Below are positions 1 to 64,000 of a DNA stretch of 64,000 nucleotides, piece after piece. Where the stretch lies: the NCBI GenBank assembly GCA_030141605.1, contig JAQGDQ010000162.1:248001-312000 (forward strand). The letters run 5' to 3'. Position numbers and translations under genes: made by a program. Every line of letters starts with the position of its first letter. Position 1 is the first letter of the stretch. A model generated the notes under the pieces. The model did no database searches, was not told the DNA's origin, and saw only the letters and a list, made by a program, of their open reading frames with translations. Source of the DNA: Tubiluchus corallicola (taxonomy: Eukaryota > Priapulida > Priapulimorpha > Priapulimorphida > Tubiluchidae).

Positions 1-180
1 CAATTTCATTTGGATAATTAACTTCTTGGTACAGAACTCATAGAACTGCACAGCAGGAGGGAATGTTTAAATTTTAAATTCTCTAACAATGGATATCCTA
101 TTACAAGTAATGCCTGCATTTTCATTGTTGGAACCGAGTAGAAATATTAGGCTCGGATAACAAACAATGTGAGTAATTTC

Positions 181-200
181 TTGGGTACCCGGGTACCCAA
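181..200. repeat. Perfect 20-bp palindrome
   Basis: TTGGGTACCCGGGTACCCAA equals its own reverse complement. It is two GGGTACCC octamers back to back in otherwise AT-rich DNA. A related string, CCCCGGTACCCG, occurs near 9926-9937. It may be the end of a decayed transposon; no function is assigned. Confidence 0.7.
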
Positions 201-1164
201 TGCAAACCTTATTCATAGTGATGTTATGCATCATTTTTAATTCTTTCAGCTAGTAGATTTGCGCAATACTGTATACAATATGTGTGTTTATGTTTAACTT
301 AGTAACCTCTAATTCGGTTTAAGCTAGTGCTTCTAACGGCTTGTTATAATCATTATCTTATAAATTTTTTTATAGAAGAGATTATTGTACAATGCATTTG
401 AAGTCGTGAAGTGCGATATAGTTTGTTTTATCAATAATAAAGTCATAGTAGTAAAAGTCAAGTGTGGTGACTGTGGCTTACAGTACTAAAAAGCCAAGTG
501 CGGTGGCTGTCAGGGGCGCCGGATCCACGGTTGCAGCGGCCCCCTTTGCCCTTTCCCAAGGGGGGGTCAACTCCGGAGCAGAACTTTGCCGTTTTGATGG
601 AGAAATGTGTGGTTATCCCTGATTACCCTAAAGAGTTTATGTGAACTTGTAAACGGTCCAGTATTGATAAACCCACATTACATACACATGCTTGTGCTCA
701 AAATGTTCCCTTTTCGTAAATGCTGCTCTCCATCTGTAATTTGCTGCCGGTGCCCCTGCTGGCTGTTTTTTTCAGTAAATCATTTAATAATGTAAAAAGG
801 GCATCAGTATGTAAAAACAGTGGTTCAGTAAAGTATGTGTAACTCACACTAGTATAGCTCGAATTCTTGTTTATTTCAAACAGATTTCATTGGACAGATT
901 TTTCCCTTTCTTTTTTCCTATTAATAAACATCGTATAACTCGAAATCTGTAATTTGAATTATCACGTAGCTCAAACCAAATTCCCAATACAATTCTTAAG
1001 ACTTTGATTGAATTTGCCTCGCCTATTTCAAACAACCTCTCAAGTGAGAAGTGTGTGTAGTGTGCATAACATCAGGATTTTAGCTGCCAGTTTCAGCAAG
1101 AATGCTAAGATTTCTTGTGTTTCCTTAGCAGAAGGGTGCACACAAGATGGCTTAACATGGTTTA

Positions 1165-2399
1165 ATGTAGGCGCCGCTTAATAGACTCATTTTGGGACGG
1201 AAATGTTTTGATCCAATTAACCGACTGAACCTATTAACCAATGGGTGTAGTAGTACTGGTATGAGTCATCAGCTTACTATGCACTGCAAAGCTTTTTAAT
1301 CAATTTTAGAAATGAAGTAATGCCTAAAGTCCTTTGTGCAGCTAAAAATTAGCAAAAATATTTTAAAATATTAATGTATATAAATGAATTAGCAATAAAT
1401 TAAAAAGTATACTTGTCTAAATCACACAAGTCTGTTTATTTGCAAAAATTACAAAAATTCCTTTCAAGTCGTCTTTTTCATTTTATCGCGAAGAAATTAG
1501 CTCACAAAGTTCGCATAATGATAAAAACGTTTGAAAACCTGTTGTTGTGTGAGGCACAAATTCTCATAAAATACTTAGTGCTTCATGTGCTTCAAGTGTT
1601 GGTGGTGCCCGTGTTTCTTCGCAAGTAGCTTCGTCTGTTGTTTCGCCTAAGCTGCTGCTTGCTACCATTGTGACATATTTTCTGTACTGCACCTGTGTCC
1701 CTGGCATAACTGCGACATCTCACTTCTGGGATTACGAGATTAATTACAGTGGTCGGACCGGTAAAAGCAAACCATTAGGCTACGATATTAGCGTATGATA
1801 AACGTTCCTGCTTACAACAAAACAGTGCTTAACATGATTGTGTCTATGTGTATTAGATGACAAAAGCGAACTAAGATGATATAAAAGTCATAAAAGTTTA
1901 TTAGTCATACGAAAGTGTCTTATTGAAGCAAAAATATAGTCAATTATGCGGAGTTATTTGAGTCAATTACTGACAGTCTTTATGTACATTTGAATAGAAG
2001 CAGGCCTGGTACTAGTCAATTATGCGGAGTTATTTGAGTCAATTACTGACAGTCTTTATGTACATTTGAATAGAAGCAGGCCTGGTACTAGTCGATTATG
2101 CGGAGTTATTTGAGTCAATTACTGACAGTCTTTATGTACATTTGAATAGAAGCAGGCCTGGTACTAGTCAATTATGCGGAGTTATTTGAGTCAATTACTG
2201 ACAGTCTTTATGTACATTTGAATAGAAGCAGGCCTGGTACTAGTCAATTATGCGGAGTTATTTGAGTCAATTACTGACAGTCTTTATGTACATTTGAATA
2301 GAAGCAGCCTGTACCAGGCCTTTTTGAGTCAATTAAGCGATTGGGTCTATTAGCAGGTTCTATTCTATTCTCCGTGAGTTTATTAAGCGGCACCTACTC
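1165..2399. mobile_element. Inner TIR element nested in the 826-2601 element
   Basis: Terminal inverted repeats contain TAGGCGCCGCTTAATAGACT on the left and TAGGTGCCGCTTAATAAACT on the right strand. The left flank is TA. The interior is homologous to the element at 11586-12439, which lies in the opposite orientation: the two share a stretch translating as [21 protein letters not shown]. This copy carries a five-unit 76-bp tandem array near its right end that the other copy lacks. Confidence 0.6.
1939..2318. repeat. 76-bp tandem repeat, five copies
   Basis: The unit begins GTCAATTATGCGGAGTTATT and restarts at 1939, 2015, 2091, 2167 and 2243, an exact 76-base period. Copies are almost identical; copy three has GTCGATTATG. 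The unit contains two GAGTCAATTA-type words resembling the TIR of the host element, so it probably arose by amplification within that element. Confidence 0.9.
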
Positions 2400-2810
2400 A
2401 GACTGCAATAAAGGTAGACCAGTTATTTTTTTAGATTATTCATTTAGATTTTTTAGATTGTTGTTTGTTATTTGATTAATGGCTGAATTTGTCATTTTCA
2501 CTCAGTCATGTTTTCTTATGAACATTGTCTAACTCGGACTTTTGCAAAACTCGGAACAAATTTTCCGGTCCTGAGGTATTCGAGTTATACGTGGTTTACT
2601 GTATTTTACACTAATGCCAGACTGCCAGTGTCATTAGCTAATGTTCACTAAATAAGGAAGGCCAGTTTTTCTGAATATGCAAAAGGCATACGCACAGTGT
2701 GCATGTACACTACAGTGCATTTTTGAGGTCATAATGTGAGAAGAGAATGAACATTGAGAATGAGACTTGTTAGAGAATTCATGTTAATTGTTAATGTATT
2801 GTAATTGCAG

Positions 2811-3387
2811 ATACTGTTACATCTGTGAGCAGAATTCTCCGCCGAGGTCCCATCACTGTCCAATGTGTAATGTGTGCATCTTGCGTCGTGATCATCACTG
2901 CCCGTGGTCTGGATATTGCATAGGTTACAGCAACACTCGCTATTACATCGCAATGCTATTCTACATTGCCATCGGTGCTTTGTATGCAAACATTTTGAAC
3001 ATCGACTACGTTATAGAAGAACTGGGCGGGTTTAATTTTCGGAACATATTCATGATGATCCTGCCTTTTTTCGCCTGGCTGTTGGGGTGGTGCCGTGGAT
3101 GGACACTGTTTGTGGCCTTCGTGTCGGCCGGAACGATTTCAGGAATGTTGTACGACTGGTTTCTCCTGGCCTTCCATATTAATTTGACCATGAACGGTCA
3201 AACGACCCATGAGTTTGGAAAGGGGAATAGGCGTTATGACATCGGATTAAGAAAAAATTTTTCCGAAGTGCTGGGTCGGAACTGGCACATTGCCTGGCTG
3301 TTCCCTCTACTGCCTTCACCTTTGCCAGGCAGTGGTCTAGAGTTTACGACAAAAGACTTGCCAACAGAAGTATCAAAGACTATGTAA
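2811..3387 (+). CDS. ZDHHC24: Palmitoyltransferase ZDHHC24-like, terminal exon (partial gene)
   Basis: Protein S-acyltransferase of the DHHC family, which loads palmitate onto its own cysteine and passes it to cytosolic cysteines of target proteins at Golgi or ER membranes. The exon starts after GTAATTGCAG at 2810 with one base of a split codon and runs to TAA at 3385-3387 (191 full codons). It carries the whole cysteine-rich domain: CYICEQNSPPRSHHCPMCNVC, then RRDHHCPWSGYCIGYSN with an intact DHHC catalytic motif. At least two hydrophobic segments follow. The C-terminal GQTTHEFGKGNRRYDIG and SPLPGSGLEF match the ZDHHC24 pattern (GQTTWEW, YDLG, SPLPGDG) better than other DHHC groups. The N-terminal membrane segments must lie in exons upstream that I did not find in the window. 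Confidence 0.85.
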
Positions 3388-6269
3388 CTAGTCAGCTTTT
3401 ATTTTACAAATATTCATTTTATCTGGAAATTCCTTTTATGGAATTTTCATTCCAGCACTCACATCTTTTCATCCTCCATAAATGCAAACAAAATTTTTAA
3501 TTTTGTACAGGATCGTTATTTGCAATTTTGTGTTAAAGAAAAATAGTAGCCAATTTGAAACCATCGTTGAAAATGACCTATATGGTTTAAAATGTCTGAA
3601 AATGGAACTACTTTGTTTGTAAAATGATTTAGAGAATTGGTTCATTAGAAGGCTTATGATTTCCCAATGTTACACACGCCCATTTGTACTTAAAGGGAAC
3701 AAGACCTAATTTTAAACTAACTCAAATTAATCAAACATAAAAATATTGAGAGAACATAATTATTTTATAATCAGTTTGCTTGTTTTTTATCTTGGAGACA
3801 TTTTTGGTGAGATTGCATGATGACACAGTGGCAAACTTGAAATTTAAGTTTTTAAACAGAAATTTGTCCAGTTTTTGTATGTCACTGTTATTAGTGCACA
3901 GTAGTGCTGTAATTTTTGCAAACACGTTTAACATGCTTGTGGAATGTTCGGTTGTGATGTGTTCAGTTGTGATGCTGAAGCAATGTCACACAGCCATGTT
4001 TTAATTCCTCTTTCGCAAATATGAGCTACGGAAGATTCCTTTTGTGGGAAGAATATACTCAAATATCATTACTAAGTGCCCATGCTGTCCATTAAGAAAT
4101 GCATGAGCACCTTTTACTTCAATAATTTTGTACTACATGCTTGTTCATTAATTTTATTAGGCGGTGACATCAACATGGTAGAGTCATAATAATAATTACA
4201 ATGTGATGCCATCTCTTAAGAACAAAGAAGAGCTTTATGAGCCCGTATTTTTTGATAATTAAATTGGTAGGTTGATGACGTACCGAAATTTTTAATCGTC
4301 GAAGTTCTCTTGGGCATTGATAATTAAATTTTGCATTAAAGGTCACAAAACTAGCTTGTTTGTGTAATAAAATTACCTTAGGTGATTATACTCGTAAGCA
4401 TGATATCTTAGGTAGAAGAATTAGTGCTTTATACTTTGTTGCAAGTAGCATTGAAGAGATAAGATATTTTGAGAATTCATTCTAGTCTGTGTTACAGCCT
4501 TGCAAGTCCTTTTTTTCTTGAAACTGAGGGACATTTTTCTGATCACACGTAGGTTCCGCTATGAACTATCACCATTTTTTTGTTTTAAGTGAACTTGAAA
4601 TTAAGCCAAATTTGGTCTCGTATAGTAGTGAGGCTGCTGTGTTGTCGTGCACATTTGAGTAACTTCTCTGATTGTGTGACTTTTTAAATTGGTACTTGCA
4701 AATTTTCAGCTGCTAAGACACGAGGAAGAATTTGTGGGCTACTTGCACACGGCCCTGATACACAATTTTATATTTCTTTCACTGCATTCTTGAGTTTTTT
4801 TACTATACAGAAAAGGTTCTGCAGCTAACGTTGTGTTTGATTAATTCAGTGCGATGTTAATGAAATTTATAAATGCACTGCTTCAGATATTAAAAGTATT
4901 TACACATTTTATTTCATATTTTCCCTACAACAAGACTAGTCATCAAGTTTGCAGGCATGGTTTTTTGAACAACTTTTAAATAATATACATGATTTCTGTA
5001 TATGTACAGTTAGTATTATTAACATACTATAATCGATTTACTTATCTTTTATGAGAACTGTCGTAGCAATACGGATAAACTGTAGTCTGCATGCCACAGT
5101 GACACCTTCATTTGCTGACAACTCTAGTTAAATTAGGGTTAAACGTTTCACACAGCACTTATTAATAGAATTTTTATAAAACTATTCGTAATTACACGAA
5201 AATCAGCAATATTTTTTCATACATTTACCTTTTATGTCGTGTTGTAGAAAGAAATTTATAGTTACACACCTGGTTGCAACTTTACGATTTACACATGCGG
5301 TTTAAATCTTGAATTTTAATAAATTCTCAAAAAAGATTACGGTTATGTTAACGTGTCATGGTTAATATTTTATCTCTTTATACAGTGTGAAAATAAACTC
5401 AACTATTCTCGACATACATTTACAGTTTTAACTTGCTTGTTTGAAACACTTGGTATATTATCCTAACAAATTCATTGCCTTCCATATACTCATTCACAAT
5501 GGGTAAGTTCTTTACTAACTTAATTACCTGTCGCTAGTCCTACAGGCAAGTTTTAAGTGACAAAGTTAATTTTGATAGTTATGTTTTACTCAAAGCAATC
5601 ATTGACAGCATTTTTGTAATTACCAAATACTTTTATAACAAATATCATGCAGGAATTTTTTCAGCAAACTTAGCTAATACTAATAACATGATACAAATTG
5701 AATATATTTTGACATTTAGGCAAAGAACAAATTCTTAATTTTCTTTTAACAAATAACTACATATCACCAAAAGATACTATGTAAACTATTAACAAACTAT
5801 GCCGCTGTTAATGAATATGCACCGGGTTGTGAGTGGAAGCCAAAGTGGAGGCAAAAATGGGATACAAATTGTTAACGAAGCCAAGCGACTGTTCAGAGGA
5901 ATTTTTTGCACAAGAAATGAGAATCATTTCGGGAAAGAAAAATGCGAAAAATAAACATGAAACTATTGGTAATATTAAGCACATTAAAAACCAAATGAAA
6001 CTAAGAAGACTGGATTTTTTTACTGTAAGGAGTAGTCAAGGGGGAGCAAGCACATAAACAAAGGCACCGTCACACTACCAAACAATTTGTAATGCAATGA
6101 TTATACATTTTAATTTTATGTTTAAAATCAAAACGTGACGAAGATAGGGTTTTAAAGAAATTATGTAATTGTTACTTTGCAATTAAAGTTAAAACACAGC
6201 AAATTTTACAGTAAACTCATAATAATTATATTTGGGGCAATTCGAGCCTTTGTCAGTCAGTCAGCCTTG

Positions 6270-6425
6270 AGAAATGGATTGCGTAAATGCACGCTCACAT
6301 TCAAAAACACGGGAGACAGGTTGGTCAAATAAACCAATAACTCCATTGTTAAAATGGTGCCAATTTTGAAAAATGTGCTGGGGGAAGCAGTTGCTTCCCT
6401 TGCTCCACTATTAGCAACGCCACTG
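6270..6425. mobile_element. Right-end fragment of a hAT-like element
   Basis: The segment from the AACACGGGAGACAGGTTGGT region to the terminal GCAACGCCACTG matches the right half of the complete element at 52419-52732 (GCACGGGAGGCAGGTTGGTC through GCTATGCCACTT). The left end was not found, so this copy is truncated or too diverged. Confidence 0.5.
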
Positions 6426-7739
6426 GGAACAGCACACATAGCAAAAAAGGCTTCAGCATATTGACATGAGAAGCCTAAAATAATTTCATATTAAGAAACA
6501 CAATAACTCTGTAACTTATTTATTTTGGTTAAGCATCTTCTGCACATAAAAACTTGTTAAGTAAAGATACCATGCAGTTAAAAAGACGGACCAAAAATTA
6601 ACATTACTTGTGCAGCCAGCACAACTGCACAACAGCAAATAACAGCCGACACTATATTTCTTTCTCCATGGCTTCACTGACATGAATGCTCAAACATCTG
6701 GCAAAACTAACTGTTAGGCATAATTTAAAAGAGCGGCATAATAAGAATAAATAATCCATAAGGCGAGAACAATGTACATTTAATCGTTTTCAAGAAAAAA
6801 TATTAGCATTAAAATTCAACTTCATAGTTTACTAACTACAACTATAAAAATATTTTACAAATATACAAAAAATCAACAAAACACCATTTACAAAAATGTA
6901 CAAGGTCATTTATATTCTAAACGTATCTACGATATGGGTGTTGGCTAACAAAACAAATGCAACTTCAGGCAAACCTGTGAAACAATCATGTTTTTACATC
7001 TACGAAATGTGAAAAAGCACAAAGTATTGCCACACCTTTCGCTAATGATTCGCTTTGAAAAACTACGTATATATTATTACATTGCCTGTGTAAAAGCGTG
7101 CATTGCAGTATGCGCAGTCTGCGAGCCAACACTTCATTTTAATTTCACATGGTTACGGCCAAGTGGCTTAAAAAACTGCCAACAATAAAATAGTGTAGAA
7201 TTTATAACACCATTTTGGTTCCAGTGCATTTTCCGTGTATCTCTGACACAACAGAATTTTATTAGATGAATAACAGCCAACATTTTGCAATCTCAATTCA
7301 CATTCTATAACAATCACCAATCTTGTTGATTTTTGAAAGCCAGGAAAACAAGGGAACATATTTCTGGACAGATCGTTGGTACTTTAGTGCAACAGGAAAT
7401 TTTAAGGGAACAGAGAGTTACAAAGTTACTACAAACACCATCGTCAAAAGCACGGAGATAATTCTTAAAGAGAAGAATTGCAACGACTAATTTAAAAAAC
7501 CCACAACAAAGAATCAAAAAGATACTATTTCTATAGCGTGGGTTTTCTTACTAAAGGAAAGGACAAGTCACTTAGCATGTTTGGTTTATTTTACTGCTAT
7601 CGCCTAAATTTAGGAAAATATAACAAATAGATTTACAAAAAATGTCTATAAAGCACAAAGTTAATTTATACTATTGCACTATAGAAATTTTCAGAAATAT
7701 AGATTTCCATCACTTGAAATTGTATGCAACTGTCAAATT

Positions 7740-8275
7740 CTAAATGAATGGATGTGATGAACATAATATGGAAAGGTGGATATGAATTGGATGTCTGTTC
7801 ACTAAGTTAATGAACGTGATGGACACAGTTAAAACAAAAATCACATGACAAAAACTGATTCACATGTGATATAGAGTCCATCACATTTAAACTAAAGTCC
7901 AGCTGGAGCTCAACATTAAGCTGACCATGTCAACAATTACGTAGGTGCACCAATTTACTTTAAATTATTTTGTGAATGAACGCTCGACATTACGTCCTTC
8001 ACGTTCAAATACACATGGTAAGTGGATGTAAATCATACGTTACATCTTCAATTTAGTGAGTAGGTGCTCAAAGTTATGTCCAAGAAAATGTAGGTCCATC
8101 AATTTAGTAAATGGGCATACAAAATTAGGTCCAACAAGCCCATCAAAATAGCGAATGGACTTCCATCATGTCCACCAGAATATGTCCGTCGGTTTAGTGA
8201 CAGACCCTTGAAACTACTCTAACTTGTCCAAAATTACGTTCATCAAGTCCATCAAAATAAGGAGCCCGTATGGAA
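7740..8275. repeat. Degenerate tandem repeat field, roughly 45-50 bp units
   Basis: Words such as AATTTAGTGAGTAGGTGC, AATTTAGTAAATGGGC, AAAATAGCGAATGGAC and TTTAGTGACAGACCC recur with intervening GTCCAWCAA-type words at about 44-51 base spacing. Units are strongly diverged. It looks like an old minisatellite. No coding potential was seen. Confidence 0.5.
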
Positions 8276-8794
8276 CTGGTGGACTTTGTGGCTTTCCGCA
8301 AGCGCGAGCTGCTTAAACTAATTCAAACTTCACCAGCTTATGTGATGTTCATGCAAAAATATGGCAGTGCACTGCTTTTCTTCAACTGGTATATGATGTC
8401 ACTGGTGGAAGAATGGCATTCAAAATGGGAGCACCCAAGTATGACATGAGCGCGACTTTATAAAGTGATTTAACTAATTACATGAGGTGCTTATCACACT
8501 TTGATTAGTAAATCCTTCCAACATTTTTTGCAAATGCTCAACTTCCCAGAAGACTTGACCCTTCGTTTAAGCATTTTGAAATGATACCTGGCAATGTAGG
8601 GAGTGTGTACAGTTAAATTATAAGACACGAACCGGAAGAGTCTGGTGCAAATCAAGCACATTACAATCACAATAAATAATGTAAGCATTGTAAGGTGTTG
8701 AAAATGTCTGGAATTGAATGAGGGCACTTGTGCACCTAACCCAACCTTCAAAACAGAATTAAATATTAATAAAAAAAAAATGCGGATACTTCTC

Positions 8795-8972
8795 CTACGT
8801 GAAAGTGATGTCGGGGAATACAGGCGACGTCTGAGCGCTGGGGCTTTCCGTCTGCTGCATGACATCAGCGAACCATGACGCGACGTCGACGGTCGCCTGC
8901 TCGTAGTGCTTGATGAAGTCATGCTGTAAAAGCTGACGATACTTCGGCCGCTTCTTGTAGTCCTTCGTTAAA
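8795..8972 (-). CDS. MAP2K7: MAP2K7 exon 9 (C-lobe end and DVD domain)
   Basis: Acceptor CTTTTTTTTCAG; encodes [15 protein letters not shown], then HDFIKHYE and [11 protein letters not shown], and ends in PDITFT with stop TAG (8795-8797). It supplies the last helix of the kinase fold and the docking surface for upstream MAP3Ks. Confidence 0.95.
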
Positions 8973-11900
8973 CTGAAAAAAAAGCTTCAGAATTTAGGAA
9001 ATGTGGAGATCTTCAAGTTTGACCAGTGTCAGCTCTAGGTAGTTTGACGCCCTATGCAAAAGTATTTTAGTGCCCTCTCCTCAACTGTCAATACCCTCTG
9101 TAAGGTCCCTCCCCATCCACTCCACCCTCAAAATTGAATTTCTGTTGTACATAATAAAGTATAATGCTACCTGTTTATTAGGCTTATACATGTATTATAA
9201 TGTACTAATTAAGTGTTGCTAATTACCTACCTACCGCTTGTGTTGAGTTCATTTGAAACTGAATTTATGACTCCATTGTACATCCTGGGTCTTCAGGAGC
9301 AATAAAAATTTCTACATGCATCACAGTGTAGGTTTTTAACTATGTTGACTTATGGACAGTTCAGTTTGCAAGCACACATTTAATGACAACTAAGGTAAAT
9401 GTTCGAAGAAAATAACACTGAAACTCACCATGTTTGTATAAAGGAGTGGAAATTCATGGAGAAACCTTGGTGTTTTGGCAGATGAGGTGGGTCCTCTTGT
9501 AAAACTTTCGTCAGCACTTCAAAGTCGTTTCTACAGTCTGTGTAGGGAAACTCGCCGGTTGCTAGCTCCACCTACACGAACAGCAAAACATTAATTTGAC
9601 TGACTAATGACATAAAACTTGGTTGAATTTGAGGGGTTTATGACACTTTTGTTTTTTGTTACTAGATGGTGCCACAAGTATGCTTTATATTATACATCAG
9701 ACATAGAAACATCTTATGACACCTGTATCACCATTTACCACATTGTTACTGAATCAACAGAAGCTAATATGCTTTTAAACATTGCCTTTTACAAGTATTA
9801 CTTGCAAATGGTAATACTTCGCATAAAAACATAATTATGTTTCAAAACAAAGGAAAGCTATTCTAAAAAAATGAAAGTATTAGTGTTTACAAGGGTAGCA
9901 AAAATTAGACTCGGCTATCTTTTACCCCGGTACCCGATTCTTAAGATTCAGTAGTTATTACCAGGCGAAAATACAAGAAAACGATTCAGTATTGGACAAG
10001 CTTATAATTTTAAATAATTATTTTTATCCACTCCTTTGCATAATTACTGTAAATAAATAGTGAAGCAATTTTATAAGCAATATGTGCCAAGTTCGATACG
10101 AATGATATTACAGGAATAATATTGATACGATAATCAATAATTATTGATACACTTTGTTAACATTGCTAGCTAAGCTATCACTTTGAACTCAAGAACCCAG
10201 CAAAATATCATCTTTGTAAACAGTAATCAGCCAATTAGCTGGCGATGTCTCCAAAATGAAATTTAGCCATGATAAAAAGGAATTAAAAAAACTTAGTTGT
10301 TTGTGTTGAAAAACGCTTAAGACGTTGAGAAATTGAGAGCTTGAATTTGAATTTCAGCATTTAGGCTCCCAATTTCTGAACGTCTTAATTGTTTTTCAAC
10401 AAGAACAATTAAGTTCTCTATAACTATCTAAGCAACCAAATCACTGAACCAAACCCAGATGAACAGCCTCGGGATTAATCCATATAAAATACAATCAATC
10501 ACTGCTCCTATGATCTATATGGGTTGATCTATATGCTTCAAAAAAGACTGAAAGTGATTAATTGATAAATCGATCAGAATAACTCAAAAACAACCAAATA
10601 ATTTTTTAATCAGTTTTAAGAAGAGAATCATTTTCATTTAAAACTCACCAGAGATATGCCTAGACTCCAAACGTCCGCACGAATGTCATAGTCAGGTCGT
10701 GTCGGATCAGGAGGATCGATCCGTTCAGGCTGCAAGAAATGCCAATTTTGAATAAAATACAAAGTAGTTTAATGAAGAGCATGAAATCACAACCCTCATC
10801 ATCGATATTACGGAGGACTTGCAAACACTCTCATGCATTAATAAGCTACAGAAATAAAATATGAAGCAAGCTCAAACTGCATTGATAAAAATCATAGGTG
10901 ACCAAAACCAAAAATGTGTTAAAAATGTGGAGTTTTAACATTAAACACATTTTTGTCATGGTAACATACATATTTTAATATGTCAACATACATCTTTCAG
11001 TACATAACACACAATAAGTTGAGACAGTTTAAAATTATTTAGGAGTCAGTAAATTATATGAGTATAGAAAATGATAATTAAATAAAAAAGTAATATACAG
11101 TAAGTGCTTGCATAACGACGCTAATGCATTCCAGCAAAATGGGATGTTAAGTGAAGCATCATTAAATGAAGCCAAGACTACCATAGAAGGTAACGTAAAA
11201 GAACTGAGATATGTCTCAGAGACAAGAATCAATGTTGCTTAAATCATATAAATTAAATGTTTTATGAGTTTTACTCATGATTCCACTGATTCATTTCTTT
11301 CTGCTTGCTTAAAACCACCTATATATCTTACTTACCTAGCTAGTGATTTCTCTTTAGTAGCCGTTTAAGTGTAGGCAGCAGTTAAACAATAAACATTGCA
11401 GCAGAGTCAAAGCCAAGCCCGGGGCAACCTTGGAAATTTTACCTAGAAACTTAGTACACACTAGTCTGGTTGCTATGACAACAGGTTGTAGGCAAAATGC
11501 CTTGGCATAAAGCTTGCTTCCAGGTCTGGCTTGACACAAATGGCTAGCATTTAGTGGTCAGCCAGGAAGCAAAAATGTATACATACAGTAAATGTCACTT
11601 AATAGACTCAAAGTTAACAGACTCAATTGCTTAATTGACTCAATATTTTTCCTTCGCCTACTTAAAATAAGATATTTGTATGTGCCCAAAGAACCTTTCC
11701 TACTTCCCTTTTGTGCACTATCGTGTTAAGTACCGTTTTGTTTATAAGCAGGTACGTTTATCATACACTAATACACTAACGTAGCAGTTTTGCTTTGAAT
11801 CTGTTACCCACTCGAACACTGTTACAAAAGGATATTTCTGGAAGCTAAACATTTAATCACTTGCCTAGCGGTTTCCTTTTGATGCTTTCATTGCAAATCA

Positions 11901-14900
11901 CACTTTCAGGCTTAATGAGTTAACAGTCAGAGATGCAGGTACAGTAATCAGCCGGTATTCCTTGTGACTCACAAGACCAAACATCGTACAGCAAATAAGG
12001 GCAATGTAAGTGAGCAGACGATTCAGAACTACATTAGTCACGTGCAATAACAGATTTTCAACATTTTTATAATTAACAGGAACTTTGTGGGCCAATTTCT
12101 TTGCAAGAAAATGAAGCAGCCGACTTTGAAGAAATTTTTGTAGTTTTTGCAAATAATCAGACTTAGAAAAGTCTGATTTAGAAAAGTATACTTTTTAATT
12201 TATTGCTAATTCACTTACACAAATTAATATTTTAAATATTTTTCTAATTTTTAACTGCACAAAGGAATTTAGGCATTACTTCATTTCTAAAATTCATTAA
12301 AAACCTTTGCAGTGCCTAGTAAGCTGATGCCTCATACTTCTATACCTGTAATACTACACCCATCAGTTAATAAGTTCAGTCCGTTAATTGGGTCAAGACA
12401 CGTAGGTCCCAAGGTGAGTCTATTAAGCAGTGCCTACTGTATTTGTATGTATAATAATAGCATTGTTTACATTACTAGTGCGTTTTCAGAACAGAATAAT
12501 GCAATATGTTGTATGCTTTAACATATCAATTTAGATAAAAAAGTTGTTGATAAAACAAAAATCGGCTTTGAGCAAAGTAAAAAAGTGTTGTTAAAATGAA
12601 ACAGTGCCTCGTTAAGTGAAAAAATGTTCAGCGTTAAAACGAAACATTGCTAAACCGTAAATCGTTAAGCAAGGACTTACTGTATGTAAACAAACGCAAA
12701 ACTAAAGACAACAATAGTAAAGTGTTTACCGCCATGTAGGCAGCACAGCCGGCACTTCGTGTTTTCGCTTTCGAGTCGACCAGACGTCCGCTGATTCCAA
12801 AATCACACAGCTTCACGGTGCCCTTCCAATCCAGCAAAATGTTAGACGGCTTCACGTCCCGGTGAATGACGCCATGTGCTTCTTTCAGATAGTTGAGTGC
12901 TTTCACAATCTGGAAACATTGATATTAAAACATGGAAAAGATGGCAATTAGCAATACGGAAAAAACCAAAAAGATGAATTGATGCAGCTGGCTTCTTGCA
13001 ATAGGGAACCCAAACACGTCTTAGACACAGAGGCATAGCAAGGTAGGGGCGACAGTGAGTGCAAAAGGAACAGGCACAAATTTCTTCCAGAGTCCAATGA
13101 CTGTTAATTACTAATGACACAAAGTGCAAAAATTTTCAAATAACAACAAAAGTGCCTATTCAGAGATGATCGTAGCTGACTTAATTGCTACATACAGCCT
13201 AGAGAAAAAGCGAATGTTGTCATTTAATGGAGTGTGTAGGGTATTGTGTGTCTTAACAGATCGATAATTTTGGGGAAAACAGTGGCATTTCTCTAAATGC
13301 CAATTGTATTATTGTGAAAACCTGTAATGTTCTGTATATAATCTTTGCATGTTGTAATGCTGGAGCTGAATGTTTAATGGCTGTCGTGTTACGCGCAGCT
13401 AACATACAAAAGAGTTATTCTGGTGCAATACTGCAAATGAAACTCAAGGTGATTCTTAGAAAAAGTTCGTTTATCTTTACCCCATCATGTTGAAAAAGGA
13501 AAGCAGTGACACAAAAAATGCACACAATTTGTGGCTTCACCCAAGAAACAAATTATAATCAAAACATTAAAAGGGTAGGGATGCCAGAAGTTTTATTTGT
13601 CCCCAGGCACCACAAGCACTTGTTTGTGCCACTGCTTAGACACTTTTTCCGGTTCAACTTTTCAGCTGGTATTACCGTTGATAATGAACTACGTGAAAGA
13701 CAGGTCACAGCCATGTTGACCACTGCTGGATGTCAATTTGCAGTGTTCCAAATTTTAAACTGTTACAGATCTTAAAAAAATTACTCTTAGTTCCGATTAA
13801 ATAATTTTGTTCTCAGGTAGTTCAAATAATCTAATAATACGACAAAAGTTACAAAATATTGAAAAAAAGTGTTCAGATGTGCTGTTCTGTATTTCATCAT
13901 TTTCATTAGAATTTCTATTTCTAATATTTCTATATTCAAAACACTAAACTGCAGTTTTTCACAGACTACATAAGTTGACGATCAACGTTTTTGTTTCACG
14001 ATGCATACATACCGCCACAGCCATTTTGCCCAAGATTTTCTCCGGTATTGGCGTCTTAAGACGTTTCATGAGCTTATCTAAACACGTCGCCATCAGTTCC
14101 ATACAAATCCATACGTCACTCTATAAACACAACAAAAACCGTGTAAAACACAAGAATGGCAAAATTCAATTCCTACCAACCACCTGCTCCGAAAAACCAC
14201 CCGGCACCTCATCTAACAGAATATCTTCTTATTTGTGAACAAGGCAAAATAAGTAACATCTACTACAGCAAGTGTACAATTAGTTAAAGGCTCACAGATC
14301 TAGTCTGTGCTTTATACTAGGCTTAGATTAGAAGCTCACATATCTTGTTGAACGGATTTTCCTTTTACCAAACATGAAATGTGTTTCATGAACATATGCA
14401 TAACTTGAAATCTGTAACTTGCATTGTTGCGAGACTCACACTCAATTTCCAGTACAATCTATGAGAATCTAACTAAAATTATCTCGCCTATCTCGAACGA
14501 CCTCCCAAGCAAGAAATTTTCTCTTCTCCTGTCTTCTTTTAAGTTTCCGAAGAGAAACTTAACCGAAAGGAAAGACGATATGAAAAATTTCAGACAAAGC
14601 CTAGATTTGAACTTGGAGACTTTGGATTACAGATCCAGCCCCGATCTTTTTATAATTAGTTTCACTTTCTTGGCTTCGATAATTTAATAACTGTGATTTT
14701 AATTAACTCATATGAAAACAGGACAGACAATCTACTGACATAATTAATTTTTGCCACTATGCACAATGCACAATACTCACGTCAGTTATAAAAACTCCGA
14801 CGCACTGCACTATATAAGGACAATCGTGGCTTTTTAAAACCACCTCTAGATCCATAATGATCCGCTTATTTTCTTCTTTATTCCCAGACCTCCTCATTTG

Positions 14901-16770
14901 CTGTAAAGCAAAATAACACATCAAACGTAATAATCATTTTCCGTTGTAATAAGCCTTTTCATATTTTCTGTGCGCATGCATAGTTGCTACATAATGCATC
15001 ATAAAATCGCAATTTATTACATTTTGCCTGGTTTTAAAGTTTATTTTAAAGACAAAAGATATAGTTGTGACAGTGCTACGTATTCGACAAGTTTGCCAGA
15101 TAGAGAAAAATGTATATGATTAAGAGGTTCAGATTTTCAAATTCAGAGTTTGGAGACTACGCAAGCAGTTTAATGATCACACACCAGCACAAGAGTTCAG
15201 GATTTTCACTAATACCTTGACGGCTATTACTTGACCACTAGGTTTGTGCCTCATTTTAACTACATGACCACAAGTCCCATTTCCCAGCTCTCCCAGGAAT
15301 TCCAAGTCTGCAATGTCAGCATTATACTTCTAGAAACAAAAATTAAAACTGGCTTAGACAATAGACATACATAATAAGATTATGCTGTGGACAAAAGCCT
15401 ATCTGAAAAAAGAAAGCTATTGACCAGGGATGTGTCGATCCAATATATAGTAGAGATCGGTAAGCAAACTAGCATGTTGGAACAGATCGGAGATGAGGCC
15501 CGACACAATGCTATAATATCGGCAATATGAACGAGTTTCTCCTAGAATAAATTTCCACTTTGATTACACTTGAATTAAACATTGATTGAGCCTTCTGAAC
15601 AGCGCCTAATCAATGCAATAGACATTTACGGTCAATAATTTGAGCAGTTTCTTCAAAAATTCTATTTCGTTTTCACCATGCCATTGGCGTACAAGTGCTG
15701 CAATTTTTAAGTGTTGAGCGAGCCTCAAAAAGTACGAGTTTGAACAAAAAGGGTGTTTCATACACGAAAAACGCAAACATTTTCAATTTCAAGCTCTGTG
15801 CCTATGAGGTCATTACCAATGTATCACGTGTTTCTCTCGCATCTACAATTTTACACAAAACATCATCGCTAGTTACTTCTTTCACCGCAAGTTCATTTTA
15901 TATGCGACTAAAAACCTAATAATTGCTATTGGGAGTGAAATATGTTGTTGAAATAAATTATACGAAGCTTTACAAAGACAAACTGAATGTACTAATAATA
16001 AAACAGTAACTATAATCACAAAACTAGTACACAATTTGTACTTCATAGAAGGACAAAAATGTCACAATTATGATATACAGCTAATGAAAATTGCGAGCAA
16101 AAAAAGTTACGAGCGATTAGAGTCACTGTATGGTTATATATTTATAATGGAACAAGCTTTTAATTTTGCTAATGGATGAAAAAACACTGTGGAACATGTG
16201 GAAATTAAAACTTGTACAGAATATTACAATTCGTCATGAGTACTCGTCTGGGTTACTAAGAAATACCTGATTTCCATGGCAAGTCAAAATTGCTGTATGT
16301 TCCATAATTTCCTTTAATTTCTTATCTATGTCAATGTTGTCAGGCGCACGTTGAGGCAGCTGCCATTGAAAACCAGTGGGAGGCTTTCGTCTTGATTGAG
16401 GTGACGGGGCAGAGCTTGACCGGCCATACTGTTGTGGTAACATAGCTGAAACAAAATCAACTGACAATTAATGCAACATTGTAAAGACAAGTAAGCATAA
16501 TTAAAATGCACGTATAAAAAAACAAGCCTTAGCCCTGCTATTACTATGAAACAGTAAATACGAATTTATCTTTAACTTAAATTAATGATCCAAAAAGGTT
16601 TGTAACACAAACTTACTCGGCCTTTGTCGCCGCGGACTGCCATGAACGTCTAACGGTAAACATCTGTTATTCTTTTCGCGTTTTAAGGAGTCATTTTCAG
16701 CTTTTAAACGAGCTTCTATTTTACTTAATTTGTTGTGTACAGTTTGTGTAGTCGACGCCATGCTAGACAT
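8795..16770 (-). CDS. MAP2K7: MAP kinase kinase 7 (MKK7), complete nine-exon gene
   Basis: Dual-specificity kinase that phosphorylates Thr and Tyr in the JNK activation loop, downstream of MAP3Ks. Coding exons in transcript order: 16770-16617, 16445-16267, 15329-15216, 14900-14781, 14120-14013, 12909-12730, 10729-10649, 9571-9429, 8972-8795. All have GT-AG borders and consistent phases. The 418-residue product matches the usual length (human 419). Visible features: N-terminal helix with a JNK-docking site (basic stretch then CLPL, residues 31-40), glycine loop GELGNGTCG (124-132), catalytic Lys149, HRD (Asp243), DFG (Asp261), activation loop SKAKT with Ser271 and Thr275, and the MAP3K-docking DVD region with [11 protein letters not shown] (388-398). 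Transposons sit in its introns but break no exon. It is divergent from ENGase. Confidence 0.95.
9429..9571 (-). CDS. MAP2K7: MAP2K7 exon 8
   Basis: 143 nt between acceptor CGTGTAG and donor GTGAGTTT. Encodes [20 protein letters not shown] and [12 protein letters not shown] of the kinase C-lobe. It ends with TG of a split Cys codon completed by exon 9. Confidence 0.95.
10649..10729 (-). CDS. MAP2K7: MAP2K7 exon 7
   Basis: 81 nt, phase 0 at both ends, donor GTGAGTTT and acceptor TTCTTGCAG. Encodes [20 protein letters not shown] and then WSLGISL, the APE-like segment (here PER) and helix F of the kinase. Confidence 0.95.
11098..12682. mobile_element. Outer TA-inserting DNA transposon in MAP2K7 intron 6
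   Basis: Ends are CAGTAAGTGCTTGCATAACG on the left and, on the opposite strand at the right, CAGTAAGTCCTTGCTTAACG. Both ends abut TA, the expected duplication. It resembles pogo/Tigger-type TIRs; no transposase was found. A second element is inserted at 11586-12439. The right end is only 47 bases from exon 6. A diverged relative seems to lie at about 50770-51345 in an NBR1 intron, sharing the AGCCCCGGGGCCACC and GTTGCTATAGCAACAGGT region. Confidence 0.75.
11586..12439. mobile_element. Inner TA-inserting DNA transposon nested at 11098-12682
   Basis: TIRs are CAGTAAATGTCACTTAATAG (left) and CAGTAGGCACTGCTTAATAG (right, opposite strand), each flanked by TA. It is 854 bp, non-autonomous and homologous to the inner element at 1165-2399 but reversed. 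It lacks the 76-bp tandem array of that copy. Confidence 0.75.
12730..12909 (-). CDS. MAP2K7: MAP2K7 exon 6 (catalytic and activation loops)
   Basis: 180 nt, phase 0 at both ends. Encodes [40 protein letters not shown] and [20 protein letters not shown]. It holds the HRD aspartate, the DFG magnesium ligand and the two activation-loop phosphosites. This is the most conserved exon of the gene. Confidence 0.97.
13028..13634. mobile_element. hAT-like non-autonomous element with perfect 8-bp duplication
   Basis: Left end CAGAGGCATAGCAAGG and right end, on the opposite strand, CAGTGGCACAAACAAG. The 8 bases before (13020-13027) and after (13635-13642) are both CTTAGACA, a hAT-type target-site duplication. 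It is the same family as 41603-42251 and the short 24975-25174 copy. No transposase was seen. It lies in MAP2K7 intron 5. Confidence 0.85.
14013..14120 (-). CDS. MAP2K7: MAP2K7 exon 5
   Basis: 108 nt, phase 0 at both ends, donor GTATGTATG. Encodes [20 protein letters not shown] and [16 protein letters not shown], the hinge region and helix D/E of the kinase. Confidence 0.95.
14350..14530. repeat. Relic of the outer element family at 826-2601
   Basis: The AACTTGAAATCTGTAACTTG, TCTCGCCTATCTCGAACGAC and CTCCCAAGCAAGAA series matches AACTCGAAATCTGTAATTTG, CTCGCCTATTTCAAACAACC and CTCTCAAGTGAGAA near 935-1050. Ends were not found. It lies in MAP2K7 intron 4. Confidence 0.55.
14781..14900 (-). CDS. 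MAP2K7: MAP2K7 exon 4
   Basis: 120 nt, phase 0, donor GTGAGTATT and acceptor GCTTTACAG. Encodes [20 protein letters not shown] and [20 protein letters not shown]. It contains helix C (its glutamate pairs with Lys149) and strands 4-5. Confidence 0.95.
15216..15329 (-). CDS. MAP2K7: MAP2K7 exon 3 (ATP-binding loop)
   Basis: 114 nt, phase 0. Encodes [33 protein letters not shown] and VIAVK. The glycine-rich loop and the catalytic lysine, which is the last codon of the exon, are both here. Confidence 0.95.
16267..16445 (-). CDS. MAP2K7: MAP2K7 exon 2
   Basis: 179 nt starting with two bases of a split Thr codon; acceptor ATTTTGTTTCAG, donor GTATTTCTT. Encodes a Ser/Pro/Gln-rich linker, then [20 protein letters not shown], the regulatory segment matching IEIDQKLQEIM before the kinase fold in other MKK7 proteins. 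Confidence 0.93.
16617..16770 (-). CDS. MAP2K7: MAP2K7 exon 1 (start, JNK docking)
   Basis: Starts at ATG 16770-16768, a single base after ATTTCAG. Encodes a coiled helix ([20 protein letters not shown]) like the one in human MKK7 (KLSRLEAKLKQEN), then NNRCLPLDV and RRQRP(T), both fitting a basic-plus-hydrophobic MAPK docking site. The next ATG (codon 4) is an alternative start. Confidence 0.88.
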
Positions 16771-16991
16771 CCTGAAATTTCTTACGTATTTGCGTAAACT
16801 TAAAAGTTGATTCGCAACGTTTAAAATTAAATAAGCCGGTAAAGCGCTTTTATTAACTGTTTAAACTGTGCAAGTTGCACTTTATTCTACATGCACTGAA
16901 GCCGTAAAATACTAACCGTATCTTAAAATTAAGGAAATTGTATTCGTAAGTACCTTTTACTTAATCAACTACTGTTTTTTAATTTGGCTTC

Positions 16992-16999
16992 TGACGTCA
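16992..16999. promoter_or_regulatory. Consensus CRE (TGACGTCA)
   Basis: Perfect palindromic CREB/ATF site about 220 bp upstream of the MAP2K7 start codon. A CACGTG E-box lies 11 bases further on, at 17011-17016. Placement suits a MAP2K7 core promoter; ATF-family factors are JNK pathway targets, so feedback is conceivable but only inferred. Confidence 0.55.
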
Positions 17000-19542
17000 C
17001 AACCTTCCGACACGTGACATATTCTACTGTACTACCAGTACAGCAGTCCAACGCAGCATGATGGTTGCATAATAATTATCATTTTCTTGATCTTGACAAG
17101 GTAGAGGGTAGTTTGCTTTATTGTATTATTATTATTTTTTGTTATTTTGCTGCAAGTGTTTTTAGTTGTTTATGACTGTTTTTAGATTTTCCAACCCCGC
17201 CTCACATGCACAGTGATTGACGAACTGAAAGTGAAACATTCTTTGAAGTTTTGAGATTTTATTGCTGAACAAAGAAACAACTTTCCTGTTCGGCAAACAA
17301 AGAATTTGTTGTTACTGAGCCGTTCTGATGTTTAGAAGTTAGAATCAAGAGTTATCGGAAAAGCTATCGAGGCAAGCAATAATTTAAAGTAAGTAAAATT
17401 CTATTAAATATGAACTGTTATACTGTTAAATATAATTTCACACATAGCAGTAAGGAAAATATACTTTGTGTTTAGGTTTCAATATGTCTGTGTTATTATT
17501 TATATTAAGTGCATATACCCACTGTTTTTAAACCAAGAGGATTTGTCAAATGGCCATAATTGACGATTGCCGGGAAAATAGTTTCTTGGCATTTTCATTT
17601 GCCAAAGGCTATTTTTCTCTTTGTTTGAAGATTTATACACAACTGAACATGACTAATACACTACTGGTGGTATTTTATTAATTTGACAAGGTTTTCTTTT
17701 ACAATGACAAAGATTCCGGTCTTACCACAAGGATACAACATTAGGAATGCTCTGCCATAGTGTGCCGAATGTCAGTGAATGACCCTCAGTGGTGTAGGGC
17801 TATCTGATTTCATTTGACGTAATGACATGTTATAACAACATATGTTGTTTGTAACGTCTTGTTCTATCCTGTCTGAAAACCACAGCAGTAATATCTTTAT
17901 GTGGTTGTCTAAAAGCAAGTATACTTACATACAAACTTTTTCAAAGCCTTCAAGCTTCATATGTTGGAAAGACTTCTAGATGGACATTTGGCTAAGCATA
18001 AGGAAATTACTCCATTACTCGATAATATGATCAGTTTCTAGCCAATAGGGCAAGTGCCAGCTTTATAATCAGTTAGTAAATTGAATTTTCTGATATAGCT
18101 AAAATACATTTAAATTTAATTTATTCTAAAGTAAAAGCCCAAATTATTTTCACGTATTGTTTTGGACTGTAACAATTTAACCTATAATGCTCATACTATA
18201 GCTTTCGTACAAGGAGACCATTAAATTCCTTTCTACCAAATTGTCTGGGTTTATGTAAAATTACATCAAACGACCGAATTACAATGGGGTAGAATCGTTC
18301 CCAGAAACGTTTTTGGCCAGAAAACTTTCCCAGAAAATGTAATAAATCCGTTTTAAAGCATAGTTAGATGATGTTAAATAAAAGTACATGTGTATTGATT
18401 AATACTGATTATATGATAAGCAAATTTGGTCAACTCGTTAAGGCAAGAAAGTAGATTTGTAACGTCAGAACGATTATATAGCAAATCATGTTGATCTTTG
18501 CATATACGCAATAGTGAGTAATCATGGCGTGTGATTGGTTACCGAAGTGAAACATTGTTGAGCCTGTCAACTTGTTAGTTGTGTGACTGCTTAGGAATCT
18601 CACTTTGGACAGTTCCTGTCACTGTTATGCTGAATTATTTTGCTGATTTACGGCGGATATACGTGCATCTGATTGAGACTGTGACACATCTGCCTGTTCA
18701 ATATTTCATCTCAGGTCCTGCCATAAAAGAATCTGTAAGAAAATCTTGTGAAGGATAATTTCTTGGACAAATTTAGACTCCAACATAAGGCTCGGTGTTT
18801 TCATGTTTCTTAAACTTTTTTTCAAATCCTTTGAAAGTAAATTAAATATGAGGTGATTGTATGGCAAATTGATTCTAATTTAATGCTAAATTTGTTACAA
18901 AGCAAAACATTTTTCAAAAAAATTTAAAACAAGACTGACTGCTGAAACAGAAGTTGGTCTTGAACTTATTTCTCAACATTGTGCTTTGAAAAAAAAACAT
19001 GAAGGCTTTACCCTACTAAAACAGCAGATTTTGCAACTACAATTTTTCTGTTAAAAAATGTTTCTGGGAAATACTTTTTCTGTGAAAAGAGTTTTCTAGG
19101 AAAAATATTTACTGACAATTTTTTTCTGGTAAGCTGTTTTTCTGGGACATGTCTTCTGGAAAACCTGCCTAAATAATCACAATTGCTAAAGCGAATTTTA
19201 TTTTTGCAACTTTACTCACGTTTTTAATCGGCCTTCAATGTTTTAACATGAATTTGCATGTGTGGGCCCAAAAGGGTGTTTTTATTTGCTATACATAGTT
19301 TAATGTTTTTATTAATGAGTTTTTGCATTCTAAGTTTTGCTATTCCATGCATTGGTTGGCTCAGAAAAACTTGCTTAATTTTGTTCTTGGTTTTTGACAT
19401 TACCAGATCGACAATCTGTCCACATGGCAAATTTAGAAATTGTATAAATGTGCTATAGCTAGTTTGTAATATCTGAAAATAGAATTGCATTATGTATCTA
19501 ACATACCAGCAGAAATGAGCAGGTATGATGTTACAGGCTAAA

Positions 19543-19626
19543 GCGGAATAACCAAGTGGTTATGGTGTTTGCAGAGTGCCAAACCTTACAATAGTCCCAG
19601 TTTGCCTCAAATTCTGGCATTACTCC
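19543..19626 (+). repeat. tRNA-like relic, possible SINE head
   Basis: GCGGAATAACCAAGTGGTTA resembles the 5' end of a class II tRNA including the A box (TAACCAAGTGG). About 55 bases on, CAGTTTGCCTCAAATTCTGG is a poor B box. The acceptor stem does not close well, so a functional tRNA is unlikely. Confidence 0.3.
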
Positions 19627-19761
19627 AATAACTTTAAGAGGTAATGAGCTATGAAAACAAGTGTAGTTTTTTTGGGCCACCCTGAATGTTAATTAAATTT
19701 TCAAATACATGTCGATGCTTGGATTTGCAGTTGTGGCTGTTGTAAGTTTCTTATATGCAAC

Positions 19762-21744
19762 ATGAATAACCTCAAATGCACGCCGTTTGTCAGTCTGCAA
19801 GAAGTGAACTCTTGGCTTCCAGGAAGTAACCCTCTTTGGGTTGCAAAGGAGCCCTTCAGGGCATGTAAGTGTGATGCAACACAAAGGCCAAAGACTCTTA
19901 TCTGTCATGATTTGGGCGGGAACTACAAGGAAGACAGCTTCGTACAAGGGTCAGCGGATACGGATGTTTATACGTTATACCATTGGAATATAGTAGACAT
20001 CTTTGTATATTTTAGCCACAGTTTTGTAACATTGCCACCACCAACATGGACAAATGCTGCTCACAGACACGGTGTCAAATGCCTGGGTACGGTGATAACC
20101 GAAGGTTGGATTGACGGAACCAGCCTGTGTCAACGATTTCTTGAATCGAGAGAAGTGGCAGAACAATTTGCAAACAAACTAGTTGAAATAGCATCTTACT
20201 ACAACTTCGATGGTTGGCTGTTTAACATTGAAAATGCTTTAAATTCAGCTCAGGTACAATTACTTGTTCATCTTCTTCGCTATTTAGGTGCGGAATTGCA
20301 CAGAAGAATTCCTCATGGACTGCTCTTGTGGTATGATAGTGTAATTGTTGAAGGCGCCTTGGATTGGCAAAATGAGTTGAATAATTTAAATCAGTTATTT
20401 TTTTCCTCCACAGATGGGATATTTCTAAATTATACATGGAACAGAGAAAACCTGTCAAAGACACGCGATTTTGCTGCTAGTCGAGTCTGTGATGTTTATG
20501 TAGGTATTGACGTGTGGGGTCGAGGCCAGTTTGGTGGGGGTGGATTCAACACAAATCTTGCTCTTGAAGTCGTACGAGAGTTTGGTTTATCTGCAGCCAT
20601 TTTTGCCCCAGCTTGGACTTTTGAGAAGCTCGGATATGAACAGTTTGAAATCAATAATAATTTTTTCTGGTCTATGCTACTTCCGCTGTGTTACACACAC
20701 AGGGTTGAACGCTCATCCTTTGCCACGTCTTTCTGCAAGGGCTCCGGCAAGCGGCTCTATTGGAATGGGATAGTTATTCATCCTCGCCCATGGTTCCATC
20801 TTTCACTCCAACAGATTCAGCCAGTTAGCTATGGAATATCTTCTGATGGCCAAGCAGACATAACCTTCTGTGCTGTCGATGGATTTTGCGGTGGTGGATG
20901 TTTGCAAATACGAGGAACTACCTGCCCTGGCAATCCAGCCAACATAGCTCTTTTCACTTCATCCATTTCATGTAGACCACAATTTCTAGTCGTGTATACT
21001 TTTAAAGCCCTACTTTTGGACTCGGTCCACTTTGCTTTAGAAATCCACACCAGAAAAACCGTTCCTTTTAGAAACAATGTGTTTCAGCTTCCAGCATTAA
21101 ATGGAAATGGTGACAGTGATCAGAATATTTACAGTACTTTAACAGATGACGATTCGTGGCTTCAGCAAGCTGCCAAATTAGATAAATCATTAAGCAGCTC
21201 GTTCCTGAAAACATCTGGTTGGACAACCAGAGTGTTTCTAATACGTAAAGATGTGGGTGACATTACTGATATCAGTGTGTTAATCAAACCCACTGAAAAC
21301 CGTGAAGTGCCGTTTTGGTTGCTATTTGGTCAGCTAAAGATATTTGCTGCAGAAGATTTGTACCGACAATTGCCTGTGTCTGAGTATTTGGTTAAGAATG
21401 TATCTGTAAGAAAAGTTGAAAAAACATTTCATACTAAAGCCAATCCATACAATTCCGACATGACGTTGTGGAATAGTTTGGATTTAACACTTGAATGGAC
21501 ATATTCTGTCGAGAATTTTGACCATTTCCGTGTTTACCAGATTGACAGTACCCACAGGACATCACATTTGCTAGGATTTGCACACACGTGTATGTTTGAA
21601 GTTGTCAAGTTGTACATACCCGATGATTGCCAAAGAGTTACTTTTGTGGTGCAGCCAGTATGCCATTTGTTACTTGCCGTACCTCTGCAAGATTGCACAG
21701 GTATTGATGTTGATCTAACCAGTGACAAGGTAGCACGATTGTAG
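19762..21744 (+). CDS. ENGASE: Cytosolic endo-beta-N-acetylglucosaminidase (GH85)
   Basis: Cleaves the chitobiose core of free N-glycans in the cytosol during glycoprotein disposal. The 660-residue coding sequence is a single exon. The conserved GH85 core starts almost at the first codon (FVSLQEVNSWLP), followed by RPKTLICHDLGGNYKEDSFV, YHWNIVDIFVYFSH, TNAAHRHGVKCLGT and FDGWLFNIEN, where Asn155 and Glu157 are the catalytic pair of the family. LLWYDSVIVEGALDWQNELN, then GIFLNYTW and VYVGIDVWGRG, complete the TIM barrel. The rest is the beta-sandwich tail typical of animal enzymes. There is an in-frame TAA at 19690 and no earlier ATG after it. Human ENGase is about 740 residues, so either this protein has a short N-terminus or an upstream exon joins at the acceptor ending 19730. 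Confidence 0.92.
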   Translation: MNNLKCTPFVSLQEVNSWLPGSNPLWVAKEPFRACKCDATQRPKTLICHDLGGNYKEDSFVQGSADTDVYTLYHWNIVDIFVYFSHSFVTLPPPTWTNAAHRHGVKCLGTVITEGWIDGTSLCQRFLESREVAEQFANKLVEIASYYNFDGWLFNIENALNSAQVQLLVHLLRYLGAELHRRIPHGLLLWYDSVIVEGALDWQNELNNLNQLFFSSTDGIFLNYTWNRENLSKTRDFAASRVCDVYVGIDVWGRGQFGGGGFNTNLALEVVREFGLSAAIFAPAWTFEKLGYEQFEINNNFFWSMLLPLCYTHRVERSSFATSFCKGSGKRLYWNGIVIHPRPWFHLSLQQIQPVSYGISSDGQADITFCAVDGFCGGGCLQIRGTTCPGNPANIALFTSSISCRPQFLVVYTFKALLLDSVHFALEIHTRKTVPFRNNVFQLPALNGNGDSDQNIYSTLTDDDSWLQQAAKLDKSLSSSFLKTSGWTTRVFLIRKDVGDITDISVLIKPTENREVPFWLLFGQLKIFAAEDLYRQLPVSEYLVKNVSVRKVEKTFHTKANPYNSDMTLWNSLDLTLEWTYSVENFDHFRVYQIDSTHRTSHLLGFAHTCMFEVVKLYIPDDCQRVTFVVQPVCHLLLAVPLQDCTGIDVDLTSDKVARL

Positions 21745-22844
21745 GTAACTGTGGCAAACATTCCGCATTGGACATAAGAGCCTTTATTTTGCCTTTTGAG
21801 AACTGAATGTTATTTTAGACTTATGTCTTGTCATGTTACTTACTGGCTAGCTGAATGTTTATGTAGGCGTGTGTGTGAAAGCTTATATAGATGACCATCT
21901 CACTGTTAGCTTTAGAGCAGCACTTGATTGAGATGTTTGTGAACTATAAACACTTTGTTTTATTGTGATTTTTTTGTCGTTATGCAATTAAGAGCAAATT
22001 TGGTTCGAAAGAGACAATTTACTAGCAAATTAGCTAGATTGTAGCAGTTACTGTGCCTATCCAACATCATTAATGTTATTGTTAGTTTCTATATAGTGAC
22101 ATGTTGTCTTTTTGCATTTTTTGGATAAGGTAGTCTTCTTATGTGGATTAACACTGTTTCTGCATTGTGACAAATTATGATGTTTACCTCATCAGAAAGC
22201 CTATTTTAATATGACTGTCTCAACTAGGCAAATAATTTATGTTTGCATCACTGGATGCCTTAGGACTTCTCTTGAAGAATGTAGTAGACTCAGTGAGCTA
22301 ATTACGAAATTATTAATTAATAGATTACATGGATAAACCATAATTATTTATAAAGAATGTATCTATTCTACGTTTAAATATGTCTACATATCATCTTACG
22401 TCATATCATTATAAAATTTTGATAATTGGTAACGAACGATTTAAATCAAATGCATTTGAATAAAAGTACATTAAACAGAATAAAGCTTCAGTTTAGTGAT
22501 TATTTTAACCACATTTCTTAAGGCACATAACTTAGCTTTATTGAAAAAGTGCTGAATGCTGTCAATGCAATGACGTGTTTGTTGCCTGCGGTGAAATTTT
22601 AAAGCCTTATTTATTTTTGCATATCTGATTGTTTTTAAATACCTAGACATATAGGGAAAGCACTTATATTGGCAATGTCATGACACTCTCACATTGTTTT
22701 TAAATACCTAGACATATAGGGAAAGCACTTATATTGGCAATGTCATGACACTCTCACACTTACATTATTATAAATCAACATAGTCTGTATCGTTAATTTT
22801 CGTCAGCTTTAGTTTCAAAGTTCTGTACTCTTTCGCAGAAAGAC
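21745..22844. other. Intergenic, ENGase 3' UTR and DUS1L upstream
   Basis: Holds two close poly(A) signals AATAAA at 22459-22464 and 22479-22484, good candidates for ENGase 3' end formation, and a 65-bp direct duplication just before DUS1L. No further gene was seen. Confidence 0.55.
22628..22757. repeat. 65-bp tandem duplication
   Basis: The segment starting ATTGTTTTTAAATACCTAGA occurs at 22628 and again at 22693 with essentially no change, ending in ATGACACTCTCACA. Near-identity implies a recent event. It lies about 90 bp upstream of the DUS1L start codon, in its probable promoter or 5' leader. Confidence 0.9.
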
Positions 22845-24329
22845 ATGGCACCGAGCGAATGTAAGAAACTGCAAGGCTATGACTTCTGGAAAAAGTGTCT
22901 CAACTCATGCAAGTACATACTTGCTCCGATGGTGGATCACAGTGAGCTAGCATGGAGGATGCTTAGTCGAAGATATGGTGCACAGTTGTGTTACAGCCCA
23001 ATGTACCATGCCTCTGTCTTCTGCAAGGATGCCCGTTATAGAGAAGAGGCCTTGCAGACTTGTGTGCACGATAAGCCCCTCATCATACAGTTTTGCGCAA
23101 ACAATCCAGATGTGTTTGTCGAAGCTGCCAAGCTAGCACAAGATCACTGTGATGGCATTGACTTGAATCTTGGTTGTCCACAAGCAATTGCAAAGAAAGG
23201 ACACTATGGTGCATTCTTGCAAGATGAGTGGGAGCTCGTGTCGAGCTTAGTGAGAGTTATCCACGAAAATATAAAAGTACCCGTGTCGTGCAAAATTAGA
23301 ATCTTCACCGAAATTGACAAAACTGTGGCGTACGCTCAAATGTTAGAACGCGCTGGTGCACAGCTGCTAACTGTGCATGGAAGGACAAGAGAACAAAGAG
23401 GGCCAGAAACAGGAGTAGCAAGTTGGGCACATATCAAAGCAGTGAAGTCTGCTGTAAATATACCTGTTTTTGCTAACGGTAACGTTCAGTATCCCGAAGA
23501 CGTTCAACTCTGTCTAGATGCAACTGGAGCCGACGGGGTCATGATTGCTGAAGGAAACCTCCACAATCCAGCATTGTTTGCAGGAATAACTCCACCGACA
23601 TGGAAGATGGCGTTTGAATATTTGAGCTTAGTTGCAAAATATCCCTGTCCACTTTCATTCGTTCGTGGTCATCTGTTCAAATTATTTTACCACACATTGC
23701 AAATCTATTCCGATCTTAGAGATGCGATGGCTACTGCTAAATCCATTGAAGAGTTGCATGTGGTAACTTCAGATATTAAAACTCAGTGTCTTAAAGATGA
23801 AGACGTGTACAAATCTGAGGACAGGTCAGACTTCCTGACAGAGTTCCATATACCACATTGGATCTGTCAGCCTTACATTAGGGTAAAACCGAATAGTTCA
23901 AAGCGGAACATTGCTGCATCGAGCAATAGTGACCAAGTTAGCAAAAGGCAAATTGAAGTGACAGAAAATGGTGTAAAACTATCGTTGAAAAAGTTGAAGC
24001 GGCTAAGACGAAATCCACACTTGAACTTCTCAGCCGAGAAGGGGAAAAAGTTTTCACCTTGCAGTATTTGCAAGAACCCAAAGGGTATCAAATGTGTATT
24101 TAGTCTTTGCAAACCCTGCTGTAGAAAGAAAACTTATCATGAGATACTAGACTGTTGCAGTCATGGTTTCATGATAAAGACAAGGAAAAGTAAATTGGAA
24201 GCAGACAATCATGCAAATGTATTGAATAACGATTTAGCAGATCTTCAAGAAGATAATCTAGAACTATCCAATAACACTGAATTGAGTAATGACCAGTACA
24301 CTATTTCTCAAGACATGGATATAACATGA
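22845..24329 (+). CDS. DUS1L: tRNA-dihydrouridine(16/17) synthase 1-like
   Basis: Flavin enzyme that reduces uridine to dihydrouridine at tRNA positions 16/17 with NADPH. It is 494 residues in one exon (human 473). N-terminal APMVDHSELAWRMLSRRYGA starts the FMN-binding TIM barrel; LIIQFCANNPDVF, then DGIDLNLGCPQAIAKKGHYG with catalytic Cys111, CKIRIF, LTVHGRTREQRG, IPVFANGN and AEGNLHNPALF follow in family order. The tail has the RNPHLNFSAEKGKKFSPCSI segment and a cysteine-rich cluster (CSICKNPKGIKCVFSLCKPC) specific to this subfamily, then an acidic end. A CTTTCGCAG acceptor-like site ends six bases before the ATG, so a 5'UTR intron or spliced leader is possible. Confidence 0.95.
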   Translation: MAPSECKKLQGYDFWKKCLNSCKYILAPMVDHSELAWRMLSRRYGAQLCYSPMYHASVFCKDARYREEALQTCVHDKPLIIQFCANNPDVFVEAAKLAQDHCDGIDLNLGCPQAIAKKGHYGAFLQDEWELVSSLVRVIHENIKVPVSCKIRIFTEIDKTVAYAQMLERAGAQLLTVHGRTREQRGPETGVASWAHIKAVKSAVNIPVFANGNVQYPEDVQLCLDATGADGVMIAEGNLHNPALFAGITPPTWKMAFEYLSLVAKYPCPLSFVRGHLFKLFYHTLQIYSDLRDAMATAKSIEELHVVTSDIKTQCLKDEDVYKSEDRSDFLTEFHIPHWICQPYIRVKPNSSKRNIAASSNSDQVSKRQIEVTENGVKLSLKKLKRLRRNPHLNFSAEKGKKFSPCSICKNPKGIKCVFSLCKPCCRKKTYHEILDCCSHGFMIKTRKSKLEADNHANVLNNDLADLQEDNLELSNNTELSNDQYTISQDMDIT

Positions 24330-24483
24330 CTTTACTGGGGAAGTTGGTAGATTACTGCTTTGACTACTAACTTAAACAAATTTTATAGTATTTATGTTAT
24401 CACAACTATGGTAACTGGCAATTTGCTACAAGCGATAACAGTCCTTGTTACTTAGTAAAGATATTTCAGGCAAAATTGTATGT

Positions 24484-24489
24484 AATAAA
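24484..24489 (+). terminator. Poly(A) signal for DUS1L
   Basis: Canonical AATAAA 155 bases after the stop codon, followed by T-rich sequence (ATTTTTTATT and later TTTTTTTT), the usual arrangement for cleavage and polyadenylation. Confidence 0.5.
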
Positions 24490-24974
24490 CATTTTTTATT
24501 AGAGGTTGGTGATTTTTTTTTGATATTATGTTGTACTTCTTGTACTAAATCATGTAAGACTTACTACACTACATTTTTTGCTACATTTGAGCAGCAGTGG
24601 AATGATTTGAACTAACAATTTTTAAATTTTTTAAGGAAGTGGACCCATGAAATAATTGTTACAAAAAATGTACTTGAAGTACCAATGTCCAAATTCACAA
24701 AAGTTTAAAATTAAGAATTAACAATCTATTTAAATAAATCTTTTCACAGAAACCATTAGTGAGTGTCCCTTTTTATTTTTCTGTTAGCTTTTACCAGGAG
24801 TTTAAACATAGGAATAACTCTGGTCGTCGCACATGTATTATATTGTTTGTTAGTAGTTATTAGTCTGGTGTTATATTTGTCAGTCAAAAGTGATTGCACC
24901 ATGTACTGGATTATCACTAGTGTTAGCATCGGATGTAGTGAAAGTACTCTCACTGACTGTCATTGTTATTAATA

Positions 24975-25174
24975 CAGAGGCATAGAAAAGAGTTATTCAG
25001 GTGCAGTACTGCAAATTAAACTCAGGGTCATTCTTATCCCATTATGTCAAAAAAGGAAAGTCAGGTTCGGGACGCAAAAAGTGCGCACAATTTGTGGCTT
25101 CACCCACGAATCACATGATCAAAATATTAAAAGGGTAGGATGCCAGAAACTTCTTTTAATTCCGAGTGCCACTG
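24975..25174. mobile_element. Short internally deleted hAT-like element
   Basis: Starts CAGAGGCATAG and ends GCCACTG. Flanks are TATTAATA (24967-24974) and TATTAATG (25175-25182), a 7/8 match to an 8-bp duplication. The interior matches the right part of the elements at 13028-13634 and 41603-42251 (for example CACAATTTGTGGCTTCACCC). At 200 bp it is a deletion derivative, 130 bp upstream of the TANGO2 start codon. Confidence 0.8.
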
Positions 25175-25304
25175 TATTAATGTGAACTAGTTAGATAATT
25201 TTTCATTAATGGTTATCAATAATAAAATTGTACATGCACTTATACTAGTTAGGTGATATCAACTGTGTTTGTTTGAATTATGCCAGGAAGTCTTAGGAAC
25301 AACC

Positions 25305-26174
25305 ATGTGCATACTTCTTCTATTCATCAACCCATCACCATGCGAGGACCAGTACTCTATCATACTGGCTAGCAACCGAGATGAGTTTTACACTCGTCTC
25401 AGTCAATCAGCGCACTGGTTGCAGGAGCAACCCGATGTCGTCTGCGGAACAGATGAAGATCCAGCGGGGACAAAAAATGGCACATGGTTAGGCATGAGCA
25501 AGAAAGGTAGAATAGGAGCACTCTTGAACGTCCTCGACGAGGAAAGGGCATCTCGGAAAGCAAGTACTCGAGGCGGGCTCGTGCGCGACTTCCTCAGCGG
25601 TACTGCATCTACGGAAGAGTATCTGAATTTCTTGGCAAGTGATTCTGTGATGTACAATCCTTTTCAGCTGTTACTATTGGAGAAAAAAGCTGACCAATGG
25701 AATGCCTTTTCTTATCACAAACTTGTTAAGGGTTCGTTTCATCAACTTGACACTGGCTTTCACTGCTTGGGTAACAATAAATATCCAGGAAAACCGTGGA
25801 GGAAGAATTCTTGTGCTTTGTCCAAATTTATAGAAATTGTGGAAAAGGTTGGCTCGGTCAATGAAAAAAAGACACTTAAATACAAACTGTTAGAAATGTT
25901 AAAAGATGACAGCTGTCTCTTCCCTGACGATCAGCTTGAACATGACGCAGCTTCACGACAAAAAGACTATATTACAGCATTGAGTGCGGTGTTTGTCAAA
26001 TATCCCACTTACGGAACAAGAGCCCACACTATTATCCTCATAAATTCTAAAGGTGAAGTTGAATATACTGAGGTTTCTATGGAAGAAAAAGAAGTGCCCA
26101 TTTCTAATTGGGATAATATAAAATGGAGTGAGCTTTCTTTTGAATTTAAGATAAGTGATGCTCATAGCCCATAG
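25305..26174 (+). CDS. TANGO2: TANGO2 homolog (NRDE family)
   Basis: Member of the transport and Golgi organization 2 family, linked to secretory organisation, mitochondria and lipid or haem metabolism; its exact biochemical role is unsettled. It is 289 residues in one exon. The start at MCILLL is chosen over the in-frame ATG at 25269 because family members begin MCI with Cys2 next to the initiator, as in Ntn-hydrolase-like folds. ILASNRDEFY (NRDE at 24-27), GTWLGMSKKGRIGALLNVL, RGGLVRDFL, NPFQLLLLE and the late YGTRAHTIILI are all family signatures. A possible acceptor (ATGCCAG) ends at 25286, 18 bases before the ATG. Confidence 0.93.
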   Translation: MCILLLFINPSPCEDQYSIILASNRDEFYTRLSQSAHWLQEQPDVVCGTDEDPAGTKNGTWLGMSKKGRIGALLNVLDEERASRKASTRGGLVRDFLSGTASTEEYLNFLASDSVMYNPFQLLLLEKKADQWNAFSYHKLVKGSFHQLDTGFHCLGNNKYPGKPWRKNSCALSKFIEIVEKVGSVNEKKTLKYKLLEMLKDDSCLFPDDQLEHDAASRQKDYITALSAVFVKYPTYGTRAHTIILINSKGEVEYTEVSMEEKEVPISNWDNIKWSELSFEFKISDAHSP

Positions 26175-27252
26175 CAGCTCAGAGAAAGAAGTACATGTTA
26201 ATATTACAGAACGCTTAGTATTATGAGCATTTTTTTCAGTATTCCAGTTTATAAGCGCACACAGATTTTAGCCTATAATATGACATGCATGGTATTTTTT
26301 ATCTTAAATTTTATTGCATCAGTTAGTTATATTTTGATTGCTTTTACCTGATAATTAAACGGGTGATTTTAGTAAGGTGACCAACTTTTTTCTTGAGCAA
26401 ACATCTGTGATAAAGTGTATTTTGCAAGCTTTGATAAAAAAGTTAGGTAATTCTGACATAAAAGGACTGTACGTTTTAGGTACTTAATGTTTTGATACTA
26501 ACGATTTTATAAGATCACGCTTCGCGTATCAATTTTAAGTATAGGGTACCCTTCTCACTTAGAGTGGTAATTATGGGTTTTGACTGTATGTATAAAATTT
26601 GACAGAGAATTGTCTTTGCCATAAAATTTATAAAGGCATGACTCCATGGGCGCATAATGTGTGATGCATATTCGATAACGTAACAGTCTATATTTAAACG
26701 CGTGGAAGTGTGTCCAAGTGTACGTAATGGACAATATGTGATCGGTATTCACTTGAACGAGATCGCTATCATCTAAATACGCATATGCGAAACCGCCGTT
26801 ACCTATGTGATTTAGCAAGTTTTTTCAAGTTTCCAGTAACGATTTTTGCTGATTGGAAATTCTGGTTAGGTGAGTTTTGGTTACTTCGGGACCTATGTAC
26901 TTTAACGTTTCTTCTACACAAGAGAATTGGAAAAATCATATAATTATGTGTTAGGCATTTAGTTGCAGTTCTTTCACTAAATGATAATACATGCAGTATT
27001 ATCATTTTCCCTCCAAAAATTTTGTGCACCCAAACCTGTATTTCATTTGCTGTATAATAGCACAATAATAAATTAATGTCATCACTGTAGTTGTCATGCT
27101 GAAATTTTGAAAGAGGCATGGCTTTCAAAAATTATTACTTCTAATTTTCTCAAACAGGCAAGCAAAAATGGCAAAAAGAGCTTTGTTTTGAATACGTATA
27201 GCATTCACGGAAACAGTCATCACACGTTAGGATTACAGATCACGCATTAAAT

Positions 27253-27332
27253 GCACATGGAGTCCTAGCTTTAAGCCTGTTACAGATTACGTGCACATGG
27301 AGTCATAGCTTTAAGCCTGTCAATCAGATTAC
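27253..27332. repeat. 40-bp direct duplication
   Basis: GCACATGGAGTCCTAGCTTT and GCACATGGAGTCATAGCTTT start 40 bases apart (27253 and 27293), each followed by AAGCCTGT and an AGATTAC word. Two copies with minor changes. Confidence 0.7.
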
Positions 27333-28829
27333 ATAGTTGTTCATTCGCTCATTTCGCAAAATGTTCTCTTTACTGTTGCAGATCAGGTTGTTAGTTATGT
27401 GTAATAAACACTGTTGCCAGTTTTTATAGCTGTAAAAATACCATCAGCAAACCGCAGAATTACCATGTTTTGGTATAAAATTCACCTAAATATGCCATGT
27501 TTTGGCAAGTGCACTGACTTTGGAAGACGGAATATTTGGCTTCTGCACAATTCTAAGCAAACTAAAATACAGATATATCAACATTTTTATTTATACATTT
27601 CTGCATGGCTTATACAGCAGATTGAAACAATTTCGACGTGCGCTACAAAACCGTGAAAGAGGAATATCAGAAGGTACAGTATCGCCATCTTCAAGTTTCT
27701 GTGCTAGTTCTCTACCAAAAGGCAATGTTCATCAAGTACATTATGATATTCTTTTATCTGCTTGAAGAAAACTCGTTTTTCATATAGTGGTGCTTTAATA
27801 GTTTCTATTATAACTATAATTCTCAAATCTTCGGTACTTTTCCCATTTTAGCCATAATATTTTTTAGTTATTCGTCCTTTGCTTTCTTTTGTATATAGAT
27901 TCCCCTCCTTGTTTCTATTTCACATTCAGCCATTCTTACAAGTTATTATAAGCTTATTAAACTCCTGCAGTAGTGTTATCATAAATGGATACTAATTACA
28001 ATCGTTATACCTATTAGCTTGACTAAAATTATGCAATGATGTACATGTATGTTTCTATGCTATACTATTGATGTGAAATAAACAAATTGAAATTAAAAAA
28101 ATGAAGTTGTCACTTAGCCATTGCAGAATGCAATAAAATTTCTTTTTTGAAAACTTTGTTGTGTATATAAAAACTTGTAGTTGAAATTTTAAATAAAGTT
28201 ATTGCTAGTTTTCTATTATACCAGATTAGATCATATAAATTTTATAATATTATTGTAGTGAATGGTAAGCAAGTTGGTATTTGTATAGTTTGGGTGTTTT
28301 CTTTGTTAATATATTTTGTAAAAAGTTACATTTTAATGTCACAGTGTATGATTCTGTTAACTTTTGATATATACAATTTTTATTTTGTACGTAACCGAAG
28401 TAACTTTACTTATTTCCAAGATGCTCCTGTTTATCATTGTCACATACTTGATTGAAGTACCAGTGATTTTTGCTATGACTAAGCCAGTTACTAAACTTGG
28501 GACTCCATGGTGTAACACGTAAGCACTTTATTGCCAAGTTACATTGCGATTTTTTCACGTTTCCAACAAAAAGTTACTGAAGAACTAAACTTTTCGAAAG
28601 CTAAATTTGCAGAACAGTTCATAAATTAGGTTTGGAGATGATCACAGTTGCAAAAATCCTTCCATATAATTATAGATTTTCAAAAAAATTACAAGAGATT
28701 CAAGACAAAATAATACAAATTTAGATGTTGATAGATTGCAGCAATATAGCAATCTACATATATATTTACATAAACATTAACTTACTTATTAGTGACATTA
28801 CTAATGAATTTGTTTTTATTTTTCTATTA

Positions 28830-29021
28830 CAGTCAAACCTATTTCTATTACACTCCTCCTTTATAACGCCAACCTTGCCTAATGCCAGAATTTTTGTCAA
28901 AACAAAATGTCTATTTTCGCATGGACACGTATGTATTAATGTGTTTCGTTATAATGCCAAACACGATTAATGTCAACTTTTTCTGAAGTACCAAAGAAGG
29001 TGGTATAAAGAGGTTTATCTG
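28830..29021. mobile_element. 192-bp Tigger-like MITE with TA duplication
   Basis: Left end CAGTCAAACCTATTTCTATT; right end on the opposite strand CAGATAAACCTCTTTATACC. Both are flanked by TA. The ends resemble CAGTMAAACCTCTTTATA-type pogo termini. It is non-coding. Confidence 0.65.
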
Positions 29022-29623
29022 TACTATTAAAGTTTGAAATGCTAAACAAATTGTTACATTAACTGTTATCAGTATGAGATTCTAACAAGTACAGTGATAA
29101 TAAAAAATTCATGTCTATAACTTACAATATGTCATTATTAATATTTTCAATCCCCAAAAAATGAATAGTTCTGCCAGAATTGTAAAACAAATACATTTTG
29201 GAAAAACTTGCGCAGTACGGAATGAAAGATTTCAAATAAGATCATCACAATTTCTGGCTGCAGTTCCTGATTTTTGAACAATTTTCCACCTTATATCCTG
29301 ATATCCGCTTTTCTCGGAGAGGCACACAAATATTTATAATCAGCAGTTCTGCATGTCATTTAATTTCTCCGTCTGCTCTCCCATTGGACAATCATGCCTT
29401 TTTAGGCTCTATAATCTCGCAAAAAGTTATCAAAAACAACTCGCTTCATTTGACGCTTTATGCATATCAGTACTCCCTATGGCTACACATGGTGCAACGT
29501 TTACCCTGCTAAAGTTGACAAACGTGTGTTGATCGCAAATGAAGTAAACTCACGGAAGCTTAATTCAAAATATGTGAATTTTACAAAGGGTCATTGAAAA
29601 TTGGCAGGTATTTTGTCATTAAT

Positions 29624-30139
29624 TCAGAAGTGAGGAAGGCAAACTTTTCCGGCAAAAAGTTCTGATATAACAGTCATCCAGAGAGCTAGAATGAAGAATA
29701 TATATGACTTTCCCACTTGAAAAGTGGCTGGCAGCTGATATGCTTCACCGCCTATCTCCTCCGTTTTAAATCCTATTGGGAAAATAACAGCAGCTATGCA
29801 GAACAAAACCATTCCTGTAAATCCTGTCCACCTGGCAATTTTAACGGACCTCTGTTCCCAGAACGAGGCTGCCAGTAGAATGAATGTCATCGTTATGCAC
29901 AGACAACCGAGTATGATTAAAATGAAAGTGACTAGCCAATCAGGATGCGGATTGGGATAGAAGCAAATCTCGCTGCGGTCATAGATGTTAATGCACGTCT
30001 GAATGAGTCCGAATTTTGAGCTTCCACTGTGTACCCACTGTCCACTTGGTACAATCCACTCTGGTAATGCTAAGCTAGCTACTGCAAAAGCATCAGCAGT
30101 CAAAAATAAAAGCCCAGAAACAAGGCTTAATTTATCCAT
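29624..30139 (-). CDS. MOSMO: Modulator of smoothened (MOSMO), four-pass membrane protein
   Basis: In vertebrates MOSMO works with the MEGF8-MGRN1 ligase to lower Smoothened at the cell surface and cilium, dampening Hedgehog signalling. Here it is 171 residues in a single exon. Four hydrophobic segments lie near residues 5-26, 68-90, 101-123 and 143-163, with a conserved extracellular loop holding Trp28 and two cysteines. Start MDKLSLVSGLLFLTADAFAV, the segment ARWTGFTGMVLFCIAAVIFP IGF (read across) and the end FAGKVCLP match vertebrate MOSMO closely. The length fits the family. The ATG follows a CCCTGCAG acceptor-like site by 13 bases. Confidence 0.93.
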   Translation of the reverse strand: MDKLSLVSGLLFLTADAFAVASLALPEWIVPSGQWVHSGSSKFGLIQTCINIYDRSEICFYPNPHPDWLVTFILIILGCLCITMTFILLAASFWEQRSVKIARWTGFTGMVLFCIAAVIFPIGFKTEEIGGEAYQLPATFQVGKSYIFFILALWMTVISELFAGKVCLPHF

Positions 30140-32832
30140 TGTATAAGGTGAACTGCAGGGACTTATGTGTGAATTATTGATACTGTCACTGTGTATGGAA
30201 TTAGTTAATGGTTGCGCGAATTGATTTTATTATGCGAGTTTGTTCAAGTCACAACAATGTAAGTACAGATACTAAAGTAAGCATTGCAAATTCAACAGAG
30301 TACCAGTGCGGTATGCATGCAACACGTATAAATTTGTAATAGTCGTATCACCATGAGTGTGACACTGTAACACCCCCACAGCTTTGGTATTTGGTCTTTC
30401 TGAGCAAAGTTATTGTGGCCTTGTCATATGATACGCGGTCGACATCACGACAGAAGAATAGAATAATAACTGCATGACGAACATGAACTTGATGAAGTAA
30501 AGTAAGAGGATATTCTGACTAAATCTAACACAGATCTGCAGTATTACAAAAACACGAAATTTGAAAAGTCGTTTGCTCACAAAAACATGAACGCCAACAA
30601 TGTGAAAAAGTAGGAAAATTCATTTTACTTTTGAGACCAACTGGGCTTAGGCAATACGCAATGTCTTCACTCACACTTCCAATAGGTTATAAGGTTTTTC
30701 TCTGCGCCTCTCACATTAACTGTGTTATCTAACTCACATTTATTGTACTTTTACGTAATTTGATACTGACTAAATCACTTTTGTTTGAACAAATTCCTAA
30801 ATACACACGTATTCTTGCTATGTTATTTATTTGCAAAAGTAGCAAGTAATAGTAGTAGGTCTACATCTGACATAATGTCATAGGCTACTCATACATATTT
30901 AGTGCAGCAGACTGGAAGAGATCAGCATTGAGCTCAAGATTCTCCAACACGTCTTGTAGATTTGGCTGATGCTGGTGATTGGTTTTTGGATAGGTACTAA
31001 TATTCTTGAATTATGTTAGCCTCCACAATGTCTTTCTGAGTAACTCCAATGTGTTTAACAGGGTCCAAGTATATGGTAGATTTCTGGGGCACTCAATTCA
31101 ATGTGCTGCACTCATAACCATCAAGATTTCAGGCTGTGTGAGACGCCCGAAGCTTAAACATTGAAAACAGGGTAGTGTACCTATGTTGTTTCAAGAATAC
31201 TAAGTTGTTCTGCATGCTATTGTTATTATTTCTATAATTGTTGAAATTTGTTATAATTGTTAATACTTAATAACATATAGCACACGTATAATAATAACAA
31301 CAACCATTGTTGTCATTTTTAATTGTTAATCATCATGGAATCACATAATCAGCATTACCAACTTTTTGTCATTAATAACAAAATTGAAATAAAAACAAAA
31401 ACAATCAAATAAAACCTAAAAATGTTGTTTTCCAATTAATTTTGAGTTTCAATAACATTACTGATGAATGACCACAAGTTATAACATGGCAGATACTTTT
31501 GCTTTATTTTTCATAATTTTTGCACATCAAAACTCGACTTTAATGATTTAGGTTAACAAAATTACTGTGCTTTACTTGCCAGACCTTGGTTTACAAAATA
31601 TCAGTCGCCTCAGCTTGGAATAATACCACTAATTGGCTGTACAATGTACATGTAATAAAAACTGTCCCAGTTACAGAAAAACCGCACACAAAATTGCGTG
31701 GTGTATAGTATGCCGAAATTGTTAGTGCACATATAAGTATCTATTATATCTATCTATATACATATATATATATGTATAAAATATCTACAATATCTATTTG
31801 ATTATAATTATGTAATATAGTAATATAAAGATTGTACAACTATGCCACACTGCAAATCAGACAAAAGAAATTTTACAACAAAAGACTTGTTTCTACCAAA
31901 ATTAAACATATATTATAATTATCTAGTTGATGAAAAGAATAAGGGCAAAAATTTCTAGATCAAAAGAAATGCTTTATGCTATGCAGTTTTCAAAACTTTT
32001 CACAGGAGCTGCAATTACAAATATAAAGCAAGTTAACTATTCTCCAAATGCTAGTACGGCTTAGGATTACAAAATACCCTTTTCTCTAAAAAAAAAATCA
32101 ATATTTTTGGCTGAATACGTGTGGTTTAAAAGCAATAAATTTGAAAACTTTTGGACAATATAGGTGCAACATTAGACTTTTTCATTATTACTTAACAAAT
32201 TTATACGTACATAAAATTTGTTCAACTCCCACAGCGTGAAGCACCTAACACTACAACAAATGTTTATAATCTAAATAGATTTCTCAAAAGCATAACTAGT
32301 AATACCTAAAAAATTAAATAAATTACAAAATTTCCACTATTATAGATAGAATAATAAATAGCAAAATTACTGTAACTAGGGAACAAACATTTTTGTACTA
32401 ATATGATATCTAGTTTATTTCAACCTTTTTCAAACATGCACAACAGTCAAAAAAGTAAATGAAATATTCAAGTTATCTGCAGCCAGATTAACAATGCAAT
32501 GCAATTAGAAGTGCTAGTTATATATTGCTAAATATATTTAATGTATTCACAAAAGTATATCCCCCAAAAAACATGATTAACAGTTGGACATAAATCATAC
32601 AAGTATTTCTGTTATTTTTATTAATTCAATATTGTACATGCTATCGAACCACGCTCCATTTACTCATTAAATTGCGCAGTCGTACAATTTTTACTTTTGC
32701 ATATGATACACAAGGTTTTTAAAAATTTTTATGAAACGTTTTAGTCATTTTTCATACACACACACACACTCTGACACACACATGCACAAGCACTAACAAA
32801 TTGCACTTGATATTCTATAAATATAACTAAAT
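30140..32832. other. Intergenic, MOSMO upstream and NBR1 3' end
   Basis: Very AT-rich. Contains TA-rich low complexity near 31740-31810, a short CA run at 32757-32771 and a likely NBR1 poly(A) signal at 32617-32622. No gene is supported. Confidence 0.55.
32617..32622 (-). terminator. Poly(A) signal for NBR1
   Basis: TTTATT on the plus strand is AATAAA on the gene strand, about 210 bases after the NBR1 stop codon. It would give a short 3' UTR. Confidence 0.4.
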
Positions 32833-32938
32833 TTAGTGTCGTTCATGGAACCAGTTGTTATCCGTGAGTACAAGCAATTCTATGATGACCTTGTTTATAT
32901 CTCCATTGTGTTTGTCTAGTAACCGTTTATTTAAGTCC
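32833..32938 (-). CDS. NBR1: NBR1 exon 23 (second half of UBA)
   Basis: Completes the split Arg codon and encodes DLNKRLLDKHNGDINKVIIE and LLVLTDNNWFHERH, then TAA (32833-32835). It matches the human ending pattern (DRQLNLRLLKKHNYN, LLQLNNNDW). It holds helices 2 and 3 of the ubiquitin-binding domain. Confidence 0.95.
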
Positions 32939-35900
32939 CTAAAAATAACAAAATACAAATTTCACAATTTTGACAAAGATCCAAGAAAAGGTAATGAATT
33001 TTTAAAGAAAGCCTTCGCACTATACTTTGCCAAATGTAGTGATTATTTTCTTCCAGTTTGATAATTAGAGAATAGGCTAATTAACACACTCCTGTTTTAG
33101 GCAACTTCAGATTATTCTTTGACAACCAGTTTAGTTCAATTTATGCTGTAAGCATTACAATTTTGTGTAAGAGAGACATTGGTAATTGTGCACATCGACT
33201 TGGAGACAAGATTTCATTAATAAGGAGACATAGTAAATATGGCAGTTTTAGTTTACTAGCCACAGGGATGGGTAATTAGACAACTTCTGTCTATCCTCGA
33301 GCAGATTTACCGGAATTTCCGGGAGGACCAGCATTGAATTTGCACCCTAGTAGTGTACAAGCTGTCCCAGCTAGCAACTGCAACTAGTACTATGATTATA
33401 ATTGAATTCACTCAACAATGGGAGATGATTTCACTCTGCACCTTTTTGTATACAAACAAATACCTGTTGCAAAAGCCCATATCCAGCAACCTATCCATGT
33501 GAGTCGTGGGTGGTCTCCATCCGGCATTCCACCACTGGGGAGGAGAATTTGGCTGTGGAGGAGTCCAAGCAGGAGGGGGTTCCCACGTTGGCTGCTGAGA
33601 AGGTGGAGTATAGGCTGGGGGAGGAACCCATGGTGCCTGCTGGGGAGGCGTCCAAGCCGGAGGTGGTTTCCAGGTCTGTTGCTTTGGAACGTACGGTGCT
33701 TGGAATCCGGCAGCCGCTGACCAAACGGGAGGCGTCCAGGTGTGAGAATGATGTGATGTATGGTGCTGTAAAAGCAAGTGATCTGGTTCAACATAATGAA
33801 AATGGAAGAAAAACTAGTACTGCATTAAGCTCTATCAAGGTAAAGCTTCACACTATACTATCAAGGCAAAGCTTCACACTATACTATCAAGGCAAAGCTT
33901 CACACTATACTATCAAGGCAAAGCTTCACACTATACTATCAAGGCAAAGCTTCACATTATACTATCAAGGCAAAGCTTCACACTATACTATCAAGGCAAA
34001 GCTTCACACTATACTATCAAGGCAAAGCTTCACACTATACTATCAAGGCAAGGCTTCACACTATACCATCAAGGCAAAGCTTCACACTATGCTATCAAGG
34101 CAAAGCTTCACACTATACTATCAAGGCAAAGCTTCACACTATACTATCAAGGTAAAGCTTCACACTATACTATCAAGGCAAAGCTTCACACTATACTATC
34201 AAGGCAAAGCTTCACACTATACTATCAAGGCAAAGCTTCACACTATGCTATCAAGGCAAAGCTTCACACTATACTATCAAGGCAAAGCTTCACACTATAC
34301 TGTCAAGGCAAAGCTTCGCACAATATTATCAATGCAAAGCTTCACACTATACTATCAAGGCAAAGCTTCACACTATACTATCAAGGCAGAGCTTCACACT
34401 ATACTATCAATGCAAAGCTTCACACTATACTATCAAGGCAAAGCTTCACACTATACTATCAAGGTAAAGCTTCACACTATACTATCAAGGCAAAGCTTCA
34501 CACTATACTATCAAGGCAAAGCTTCACACTATACTATCAAGGCAAAGCTTCACACTATACTATCAAGGCAAAGCTTCACACTATACTATCAAGGCAAAGC
34601 TTCACACTATACTATCAAGGCAAAGCTTCGCACAATATTATCAATGCAAAGCTTCACACTATACTATCAAGGCAAAGCTTCACACTATACTATCAAGGCA
34701 AAGCTTCACACTATACTATCAATGCAAAGCTTCACACTATACTATCAAGGCAAAGCTTCACATTATACTATCAAGGCAAGTCTTCACACTATGCTATCGA
34801 GACAAAACACTATACTATTAAGGCAAAGCTTTACACTATACTTCAAGTCAGACTGTCAACAGGTGATAGGTCACTGATTAGCCTTTTCTCAGGTATGCCC
34901 TCGGGATGACCTTTACTTTTGTCATCACTTTGTCCCAAAGTTATCCCATACCAAAAATCTCAAGGCTTCCCAAGTGGTACAGGTATTACTGGCTTAAAAG
35001 TCAAATTGTGAACTGATGAAGGATGCTGCATGGTTCCCAAACTTTGGAAGTCTGGGGACCTAATCAATAAAATAATTAGAAAAAATAAGCAAACTGATTC
35101 TATACCTGCTGCTGTTGTTGGCCATTCCCAGGGACACCAAACACGGTGTTCCAAGCACTAGTGAAGATCTGTCCGAGAAATCTGTCACTTCCAGTGGCAG
35201 CTGATGAAGTCACCTTACTGACAGGAGGAGAATTTGTGCGAGCTCCATGGCTCTCTGCTTCTGTGGATGCATCTTTGTCCTCTTGCTTGCTTTTGCAGGA
35301 ACCTTTTGGCCACAAAAATCGACAAGTTACAGAACTTTCTAATTTAGTAGTGCTTTTGTGCATATAAAGTTGACAACCCACCAAATGTTCTGGTATCCGA
35401 ATAGTGAACAAGCATCCTAATAATTCTCTTCTTTCAACAATACTAGAGAATTACCAGTATATACCTCCAAAGGACGTTCCCAATTACTGCAAATGTGACT
35501 GTGCCTTTATTTTTCTTGAATGTCAGTAATAGTAGTTTGCCAACTGGTCACCAAAGTACTTGGCAACTAAAGTTAAGCAATAGTGGGTTTGGATAGTAAA
35601 TGGAAGGGTAATAATTTAAGTACATTGTTCTGCATCTACCATCCCCATTATTGCCAAATTAAATGGTTTTTGCTCATTACTAGTTAGCTAAATATGAAAC
35701 AATTGCATCCCAGCATTGTGGACTTTCACTTTAATCGATGAGCTGTAGATTGCAACCTTATCAAACAAATATCAAGCGAAATGATTGCATCATGCAAAAG
35801 CTGTATATATATCCCTTATATTTACATGCAGTTATACAATTGGAAGTACTGGCAGACATATTTGCCAAAACTTCGAAATAAATTCAGTTCCATACTTGAA

Positions 35901-38900
35901 TTTTTCATCTGATGACCGCAACAAATTGTCAAAATCTGGATCGCAAATGGTGAGAAAGGATTAGGTTTATAGCTTTATATGTTGTAATGTAATTCATTTG
36001 GTTATTATAATAAATACAATTATTATAAGTAGTGAATTTTCTACTAATTAGTACTGCGGCATGTCTTTGTCATAACTCTAATTTGCGACACTTTCAGAAC
36101 AGATTCTCAGAAAAAAACTTATAGAAGTTTCACGCCAGTATATAGAAATAATAATGATCGGATACATATTGTGAGTGTAACATTTAAAACATTTTGCCAT
36201 GTACTAAAAGTAAGAGTTTATAAAAAGAAACACTCAGACAGAAAAATTTTAATATTAGCGTGTGCACTGGGTGCGATAATTTCAGTTCTAAATTGCATGA
36301 ATGACGCATTGTATTTTTTGAAAGTGAATAAACCACCGTGGTCTTTGAAAAAAGATCAAGTTTCAAAGTTTATTTATATATCATATTGCAAAAAATAGCA
36401 AATCATAGTGTGAAAGTTGAATGCGAATATGGCACATTAGAGTAAGGTGACCTTTTTCACAGCAATATCATCACACTTAGCCAAGGCCACCTTGAAAAAA
36501 GAAAAAACTAAGACAAAAGGGTCAGAGATCAAAATGGAGGAAAGAAAAAGGGATGGTAAGGGAAAAGAAACGGATAATCAATGTGTTAAAGAATGTTACA
36601 CGGACAAAGATGCAATCAATAATAAAAAAAAATCTAGTTATACAATTCTACTAAAAAAACGTGAGCAATGTGCTATGCTACATGACATACAAATCGCATG
36701 CTTAGCAGTTTGAAAGTTGACATACATTGGCATACATACAATGCAGCTTACAGTAGTGATCATTGAGTAATGTGTAAGAAGCCTTCTCACCTTCGTGCAC
36801 ATCACTGTGATCCTGTGATGCCTCCGTGATGCCTGAGTTTTCGTCTGACTTCACGACTACTAGTCCGTCTGCAGAAACAACAAACTTCCCACACGGGTCA
36901 CGGGTTTCCTCTAGATCTGCTGTGAGCCCATCGGATGAGACGACAAATTTGGGCATTGCAGAGCCTTTACAATATCTGGCACCAGAACATGATACCTGCA
37001 TCAAAGGAAATCCATCAAGGATCTGATTATTCAAGTGAAAACCTACATTAGACCACTTACTATCGTAATGTTCAGTTTCAGGATGATTATCACCGATCAC
37101 GTGCCTCTGTCTTCTGAATCCATTTTTCTATCTTATTCCATCAAGTGTCAATTAATGTAACTAAATTAAGGCCCAAACTCGGATGAATTGGGTAAGAGTA
37201 GTTAGGAAAGAGTATGGGATCTATGTATTTACATCTTACACAATTCCAATGTACTGATTATTAAAAGAATAAGAAAAAAGGCAAAGATATTTGCAGATTA
37301 AATTGGCCAAAATTTTTAAATAATGATTAGTGATTCTGAAAAGCAAAAAAATGTACGTGTTCAAATGAGAACGGCACATAATAAAAGCAAAATCTTTGGC
37401 TAAAAATGTGTACACTTCAGAATAGGATGTAAACTTGGCATGATGTATTGCAGACTTCTTGCTACAAAGCCAAAATTTGTACAAGTAGTAAGGAACTACT
37501 AGCTTGATCATTACCTCTACCAGCCCTTCATCTGTGGCCTCAAACTCCGGTGCCCTAAAACTGGGCTGTCGTTCCCTCACCACAGCTCTGGTTCTGTCCT
37601 TTCTTGGTGAATGCTCCGGGCAGAATTCATCTAAAGCAACAAAGTCTTTGTCAGTAAAGTTAGTGGTTTTTTGCAAATCTGCCTGTTCTTGTCTGTAAAT
37701 TATTATTCTGCACACTACAGACATAACAAAAGCCACGGTGACCGTGACACGGAAAGTACTCTTTCTCTATAAACATTAACTTTATACTACTATAATAATT
37801 CTATTCTACAATACTATACTGCATGTCTACCATACAACTACTATCATCCACAAACTACTACAAAACACTATACAACAGAACAATACAATATCATCTTTAC
37901 AATTGATTTTAACAGGTACGTTTAAATTATAGCAGATTGAATAAGCACTGCCTTTAGTTGTTTTGAAAATGTAATTTGCTATCTTTACAGCTATACTGTC
38001 AAAAACGTACTAGGTATATAAACAAATAATAAAGACATGCAATTTTAATTTTAAATTAGATGTTACAAAATTGTTTACTTTCTGATGCAATTCAGCCTTC
38101 CAATTCCTCTGAAAAAGTGAATTTTCCAACACAAACCTTAAGAGAAGCAGAGTACAAACCTTCATTCGCAGAAGTCGGTTCTTCGTAGTCAACCTGGACA
38201 TTATCTTCAGGGCTAGCCTGAACATCTCCCTGTGACACGGCTGCAAGTATATATTCTTCGTCACCACTCTCGTCTTTTTCTACAAAATTTGGACTGACGA
38301 CGTCCACGATGCTAGTAGATCTTTCCACTACGACGTCGCCATCACTTTCCAAGACACTGATCTTATCTTCCTGTATCACGTAATCATCCAGATTGCCAAT
38401 TTCTGCACAGCAAGAAAAAATAGAGGATTGCTACATCCAGATAATGATATAAAAACAACAGCTGCTGCTAGGGCTGGATTAAGGTGTGTTGGTGTCTTAA
38501 GCACACCTGCACCAGGTGGTGAACATAGTTTTATAGCTGAACAGATTATATTGTACATGCAATTTAATATGAAACATTCATTAATTTTTAGTTTACTGAA
38601 GTCACGCAAACTAGATTTCATTGAATTTGAACATACTGCTAGTTATAGTAGTTGACAGTCAACAGCATCTTCTAAAGTGCTTTACATTCTCTATGAAGAT
38701 GCCTACTTTGGGTGTGCCCCCACACATTGTACCCCCAAACAGATGTGCCCCCACACATTGTACGTTATTTATACACTTTTATTATCAATACATGCTTGTC
38801 CATGTAGCAGTCATATACACGTTATTAGCCGAGTATGCTTATAGGGTATCTCAGTTGTAAAATACTGTTTTCTGGGCTTCTAACAGGTTTGCTATAACAA

Positions 38901-41900
38901 TGTTATACTGCATTTGAATATACAATTAAAAACACTGGAAGCTCCACATTAGAATTTCATTTTCAACCTAACCAGACTCTGCCATTAACAACAGTATGAA
39001 GATATTAGTCCATATTTACGTGAAAGCTCAAACTAACTGTACAATAATTTTTATAATGAGACAACAGCACCAGTTATGAAGTCGTTAGCTGAACCTAGTA
39101 TTTCTACAGTATGCAAAAAATGAAGTAAAATCCAATCCAAAGAAAGTTTAAGTAAACTCCCAGTACCTGCCACTTTGGCTTGGCAATCATCTTCACCTTC
39201 GATGGTCCCGTCAATAACTTCATAGTCTGGAGATGTCGGCGTTTTCTCATCGTTACCTATCTTTGCTGGCACTCTGTCGGTGCTTGCAAGCAGGTGAGAC
39301 ACGATGTCGGCAGTTTCTTCTTTTGAAGCTGTATTTACAAAGTCAAACAGCTGAATGTTTATTTAAAGTGAAGCGTAAGTTTATTATCACCACTGTTATC
39401 AACTTCATTATCATCAACACGATGTTCAAACTTTGTATTATTATTATACCTGTCAAGCGTAAACTAATAAGCCTTTTCACAGTTTTGCTATGCACATGGG
39501 CAGTTGTTGTAGGTCAAAGGTCAAATGAACAGAGAGTGTCTTACTTAACTGCAACTGTCACGTGACCTTATGTATGTAACCACATGTAGGTGAAACGTGG
39601 TTACTTTAATTATCATACTACAAGTGTACAGTTTTAAACGTACGAGTTATTCTTATCTGAACACAGCTAGCAAAATAGCAGCAGCAATCCACGCAAAATG
39701 AAATAAATGAAGCAAAAATTAACACCAAGAATTGTTACTAATACAACAGTATGGGCCTCGAGGCATTGTCAAGTGTAAACAAATGGATTGTTTGATTCAG
39801 ATAACATTGTTAGGTTCACTTGACCATTGACCTTTTCACAATCATCGTCAAAATAATAATAATATCAATAACGATAACTGCTGGAATTGTGAAAAAAGTT
39901 TATTATAAGTATGAAATAAAATGAGAAACTAAATATGCTTGTCAGTTTACTACATCTGCTAGCAGGTTGCAGCACCTTGATTTCAGAAAACCAATGCATG
40001 CAAAAATCATACATCCATAGACAAACTATGGCACTGTACGTAACACGGCCCACTTTAATTTAATCATTCAAAAACAGCTGAATATTTTGCATGCTGCCCC
40101 TACAAGTCTAATACAGCAAGCAGATTTTTGTACTTCAAAACGCGGGTTAGAAAAGACATACCAAGATCTTGCTCCGCTCTGAGCTTTTCCATGGGAACAT
40201 TCGTGTCGAAGCAAAGAGGCAGGTTGACTACAATGTAATCGCTGTCAACACTGCTCACATCACTTTCTGCTTCCTCATCTTTCTTGTATTCGTCATCCAC
40301 AGCAGTAGCAACTTCTTCTTCTTCTTCTCCTGGTGGTTCTGGAGACTTGGATGGGGACACGTCTAAACAACAAAACATTTTACGGTTCAAGTTTACAATT
40401 CCCCCATGCAAAAAATTAATTCGTGAAGCAGATTAGGGTTAGGGTTAGGGTGTTTAAATTGTGTGGGGAACTGTAAGCTCCTTCCCATTTTATTATTACC
40501 ATTGAATAAGCTGCTATTATTCATGCTTCCTTACACCTGAAAACAGAGGAAGCCACACATCTCCAAAAATCCACATTAAAAACGCATAAATCTATCTAAA
40601 CCTAATTTTCCACCTTATTTCTCACTCAATTTAGATCTACATAAAACTGACCCCTGCGAAACAGATCGGATCTAGAATACACTAATTTAAGAGGTGATTA
40701 AGAATTTATTCATTTAGCAAGTATATTTTGTTACAGCCTCAGAATCATGACTGCGTAATATCACCCAGTAATGATACGTGAAGGTACATTTGATAGCTGG
40801 CAATGTGTTCTTTCCGCTCACCTTTGTGTAAATAATTTTGTACACAGATTGCATCGTATGACAAATCTCGTAATGCAGAATTAAAGGAAAAACCAAGTCT
40901 TGAACAAAATTTAATTTAATGCCTTTTAATATACAACTAAAAACATTGAACTCACCATATATTATACGGGCATAAAATGCAAAAGAAATTTAAATATTTC
41001 TTATCTCCTGCCAGATGAACATCGCATTTGAAAAAATGACATACGCTAGTGTTTGCTGGGCAGCATGAATGCCGCGAAAGCAAGCTGTGGTAAAGGTATG
41101 CATTGCAAAATTTCTACATTTCACTCAGATGTTCCATTATTTTAACATTGTACTTAACTGTTTATGTAAAACTTACTCTTTGAATCAATTATGACCACAT
41201 TTAAAGTGGCTACATAGCTTTAAATCACAGGATTATATCTTGAAATATGTAAGTTTAGATTAATTTACAGATTTTTGTTGACTTTCAGATATGCAAGCAA
41301 ACTAACGAGCCCTGCCTAGAGAGTGCTCTGTAAATTAAAAAAGACTGCTGAACCACCAGGCGAAATAAGTGTTTCTATTACACAGTAACCGGATGACATA
41401 TGTTTCATTCAAATAAACTCAACTTTTCGAGAGATTTGGCTTTTGCTTTACGTAATATGTCACAGAAGCAAAAAAAAACACAGAATCCAGATGTGCATTG
41501 CACAAAAACAGAAATTTTGTAGCAAACACACAGGACAGCACAGCTGAACTTCTTTACTAAACATAGTCACATGCACTGGTGCTAAGTTTGTAATCGCATT
41601 TACAGAGGCGTTGCAAGGTGGGGGCGACACGTGGCAATTGCCCCTGGGTGAAAAATTTTCCTACAGGTCAATGATTGTTAATTATTAATTATTAATCCAC
41701 CAGCAACAAAACAATTAACAAAGATTTTTCAAACTACGGCAAAATTGCCTAGTCAGAGGTCATTGTAGATCATCAGAGATAATTAATAACTTAATTACTA
41801 CATGGAGCCTAGAAAAAAGGCTAATGTCATTACTTAACACCGTGTGTAGGGTGTCGTGTGGCTTAGCAGATCAATGATTTTGGGAGAAACAGCTTCTGCT

Positions 41901-44900
41901 GATTGTATTATTGTGAAAACCTGTAGTGTTCTGTATCTTTTATAATCTTTGCATGTTTTAATGCTGGAGCTGAATGTTTAAAGAGTGTCGTGTTTCAAGC
42001 AACTAATACATAGGAAAAAGCATACTACGTTATTCAGGTGCAGTGTCACAAATTTAAACTCAGAGTAATTCTTAGAAAAAAATTCATTTATTTTTACCCC
42101 GTCTTTGTCGAAAAAAGAAATCGAGCTCAGGGAGGCAAAAAACGTGCACAATTTGTGGCTTCACACACAAAACAAATGATCAAAACATTAAAAGGGCAGG
42201 GTGCCAGAAGTATTTTGCCCTGGGGCTCCACAAGCACTTGCTACGCTACTGTGCATTTATGAAATTCTGAGATTGAATTTTAAAACACAGGTAGCTTACT
42301 TACCCAAGGGAGTATTTGCCGGAGTAGCAGTTTGCGACGGTTTGGCCAATCTCTCTAACAGTTCATACTCTGTCTGCACATCTTTTTCTTCTGTTACAGT
42401 CTTACTGTCATTCTGGACAATGGCGCACACTTCCTCGTTACATTCTTCTTCTTCTTTTTTGTTCCCACCAGCCAGCTGCACAAAAAGTACATCATACACT
42501 GGTCAACTGTGTATAAATTATCAATTATGCTGCTCAATTGTGCATAAATGATCAATTTCAGGGACTAATTTATTATCTTCCACTCGTGATACAAGTGTAG
42601 CAAAACAATTATCTCAGAAACGGCATCACAAACAAGTCTGTTACTGATCAAAGGCATTCTCTGGGAGGTATCTGATGCATATTTAGAAGAACTGATCAAC
42701 TTAAACGCATGCTCATTTGCTTCACATGACGCAACATAATTATGCTGAAATTCAAATTCGATTTAAGTTAACATAAAATAACACATTTAAAAGATGATTT
42801 TTTGTCATAAAATAGATAAGATATTACTTACAATATGTTTGTCATCTTACTAAAACAAAAAATGTTACATTATGTATGTTTCAGGGAGACCAAGGAAGCC
42901 GCAGTTTATAGGGCCATGCAGAAAAGTGGTTATGGCAAAGCTCCATTACAAACAGTCATTAAGGATAATTTATTCCAGTTCACAAAACCATGATCATTAA
43001 ACAATGATAAATAAAAGTAAAAGTGCATTTTCGCAAACCAGATTTTTATGCAATAATATGTGTCCAGAAAATCAGAAATAAGTACCTCAACAGAGCGTCT
43101 CTTCTCTTCATTTTCTACATCGATACGATTCTGGATCATCTCCCAGATCTCATTGCTGACATTTTTAGGAGAGGTCATTGTAGTGCTGTCCACACATACC
43201 GACTTCTCTCCGTTATTTGTCTCGTTCTTCACAGCCGTGCTTCTAACTGGCTCTATATCAACTGGTTCCACATCCTTCATGGAGGCTTCAGCGGATTCCC
43301 CGATACCAGGAATGATGCACAGTTTACTGAATTTCTGGGTGATTCCACTTAGATGTTCTTGGATGTCCTGACTTATCTCCAGTTTGGAGCAGTCTTTCGG
43401 TTTATGCCAATCCCCTTTCAGCACCAACCAGTCAAGGTCCAAGTTACTTGACTTTGATTCGGAAGAAACGTCTGGTGCATCTGTTGCCTCAATCGCGGAG
43501 AACTTCATCAAATCTGGGTCTGCATTGACCTTGCCACTTCTGCTATCTAGCTTTTTAAAATCACTCTTTGTAGGCTGTTGAGTCACTGTTCCGTATTTCG
43601 TGATGACTCGAGCATTCTCGGCGCAAGTGTCTCGAGCTGCGGCTGCCAAGCCCTCTTGTGGCAGATTGATCAAGCGAGTAGGATTTTCATTAGGAGTCAT
43701 GGTCAAATCGCTTCTCAAAAGCAATGGGATGTGCGATACGCTAGTTGCTAACGAATCTGAAGCGGAAACGACCAAAATGCTGACCCAAAGTCGATGGCCG
43801 AAGCGACGACCCTCCGAACATAATGTCCAGTGGCTTTCGTGATGACCTTGAGAAAAATGAAAATGGTGTAATGTGATGGCTGCTTAAACAGAAAGATAAT
43901 TTGTCTGCTAAACTTCTGCTAATTATAAAGCTAGCTACTACAGTATAGTTACTTCATTACAATTTATTTTCATTAGCAAGACATATGTAAGAAACTAACA
44001 ATATAAAACAGTTTCCGTAGTAAAGATTTCTCTAAATACGGAAAGTAAATCTGCCCTATTAAAAGTTCAGGCATCCATTGCAAATTGAAAAATATTTTGC
44101 AACATTAGTTAAATGAGTAGATCTATGCAAGTAAAAAGTACCAGGTGTGCTTGGAGCAATGCATTGTACAGAAACGATGCCTTTCTCTCCCGGCTGAAGT
44201 TGTGAAATGACTGCTCCGCCCTCGACAGCTTTCACCGACCCCCACAAATATTTCAACTAAAAAATCATATTAATCACATAACCGTCATGTTTTTGCAATG
44301 GTAGCAGAATAACAAAAACCACACTATTTGCTTTCAAAACAAACGCTACAAAAACAAATGAAGTTTAAGCAAAACTTTAAAAAATTGAGTCTAGCTTGCC
44401 TTACTGTACAATATAATTAAGGCAACAACATTAACTTAAATTGCTCGCCTAATCTGTACAAGAAATACATCATAGAGTATAGAAAGTAACAAGTCCATGA
44501 ATAATCCGTTTAGCTAGCATAAATCAATAAAGCTACAAATGATTTAACATTGACAAACCATCTTAATCAAAGTATTCAGGAAAACAATTAAATTTTAAAT
44601 ATAATTTAACTTTTAAGTTTTGAAAAAATGAAAAGTTGAAACTTTAATGTGTCATAACATGCACGTTCAAAAACATAACATCAGATGGGAAGGAGCCATT
44701 GTATCACAACGATTGATTTGACTTACGACCACAGTCGGTTCCCGGATTGGTCGTAAGATAACTTGGATGCAAGATTCAAAAGGTGCGTCCCTATACGTAA
44801 GACACTGCATGCATATATGCAGACTAAGTATGTCAGTACCTATGGGTGAATTTATCGCACCAGATAGCGGTTTAAAGTTGATTTGTTTACAAAAATAGAA

Positions 44901-47900
44901 GGAAATATGTGTTGCAGTTAGTTTTGTATCAGTAATTAATAAAGTTGTGGTTGAGCGTAGTCAAGCAGTCGTAATTTGCATGGTCAGTAAGTTGACGATA
45001 ACCTGTAATATTACATTCCATTACATCAAAATAATATTACATCATATGTTTACGTCGTAGACGCATTGAGTACTTAATCTACCTTTTCAGAATACAACAA
45101 AGCAGTTGTTACAATTTTATTTCATTGCGTATCACTGGTTTATATACCTCAGTTACTTTATAAGCCACCTCAAGGTTGTACATAACTTTTTGCCAAGGGG
45201 ATGGAAACACAATGAATAATACCAGAATAGTTTATTGCATCAAAGTATTGCTAAAACAATAGAGAACCTATCGTGCCATTAGAATTTAGTGAGGAATCGT
45301 TGCTTGTCTCATGCAGCATGTAAACGTGAAGGTATGATTAGAGCAGTGCATTAGCGGTGACTCAAACAACCACAGAACTTCCAATCATCTTGCAGATGTG
45401 GTGCAATATCATCTGTTTGGTGTAATTTTTTCAGGAAAGCTACAGCGTGTATGGCTGGTTTTATCGACTGCAAGCTGTCATATGCGCTTGGTTTCCATAC
45501 TAAATTTTGGTGGCACAATGGATTCTGATGTTGTTTCTGAATATTTTAGAGCAATAAACTGTTTTGCACTGCTATTCGTAGCTTTTGTATGCCCCTAGCA
45601 AATGGCCATGTACTACCTTTTATATTTGTTTTCATACATTATAATTCCGCCCTATTCTGCTGGAGCAATCATCCATCTCACTTTAGGAGACTTTTTTTTA
45701 AACAGAGAGTGGAACAAAACCCTTACCTCAACATGACGTGGCCACGTGACAGTTCCATTATTCATGACTCGCCAGTGTTTGATAAATCGACTTCCCGGTT
45801 TCATTTGCACGCCGTCCGGAATGCTCTCATCCCACAAAAACTTTGCATCAAGTTTGCTACAAAATAGAGGAAAATCATTTACCATTTATTTGCACCCGAG
45901 CTGCTTGCCTTAGAAATTCATTAGCAAGCCAAGCTTTTTTCGAAGAACTATTAACAGATGTTTGATTTTAGCAATTCTGTTGAATTTTTGAATGTACCTA
46001 AATGGTTGAAATTCGATTCAATGATTTTTATGCACTATAACAAAAATTTTCTTCCCGTTAGTTAAATTTACAATGGCAGAAAAGAGCTACTTACTACCAG
46101 TTTCCAAATGGGACATACGGGATGCTAGAAAACACTTCCTCCTTTTCCTTTTTATCAGTCTTTTCCTCTTCTTTTAAATGTTTAGTTGTGCCATCAACTT
46201 TGTGAGGGGTCAGCGAGTCTTCGTATGTTTTTGCGTGTTTTTTTTCCACTTTCTTCGGGTTTGCAGATGTAACAACATGACTAAAAACACGTTTTTGTCA
46301 GTCAGTAAAAAACATTTGACATAAACAACTGCTTTACGTCAAAAACAACAATCAGGCTCTGCTTTTTATGTCTTGCAACACTGCAGCATTATTTTTTTAG
46401 AATAACCTTTTTCGCAGTTCTGGCGATTGATGATGATTGTGAAAAGGTCAAAGGTCAAGTCAAACCTAACAATTTATCTGAACCAAACAACGCATTTGTT
46501 TACATTTGACAATGCCTAGAGCCCCATGCTTTTATATTAGTAACAATCTGTCTTCAAGACGGGTAAACACAGCAGTAATCCAGCAAACAACTGGCACTGC
46601 TATGCCAGGGGCTTATCAGCACCACTTCTGATGTAACGGAGATTTCTTTTATTTTTAGAATTTTGCCTAATGTCTACAATAGATGTAATGGGCATATGAT
46701 GATGATGATGTTAGTAACAGTTCTTGGCATTAATTTTTGTTTCTGTTATTTCATTTTACATGGATTGCTGCTGTTATTTTGCTAGCTGTTTATGGATAAG
46801 AATAACACGTTAGTTTATACACGTTTAGTACAATAATAAAAATAATCACGTGTTTCATCCATTCCATGTACATGTAGTTACGTACACTAGATCATGTGAC
46901 AGTGGCATTTAAGCAACACACTCTGTGTTCATTTAACCTTTGACCTATAACAGCTCTTTGTGCGCATAAGAGAAACTGTGAAAAGGCTTATTGTAACTCA
47001 TGTCATAACTCACATTAAAAACCTGTGTAAATGATATAAAAATCCTATATTTGAACAATTTAGCTTGCAACATGTGCTGGAAACGGAGCAATCTCCAGGT
47101 CAAAACTGCACACTAGTCAAGAGTTCAGTACTCTGAAAAGACTGAAGAACTGAAAAAAAGCTACGATGACCTTAGAAATTTTGTGGTTAACCAAGCATTC
47201 TCAAAGCACTTGAAAAACTTCTTAAGAGAAATGATATCTTCTGCAAAGCCTCTAAGTCATGTTTACAGAGCTTAAACCAAAGACTATATAATAATGCTGT
47301 CACAGAGACGATTCGTTGCAGAGCTACTTTGTCATAGCAAGCAAAGATAAGATATGCTCCATGTGACTGAGAAGTACAGAATGGTAAACACTGGATCTGG
47401 CACATACAGATCTAGATCCCATGCGGAACCAACAAAACTGGATCCAGGGCACACCTATTAAAAAGGTAAGCTAACTTGCTAAATTGGAAATGGATATTTG
47501 TCCACGTGATATCAAAAATTCACTATTTAGTCATTACTTCACAAAAGTACAAAAACAATTAGAGAAAAAAGCATATATAATCACCAGTTTTTGCACATGC
47601 CTGTCTCCCTGCAGTGGCATTTTTTATGCTTTTGCTTTCCTTCTTTCTTGCTCTCTTTTTTCCCTTCACGCTTCTTCTTCTTCATTTCTTTCTTGGCTTC
47701 CTTTTTTAATGATTTTTTTTCTTTCACGAGTTCTTTAAGCTTCCTCAACTCTTCCCATTTCTTCACGAGGTCAGCGGTGGCGCTATCGAGGTCGAAATCT
47801 GGAGTCGTATCATTCACTGTCTCTGCAAAATGGAATTATATGTAACAAAAATACATCAAAGTTTAACAGACAGACTCCCGCAAGTTACCTGGCTATTACT

Positions 47901-50900
47901 TTGCATATTATTAGTTTTATTACAAAAAAACTTGTCTTCTGAAGTATAAAATAGTTACTATTTCTCAGATGTTAAATTTCTGACTGGAGAGCCAAATGTT
48001 TAGTAGAGGTATCAGTCAATTTTTCTTCTTTTAACATTAACAATATTAAAGTTTTTGGCCTCTTGCGACTGCCATAAATGAAAGCTGTTAAGCAAGCAAG
48101 CAAGATTTTCCTAGTGATAAAATAATTACAAACATCCTCTTCTTTTTATAATGAAGAAATACAGAACAACTAGTTTTTTGTACCCTGGTTCAAAAGCTGA
48201 ACTACTTACTATGTTAATGACCATGGTACGATCACAATTTAGCTAGTTTTTATTGCAAGGTAATTCTTTAAGGTGAGATACTAAGCTGGCACAGGTGTCT
48301 TAGCTTAGTTCATATGCTTCTACATCTTTTGTTAAAGAGGTAAACAGCCACAGCATTATAGCAATGACAGTAGCTTAAGACAATTATCTAGATGGTTACC
48401 TATCTAACTGCTGGCCAGGCTCTTCACCTGGTTTGTTAACTTTGGTCTCTAAATGCAATTTGTGCCAGTGTTTGGAACATTTACTTTTTTTCATCTACCT
48501 TTAATCTACATCTAGTTTTGCATCATCTACACTTATGTATCATCTACCGGCTTCAGTTTTTACTTGTATCTATTTCCACTTTCACAATATCTACTTTCGT
48601 CTATTTAAATAAATAAAAAGAAGAGTAAATTATTAAAAAACTCCAGTAGCTCCTTTATTTGATAATGTAAATTTTGCAGCTGTTATGCCGCTGCATATGC
48701 AAAGATATCTATGACTAACTGTCTGCGTACGTCATTTCAGAATGCGGATTCAGAATCGTGTTTTCCATACCATTACATAAAATCATTGGGTCTTTCATTT
48801 GGTAGGGGCCGTAGGAAAACACTCCAAATTTTATTATTACAAGCTATTTAATAAATTATTATAAGTTTTTGTCACTGCAGTTATTTCTTAAAATTTTTGT
48901 CCCGTGTTACAGCAAATGTCTAAAATTTCGTTCGTTCCGTTCTTGTACTGAATAGCAGTCGTTCTTGTACTTCTTGCATCTATCGGGCATCGTGTACTAG
49001 ACACTGATTGGTGCAACTGTGTAATTGTGAAAGGGGAACATTGCATTATATGCAGTTGCAAAAAATACAAAACCTCAACTGGTCAAGACTGAAACAAACC
49101 AAGCAAGCAAAGTTCTTGACCTCCCCATTCAAATGTAAACACACAAGTAGAACCAATGTGCTGAATCATGAGACAATTCAGAATAGCAAGAAAATACAAT
49201 ATTGAAAAATTGTGCCTACAATTGTGCCTAAGAATAACATGCTAACCTGCAAAAGTTTGAAAGTTGAAATAAACCGGTAACTTACCTGCTGTTGGTGCTG
49301 GTATTTTAATCCTGATAAATGCATGATCTTTTAAGTGTATCATATTTCCGCATTCGTTTGCCTCACAAGAGTCGCACAAGACGAAATCTGCACAGAAGGC
49401 ACACTTGTACCTAATGCCCGTGATGTTTCGGCAGCAGAAAACGCATGTGGAGTGTTTGCGAAGCTCGTCCTTGTAGATTCTGGATAAATCGGGATAGTGG
49501 TTTGCGCTTTGCGTTGCCGCATGCTTCGACGCCTTGATTTCGGGATCACGGAAAACACTCATTACATCGGTCATTATGTCATTCTTGATTTCACCTGCAG
49601 AATTGTGAAAATTGCGAGTGAGATTCATGGCGAGGCGCCTCTGGAGGGTCTAAACAGCAAGAAGGATTCACACTTTCCTTGCAATACATTACCAAAGTTA
49701 AGTTTTGTGGAATTTAGGCACTGAAAAGTGAAACGTGTACAGTAAGTCCAGATGCGGAGGTAAGCGAATTGTTAATCAACGAAGCACGACTTCCAAAGAA
49801 AGCAATGCATAAACTTTGAGACACATTTCGAGAGCAGAAATCAATAATGTTTAGTTCATATAAACCAACTGTTTAATGGTATTACACATATATCTGCTTA
49901 TTCTGCTGTGTGAACTAGCTTAATAAATTTAAATTTTTCTAGCCAAAGTGGCTCCCTCTTGCTGGAAACTTTAAAGTGAGAGCAATTGACCCAGTTATGT
50001 TGTCATTCTGTAGTGTATGTAAATGATCTGTCATGAGTAAGCTATTTTATCATTAGATAGATACGGCAGTGTTGTAAGTTTATTTCAACTTAATTTTAAT
50101 TATTATTTATTCATTGATATTTTTGATTGATTTATTTAACTGCCAATCTAGCTAAGCTATTTAACCTTTCATAAAATTGGCGAAATGTCAATCGATTTGG
50201 TTTTTCTATTATAATTATAATGAAATTCAAGTGAGACCTTGAAGATTTATCACAAAATGTCTCTCACCAACACAAACACTACTTGTTTAAAGTCACATAT
50301 GTTACAAATGGCCTATGCCTAGCACTTTTTGTTTAAAGTAGCAACAAATAGCACAGGCTCTTACTTACCCCAGGTCAATTTTTGTGCTAAAATTGTTTAT
50401 TTGAGGCCAGTTTTGTCAATTTGGGAGTGCTGAATTTAAAAATGATAGGTGAAATTTTTTCATGCACATCTTTAGCTGTCATCTTGAATTTCAAAATGGC
50501 CACCACTGTTATTTAATAATTAAGCTTGTTGCTGAGTTCCTCATTCGACTTTGCACTACATTCAAGATTTTTTACAAATACGGAAGTGGGGTGGGTAGAC
50601 GTGTATTAAATTCTTTTTAGAAAGGGCGTGGCTTAAGTCAAGTGACGGGGACAAAGTATCCAAATTGTTGTAAATGTCTTTGTCGCTCAAGTCCTCCTAC
50701 AGAATTTTGCCAGGAGGTTTTTGCATTTATGGGTAGCTAGGTAAATGCAGGTGTGCATTAGACAGGATTAGGCACAAAACAGAGTCATGTTATACAGCTG
50801 TTTCGGGAGGCTACAAGATAAATACACTTGTTTTATGGTAAATACTCCCATTGCCCTTGAGCAGTTTGAAGGCCAAGTTAGCAGCTGGACACAAAAGTTA

Positions 50901-53900
50901 AGCCCCGGGGCCACCCTAGTTTCGTCTAGACACCGGTTGCTATAGCAACAGGTAGTAGGAGAATTCTGTTGCATAAAGTTTGCACCAAACTTGCATTGAG
51001 GTGATAAAACTGTATTTCGTTTGTCTTGGCGGATGCACAGTCTTCAGCAAACAGCTATATATTGGGAAAACACAACATAAATATTGTAGTTTTAGGTTAT
51101 AAATATCATCTTTTTTAGACCAGAATAATGCAACAAGTAGTGTTTTGGTGCTTTAAATTAGGTAAAAAATCCTTGGTAAATTAAAAAATTGATGTATGCT
51201 AAAGATCTACCAAGGTAAGTGAAATATTTTACACAAAGTAAATAAAGTCTTCATTAAAATGTAACATGCATTGTTAAATGTGAAATGATCAGCGTCCTTA
51301 AAACTAAGCTACACGGGGAGTCATTAAGCGAGAATTTACCGTATTTGTAAAAAACTGATGGGATATTCAAATCATCAGTTGCAACACATCTAATGACTTA
51401 AGTTTCTCTCACAAATTACTATAGTCAATGTTTTGGCTACTATTTTGCACTACACTGAAAATGTTAACGCTTGCCTTGAGATAATATATGGGAATTATGT
51501 AACTGTAACTGAAACTGTGATGAAATCTACAGGTGTCCATATGTACAATTATGAACACAATGTGTCCAAACGAAAAGCATGGTAGACTTACTTCTGCCAG
51601 GAAGCTGTCGTCTTCTCGAAGCACTATGCTTACATTCTGCGCAGCCATGAGAAGTCCGAGAGCGTTTGGTCTTTACCAGGCGCTTGTATACACGACTTGT
51701 TACATCATGCACCAGTTGACTTTTAAACTGTTTTAAATAAAATTTCAATAACATCAAAGGCTGACAATGTAGATTATTTCAGTTACCACCAAATTTTCTT
51801 GATTTCATTTATAGCAGTCGGATGCCTGCGACAAAAGTTCTTCTCTAGTAGGTGTTCCTACTAAGAAGTAGGCAGTGATTCAGCTTGTTTACTAAACAGT
51901 TGCTATGGTGACAGGAGTGTGGCAGTTAGTGTAAATGAAAGTGTCAACAGTGGCAAATGTTTTTATAAAATGGAACTAAAATAAAACAGAACTAGAATGT
52001 CAAATGTTCATTTTAAAATCTAGAACATAGATGATGCAGGATCAATATCTTTTTTCACAGTTATGACAGCTAATCTTGCCATACAACATCTATAAAAACA
52101 TTTCTCTACATTTTTCCAGGTTGCAAAAACCAGTAGGAAAACAACAGAAAATTTAATTTATATCCACTTCAATTCCATCTGGTGTAAAAACCAAATACCT
52201 CAACAAATTTCAATGTGTTCTTAACCATTTCTGTGAAACACTTCTCTCACTCATGATCTGAACAGACTAGAAAGCAATAATGCTTAAAGGTTTTTCAAGG
52301 TTTTTGGTAAAACATTATGCTACTTGCTACGTATCTGGCTTCCACAAAGTTTTGATTTAGCTGCAACAGTTAGGCCTGCATAAACAGTTGGGTTTCACAA
52401 CACAAACTGTGTTTCATTCAGGGGCATAGCCAGGTCCTAATGTTAGAGGGAGAAAGCACATAAAAAGGGATCATGACACATGAAGCAATTATATATTTGT
52501 CTATGCCACAACAATAATAACAAATGACAAGAATATATTATAATATTTAAATTAAGAGGTACTTGATCCTTGGTTCAATCAATTAACCTTGGTAAATGAG
52601 TTGCTCATTTCAAAAGCACGGGAGGCAGGTTGGTCAAATAAAGTAATAAAGCAGGCTGAAAATCCACCAATTTTGAAAAAAATGTGCTTAGGAGCAGTTG
52701 CTCTCCTTGCTCCCATATTAGCTATGCCACTTGTTTCATTGGTGAAGATAACAGCAGCATTTGAAATGTTTGGAGCTTTACTTACATAAATTATTTAAAT
52801 GTTTTAATGCAGTAGACTTAAAAAATGCAGATGCCTGTCTTTCGGCTTACAAGAACATTCTTAGTTAGACATCAAAATTGTGAGACTTATTTTGTCGATA
52901 TCATACATCCACGCACTTACCGCTGTCATATACTCGAGAAACCACGGCGGGGGTTGTCCCGACTCCAGACTACTTGTCGACAATGCTACAGAGCTACACC
53001 TGACCTCTTCTGCTAATCTGTCATCCGCATCAGGACCAGCGCATTCATGCACGGCATCATCCCCTCTTTCTGCTTCCGATAACTTAACATAATCCACGTC
53101 ATCCATCCCCGAGAGGAACATTTCGGAGCAGGTGTCGGATTCTCCACTTGGCGAGGTCATTTCTTCTAGTTCGGGCATGGAACAAAATGACTCGTCCGAG
53201 GAGTTTTCCAATGGAATCCAGTACCAGTGGCAAAGAGAATCCTGGTGAAAAGATGTTATTATATTATTACATGAACATTTAAACAAATGAAATCTAAACA
53301 TGTAAAAATAATCTTCTGAATATGACTGCACAAGCTGCAATACAATTTATGACATAACTAGAAGAATTAGAAAACCATGATTTTATAATATGATTCAAAC
53401 TAAATATTCAGTATTTTGAATTCGAACAGAGTTGGAAAGATTATTGAACCATGAGTGAAGACCGGTCTTACAAAGGTCAGGATTATTACTTGATTCTGTT
53501 CAACTACATACAATTTGTTTAAGAATTGAGCACAAAAAGCCCAGTTATGTTTCAAACATTTTACTGATAAAGAATGTATGAAGTTGAAGTGGTCTATAAT
53601 TTTAGGGTCGAATCAAATTCAAACTAAAAAAACTCCTTCGAGCTCAAACATTTGCTGCTCACCCCTATCTTACAATAATTCTACATATGTCATCTTCCAC
53701 ACCTTTTTCATTGAAAAGCTTTGTATCTGCTCCAAGTGTCTCCATGCAAGAGATATGCCGTTTGGGTGCAAAAAGTAACAACTAATAAAATTTCTAATTT
53801 CTTATGCTTCTTAGAAATGAATCGACTGTTCGAAGTACTAAGAATTATTAACATTAGAAGGATCAGGCACTGCAAATGACCCAGTTTTTGTGTGTCTCTG

Positions 53901-55725
53901 GAATCTCTGGAGGACATGTTCCTATTTTTTTTGTTACTTTTCCTAGTTTAGTACTAACTACTACTGCACAGTATTTCAGGAAAGAAATGCTACCTTGCTA
54001 AAAAGACGACTACCTAAAAGGACCATCTGCATAAACTGATGCCAATACATATTGTTTTATGTAAATCATCTCTATGTACTGACACTGCAATAGTTAATGC
54101 GAACGTGAATCAATTAACACACATATTGACATCTTATTGCGAGCTAAAAGCTTGTACTCTGAGCATTCTTCATTGTCAACTTTCAGTCAGGCCACCAGAC
54201 ACCTCGACTTATTACAGGTTCTCAAAGCACTGCGAAATCTGCTATTAGATGAGTCTGATAGAGACGATTCAAATGATGAGACGGAAGCAGTCTTAGAAAA
54301 TGCATTGGAAGCAAGAGAGTCGTCTTCAGAGCCTTCTTCTGCCCATTCTGATGACCATGACACAACTGAACATTGAAGGGACTATGCAAGGTACTATGTA
54401 GAGGTAGCAGAAGGAACAATGGTGTTTAACCAGACATTGGTTTTCAATTAGGCTACGTGACATTTGTCTTTAGTAAATTTGTCTTAAGCTACATGACACT
54501 GTAATTAGTAAGAAGAGATGCTATTGATAAGATGCCATTGAATTGCTTTATGTAAGCAAAAGCAACAAACAAGAACAGCACAAAATAAAAGTTGATCAAG
54601 CATAAATTTTGAAGTTATTACCTACAGGTATAGTCTTAATTTATTTTTCCTTGACTCAATGCACTTAATACAAAAACATACAAATAAAAGAAAAATATTA
54701 TGTTAGTGGTATAGAAGACTGGGCAGTACGAAGGACCATGTGGGTCATAAACGTAAAGAAGTTAAAGTGCCCATTAAGTCTCAACTTTTTTTATTTTTCA
54801 CAGAAGTTTTCGTCCTTCAAAAAATAAAAAATGTAATAGTCACTTTGACTTCCCTACGATTATGACCATTGCAAGTCTCTGAAGAGCTCTATCTTATTTA
54901 CTAACTAAGGACCATGTGGGTCATCTAGCGTGTGGTCATCAAGTCAGCTACCTAGTACGTTTCAGACAAGTGAGTTACCTTTTCTCTATCAGTATCACAA
55001 TTAGCGGGAGTACTGTTGCCAACGTCATTTATACAGCCAGTGACTGGAGATGCATGTCCATTAATGAATGCATTAGCAATTTGTGCAGGGTTGTTACTCG
55101 AATGCATAGAATGTGCTTTCTTGTCTTGCACAGTAATTTCAGCTATGCTTGTGTACCTTTGTGCCGGTGTCTATTAAAAACAACAAATAATTAAATCATT
55201 ATGCAAAATTCAATCGAATGTTTTATAATGAAAGAAAGGAATAGTCAAATGATTGGCATTTTCAACAGTGATGCTGCTTTTCCTAGGGAAATATTTTTGA
55301 GTCTGGTGCAACATGCGCGATCCATAATTTTTGATTATGTTGTTCTTTTTGTTTATTATCATACGCTGACAAATTTTAGCTTCTAACGAAATGCATTTCA
55401 AAATAAAGCCTAGTATGAGTTAGTTTCAAGTGAGCATAATAACCTGGCTTTCTGGTCTAGGTGGCTCCACTTTTCTTTCCTCACGAGGCACTGACGACAA
55501 TGTGGAAGATTTATTATGTGCTTTATCTTTCAGAGATCCTCCTATATGAACGCAAAGAAAAAATAAGAAATCATCAATAAATCAGAAACAGGACAGCAGA
55601 CAACACAGTCTAACCTGCAAGTTAGCAAGCCAAACAGGAATAGTTAAAATGACATTTTTGTTTTATGTTTAGTAATTATTGCAACGTAAAAATAGCGAGT
55701 GAGCAGGAGAGAGAAAAGGAGAGAA

Positions 55726-55790
<65 letters not shown>

Positions 55791-58700
55791 AGAGAGAGAG
55801 AGAGAGACAGACACAGAGAGAGAGAGAGACAGAGAGAAAGAGAGAGAGACAGAGAGAGAGAAAGGGAGGAGAGGGAGAACAACAGAAAGAGGAAAGCAGG
55901 CAACAACAGTAAGTAATAGAGAGAGAACACTGAGAGAGATGGCATCTCACCTGTTGGCTTAGATTTTGAAGACTGTGACACAGCACTATTGGCATGTCTG
56001 GTATCATAGTAATCTTGATCGAACATGTAAACTTTCATGTTCAGAGGCATATCAATATGGTGTCTTGCTATTAGCTGAAAAATAATTCCAGTAATATACA
56101 ATTATTTATTATAATTTATTTATAATATTGTACCATTAAAAATAATTGTTCGGTTGGCCAATTTATTTAACGGCAGCATAAATTATCATTTTTTAATTGG
56201 TTACATTAATCTAATGTTGTTAACGAAGAGTAATAATTCTTATTAAACATGAGTAAAAATTAAACGAGTCTTATATGGGCCTTTCTCCAAATGTTGAAAA
56301 AAGCCCGGCATAAAGCCTAAGTATTATGATGGACCAACTTTGAACTGATGAATTTAATCCTAGGTAAGTTACTGATCTCCTGAAATACGGAATACAAGAT
56401 TTCCAAACGACTGGCAAAATACACAAAAATGAAGGTGTTTTCTTTCTACTCCTTCAATAATTCGTCAATGAAACGCATCAGACTGAGATGATCTGTAAAC
56501 ATTATAGAGTTAAGCGAGGAATTCGAGAAATGCGAGAAAAGGAAAAGCAGGCCAAGCAGCAGAATTAATAATCAAATTTCAATAAAATATGGTAGTTGTT
56601 TTTACTGTGTTAGATCTTATGAGTTAGATGTATACATCTAGGCTTCAGGAATTAACTTGTTACTCATCTCTCCCTCGCTGCTGTTGCTGTTGTTTGAAGT
56701 GACTGAAGAACTGCCTTAGAGAATTCGTAACTAATGGCCACAAACTTCAACTGGATGATAGCAGGACATAATGTATGTGAAACCAGATATCAGTGCAACT
56801 TTAAATTCATAGCAGGTACTCTAAAGGCCTTCTTCACAAAGGCGTGACATAGAGGGAATATTGTTGTTGATTAATTTTATAAGTGACCAGACAGTATTGG
56901 CAGACCGATCTAACAAAGGTCTTTTATTTGTGCATTAAGCAAACTCGATCAACACGGTGAAATGAAAGATAAATTAACTACATTGATCTGTTTGACATTT
57001 TTTCTTTCTTTTTAAAATGAAATTTTATTATGAAATTGAAAATGACAGCATTGTGGATGACAATGTGAAACGTTTTTGTGAAAATATAATCAATAATCAA
57101 TTTAGTGCATACACGCAAATAGCTTAGGTTTGTGTACATTGAAATGACATAATAATGCCAAAGAGGACAAAGAAAAATTGCCTACAATGTAACTGTACAG
57201 TGGAATCTTGGCAGCCATGCTTTTGCATGCTGGAACATTGGAAATTAACCTAGAGACAAATTACTTTTACAGAACATCCCTCTTCCTCCTAGGTTGGTCG
57301 TCGACAGTAGATGCAATCACATCGCGGCTAATGGTGTTAATTCCAAAGATTGTCCTTATTACTCTAGTATATGATGATACCAACTGTTGAAGATTTTGAC
57401 TTACAATTATTTACAATTGATCATGTGGGGAGCACCCTACAAAATGTCTCGTTTGTTTAATAAAAGTATTAACCTAGAGAATAATAGAAAACACTAATCA
57501 ACATCAAAACCTGTTCCAGATGCTCAAGTTTAACACATACAAGATTCAAAAGCATAGCAATGAGCAAAAAAGTACCATAGTTGTGCTATCTCTGGGTGTT
57601 TTAACTAATGATACAATAAGACAGCTAATAAGAAATTGCGTGGAAAAATCCATGATTTACATTCACTGTTAAATCAGAAAATTTTATAATTAATTCATAA
57701 TTTTGAAATGCCATACTGTTGAATCTTTGTTAATTACAAAATTTTCTGATTTAACAGTGAGCCTAAATCATAGATTTCCCCCCACATAATTTATCATTAG
57801 TTTAGCTATGTTTACATAAATAAACATATTGCAATTACTGTCCACTACACGAAACCTAAAAGCAAAGAATATCAAAAAAGTATGAGTCACTTACAGACAA
57901 AGCTTCTGCAAGTTCTGCTTCACTATTCACAGACACCTATAAATATTTATAAATGGTAATGTTAAAAATGCATTTGAACAATTTTAGCATAACAATGCTT
58001 ATGATATCAATATATATATTGAAAGTTTGACTAATGTATGCATGTAGACGATGAACATTTAACCTTGAGTTGCATATCACTGGTGAGCTAGAAAAAAAAT
58101 TGGGGCAACTTGTTTCAAAAAAGTTTCCAATTTTTTCCAAAGTTTTTTAACATAGTCATCTGTGTCCAAATGTCGGAACGAGTTTACAATTCCCCACACA
58201 ATGTAAACACACTAACCCTAAGCCTAGCCCTAACCTTTACCATATCCGAATCAAACCCTAACCTCCAACCTAATTCTAATCTGCTTCACGAACTAATCTC
58301 TTGTATGTGGGGAATTGTAAACTTTAGCTCAAATGTCATACCACAAGCCTCATAAATAAGTAAAAAAGTTCAAGAATAAAAATATCTGTTTTGCACATTT
58401 TGCACAAGTGGAGTCAGAAGCAGCCAACTTAATTTGTGCTGGCTGTTGCTAAAGGCACCTCTTGGCACCGCTGGAAAAACCACCACAATTTCCAGGATTA
58501 AAAATGCACATAAAAAGAAAGTGGAGAAGCAAAAGGGTGGAGACTTAAGAGTTGCAGGTTGGACTCTCGCCTTTGGTCTATATAACTGTGAAGTTTTACG
58601 CTTTGCTTTGTGGCGAAAAAGTCACTAAAAGTTAAAATGCCACGTTATGCATGTGACATTTCTAGAAAAATGATAATTTCTTGTATAATCAACATGGTGA

Positions 58701-61700
58701 TAGCTAAAATTTATATGTTCTTTGTCGAAAATTGGAAGCCAAGACACTTCTAAGGTTGATTTGGTAAAATAATGTACTAAACAATTATAAAAAAAAATCA
58801 AATTTGCGTACATGAAATCAAAATATAAAAACTAAACTACATTTACACTGTTACTTGTCACGTACAGTGCAAGTATGATTCAATTCACACAAAACTGGGA
58901 AAGTGCACATACTACAAAAGGTTCTTTGGCATCATGGGAGCTACAATAATTTTACTCTATTACTAACTACTATATCAGTAAAGACAGGATCTTCTCTATG
59001 TTCAAAGGCAAGTTAAACTGGAAATTTTCATGACTCATAGTCACGCAGCAACTGAACTCAATTTTCATCAAATATTTAAGCAGTAACCAGCCACAAACAC
59101 AAGCAATATGAGTAAAACTAGTACATATGCTGCATCTGTTATAGCAAGTAGCCTGCAGGTACAATATACATAGCAACCTTGAAAACAGTGAAATGAGGCA
59201 ATATAGCAGTGCATTGCATTAGACCAGTGAAATCTTGCTTGTTGTATTATTGTGCATGTGCGTGTGTGTGTGCACATATGATGCAGGTGCACATGGGTGC
59301 ATGCAGAAGAAAGGGGATGAAAAAAGCTGAAGATGGCAAAATTCACCGGCTATATAGACCTGCCATTTGATTAAATTTACCTGCTCATGACGCACAGATA
59401 ACTGCTTTCTGACGCATGTCATGAGCAAGTCATAAAAATGACTTTGTTATAAATAACATTTAGTTCACTGTTGTTGACCTTAGGAATGGCAAATATTACT
59501 TCACCCAGATGATTAGAAGTCATGACAAAAATTATTGCTGAGCTGCCGAGTAAATCATTTGTTTGCAAAAGGTAAACTCAACCTATGTGAGGCACATTTT
59601 TAATACTTAACCATTTCACTACGTAGTTGTTGCTTTTTAACTGGGCCAATTGCGTTTTGCACATTTGACAAATAACATCTTGTGGTGTGTTACTAAAACA
59701 ATCTTGTAAATAAACAAATAGTCATCTGTTACTCAACACAAATATTGAATACTAGTTTTATTTGCACACATGCACACACATATGTGCACATGTGCATGCA
59801 CTCACACACTCACGTGCAAGCAAACTTATTTTTAGTAACCAATTTTCACAGACATCATAATACTAATCCTTATTATGCAATCATTTTATAAGAAATGCAG
59901 AACCAGCCACTAAACATATGTTTCACCATCCACCAGCAAGTCATTTTGTGTGAGAACATACCATATAATATAGTATTGTGGAATGCATCTGACTTCAGAT
60001 GCTTATTGGCTGGGGTAGCTTTACTTGTTGCAAAGCAACCCCAATCCCATGGATGTTAAACTTTTCCACAATGTTTTCGCATGGTCATAGTAACAAAACA
60101 AACAGACCTGAGTGACTGTGCTTAGTGCTGAGCTTGGGCGGTAGTCTACTGCCTTCTGTTCTTTACACAAAGCACACAGGCAGCAGTGTACCGCCTTCCA
60201 AAGTAAAAGGGTTGTTTAAGTTGACGATAAGAAGAATTCTAATGAATTCTTCAGTAACAAAGAGTCAAAGACAGAATCATTAACACCAGTTAGCCTTCAA
60301 TAATTTTCTAGTGCAGCTGTCTGGTTTTCTATTTTTACTTATACACGCACATATATAAATATAATATATATATATATATGGAGAAAACGAAATACACCGG
60401 TACTGCTGATAGCAGCTAATTAATTATACTAGTTAACTCATGTAATAATACTAGCTTACTTAATTATGTTACTAGTATGTATCTAATTATACTAATTATC
60501 CGTACAAATTTTTCATAGACGGAAACAGCAAGTTGGTAACAAGGCACAGTTCATGCAAAACATGTTATAACTGCTAAAATTCCTGAATGTTCATCAACAC
60601 AAAATTGTACTTTGCCAGACGTAGCCCTCAATCGCAGGGTCTACTCAACACAGACTATCTCATTCTCTATGGGAAAAACCCAAACTAGTACAGATATTTT
60701 AGCCCGTACAGATTATTGGCCATATCACACTACTACAATATTGCAAGAAAAAAGACAAAATCGTAAAAAAAGTAAAAGCACGTGACCTTACCTCGTCATC
60801 TTCTTCGTCCAAGTATGTCACAGCAAGACTTTCAATGCCATGATGAAGTTTTAGCTGAAATGACCACAAAGCTATTGACACAATAAACCAGGAGAAAATG
60901 ATATAATAACTTAAAAGAAAACTGCCTGAAGAAAAATATGTATTAGTTAAAGTTAGAACAGCCTTACAGCAACTGAGTATAAGAAAGATACGAATTTCCT
61001 TTTCTAAACTGCACCATATTTTATATGGAAAAACCAAAAAAAATTGAATTAGATTGCTTTAAGTCTGGAGGAACATTTGCTAGATTTTCTGATTGTGTGG
61101 TCATTCATATACCAAACAGCAATTAAATTTATGATAGAGGATATTCTATGGCAAAAAAGGAGCAACTGATACATGACGTAATAAGATCCAGTGTAGAGAA
61201 TGGCTTGCAATTGAAATTTGATCCTCCACAATGCTAGATTGGTTAGAAAGGGCAGACTTACAGATATTCAGTTAGCGTAAAGTAAATTTATTTGTTCCTT
61301 GTATAAAACATTAAAAAACACAATGCGCTGAAACAACAGTGCGTAAAGAATAATTTTGCTTATCATGTTTCTTTGCAATTACAACAAATGGAGCCACTGT
61401 CATTTCATACTGCAACTGACCGAGCAAACAGGCATCCAAAATACACTTACAATGGACAGTCACAATAGCGTTGTAACAATACACCTAACTCACGATGAGA
61501 CACATATCACACTAATAACCTCTTGCTACAATATGCACCTGAGTTGATATTTGCAGACTTTACAAAAAATTAAATGAAGTCATTGATAATAGATGCTAAA
61601 CAAATTTTATCAAACAGCAGTTTTAGGACTGCTAAATGATAAAATAATTCAGTAGGCTATTGTTTGCATTGTAAGCTGCCAGAAAGACACAAAGATTTAA

Positions 61701-62867
61701 AAGTTGCAAGTGCATTTTCTGGTTTACTTTTGACATTTTGCCAGCAAAAAACGTAATTAGCCTACTACAGATTAAACAAACACCTTAAATTGTCAACTGG
61801 TTTCTTTCGCTACTAGCAGTGCCTGTGTCAAGTCAATTACTGCTCACTGCACTAATTGACAGATATTTACAATACAGCCTGCAGCCGCAGCTTGAATTAC
61901 TTCAAATCGTTTTCATCAGCATATGGTCAAGCGAATGCTATTTTTGCAAATATTATTGACCTATTATCACGATGCTGGTACATTTTTTGGGAAAACAAAT
62001 ATCATAATAAAAGATATCACGATACATCGTCACAGCGATGTTTCGTTACAGGCCTAGTCATCAACGATCATTACTAACATATAACAGCAACATTATAAAT
62101 GCTTCACATAATGATGTAGCCACACAATACAGTTATGCATTTGTGAACCAAAACAATACAAGTCCACTAAACTTTCCAAACAACTAATATCCATCAATTT
62201 ATCATGTTTGTGTTACAAATTAAATGCAATATTTTAACAACTTGCTGTCAATTGTTGTATGTGTCACTTTGCCTTACGATTCTCCATTGTTATCACACGA
62301 AAACTGTCTAAATTAAAAGGTGTTAATTAAAACAAATCATATCCTGTTTGAAACTTATGCATCAATTTCAATCAGTTAAACGCTGAGCTTGAGATTTTGC
62401 AGTTGATTTCATGGTCTCGTTATTAGCACACCCACAAACAGTTGACATCAACAGCTGACCGATTTCACGGTCATGTCCTTTTACTTTGTATAGAACAATA
62501 GAAAAAAATCTTGTCTAAAATTGCAACTTTAGTAAGATTATGGTCAATTCCTTACGATGATGATGTTTTGAATTTAGTTTTTTTGAGAATATTAAATTGG
62601 ACTGTTAATTTCGTTTTGAATATCAGTATATTGAATTTTTTCAGTATTTAATGCTATTGATCTACTTGAATTAGCTCCTTAAACGTAAAAATTGTTTACC
62701 ATAAGTTCCAAATCCCGCCACGTTATTGTAGAAGGCAACGTCCAAACTTCAGATGAAGAAGCACAATTGGGATCGTCATTACGGAATTTTGATGCGTTGC
62801 TTTTACCCAGATTGCCTTCACCAAATTTTACCACAGAAAACGAAATGTCAATCAGACTTGCAGACAT
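32833..62867 (-). CDS. NBR1: NBR1 selective autophagy receptor, complete 23-exon gene
   Basis: Autophagy cargo receptor that binds ubiquitinated cargo through its UBA and ATG8/LC3 through LIR motifs, with oligomerisation through PB1. Coding exons in order: 62867-62700, 60854-60792, 57936-57895, 56074-55951, 55541-55444, 55170-54979, 53241-52921, 51727-51592, 49594-49286, 47822-47585, 46280-46095, 45856-45727, 44256-44142, 43846-43086, 42475-42304, 40362-40162, 39328-39167, 38402-38160, 37630-37515, 36995-36791, 35302-35106, 33765-33464, 32938-32833. All borders are GT-AG and all phases agree, giving 1,528 residues. Order: PB1 (about 5-115), ZZ (432-475), charged coil (484-563), FW (626-735), LIR region (847-1125), amphipathic helix (1368-1383), Trp-Pro repeats (1394-1480), UBA (1483-1523). 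Human NBR1 has 966 residues. Confidence 0.93.
33464..33765 (-). CDS. NBR1: NBR1 exon 22 (Trp-Pro repeats and first UBA helix)
   Basis: 302 nt; acceptor GCTTTTACAG, donor GTATTTGT. Encodes a His-rich start, then repeats around TWTPP, TWKPPPAWTPPQ, APWVPPPAYTPP and TWEPPPAWTPPQ, then MDRLLDMGFCN of UBA helix 1 with the MGF loop. The Trp-Pro block is not present in the human protein at this place. Confidence 0.93.
33832..34845. repeat. 26-bp satellite array, about 39 copies
   Basis: Unit AAAGCTTCACACTATACTAT followed by CAAGGC, period 26. Copies are nearly identical, with scattered A/G and C/T changes. A variant pair (CTTCGCACAATATTATCAAT) at 34314 recurs at 34626, exactly 312 bases or 12 units later, so part of the array is a higher-order repeat. 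The array is in NBR1 intron 21. The unit lacks stop codons in all plus frames, which creates a long but artefactual open frame at 33510-34877. Confidence 0.95.
35106..35302 (-). CDS. NBR1: NBR1 exon 21 (amphipathic helix)
   Basis: 197 nt; donor GTATAGAAT. Encodes a charged linker, then SDRFLGQIFTSAWNTVFGVP and a poly-Gln end. The helix aligns in position and pattern with the membrane-binding amphipathic J helix before the UBA in human NBR1 (GALSVAASAYKALFAGPP). Helix assignment is by pattern only. Confidence 0.88.
36791..36995 (-). CDS. NBR1: NBR1 exon 20 (duplicated KFVVSxDGL motif)
   Basis: 205 nt, phase 0 start, donor GTGAGAAGG. Encodes KFVVSSDGL (1275-1283) and KFVVSADGL (1296-1304) separated by an acidic stretch, then VVVKSDENSG. 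No known domain was recognised. The codons of the two motifs differ at most third positions. Confidence 0.88.
37515..37630 (-). CDS. NBR1: NBR1 exon 19
   Basis: 116 nt; acceptor TTGCTTTAG, donor GTAATGATC. Encodes DEFCPEHSPRKDRTRAVVRE and then RQPSFRAPEFEATDEGLVE. A charged linker with no recognised domain. Confidence 0.85.
38160..38402 (-). CDS. NBR1: NBR1 exon 18 (acidic, Tyr motifs)
   Basis: 243 nt, symmetric phase 1-1. Encodes LDDYVIQEDKISVLESDGDV and DESGDEEYILAAVSQ among acidic residues. The tyrosines sit in acidic contexts like LIR motifs but lack a clean hydrophobic residue at +3, so they are weak candidates. Confidence 0.87.
39167..39328 (-). CDS. NBR1: NBR1 exon 17 (candidate LIR DYEVI)
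   Basis: 162 nt, symmetric phase 1-1; acceptor GTAAATACAG, donor GTACTGGG. Encodes ASKEETADIVSHLL and then KTPTSPDYEVIDGTIEGEDD. Tyr1121 in DYEVI fits the aromatic-x-x-aliphatic LC3-binding pattern with flanking acidic residues. Confidence 0.88.
39466..39849. mobile_element. CCTTTTCACA-terminated DNA element, copy 1
   Basis: Left end AATAAGCCTTTTCACAGTTT; right end, opposite strand, ATTGTGAAAAGG read inward as CCTTTTCACAATC. It is homologous in reverse to 46431-46992, sharing for example TAGGTCAAAGGTCAAATGAA and TAACAATTCTTGG words. About 384 bp, non-coding, in NBR1 intron 16. Confidence 0.7.
40162..40362 (-). CDS. NBR1: NBR1 exon 16 (main LIR DYIVV)
   Basis: 201 nt, symmetric phase 1-1. 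Encodes PSKSPEPPGEEEEE, then SSVDSDYIVVNLPLCFDTNV. This corresponds to the principal human LC3-interacting region (SSEDYIIILPECFDT): aromatic Tyr1061 with acidic residues before it and the conserved CFDT after it. Confidence 0.93.
40391..40478. mobile_element. Small foldback element with TTAGGG words
   Basis: Ends GTTTACAATTCCCCC and, inverted, GAGCTTACAGTTCCCCACAC. Inside is GATTAGGGTTAGGGTTAGGG. It is the reverse-oriented, shorter relative of 58181-58323. The telomere-like words belong to the element, not to a telomere. Confidence 0.7.
41603..42251. mobile_element. hAT-like element in NBR1 intron 15
   Basis: Left end CAGAGGCGTTGCAAGG; right end on the opposite strand CAGTAGCGTAGCAAGTGC. 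Flanks CGCATTTA (41595-41602) and TGCATTTA (42252-42259) match 7 of 8. 649 bp, collinear with 13028-13634. The right end is 52 bases from exon 15. Confidence 0.85.
42304..42475 (-). CDS. NBR1: NBR1 exon 15
   Basis: 172 nt; acceptor TTTTTGTGCAG, donor GTAAGTAAG. Encodes an acidic LAGGNKKEEEECNEE segment and a predicted helix EYELLERLAKP. No domain was recognised. Confidence 0.87.
43086..43846 (-). CDS. NBR1: NBR1 exon 14 (FW end and WLVL motif)
   Basis: Largest exon, 761 nt. Begins with ESHWTLCSEGRRFGHRLWVS, the end of the FW domain. A long disordered-looking region follows, containing SSNLDLDWLVLKGDWHK. Trp847 in DLDWLVL fits a Trp-type LIR closely. It ends with a helical NEIWEMIQNRIDVENEEKRR. 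Confidence 0.92.
44142..44256 (-). CDS. NBR1: NBR1 exon 13 (FW domain middle)
   Basis: 115 nt, phase 0 start, donor GTACTTTTT. Encodes LKYLWGSVKAVEGGAVISQL and then QPGEKGIVSVQCIAPSTP, a core strand set of the FW immunoglobulin-like fold. Confidence 0.92.
45727..45856 (-). CDS. NBR1: NBR1 exon 12 (FW domain start)
   Basis: 130 nt. Encodes DAKFLWDESIPDGVQMKPGS, then RFIKHWRVMNNGTVTWP. It matches the FW entry sequence (DENLPDGTHLQPGTKFIKHW, TGNVKW) of NBR1. The first base completes a split Tyr codon. Confidence 0.95.
46095..46280 (-). CDS. NBR1: NBR1 exon 11
   Basis: 186 nt; donor GTAAGTAGC. Encodes a Lys/Glu-rich linker between coiled coil and FW domain, ending SSIPYVPFGNW. The donor is set by phase: only TGGTA|GTAAGT joins exon 12 in frame as Tyr. 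Confidence 0.9.
46431..46992. mobile_element. CCTTTTCACA-terminated DNA element, copy 2
   Basis: Reverse-oriented relative of 39466-39849, running from GATTGTGAAAAGGTCAAAGG to AACTGTGAAAAGGCTTATT. It is longer because of a 165-bp insertion at 46546-46710. It lies in NBR1 intron 10. Confidence 0.72.
46546..46710 (+). mobile_element. Retroposon-like insertion with 9-bp duplication and (ATG)n tail
   Basis: Absent from the homologous element at 39466-39849. Flanked on both sides by TTAGTAACA (46537-46545 and 46711-46719). The 3' end is GGGCATATGATGATGATGATG-like, a simple-repeat tail as in many SINE or truncated LINE copies. No ORF. Confidence 0.75.
47585..47822 (-). CDS. NBR1: NBR1 exon 10 (charged coiled coil)
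   Basis: 238 nt; acceptor ATTTTGCAG, donor GTGATTATA. Encodes ATADLVKKWEELRKLKELVK and then a run of Lys/Glu heptads, ending with a short Cys-containing CHCRETGMCKN. It sits where the human protein has its first coiled coil. Confidence 0.9.
49286..49594 (-). CDS. NBR1: NBR1 exon 9 (ZZ zinc finger)
   Basis: 309 nt; acceptor AATTCTGCAG, donor GTAAGTTAC. Encodes CVFCCRNITGIRYKCAFCAD then FVLCDSCEANEC and HLKDHAFIRI. Paired cysteines and two histidines form the cross-braced ZZ zinc finger that in NBR1/p62 binds N-degrons or partners. Confidence 0.95.
50770..51345. repeat. Diverged copy of the 11098-12682 outer element
   Basis: AAGCCCCGGGGCCACCCTAG, then GTTGCTATAGCAACAGGTAG and TTGCATAAAGTTTGCACC match the 11410-11520 part of that element. 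The right end CATTAAGCGAGAATTTACCG is near its TIR. Boundaries are approximate. It lies in NBR1 intron 8. Confidence 0.5.
51592..51727 (-). CDS. NBR1: NBR1 exon 8
   Basis: 136 nt; acceptor TTTAAAACAG, donor GTAAGTCTA. Encodes FKSQLVHDVTSRVYKRLVKT and then KRSRTSHGCAECKHSASRRR, a strongly basic linker with a CAEC pair before the ZZ domain. Confidence 0.87.
52419..52732. mobile_element. Second hAT-like family, perfect 8-bp duplication
   Basis: Left end CAGGGGCATAGCCAGG; right end on the opposite strand AAGTGGCATAGCTAA. GTTTCATT is repeated exactly at 52411-52418 and 52733-52740. 314 bp, non-coding. A relative of its right half is at 6270-6425. It lies in NBR1 intron 7. Confidence 0.85.
52921..53241 (-). 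CDS. NBR1: NBR1 exon 7 (candidate LIR DYVKL)
   Basis: 321 nt, phase 0 at both ends, donor GTAAGTGCG. Encodes DSLCHWYWIPLENSSDESFC and SGMDDVDYVKLSEAERGD plus a Ser-rich tail. Tyr280 in DDVDYVKL fits the LIR pattern. The HWYWIPLE stretch is unusual and conserved function is unknown. Confidence 0.9.
54137..54376 (+). other. Possible terminal exon or gene relic antisense in NBR1 intron 6
   Basis: Open frame whose last 60 codons read LLQVLKALRNLLLDESDRDD then SNDETEAVLENALEARESSS and an acidic, Ser-rich end. An acceptor-like CAACTTTCAG ends at 54186 and an AATAAA lies near 54583. The composition is more protein-like than other frames here, but no family was recognised and no upstream exon was found. 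Confidence 0.3.
54979..55170 (-). CDS. NBR1: NBR1 exon 6
   Basis: 192 nt, phase 0, acceptor TTTTTAATAG, donor GTAACTCAC. Encodes TPAQRYTSIAEITVQDKKAH and a Ser/Asn/Ala-rich linker ending DTDREK. No domain was recognised. Confidence 0.85.
55444..55541 (-). CDS. NBR1: NBR1 exon 5
   Basis: 98 nt; acceptor GTTCATATAG, donor GTTATTATG (a weak site). Encodes GSLKDKAHNKSSTLSSVPRE then ERKVEPPRPESQ, a flexible linker after the PB1 domain. Confidence 0.8.
55726..55870. repeat. (GA)n microsatellite
   Basis: Near-pure AGAGAG run with CAGACAC-type interruptions. It lies in NBR1 intron 4, about 80 bases downstream of the exon 4 donor. In the transcript it reads as a long CU-rich tract. Long open frames over it in several phases are artefacts. 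Confidence 0.95.
55951..56074 (-). CDS. NBR1: NBR1 exon 4 (end of PB1)
   Basis: 124 nt; acceptor TATTTTTCAG, donor GTGAGATGC. Encodes LIARHHIDMPLNMKVYMFDQ, the last strand of PB1, then DYYDTRHANSAVSQSSKSKP. The NMKVYMFDQD strand corresponds to QLQMQVHE in human NBR1. Confidence 0.92.
57633..57792. mobile_element. 160-bp foldback element
   Basis: Arms of about 60 bases: left contains CACTGTTAAATCAGAAAATT, right contains its complement AATTTTCTGATTTAACAGTG. The outer ends AAATTGCGTGG and CCACATAATTT also pair. It would fold into one long hairpin and lies in NBR1 intron 3. Confidence 0.75.
57895..57936 (-). CDS. NBR1: NBR1 exon 3 (PB1)
   Basis: 42-nt micro-exon, phase 0; acceptor ATATTTATAG, donor GTAAGTGAC. 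Encodes VSVNSEAELAEALS. Follows directly on the acidic OPCA loop of exon 2 and matches EVSINSQGEYEEALK in human NBR1. Confidence 0.93.
58181..58323. mobile_element. 143-bp foldback element with CCCTAA words
   Basis: Perfect 18-bp inverted ends: AGTTTACAATTCCCCACA and TGTGGGGAATTGTAAACT. The interior has several CCCTAA/CCCTAAC words. It is related to 40391-40478. It lies in NBR1 intron 2. Confidence 0.85.
60792..60854 (-). CDS. NBR1: NBR1 exon 2 (PB1 acidic loop)
   Basis: 63 nt, phase 0; donor GTAAGGTCA. Encodes LKLHHGIESLAVTYLDEEDD E (21 residues). The YLDEEDDE stretch is the acidic OPCA motif used in PB1-PB1 pairing (human YLDEENEE). Confidence 0.95.
62700..62867 (-). CDS. NBR1: NBR1 exon 1 (start of PB1)
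   Basis: 168 nt from ATG at 62867-62865; donor GTAAACAAT. Encodes MSASLIDISFSVVKFGEGNL, then a Ser/Asn-rich insert and SEVWTLPSTITWRDLELM. It aligns with the human start (MEPQVTLNVTFKNE, then TTWADIEAMV). The ATG is two bases after ACCTTTAG, so a 5' leader exon is likely upstream. Confidence 0.85.
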
Positions 62868-64000
62868 AGCTAAAGGTACTATTGTAACTTATCAAACTAT
62901 TTGCTACTAAAGTAAAATTTAGAGAGAAATTCAAAATAATGATAATATCAAGGTACAAAAATTTTTTCCTTATGTTTCTTCTGTGTTTACAAACCAGCCG
63001 TTTGACTCTGTCAAAATGCGCTCAATAAAAAGTTCTAAGAAGAAAAATAACTTTACAATTTCTGATATGTATTTTGATTTTTCTAAAACGTTAGTCAGAA
63101 CTTACCATTGGAGATGTGACAACATTTCACTTATGACAACATAAACAAAAGATCAGAAAAATGCAAATTTCAAAAAACTTACTAATAACAAGTCCGTCCG
63201 CTGTATTATACCGCAACCTATTTTTAGCTTGTGAGTTACATGATCAGGTGACTGATTGTCATGGTTTCTTGGTTACGGTTGTCATTTATCAAACCCTGGC
63301 TGATCAGTTGTAACTGCTCCTTACTGCTTAGGCTTAAAAATTAAAGTGTAATAAAATCTATAAACATTTATTATTAAGGAAATTCGAAAGAAAGTAAGAC
63401 CAATTATTTTTTTTGTTGACGGCAATGCAGACCGTAATATCACGCCTCTCATAGGTCTTTTTCCAGAACAGTGGTGCAGACCTGTATATAGTGTGGTTGT
63501 AGATCTATTATTTGATCTTGAATTATTACTAACATGCTTTTATTTTTCGGGAAAGTTATGGATCTTATGGATATAACAAAAACCATGCACGCAGGTCACA
63601 TCGTTACAGCCGTTCATACATTACTTAGTCTACCTAGCCAACATTTCCAGCAGTATGTGATAAATTTTTTAACTTGTTAAATTACATTGTTTCTAATCTG
63701 ATTCACTGGGTAGGAAAAAGGTTCTAATTGAAAAATATTTTAAGCCTCTGTTTGTATTTTAAAGACGGCACAAGAAAAATTAAAATTATTATATTATGCC
63801 CTACGGAATGGCAGTATATAAAATAATTATATATCTAGGTGTAACAAAAATTTTAACCCATTAAAGCATTGCTATATACATAAAAGCACAATATTACTTA
63901 GTCCTATATCACCAGTGTCTCCTCTTACAACAAAAGTTAATACCATTAAAAGGACTAACCCAGTTTAGATGTAATCTGTATATCTCTATAGACTAATGCA
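62868..64000. other. NBR1 upstream flank
   Basis: AT-rich, no coding exon or RNA gene recognised. It presumably contains the NBR1 promoter and any non-coding first exon. No clear TATA box or CpG cluster could be assigned. Confidence 0.45.

Follow-up and report, generated by a model that had tools for sequence, protein, structure and literature searches.

The locus described here raises the question of whether NBR1 has been enlarged in a non-vertebrate animal, and whether the added length brings further docking motifs for ATG8. Within the window (the whole 64-kb stretch of DNA that was analysed), the gene lies on the minus strand and runs from an ATG at 62867 to a stop at 32833. It is apparently a genuine, complete gene for a long form of NBR1. 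The curated model (32833..62867) has 22 exons and 1,484 amino acids (aa), and domain matches along the protein follow the order PB1, ZZ, FW, LIR1, and UBA. The full, ordered set of NBR1 domains that the original prediction had read at this position was found, with ZZ below the Pfam cut-off.

Many of the exons were already revealed by a scan for splice sites and open frames alone. Dynamic-programming models, anchored at ATG 62867 and stop 32833 and scored on splice sites and codons (with codon tables trained partly on eye-picked exons), contained 23, 20, and 18 exons and encoded 1,531, 1,425, and 1,351 aa at intron penalties of −11, −13, and −15, respectively. A penalty of −6 over-called exons (76 to 77 exons; 1,807 to 1,829 aa), and that model was discarded. 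Sampling drew 150 models under each of two settings, with bonuses on three homology-chosen exons, and gave 5 to 95% ranges of 21 to 24 exons and 1,420 to 1,570 aa at the first setting and 18 to 22 exons and 1,351 to 1,521 aa at the second. For the curated model, exon 60194-60108 of the 23-exon model was dropped as not PB1-like and the PB1-shaped 57936-57895 was put in its place; 51636-51592 was likewise exchanged for 51727-51677. Exon 54381-54196 (weak acceptor; only in the −11 model and in <20% of sampled models) was omitted, as was an open stretch at about 46290-46098, which appeared coding and phase-symmetric by eye but fell outside the top two candidates for its intron. The curated model has 0 internal stops, and its phase agreement is by construction. 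A size of about 1,500 aa in about 22 exons is well supported; the originally predicted 23 exons and 1,528 residues hold as approximations, their exact values going beyond what sequence can prove.

The linker exons were set against chance using a codon table that was not trained on them (built on 1,779 codons from seven exons that carry domains plus three neighbouring frames). Exon-like segments scoring ≥18 numbered 14 on the gene strand (11 independent of the table, 3 being or overlapping training exons), whereas the plus strand had three and the reversed sequence two; on inspection, one of the three plus-strand segments was a GA repeat and another entered a 26-bp minisatellite. That the linker exons outscore these controls argues against the view that they are false and that the actual protein is about as long as its vertebrate counterparts. 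Such a view, or its variant in which two genes have been fused, draws on a model built from genomic DNA alone, on weak sites or low sampling in 51727-51677, 37714-37515, and 35302-35106, and on a smallest model of 1,351 aa; yet that figure comes from the stiffest dynamic-programming setting, and an in-phase, stop-free chain exists. A fusion would also have to split one collinear set (PB1, ZZ, and FW towards the N terminus, LIR1 and UBA towards the C terminus) and so break a known family. We regard fusion or false exons as very improbable.

PB1 (about aa 1 to 112; 55951..62867) occupies exons 1 to 4 of the curated model (62867-62700, 60854-60792, 57936-57895, and 56074-55951). Pfam PB1 matched the full protein at 7.8e-7, and the best PDB match was NBR1 chain 2g4s (6e-10, query residues 43 to 97), the first 42 residues falling outside the PDB matches. 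The 42-nt exon 57936-57895 was itself chosen with a PB1-shaped pattern; this was the sole PB1-shaped site in the stretch searched, with two donor choices. The domain retains an acidic YLDEEDDE stretch, and in a single pairwise alignment, made with the p62 encoded elsewhere in this genome, an Asp aligns to the lysine of the p62 string MAITVKIYL. According to the accessible part of PMC9582228, PB1 of metazoan NBR1 is without the basic lysine.

Exons 5 to 7 (55541-55444, 55170-54979, and 53241-52921), placed by sampling and the curated model, form the linker between PB1 and ZZ, exon 7 being present in 100% and 99% of sampled models at the two settings. The short exon 8 (51677..51727), found by sampling, is an uncertain candidate for the start of a coiled coil before ZZ (43% of sampled models at one setting with bonus, <20% at the other), which we take to resemble human CC1. 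The ZZ zinc finger lies on exon 9 (49286..49649); p62 ZZ chains were its best PDB matches (3.6e-5), and Pfam ZZ gave 0.94 in the full protein and 8.9e-4 alone (19.5 bits, under the 21.4 cut-off). Exon 10 (47585..47822), supported by sampling and the curated model, encodes a Lys/Glu-rich linker preceding FW, a possible site for the self-interacting coiled coil of NBR1. FW (about aa 555 to 662) spans exons 11 to 13 (45856-45727, 44256-44142, and 43846-43086), with Pfam N_BRCA1_IG at 4.6e-25 in the full protein (88.7 bits versus a cut-off of 28) and NBR1 chain 4ole as the closest PDB match (1.2e-27, versus 3.2e-16 for ILRUN). UBA begins at the end of exon 21 (33464..33765) and is completed, with the stop, on exon 22 (32833..32938). 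Its best PDB match was NBR1 chain 2mgw (3.5e-8), and UBA_NBR1_C gave 4.3e-5 in the full protein (23.8 bits, under the cut-off of 27) and 3.5e-7 alone (30.4 bits, over it). Among solved structures, PB1, FW, and UBA come closest to NBR1 chains, presumably human; a PDB search with the LIR1 region returned 0 matches.

The genome (343.5 Mb, 2,344 contigs) was searched by scoring best candidates only. FW matches numbered at least three: the NBR1 locus itself, a gene like ILRUN, and a sulfatase frame of bacterial type. The ILRUN-like gene has the FW domain in common with NBR1, yet its exon is closest to ILRUN in the PDB (2.8e-20, versus 0.018 for NBR1). The sulfatase-type open frame (784 aa; G000:C31:209446-212691) combines an FW-like domain with a sorting-like C terminus, and its contig may come from a bacterial contaminant or symbiont, judging by its bacterial look by eye. 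Only one NBR1-type FW was found among the best candidates scored, and NBR1 is apparently single-copy in this genome. This lone FW, together with the PB1, FW, and UBA matches, supports the identity of the locus, which on sequence grounds is that of an NBR1 orthologue. PB1 matches likewise numbered at least three: a PB1 kinase, p62/SQSTM1, and a PB1 exon resembling PAR6 (named by eye); PB1 of NBR1 is absent from them because it is split over exons. The p62 gene (G000:C2012) shares PB1, ZZ, UBA, and a likely LIR (WTHV) with NBR1, and unlike it encodes 399 aa from a likely ATG in a single open frame (so that its coding part is intronless), with no FW match and with the PB1 lysine present. The presence of FW at our locus and of this separate p62 elsewhere sets the locus apart from p62. 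ATG8 gave at least 10 matching stretches on at least 6 contigs, which may include duplicate haplotypes; GABARAP-like, GATE-16-like, and LC3-like frames are among them (types by eye).

Human NBR1 has 966 aa and the same domains in identical order. The protein described here is about 500 aa longer than human NBR1, the one orthologue used for the size comparison. It differs in additional residues close to where PB1 begins, in Trp/Pro repeats preceding UBA, in more numerous LIR-like motifs, and in long PB1-ZZ and FW-UBA linkers. As the original prediction had it, the extra length is concentrated ahead of ZZ and in the stretch from FW to UBA: with manually set domain borders, the curated model has linkers of 306 aa (PB1-ZZ), 90 aa (ZZ-FW), and 776 aa (FW-UBA). 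No enlarged invertebrate NBR1 featured among the matches listed from the open-licence PMC papers searched, and the accessible part of PMC10621281 contains nothing on NBR1.

The linkers are rich in S, E, and D, and from this composition and the absence of domain matches the additional residues seem to form disordered linker. Exon 19 (36791..36995; curated model) has a short internal repeat, KFVVS(S/A)DGL, noted by eye. Exon 21 carries imperfect tandem repeats of PPPAWTPPQ and one PPxY string (PPAY), with a self-match score of 90 versus maxima of 39 to 45 in 10 whole-protein shuffles. A weak candidate for an amphipathic helix, DRFLGQIFTSAWNTVFG, lies on exon 20 (35106..35302 by sampling; acceptor at 35389 or 35302) and is separated from UBA by the Trp/Pro-rich exon 21; its hydrophobic moment (0.33 to 0.45) is outside the top 12 of the protein and indistinguishable from background. 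In mammalian NBR1, an amphipathic helix lies next to UBA. The composition of the linkers would also suit an ordinary NBR1 whose acidic, disordered linkers have grown neutrally, with LIR1 (perhaps LIR2) at work and the other motifs arising by chance or as by-products of acidic sequence dotted with aromatic residues. Against general neutral growth, by the usual sizes of p62, ENGASE, DUS, and TANGO2 proteins, neither p62 of the same genome nor the neighbouring ENGASE-, DUS-, and TANGO2-like frames (683, 510, and 305 aa) look enlarged.

LIR-like motifs were counted in 1,172 linker residues of the curated model, with 20,000 shuffles for the xLIR expectation. The xLIR pattern, taken as given in the accessible part of PMC5119064, was seen four times versus 1.08 expected (P 0.022, one of four patterns, uncorrected), at LDWLVL, SDYIVV, PDYEVI, and KDFVAL, so that LIR1 itself is among the four; the strict cLIR pattern was seen 0 times in the same residues (0.20 expected). 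The looser [DE][WFY]xx[LIV], a post hoc pattern selected once the sequence had been read, occurred 7 times versus 1.75 expected (P 0.0017, uncorrected), and [WFY]xx[LIV] 18 times versus 10.1 (P 0.0068, uncorrected). In the p62 of the same genome, cLIR, xLIR, and [DE][WFY]xx[LIV] each scored 0; its likely LIR was missed, which makes the patterns unreliable.

Along the protein, the seven [DE][WFY]xx[LIV] matches are DYVKL on exon 7 (53094-53080), the weaker DFKKL and DWLVL (43433-43419), both in the linker part of exon 13 beyond FW, EYELL on exon 14 (42304..42475; motif at 42370-42356), DYIVV on exon 15 (40162..40362; 40240-40226), DYEVI on exon 16 (39167..39328; 39227-39213), and DFVAL on exon 18 (37515..37714; 37646-37632). 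Human NBR1 carries LIR1 EDYIII and LIR2 LSFELL, as given in the same part of PMC5119064. SDYIVV, which lies between FW and UBA and fits xLIR and not cLIR, is by its sequence the counterpart of LIR1. TEYELL on exon 14 may be the equivalent of LIR2, a match that we assume is aided by an NTPxDVxPxxSP box. The acidic exon 17 (38160..38402; sampling and curated model) has LIR-related strings, DYVIQ and EYILA, that fail the motif, and holds no fitting LIR. Most of the motifs are on exons present in 68 to 100% of sampled models (exon 16 with its given borders in 68% and 81% at the two settings), and KDFVAL on about 60%; the exon 18 acceptor is uncertain (37766, 37714, or 37630), and the choice of 37630 excludes KDFVAL.

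Neutral growth of the linkers would accord with an xLIR excess that is marginal and a cLIR count of zero, and it sits less well with the looser-motif excess, post hoc though that is, and with the steady sampling of most motif exons. We consider it a real possibility, if somewhat short of probable. The reading that we hold to be narrowly probable is an NBR1 orthologue with accessory ATG8-docking motifs around LIR1 in a disordered linker, raising avidity or widening the choice of ATG8. It is favoured by the LIR-like excess, frame-neutral exons, the p62 and PB1 kinase of this genome, multiple ATG8 matches, and the precedent of Atg19, and weakened by the marginal excess that includes LIR1, the lack of cLIR, the post hoc pattern, the unreliability of the patterns, the uncertain borders of the KDFVAL exon, and the lack of clear exon duplication. 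Among exons 7 and 13 to 19, 3 of 28 pairs were similar at P<0.03 (300 shuffles each; about 1 expected), including DFKKLD (exon 13) with DYEVID (exon 16), and an origin of the LIR exons by exon duplication is not claimed. The originally predicted wider ATG8 binding through added motifs thus receives modest support from the excess over shuffles, offset by the zero for cLIR and the inclusion of LIR1; the wider cargo range that was also predicted is conjectural.

As a member of the well-known NBR1 family, the product should work like other NBR1s, as a soluble selective-autophagy receptor. The locus encodes the four domains and the LIR1 site; by homology, the acidic face of PB1 would link the protein to p62, UBA would take up ubiquitinated cargo, FW would contact protein partners, and LIR1 would anchor the assembly at the growing autophagosome by binding lipidated ATG8 there. 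Accessory LIRs in the linkers are plausible, with DWLVL, TEYELL, PDYEVI, and KDFVAL as candidates around LIR1 and possibly DYVKL near the N terminus; they could raise avidity or broaden the choice among several ATG8 proteins, as do the accessory LIRs of Atg19. In the accessible parts of the sources, this yeast NBR1 homologue combines a canonical LIR with accessory LIR-like sites that give avidity (PMC5009254), and it is without ZZ, while human NBR1 carries two LIRs (PMC9582228). The accessory sites of Atg19 have been tested, whereas those described here are predicted from sequence motifs.

Exons 15, 16, and 17 are each of phase 1-1 in the curated model, so that any one could be skipped without a frame shift (the alternative end of exon 17 at 38137 is not frame-neutral). 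LIR1 and PDYEVI both sit on such exons, and skipping might remove the exon 16 motif or LIR1 itself. That the FW-UBA linker has become an array of ATG8-docking motifs around LIR1, with alternative splicing tuning ATG8 valency or isoform choice in an animal with several ATG8 genes, we think unlikely; if true, it would give animals a parallel to the Atg19 accessory LIRs. An invertebrate NBR1 with p62 and several ATG8 matches in one genome offers a test bed for which NBR1 parts (second LIR, amphipathic helix, and linker motifs) are ancestral among animals and which were added in vertebrates.

The remainder of the window contains further genes and repeats. Pfam searches of eight neighbouring frames left two without a match. 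On the plus strand are a DHHC palmitoyltransferase (2788-3387) and three single open frames: a glycosyl hydrolase family 85, ENGASE-like frame (19693-21744; 683 aa), a dihydrouridine synthase domain frame (22797-24329; 510 aa), and a TANGO2 domain frame (25257-26174; 305 aa). On the minus strand are a protein-kinase exon (12634-12924) and an Attenuator-of-Hedgehog family protein (29624-30226). The 26-bp minisatellite (33832-34847; about 39 copies, 93% matches) sits within the intron that separates exon 20 from exon 21 and gives rise to spurious long open frames on the plus strand. Repeats also occur at 1937-2311 (76-bp tandem unit, 4.9 copies, 99% matches) and 22628-22758 (65-bp unit, two identical copies).
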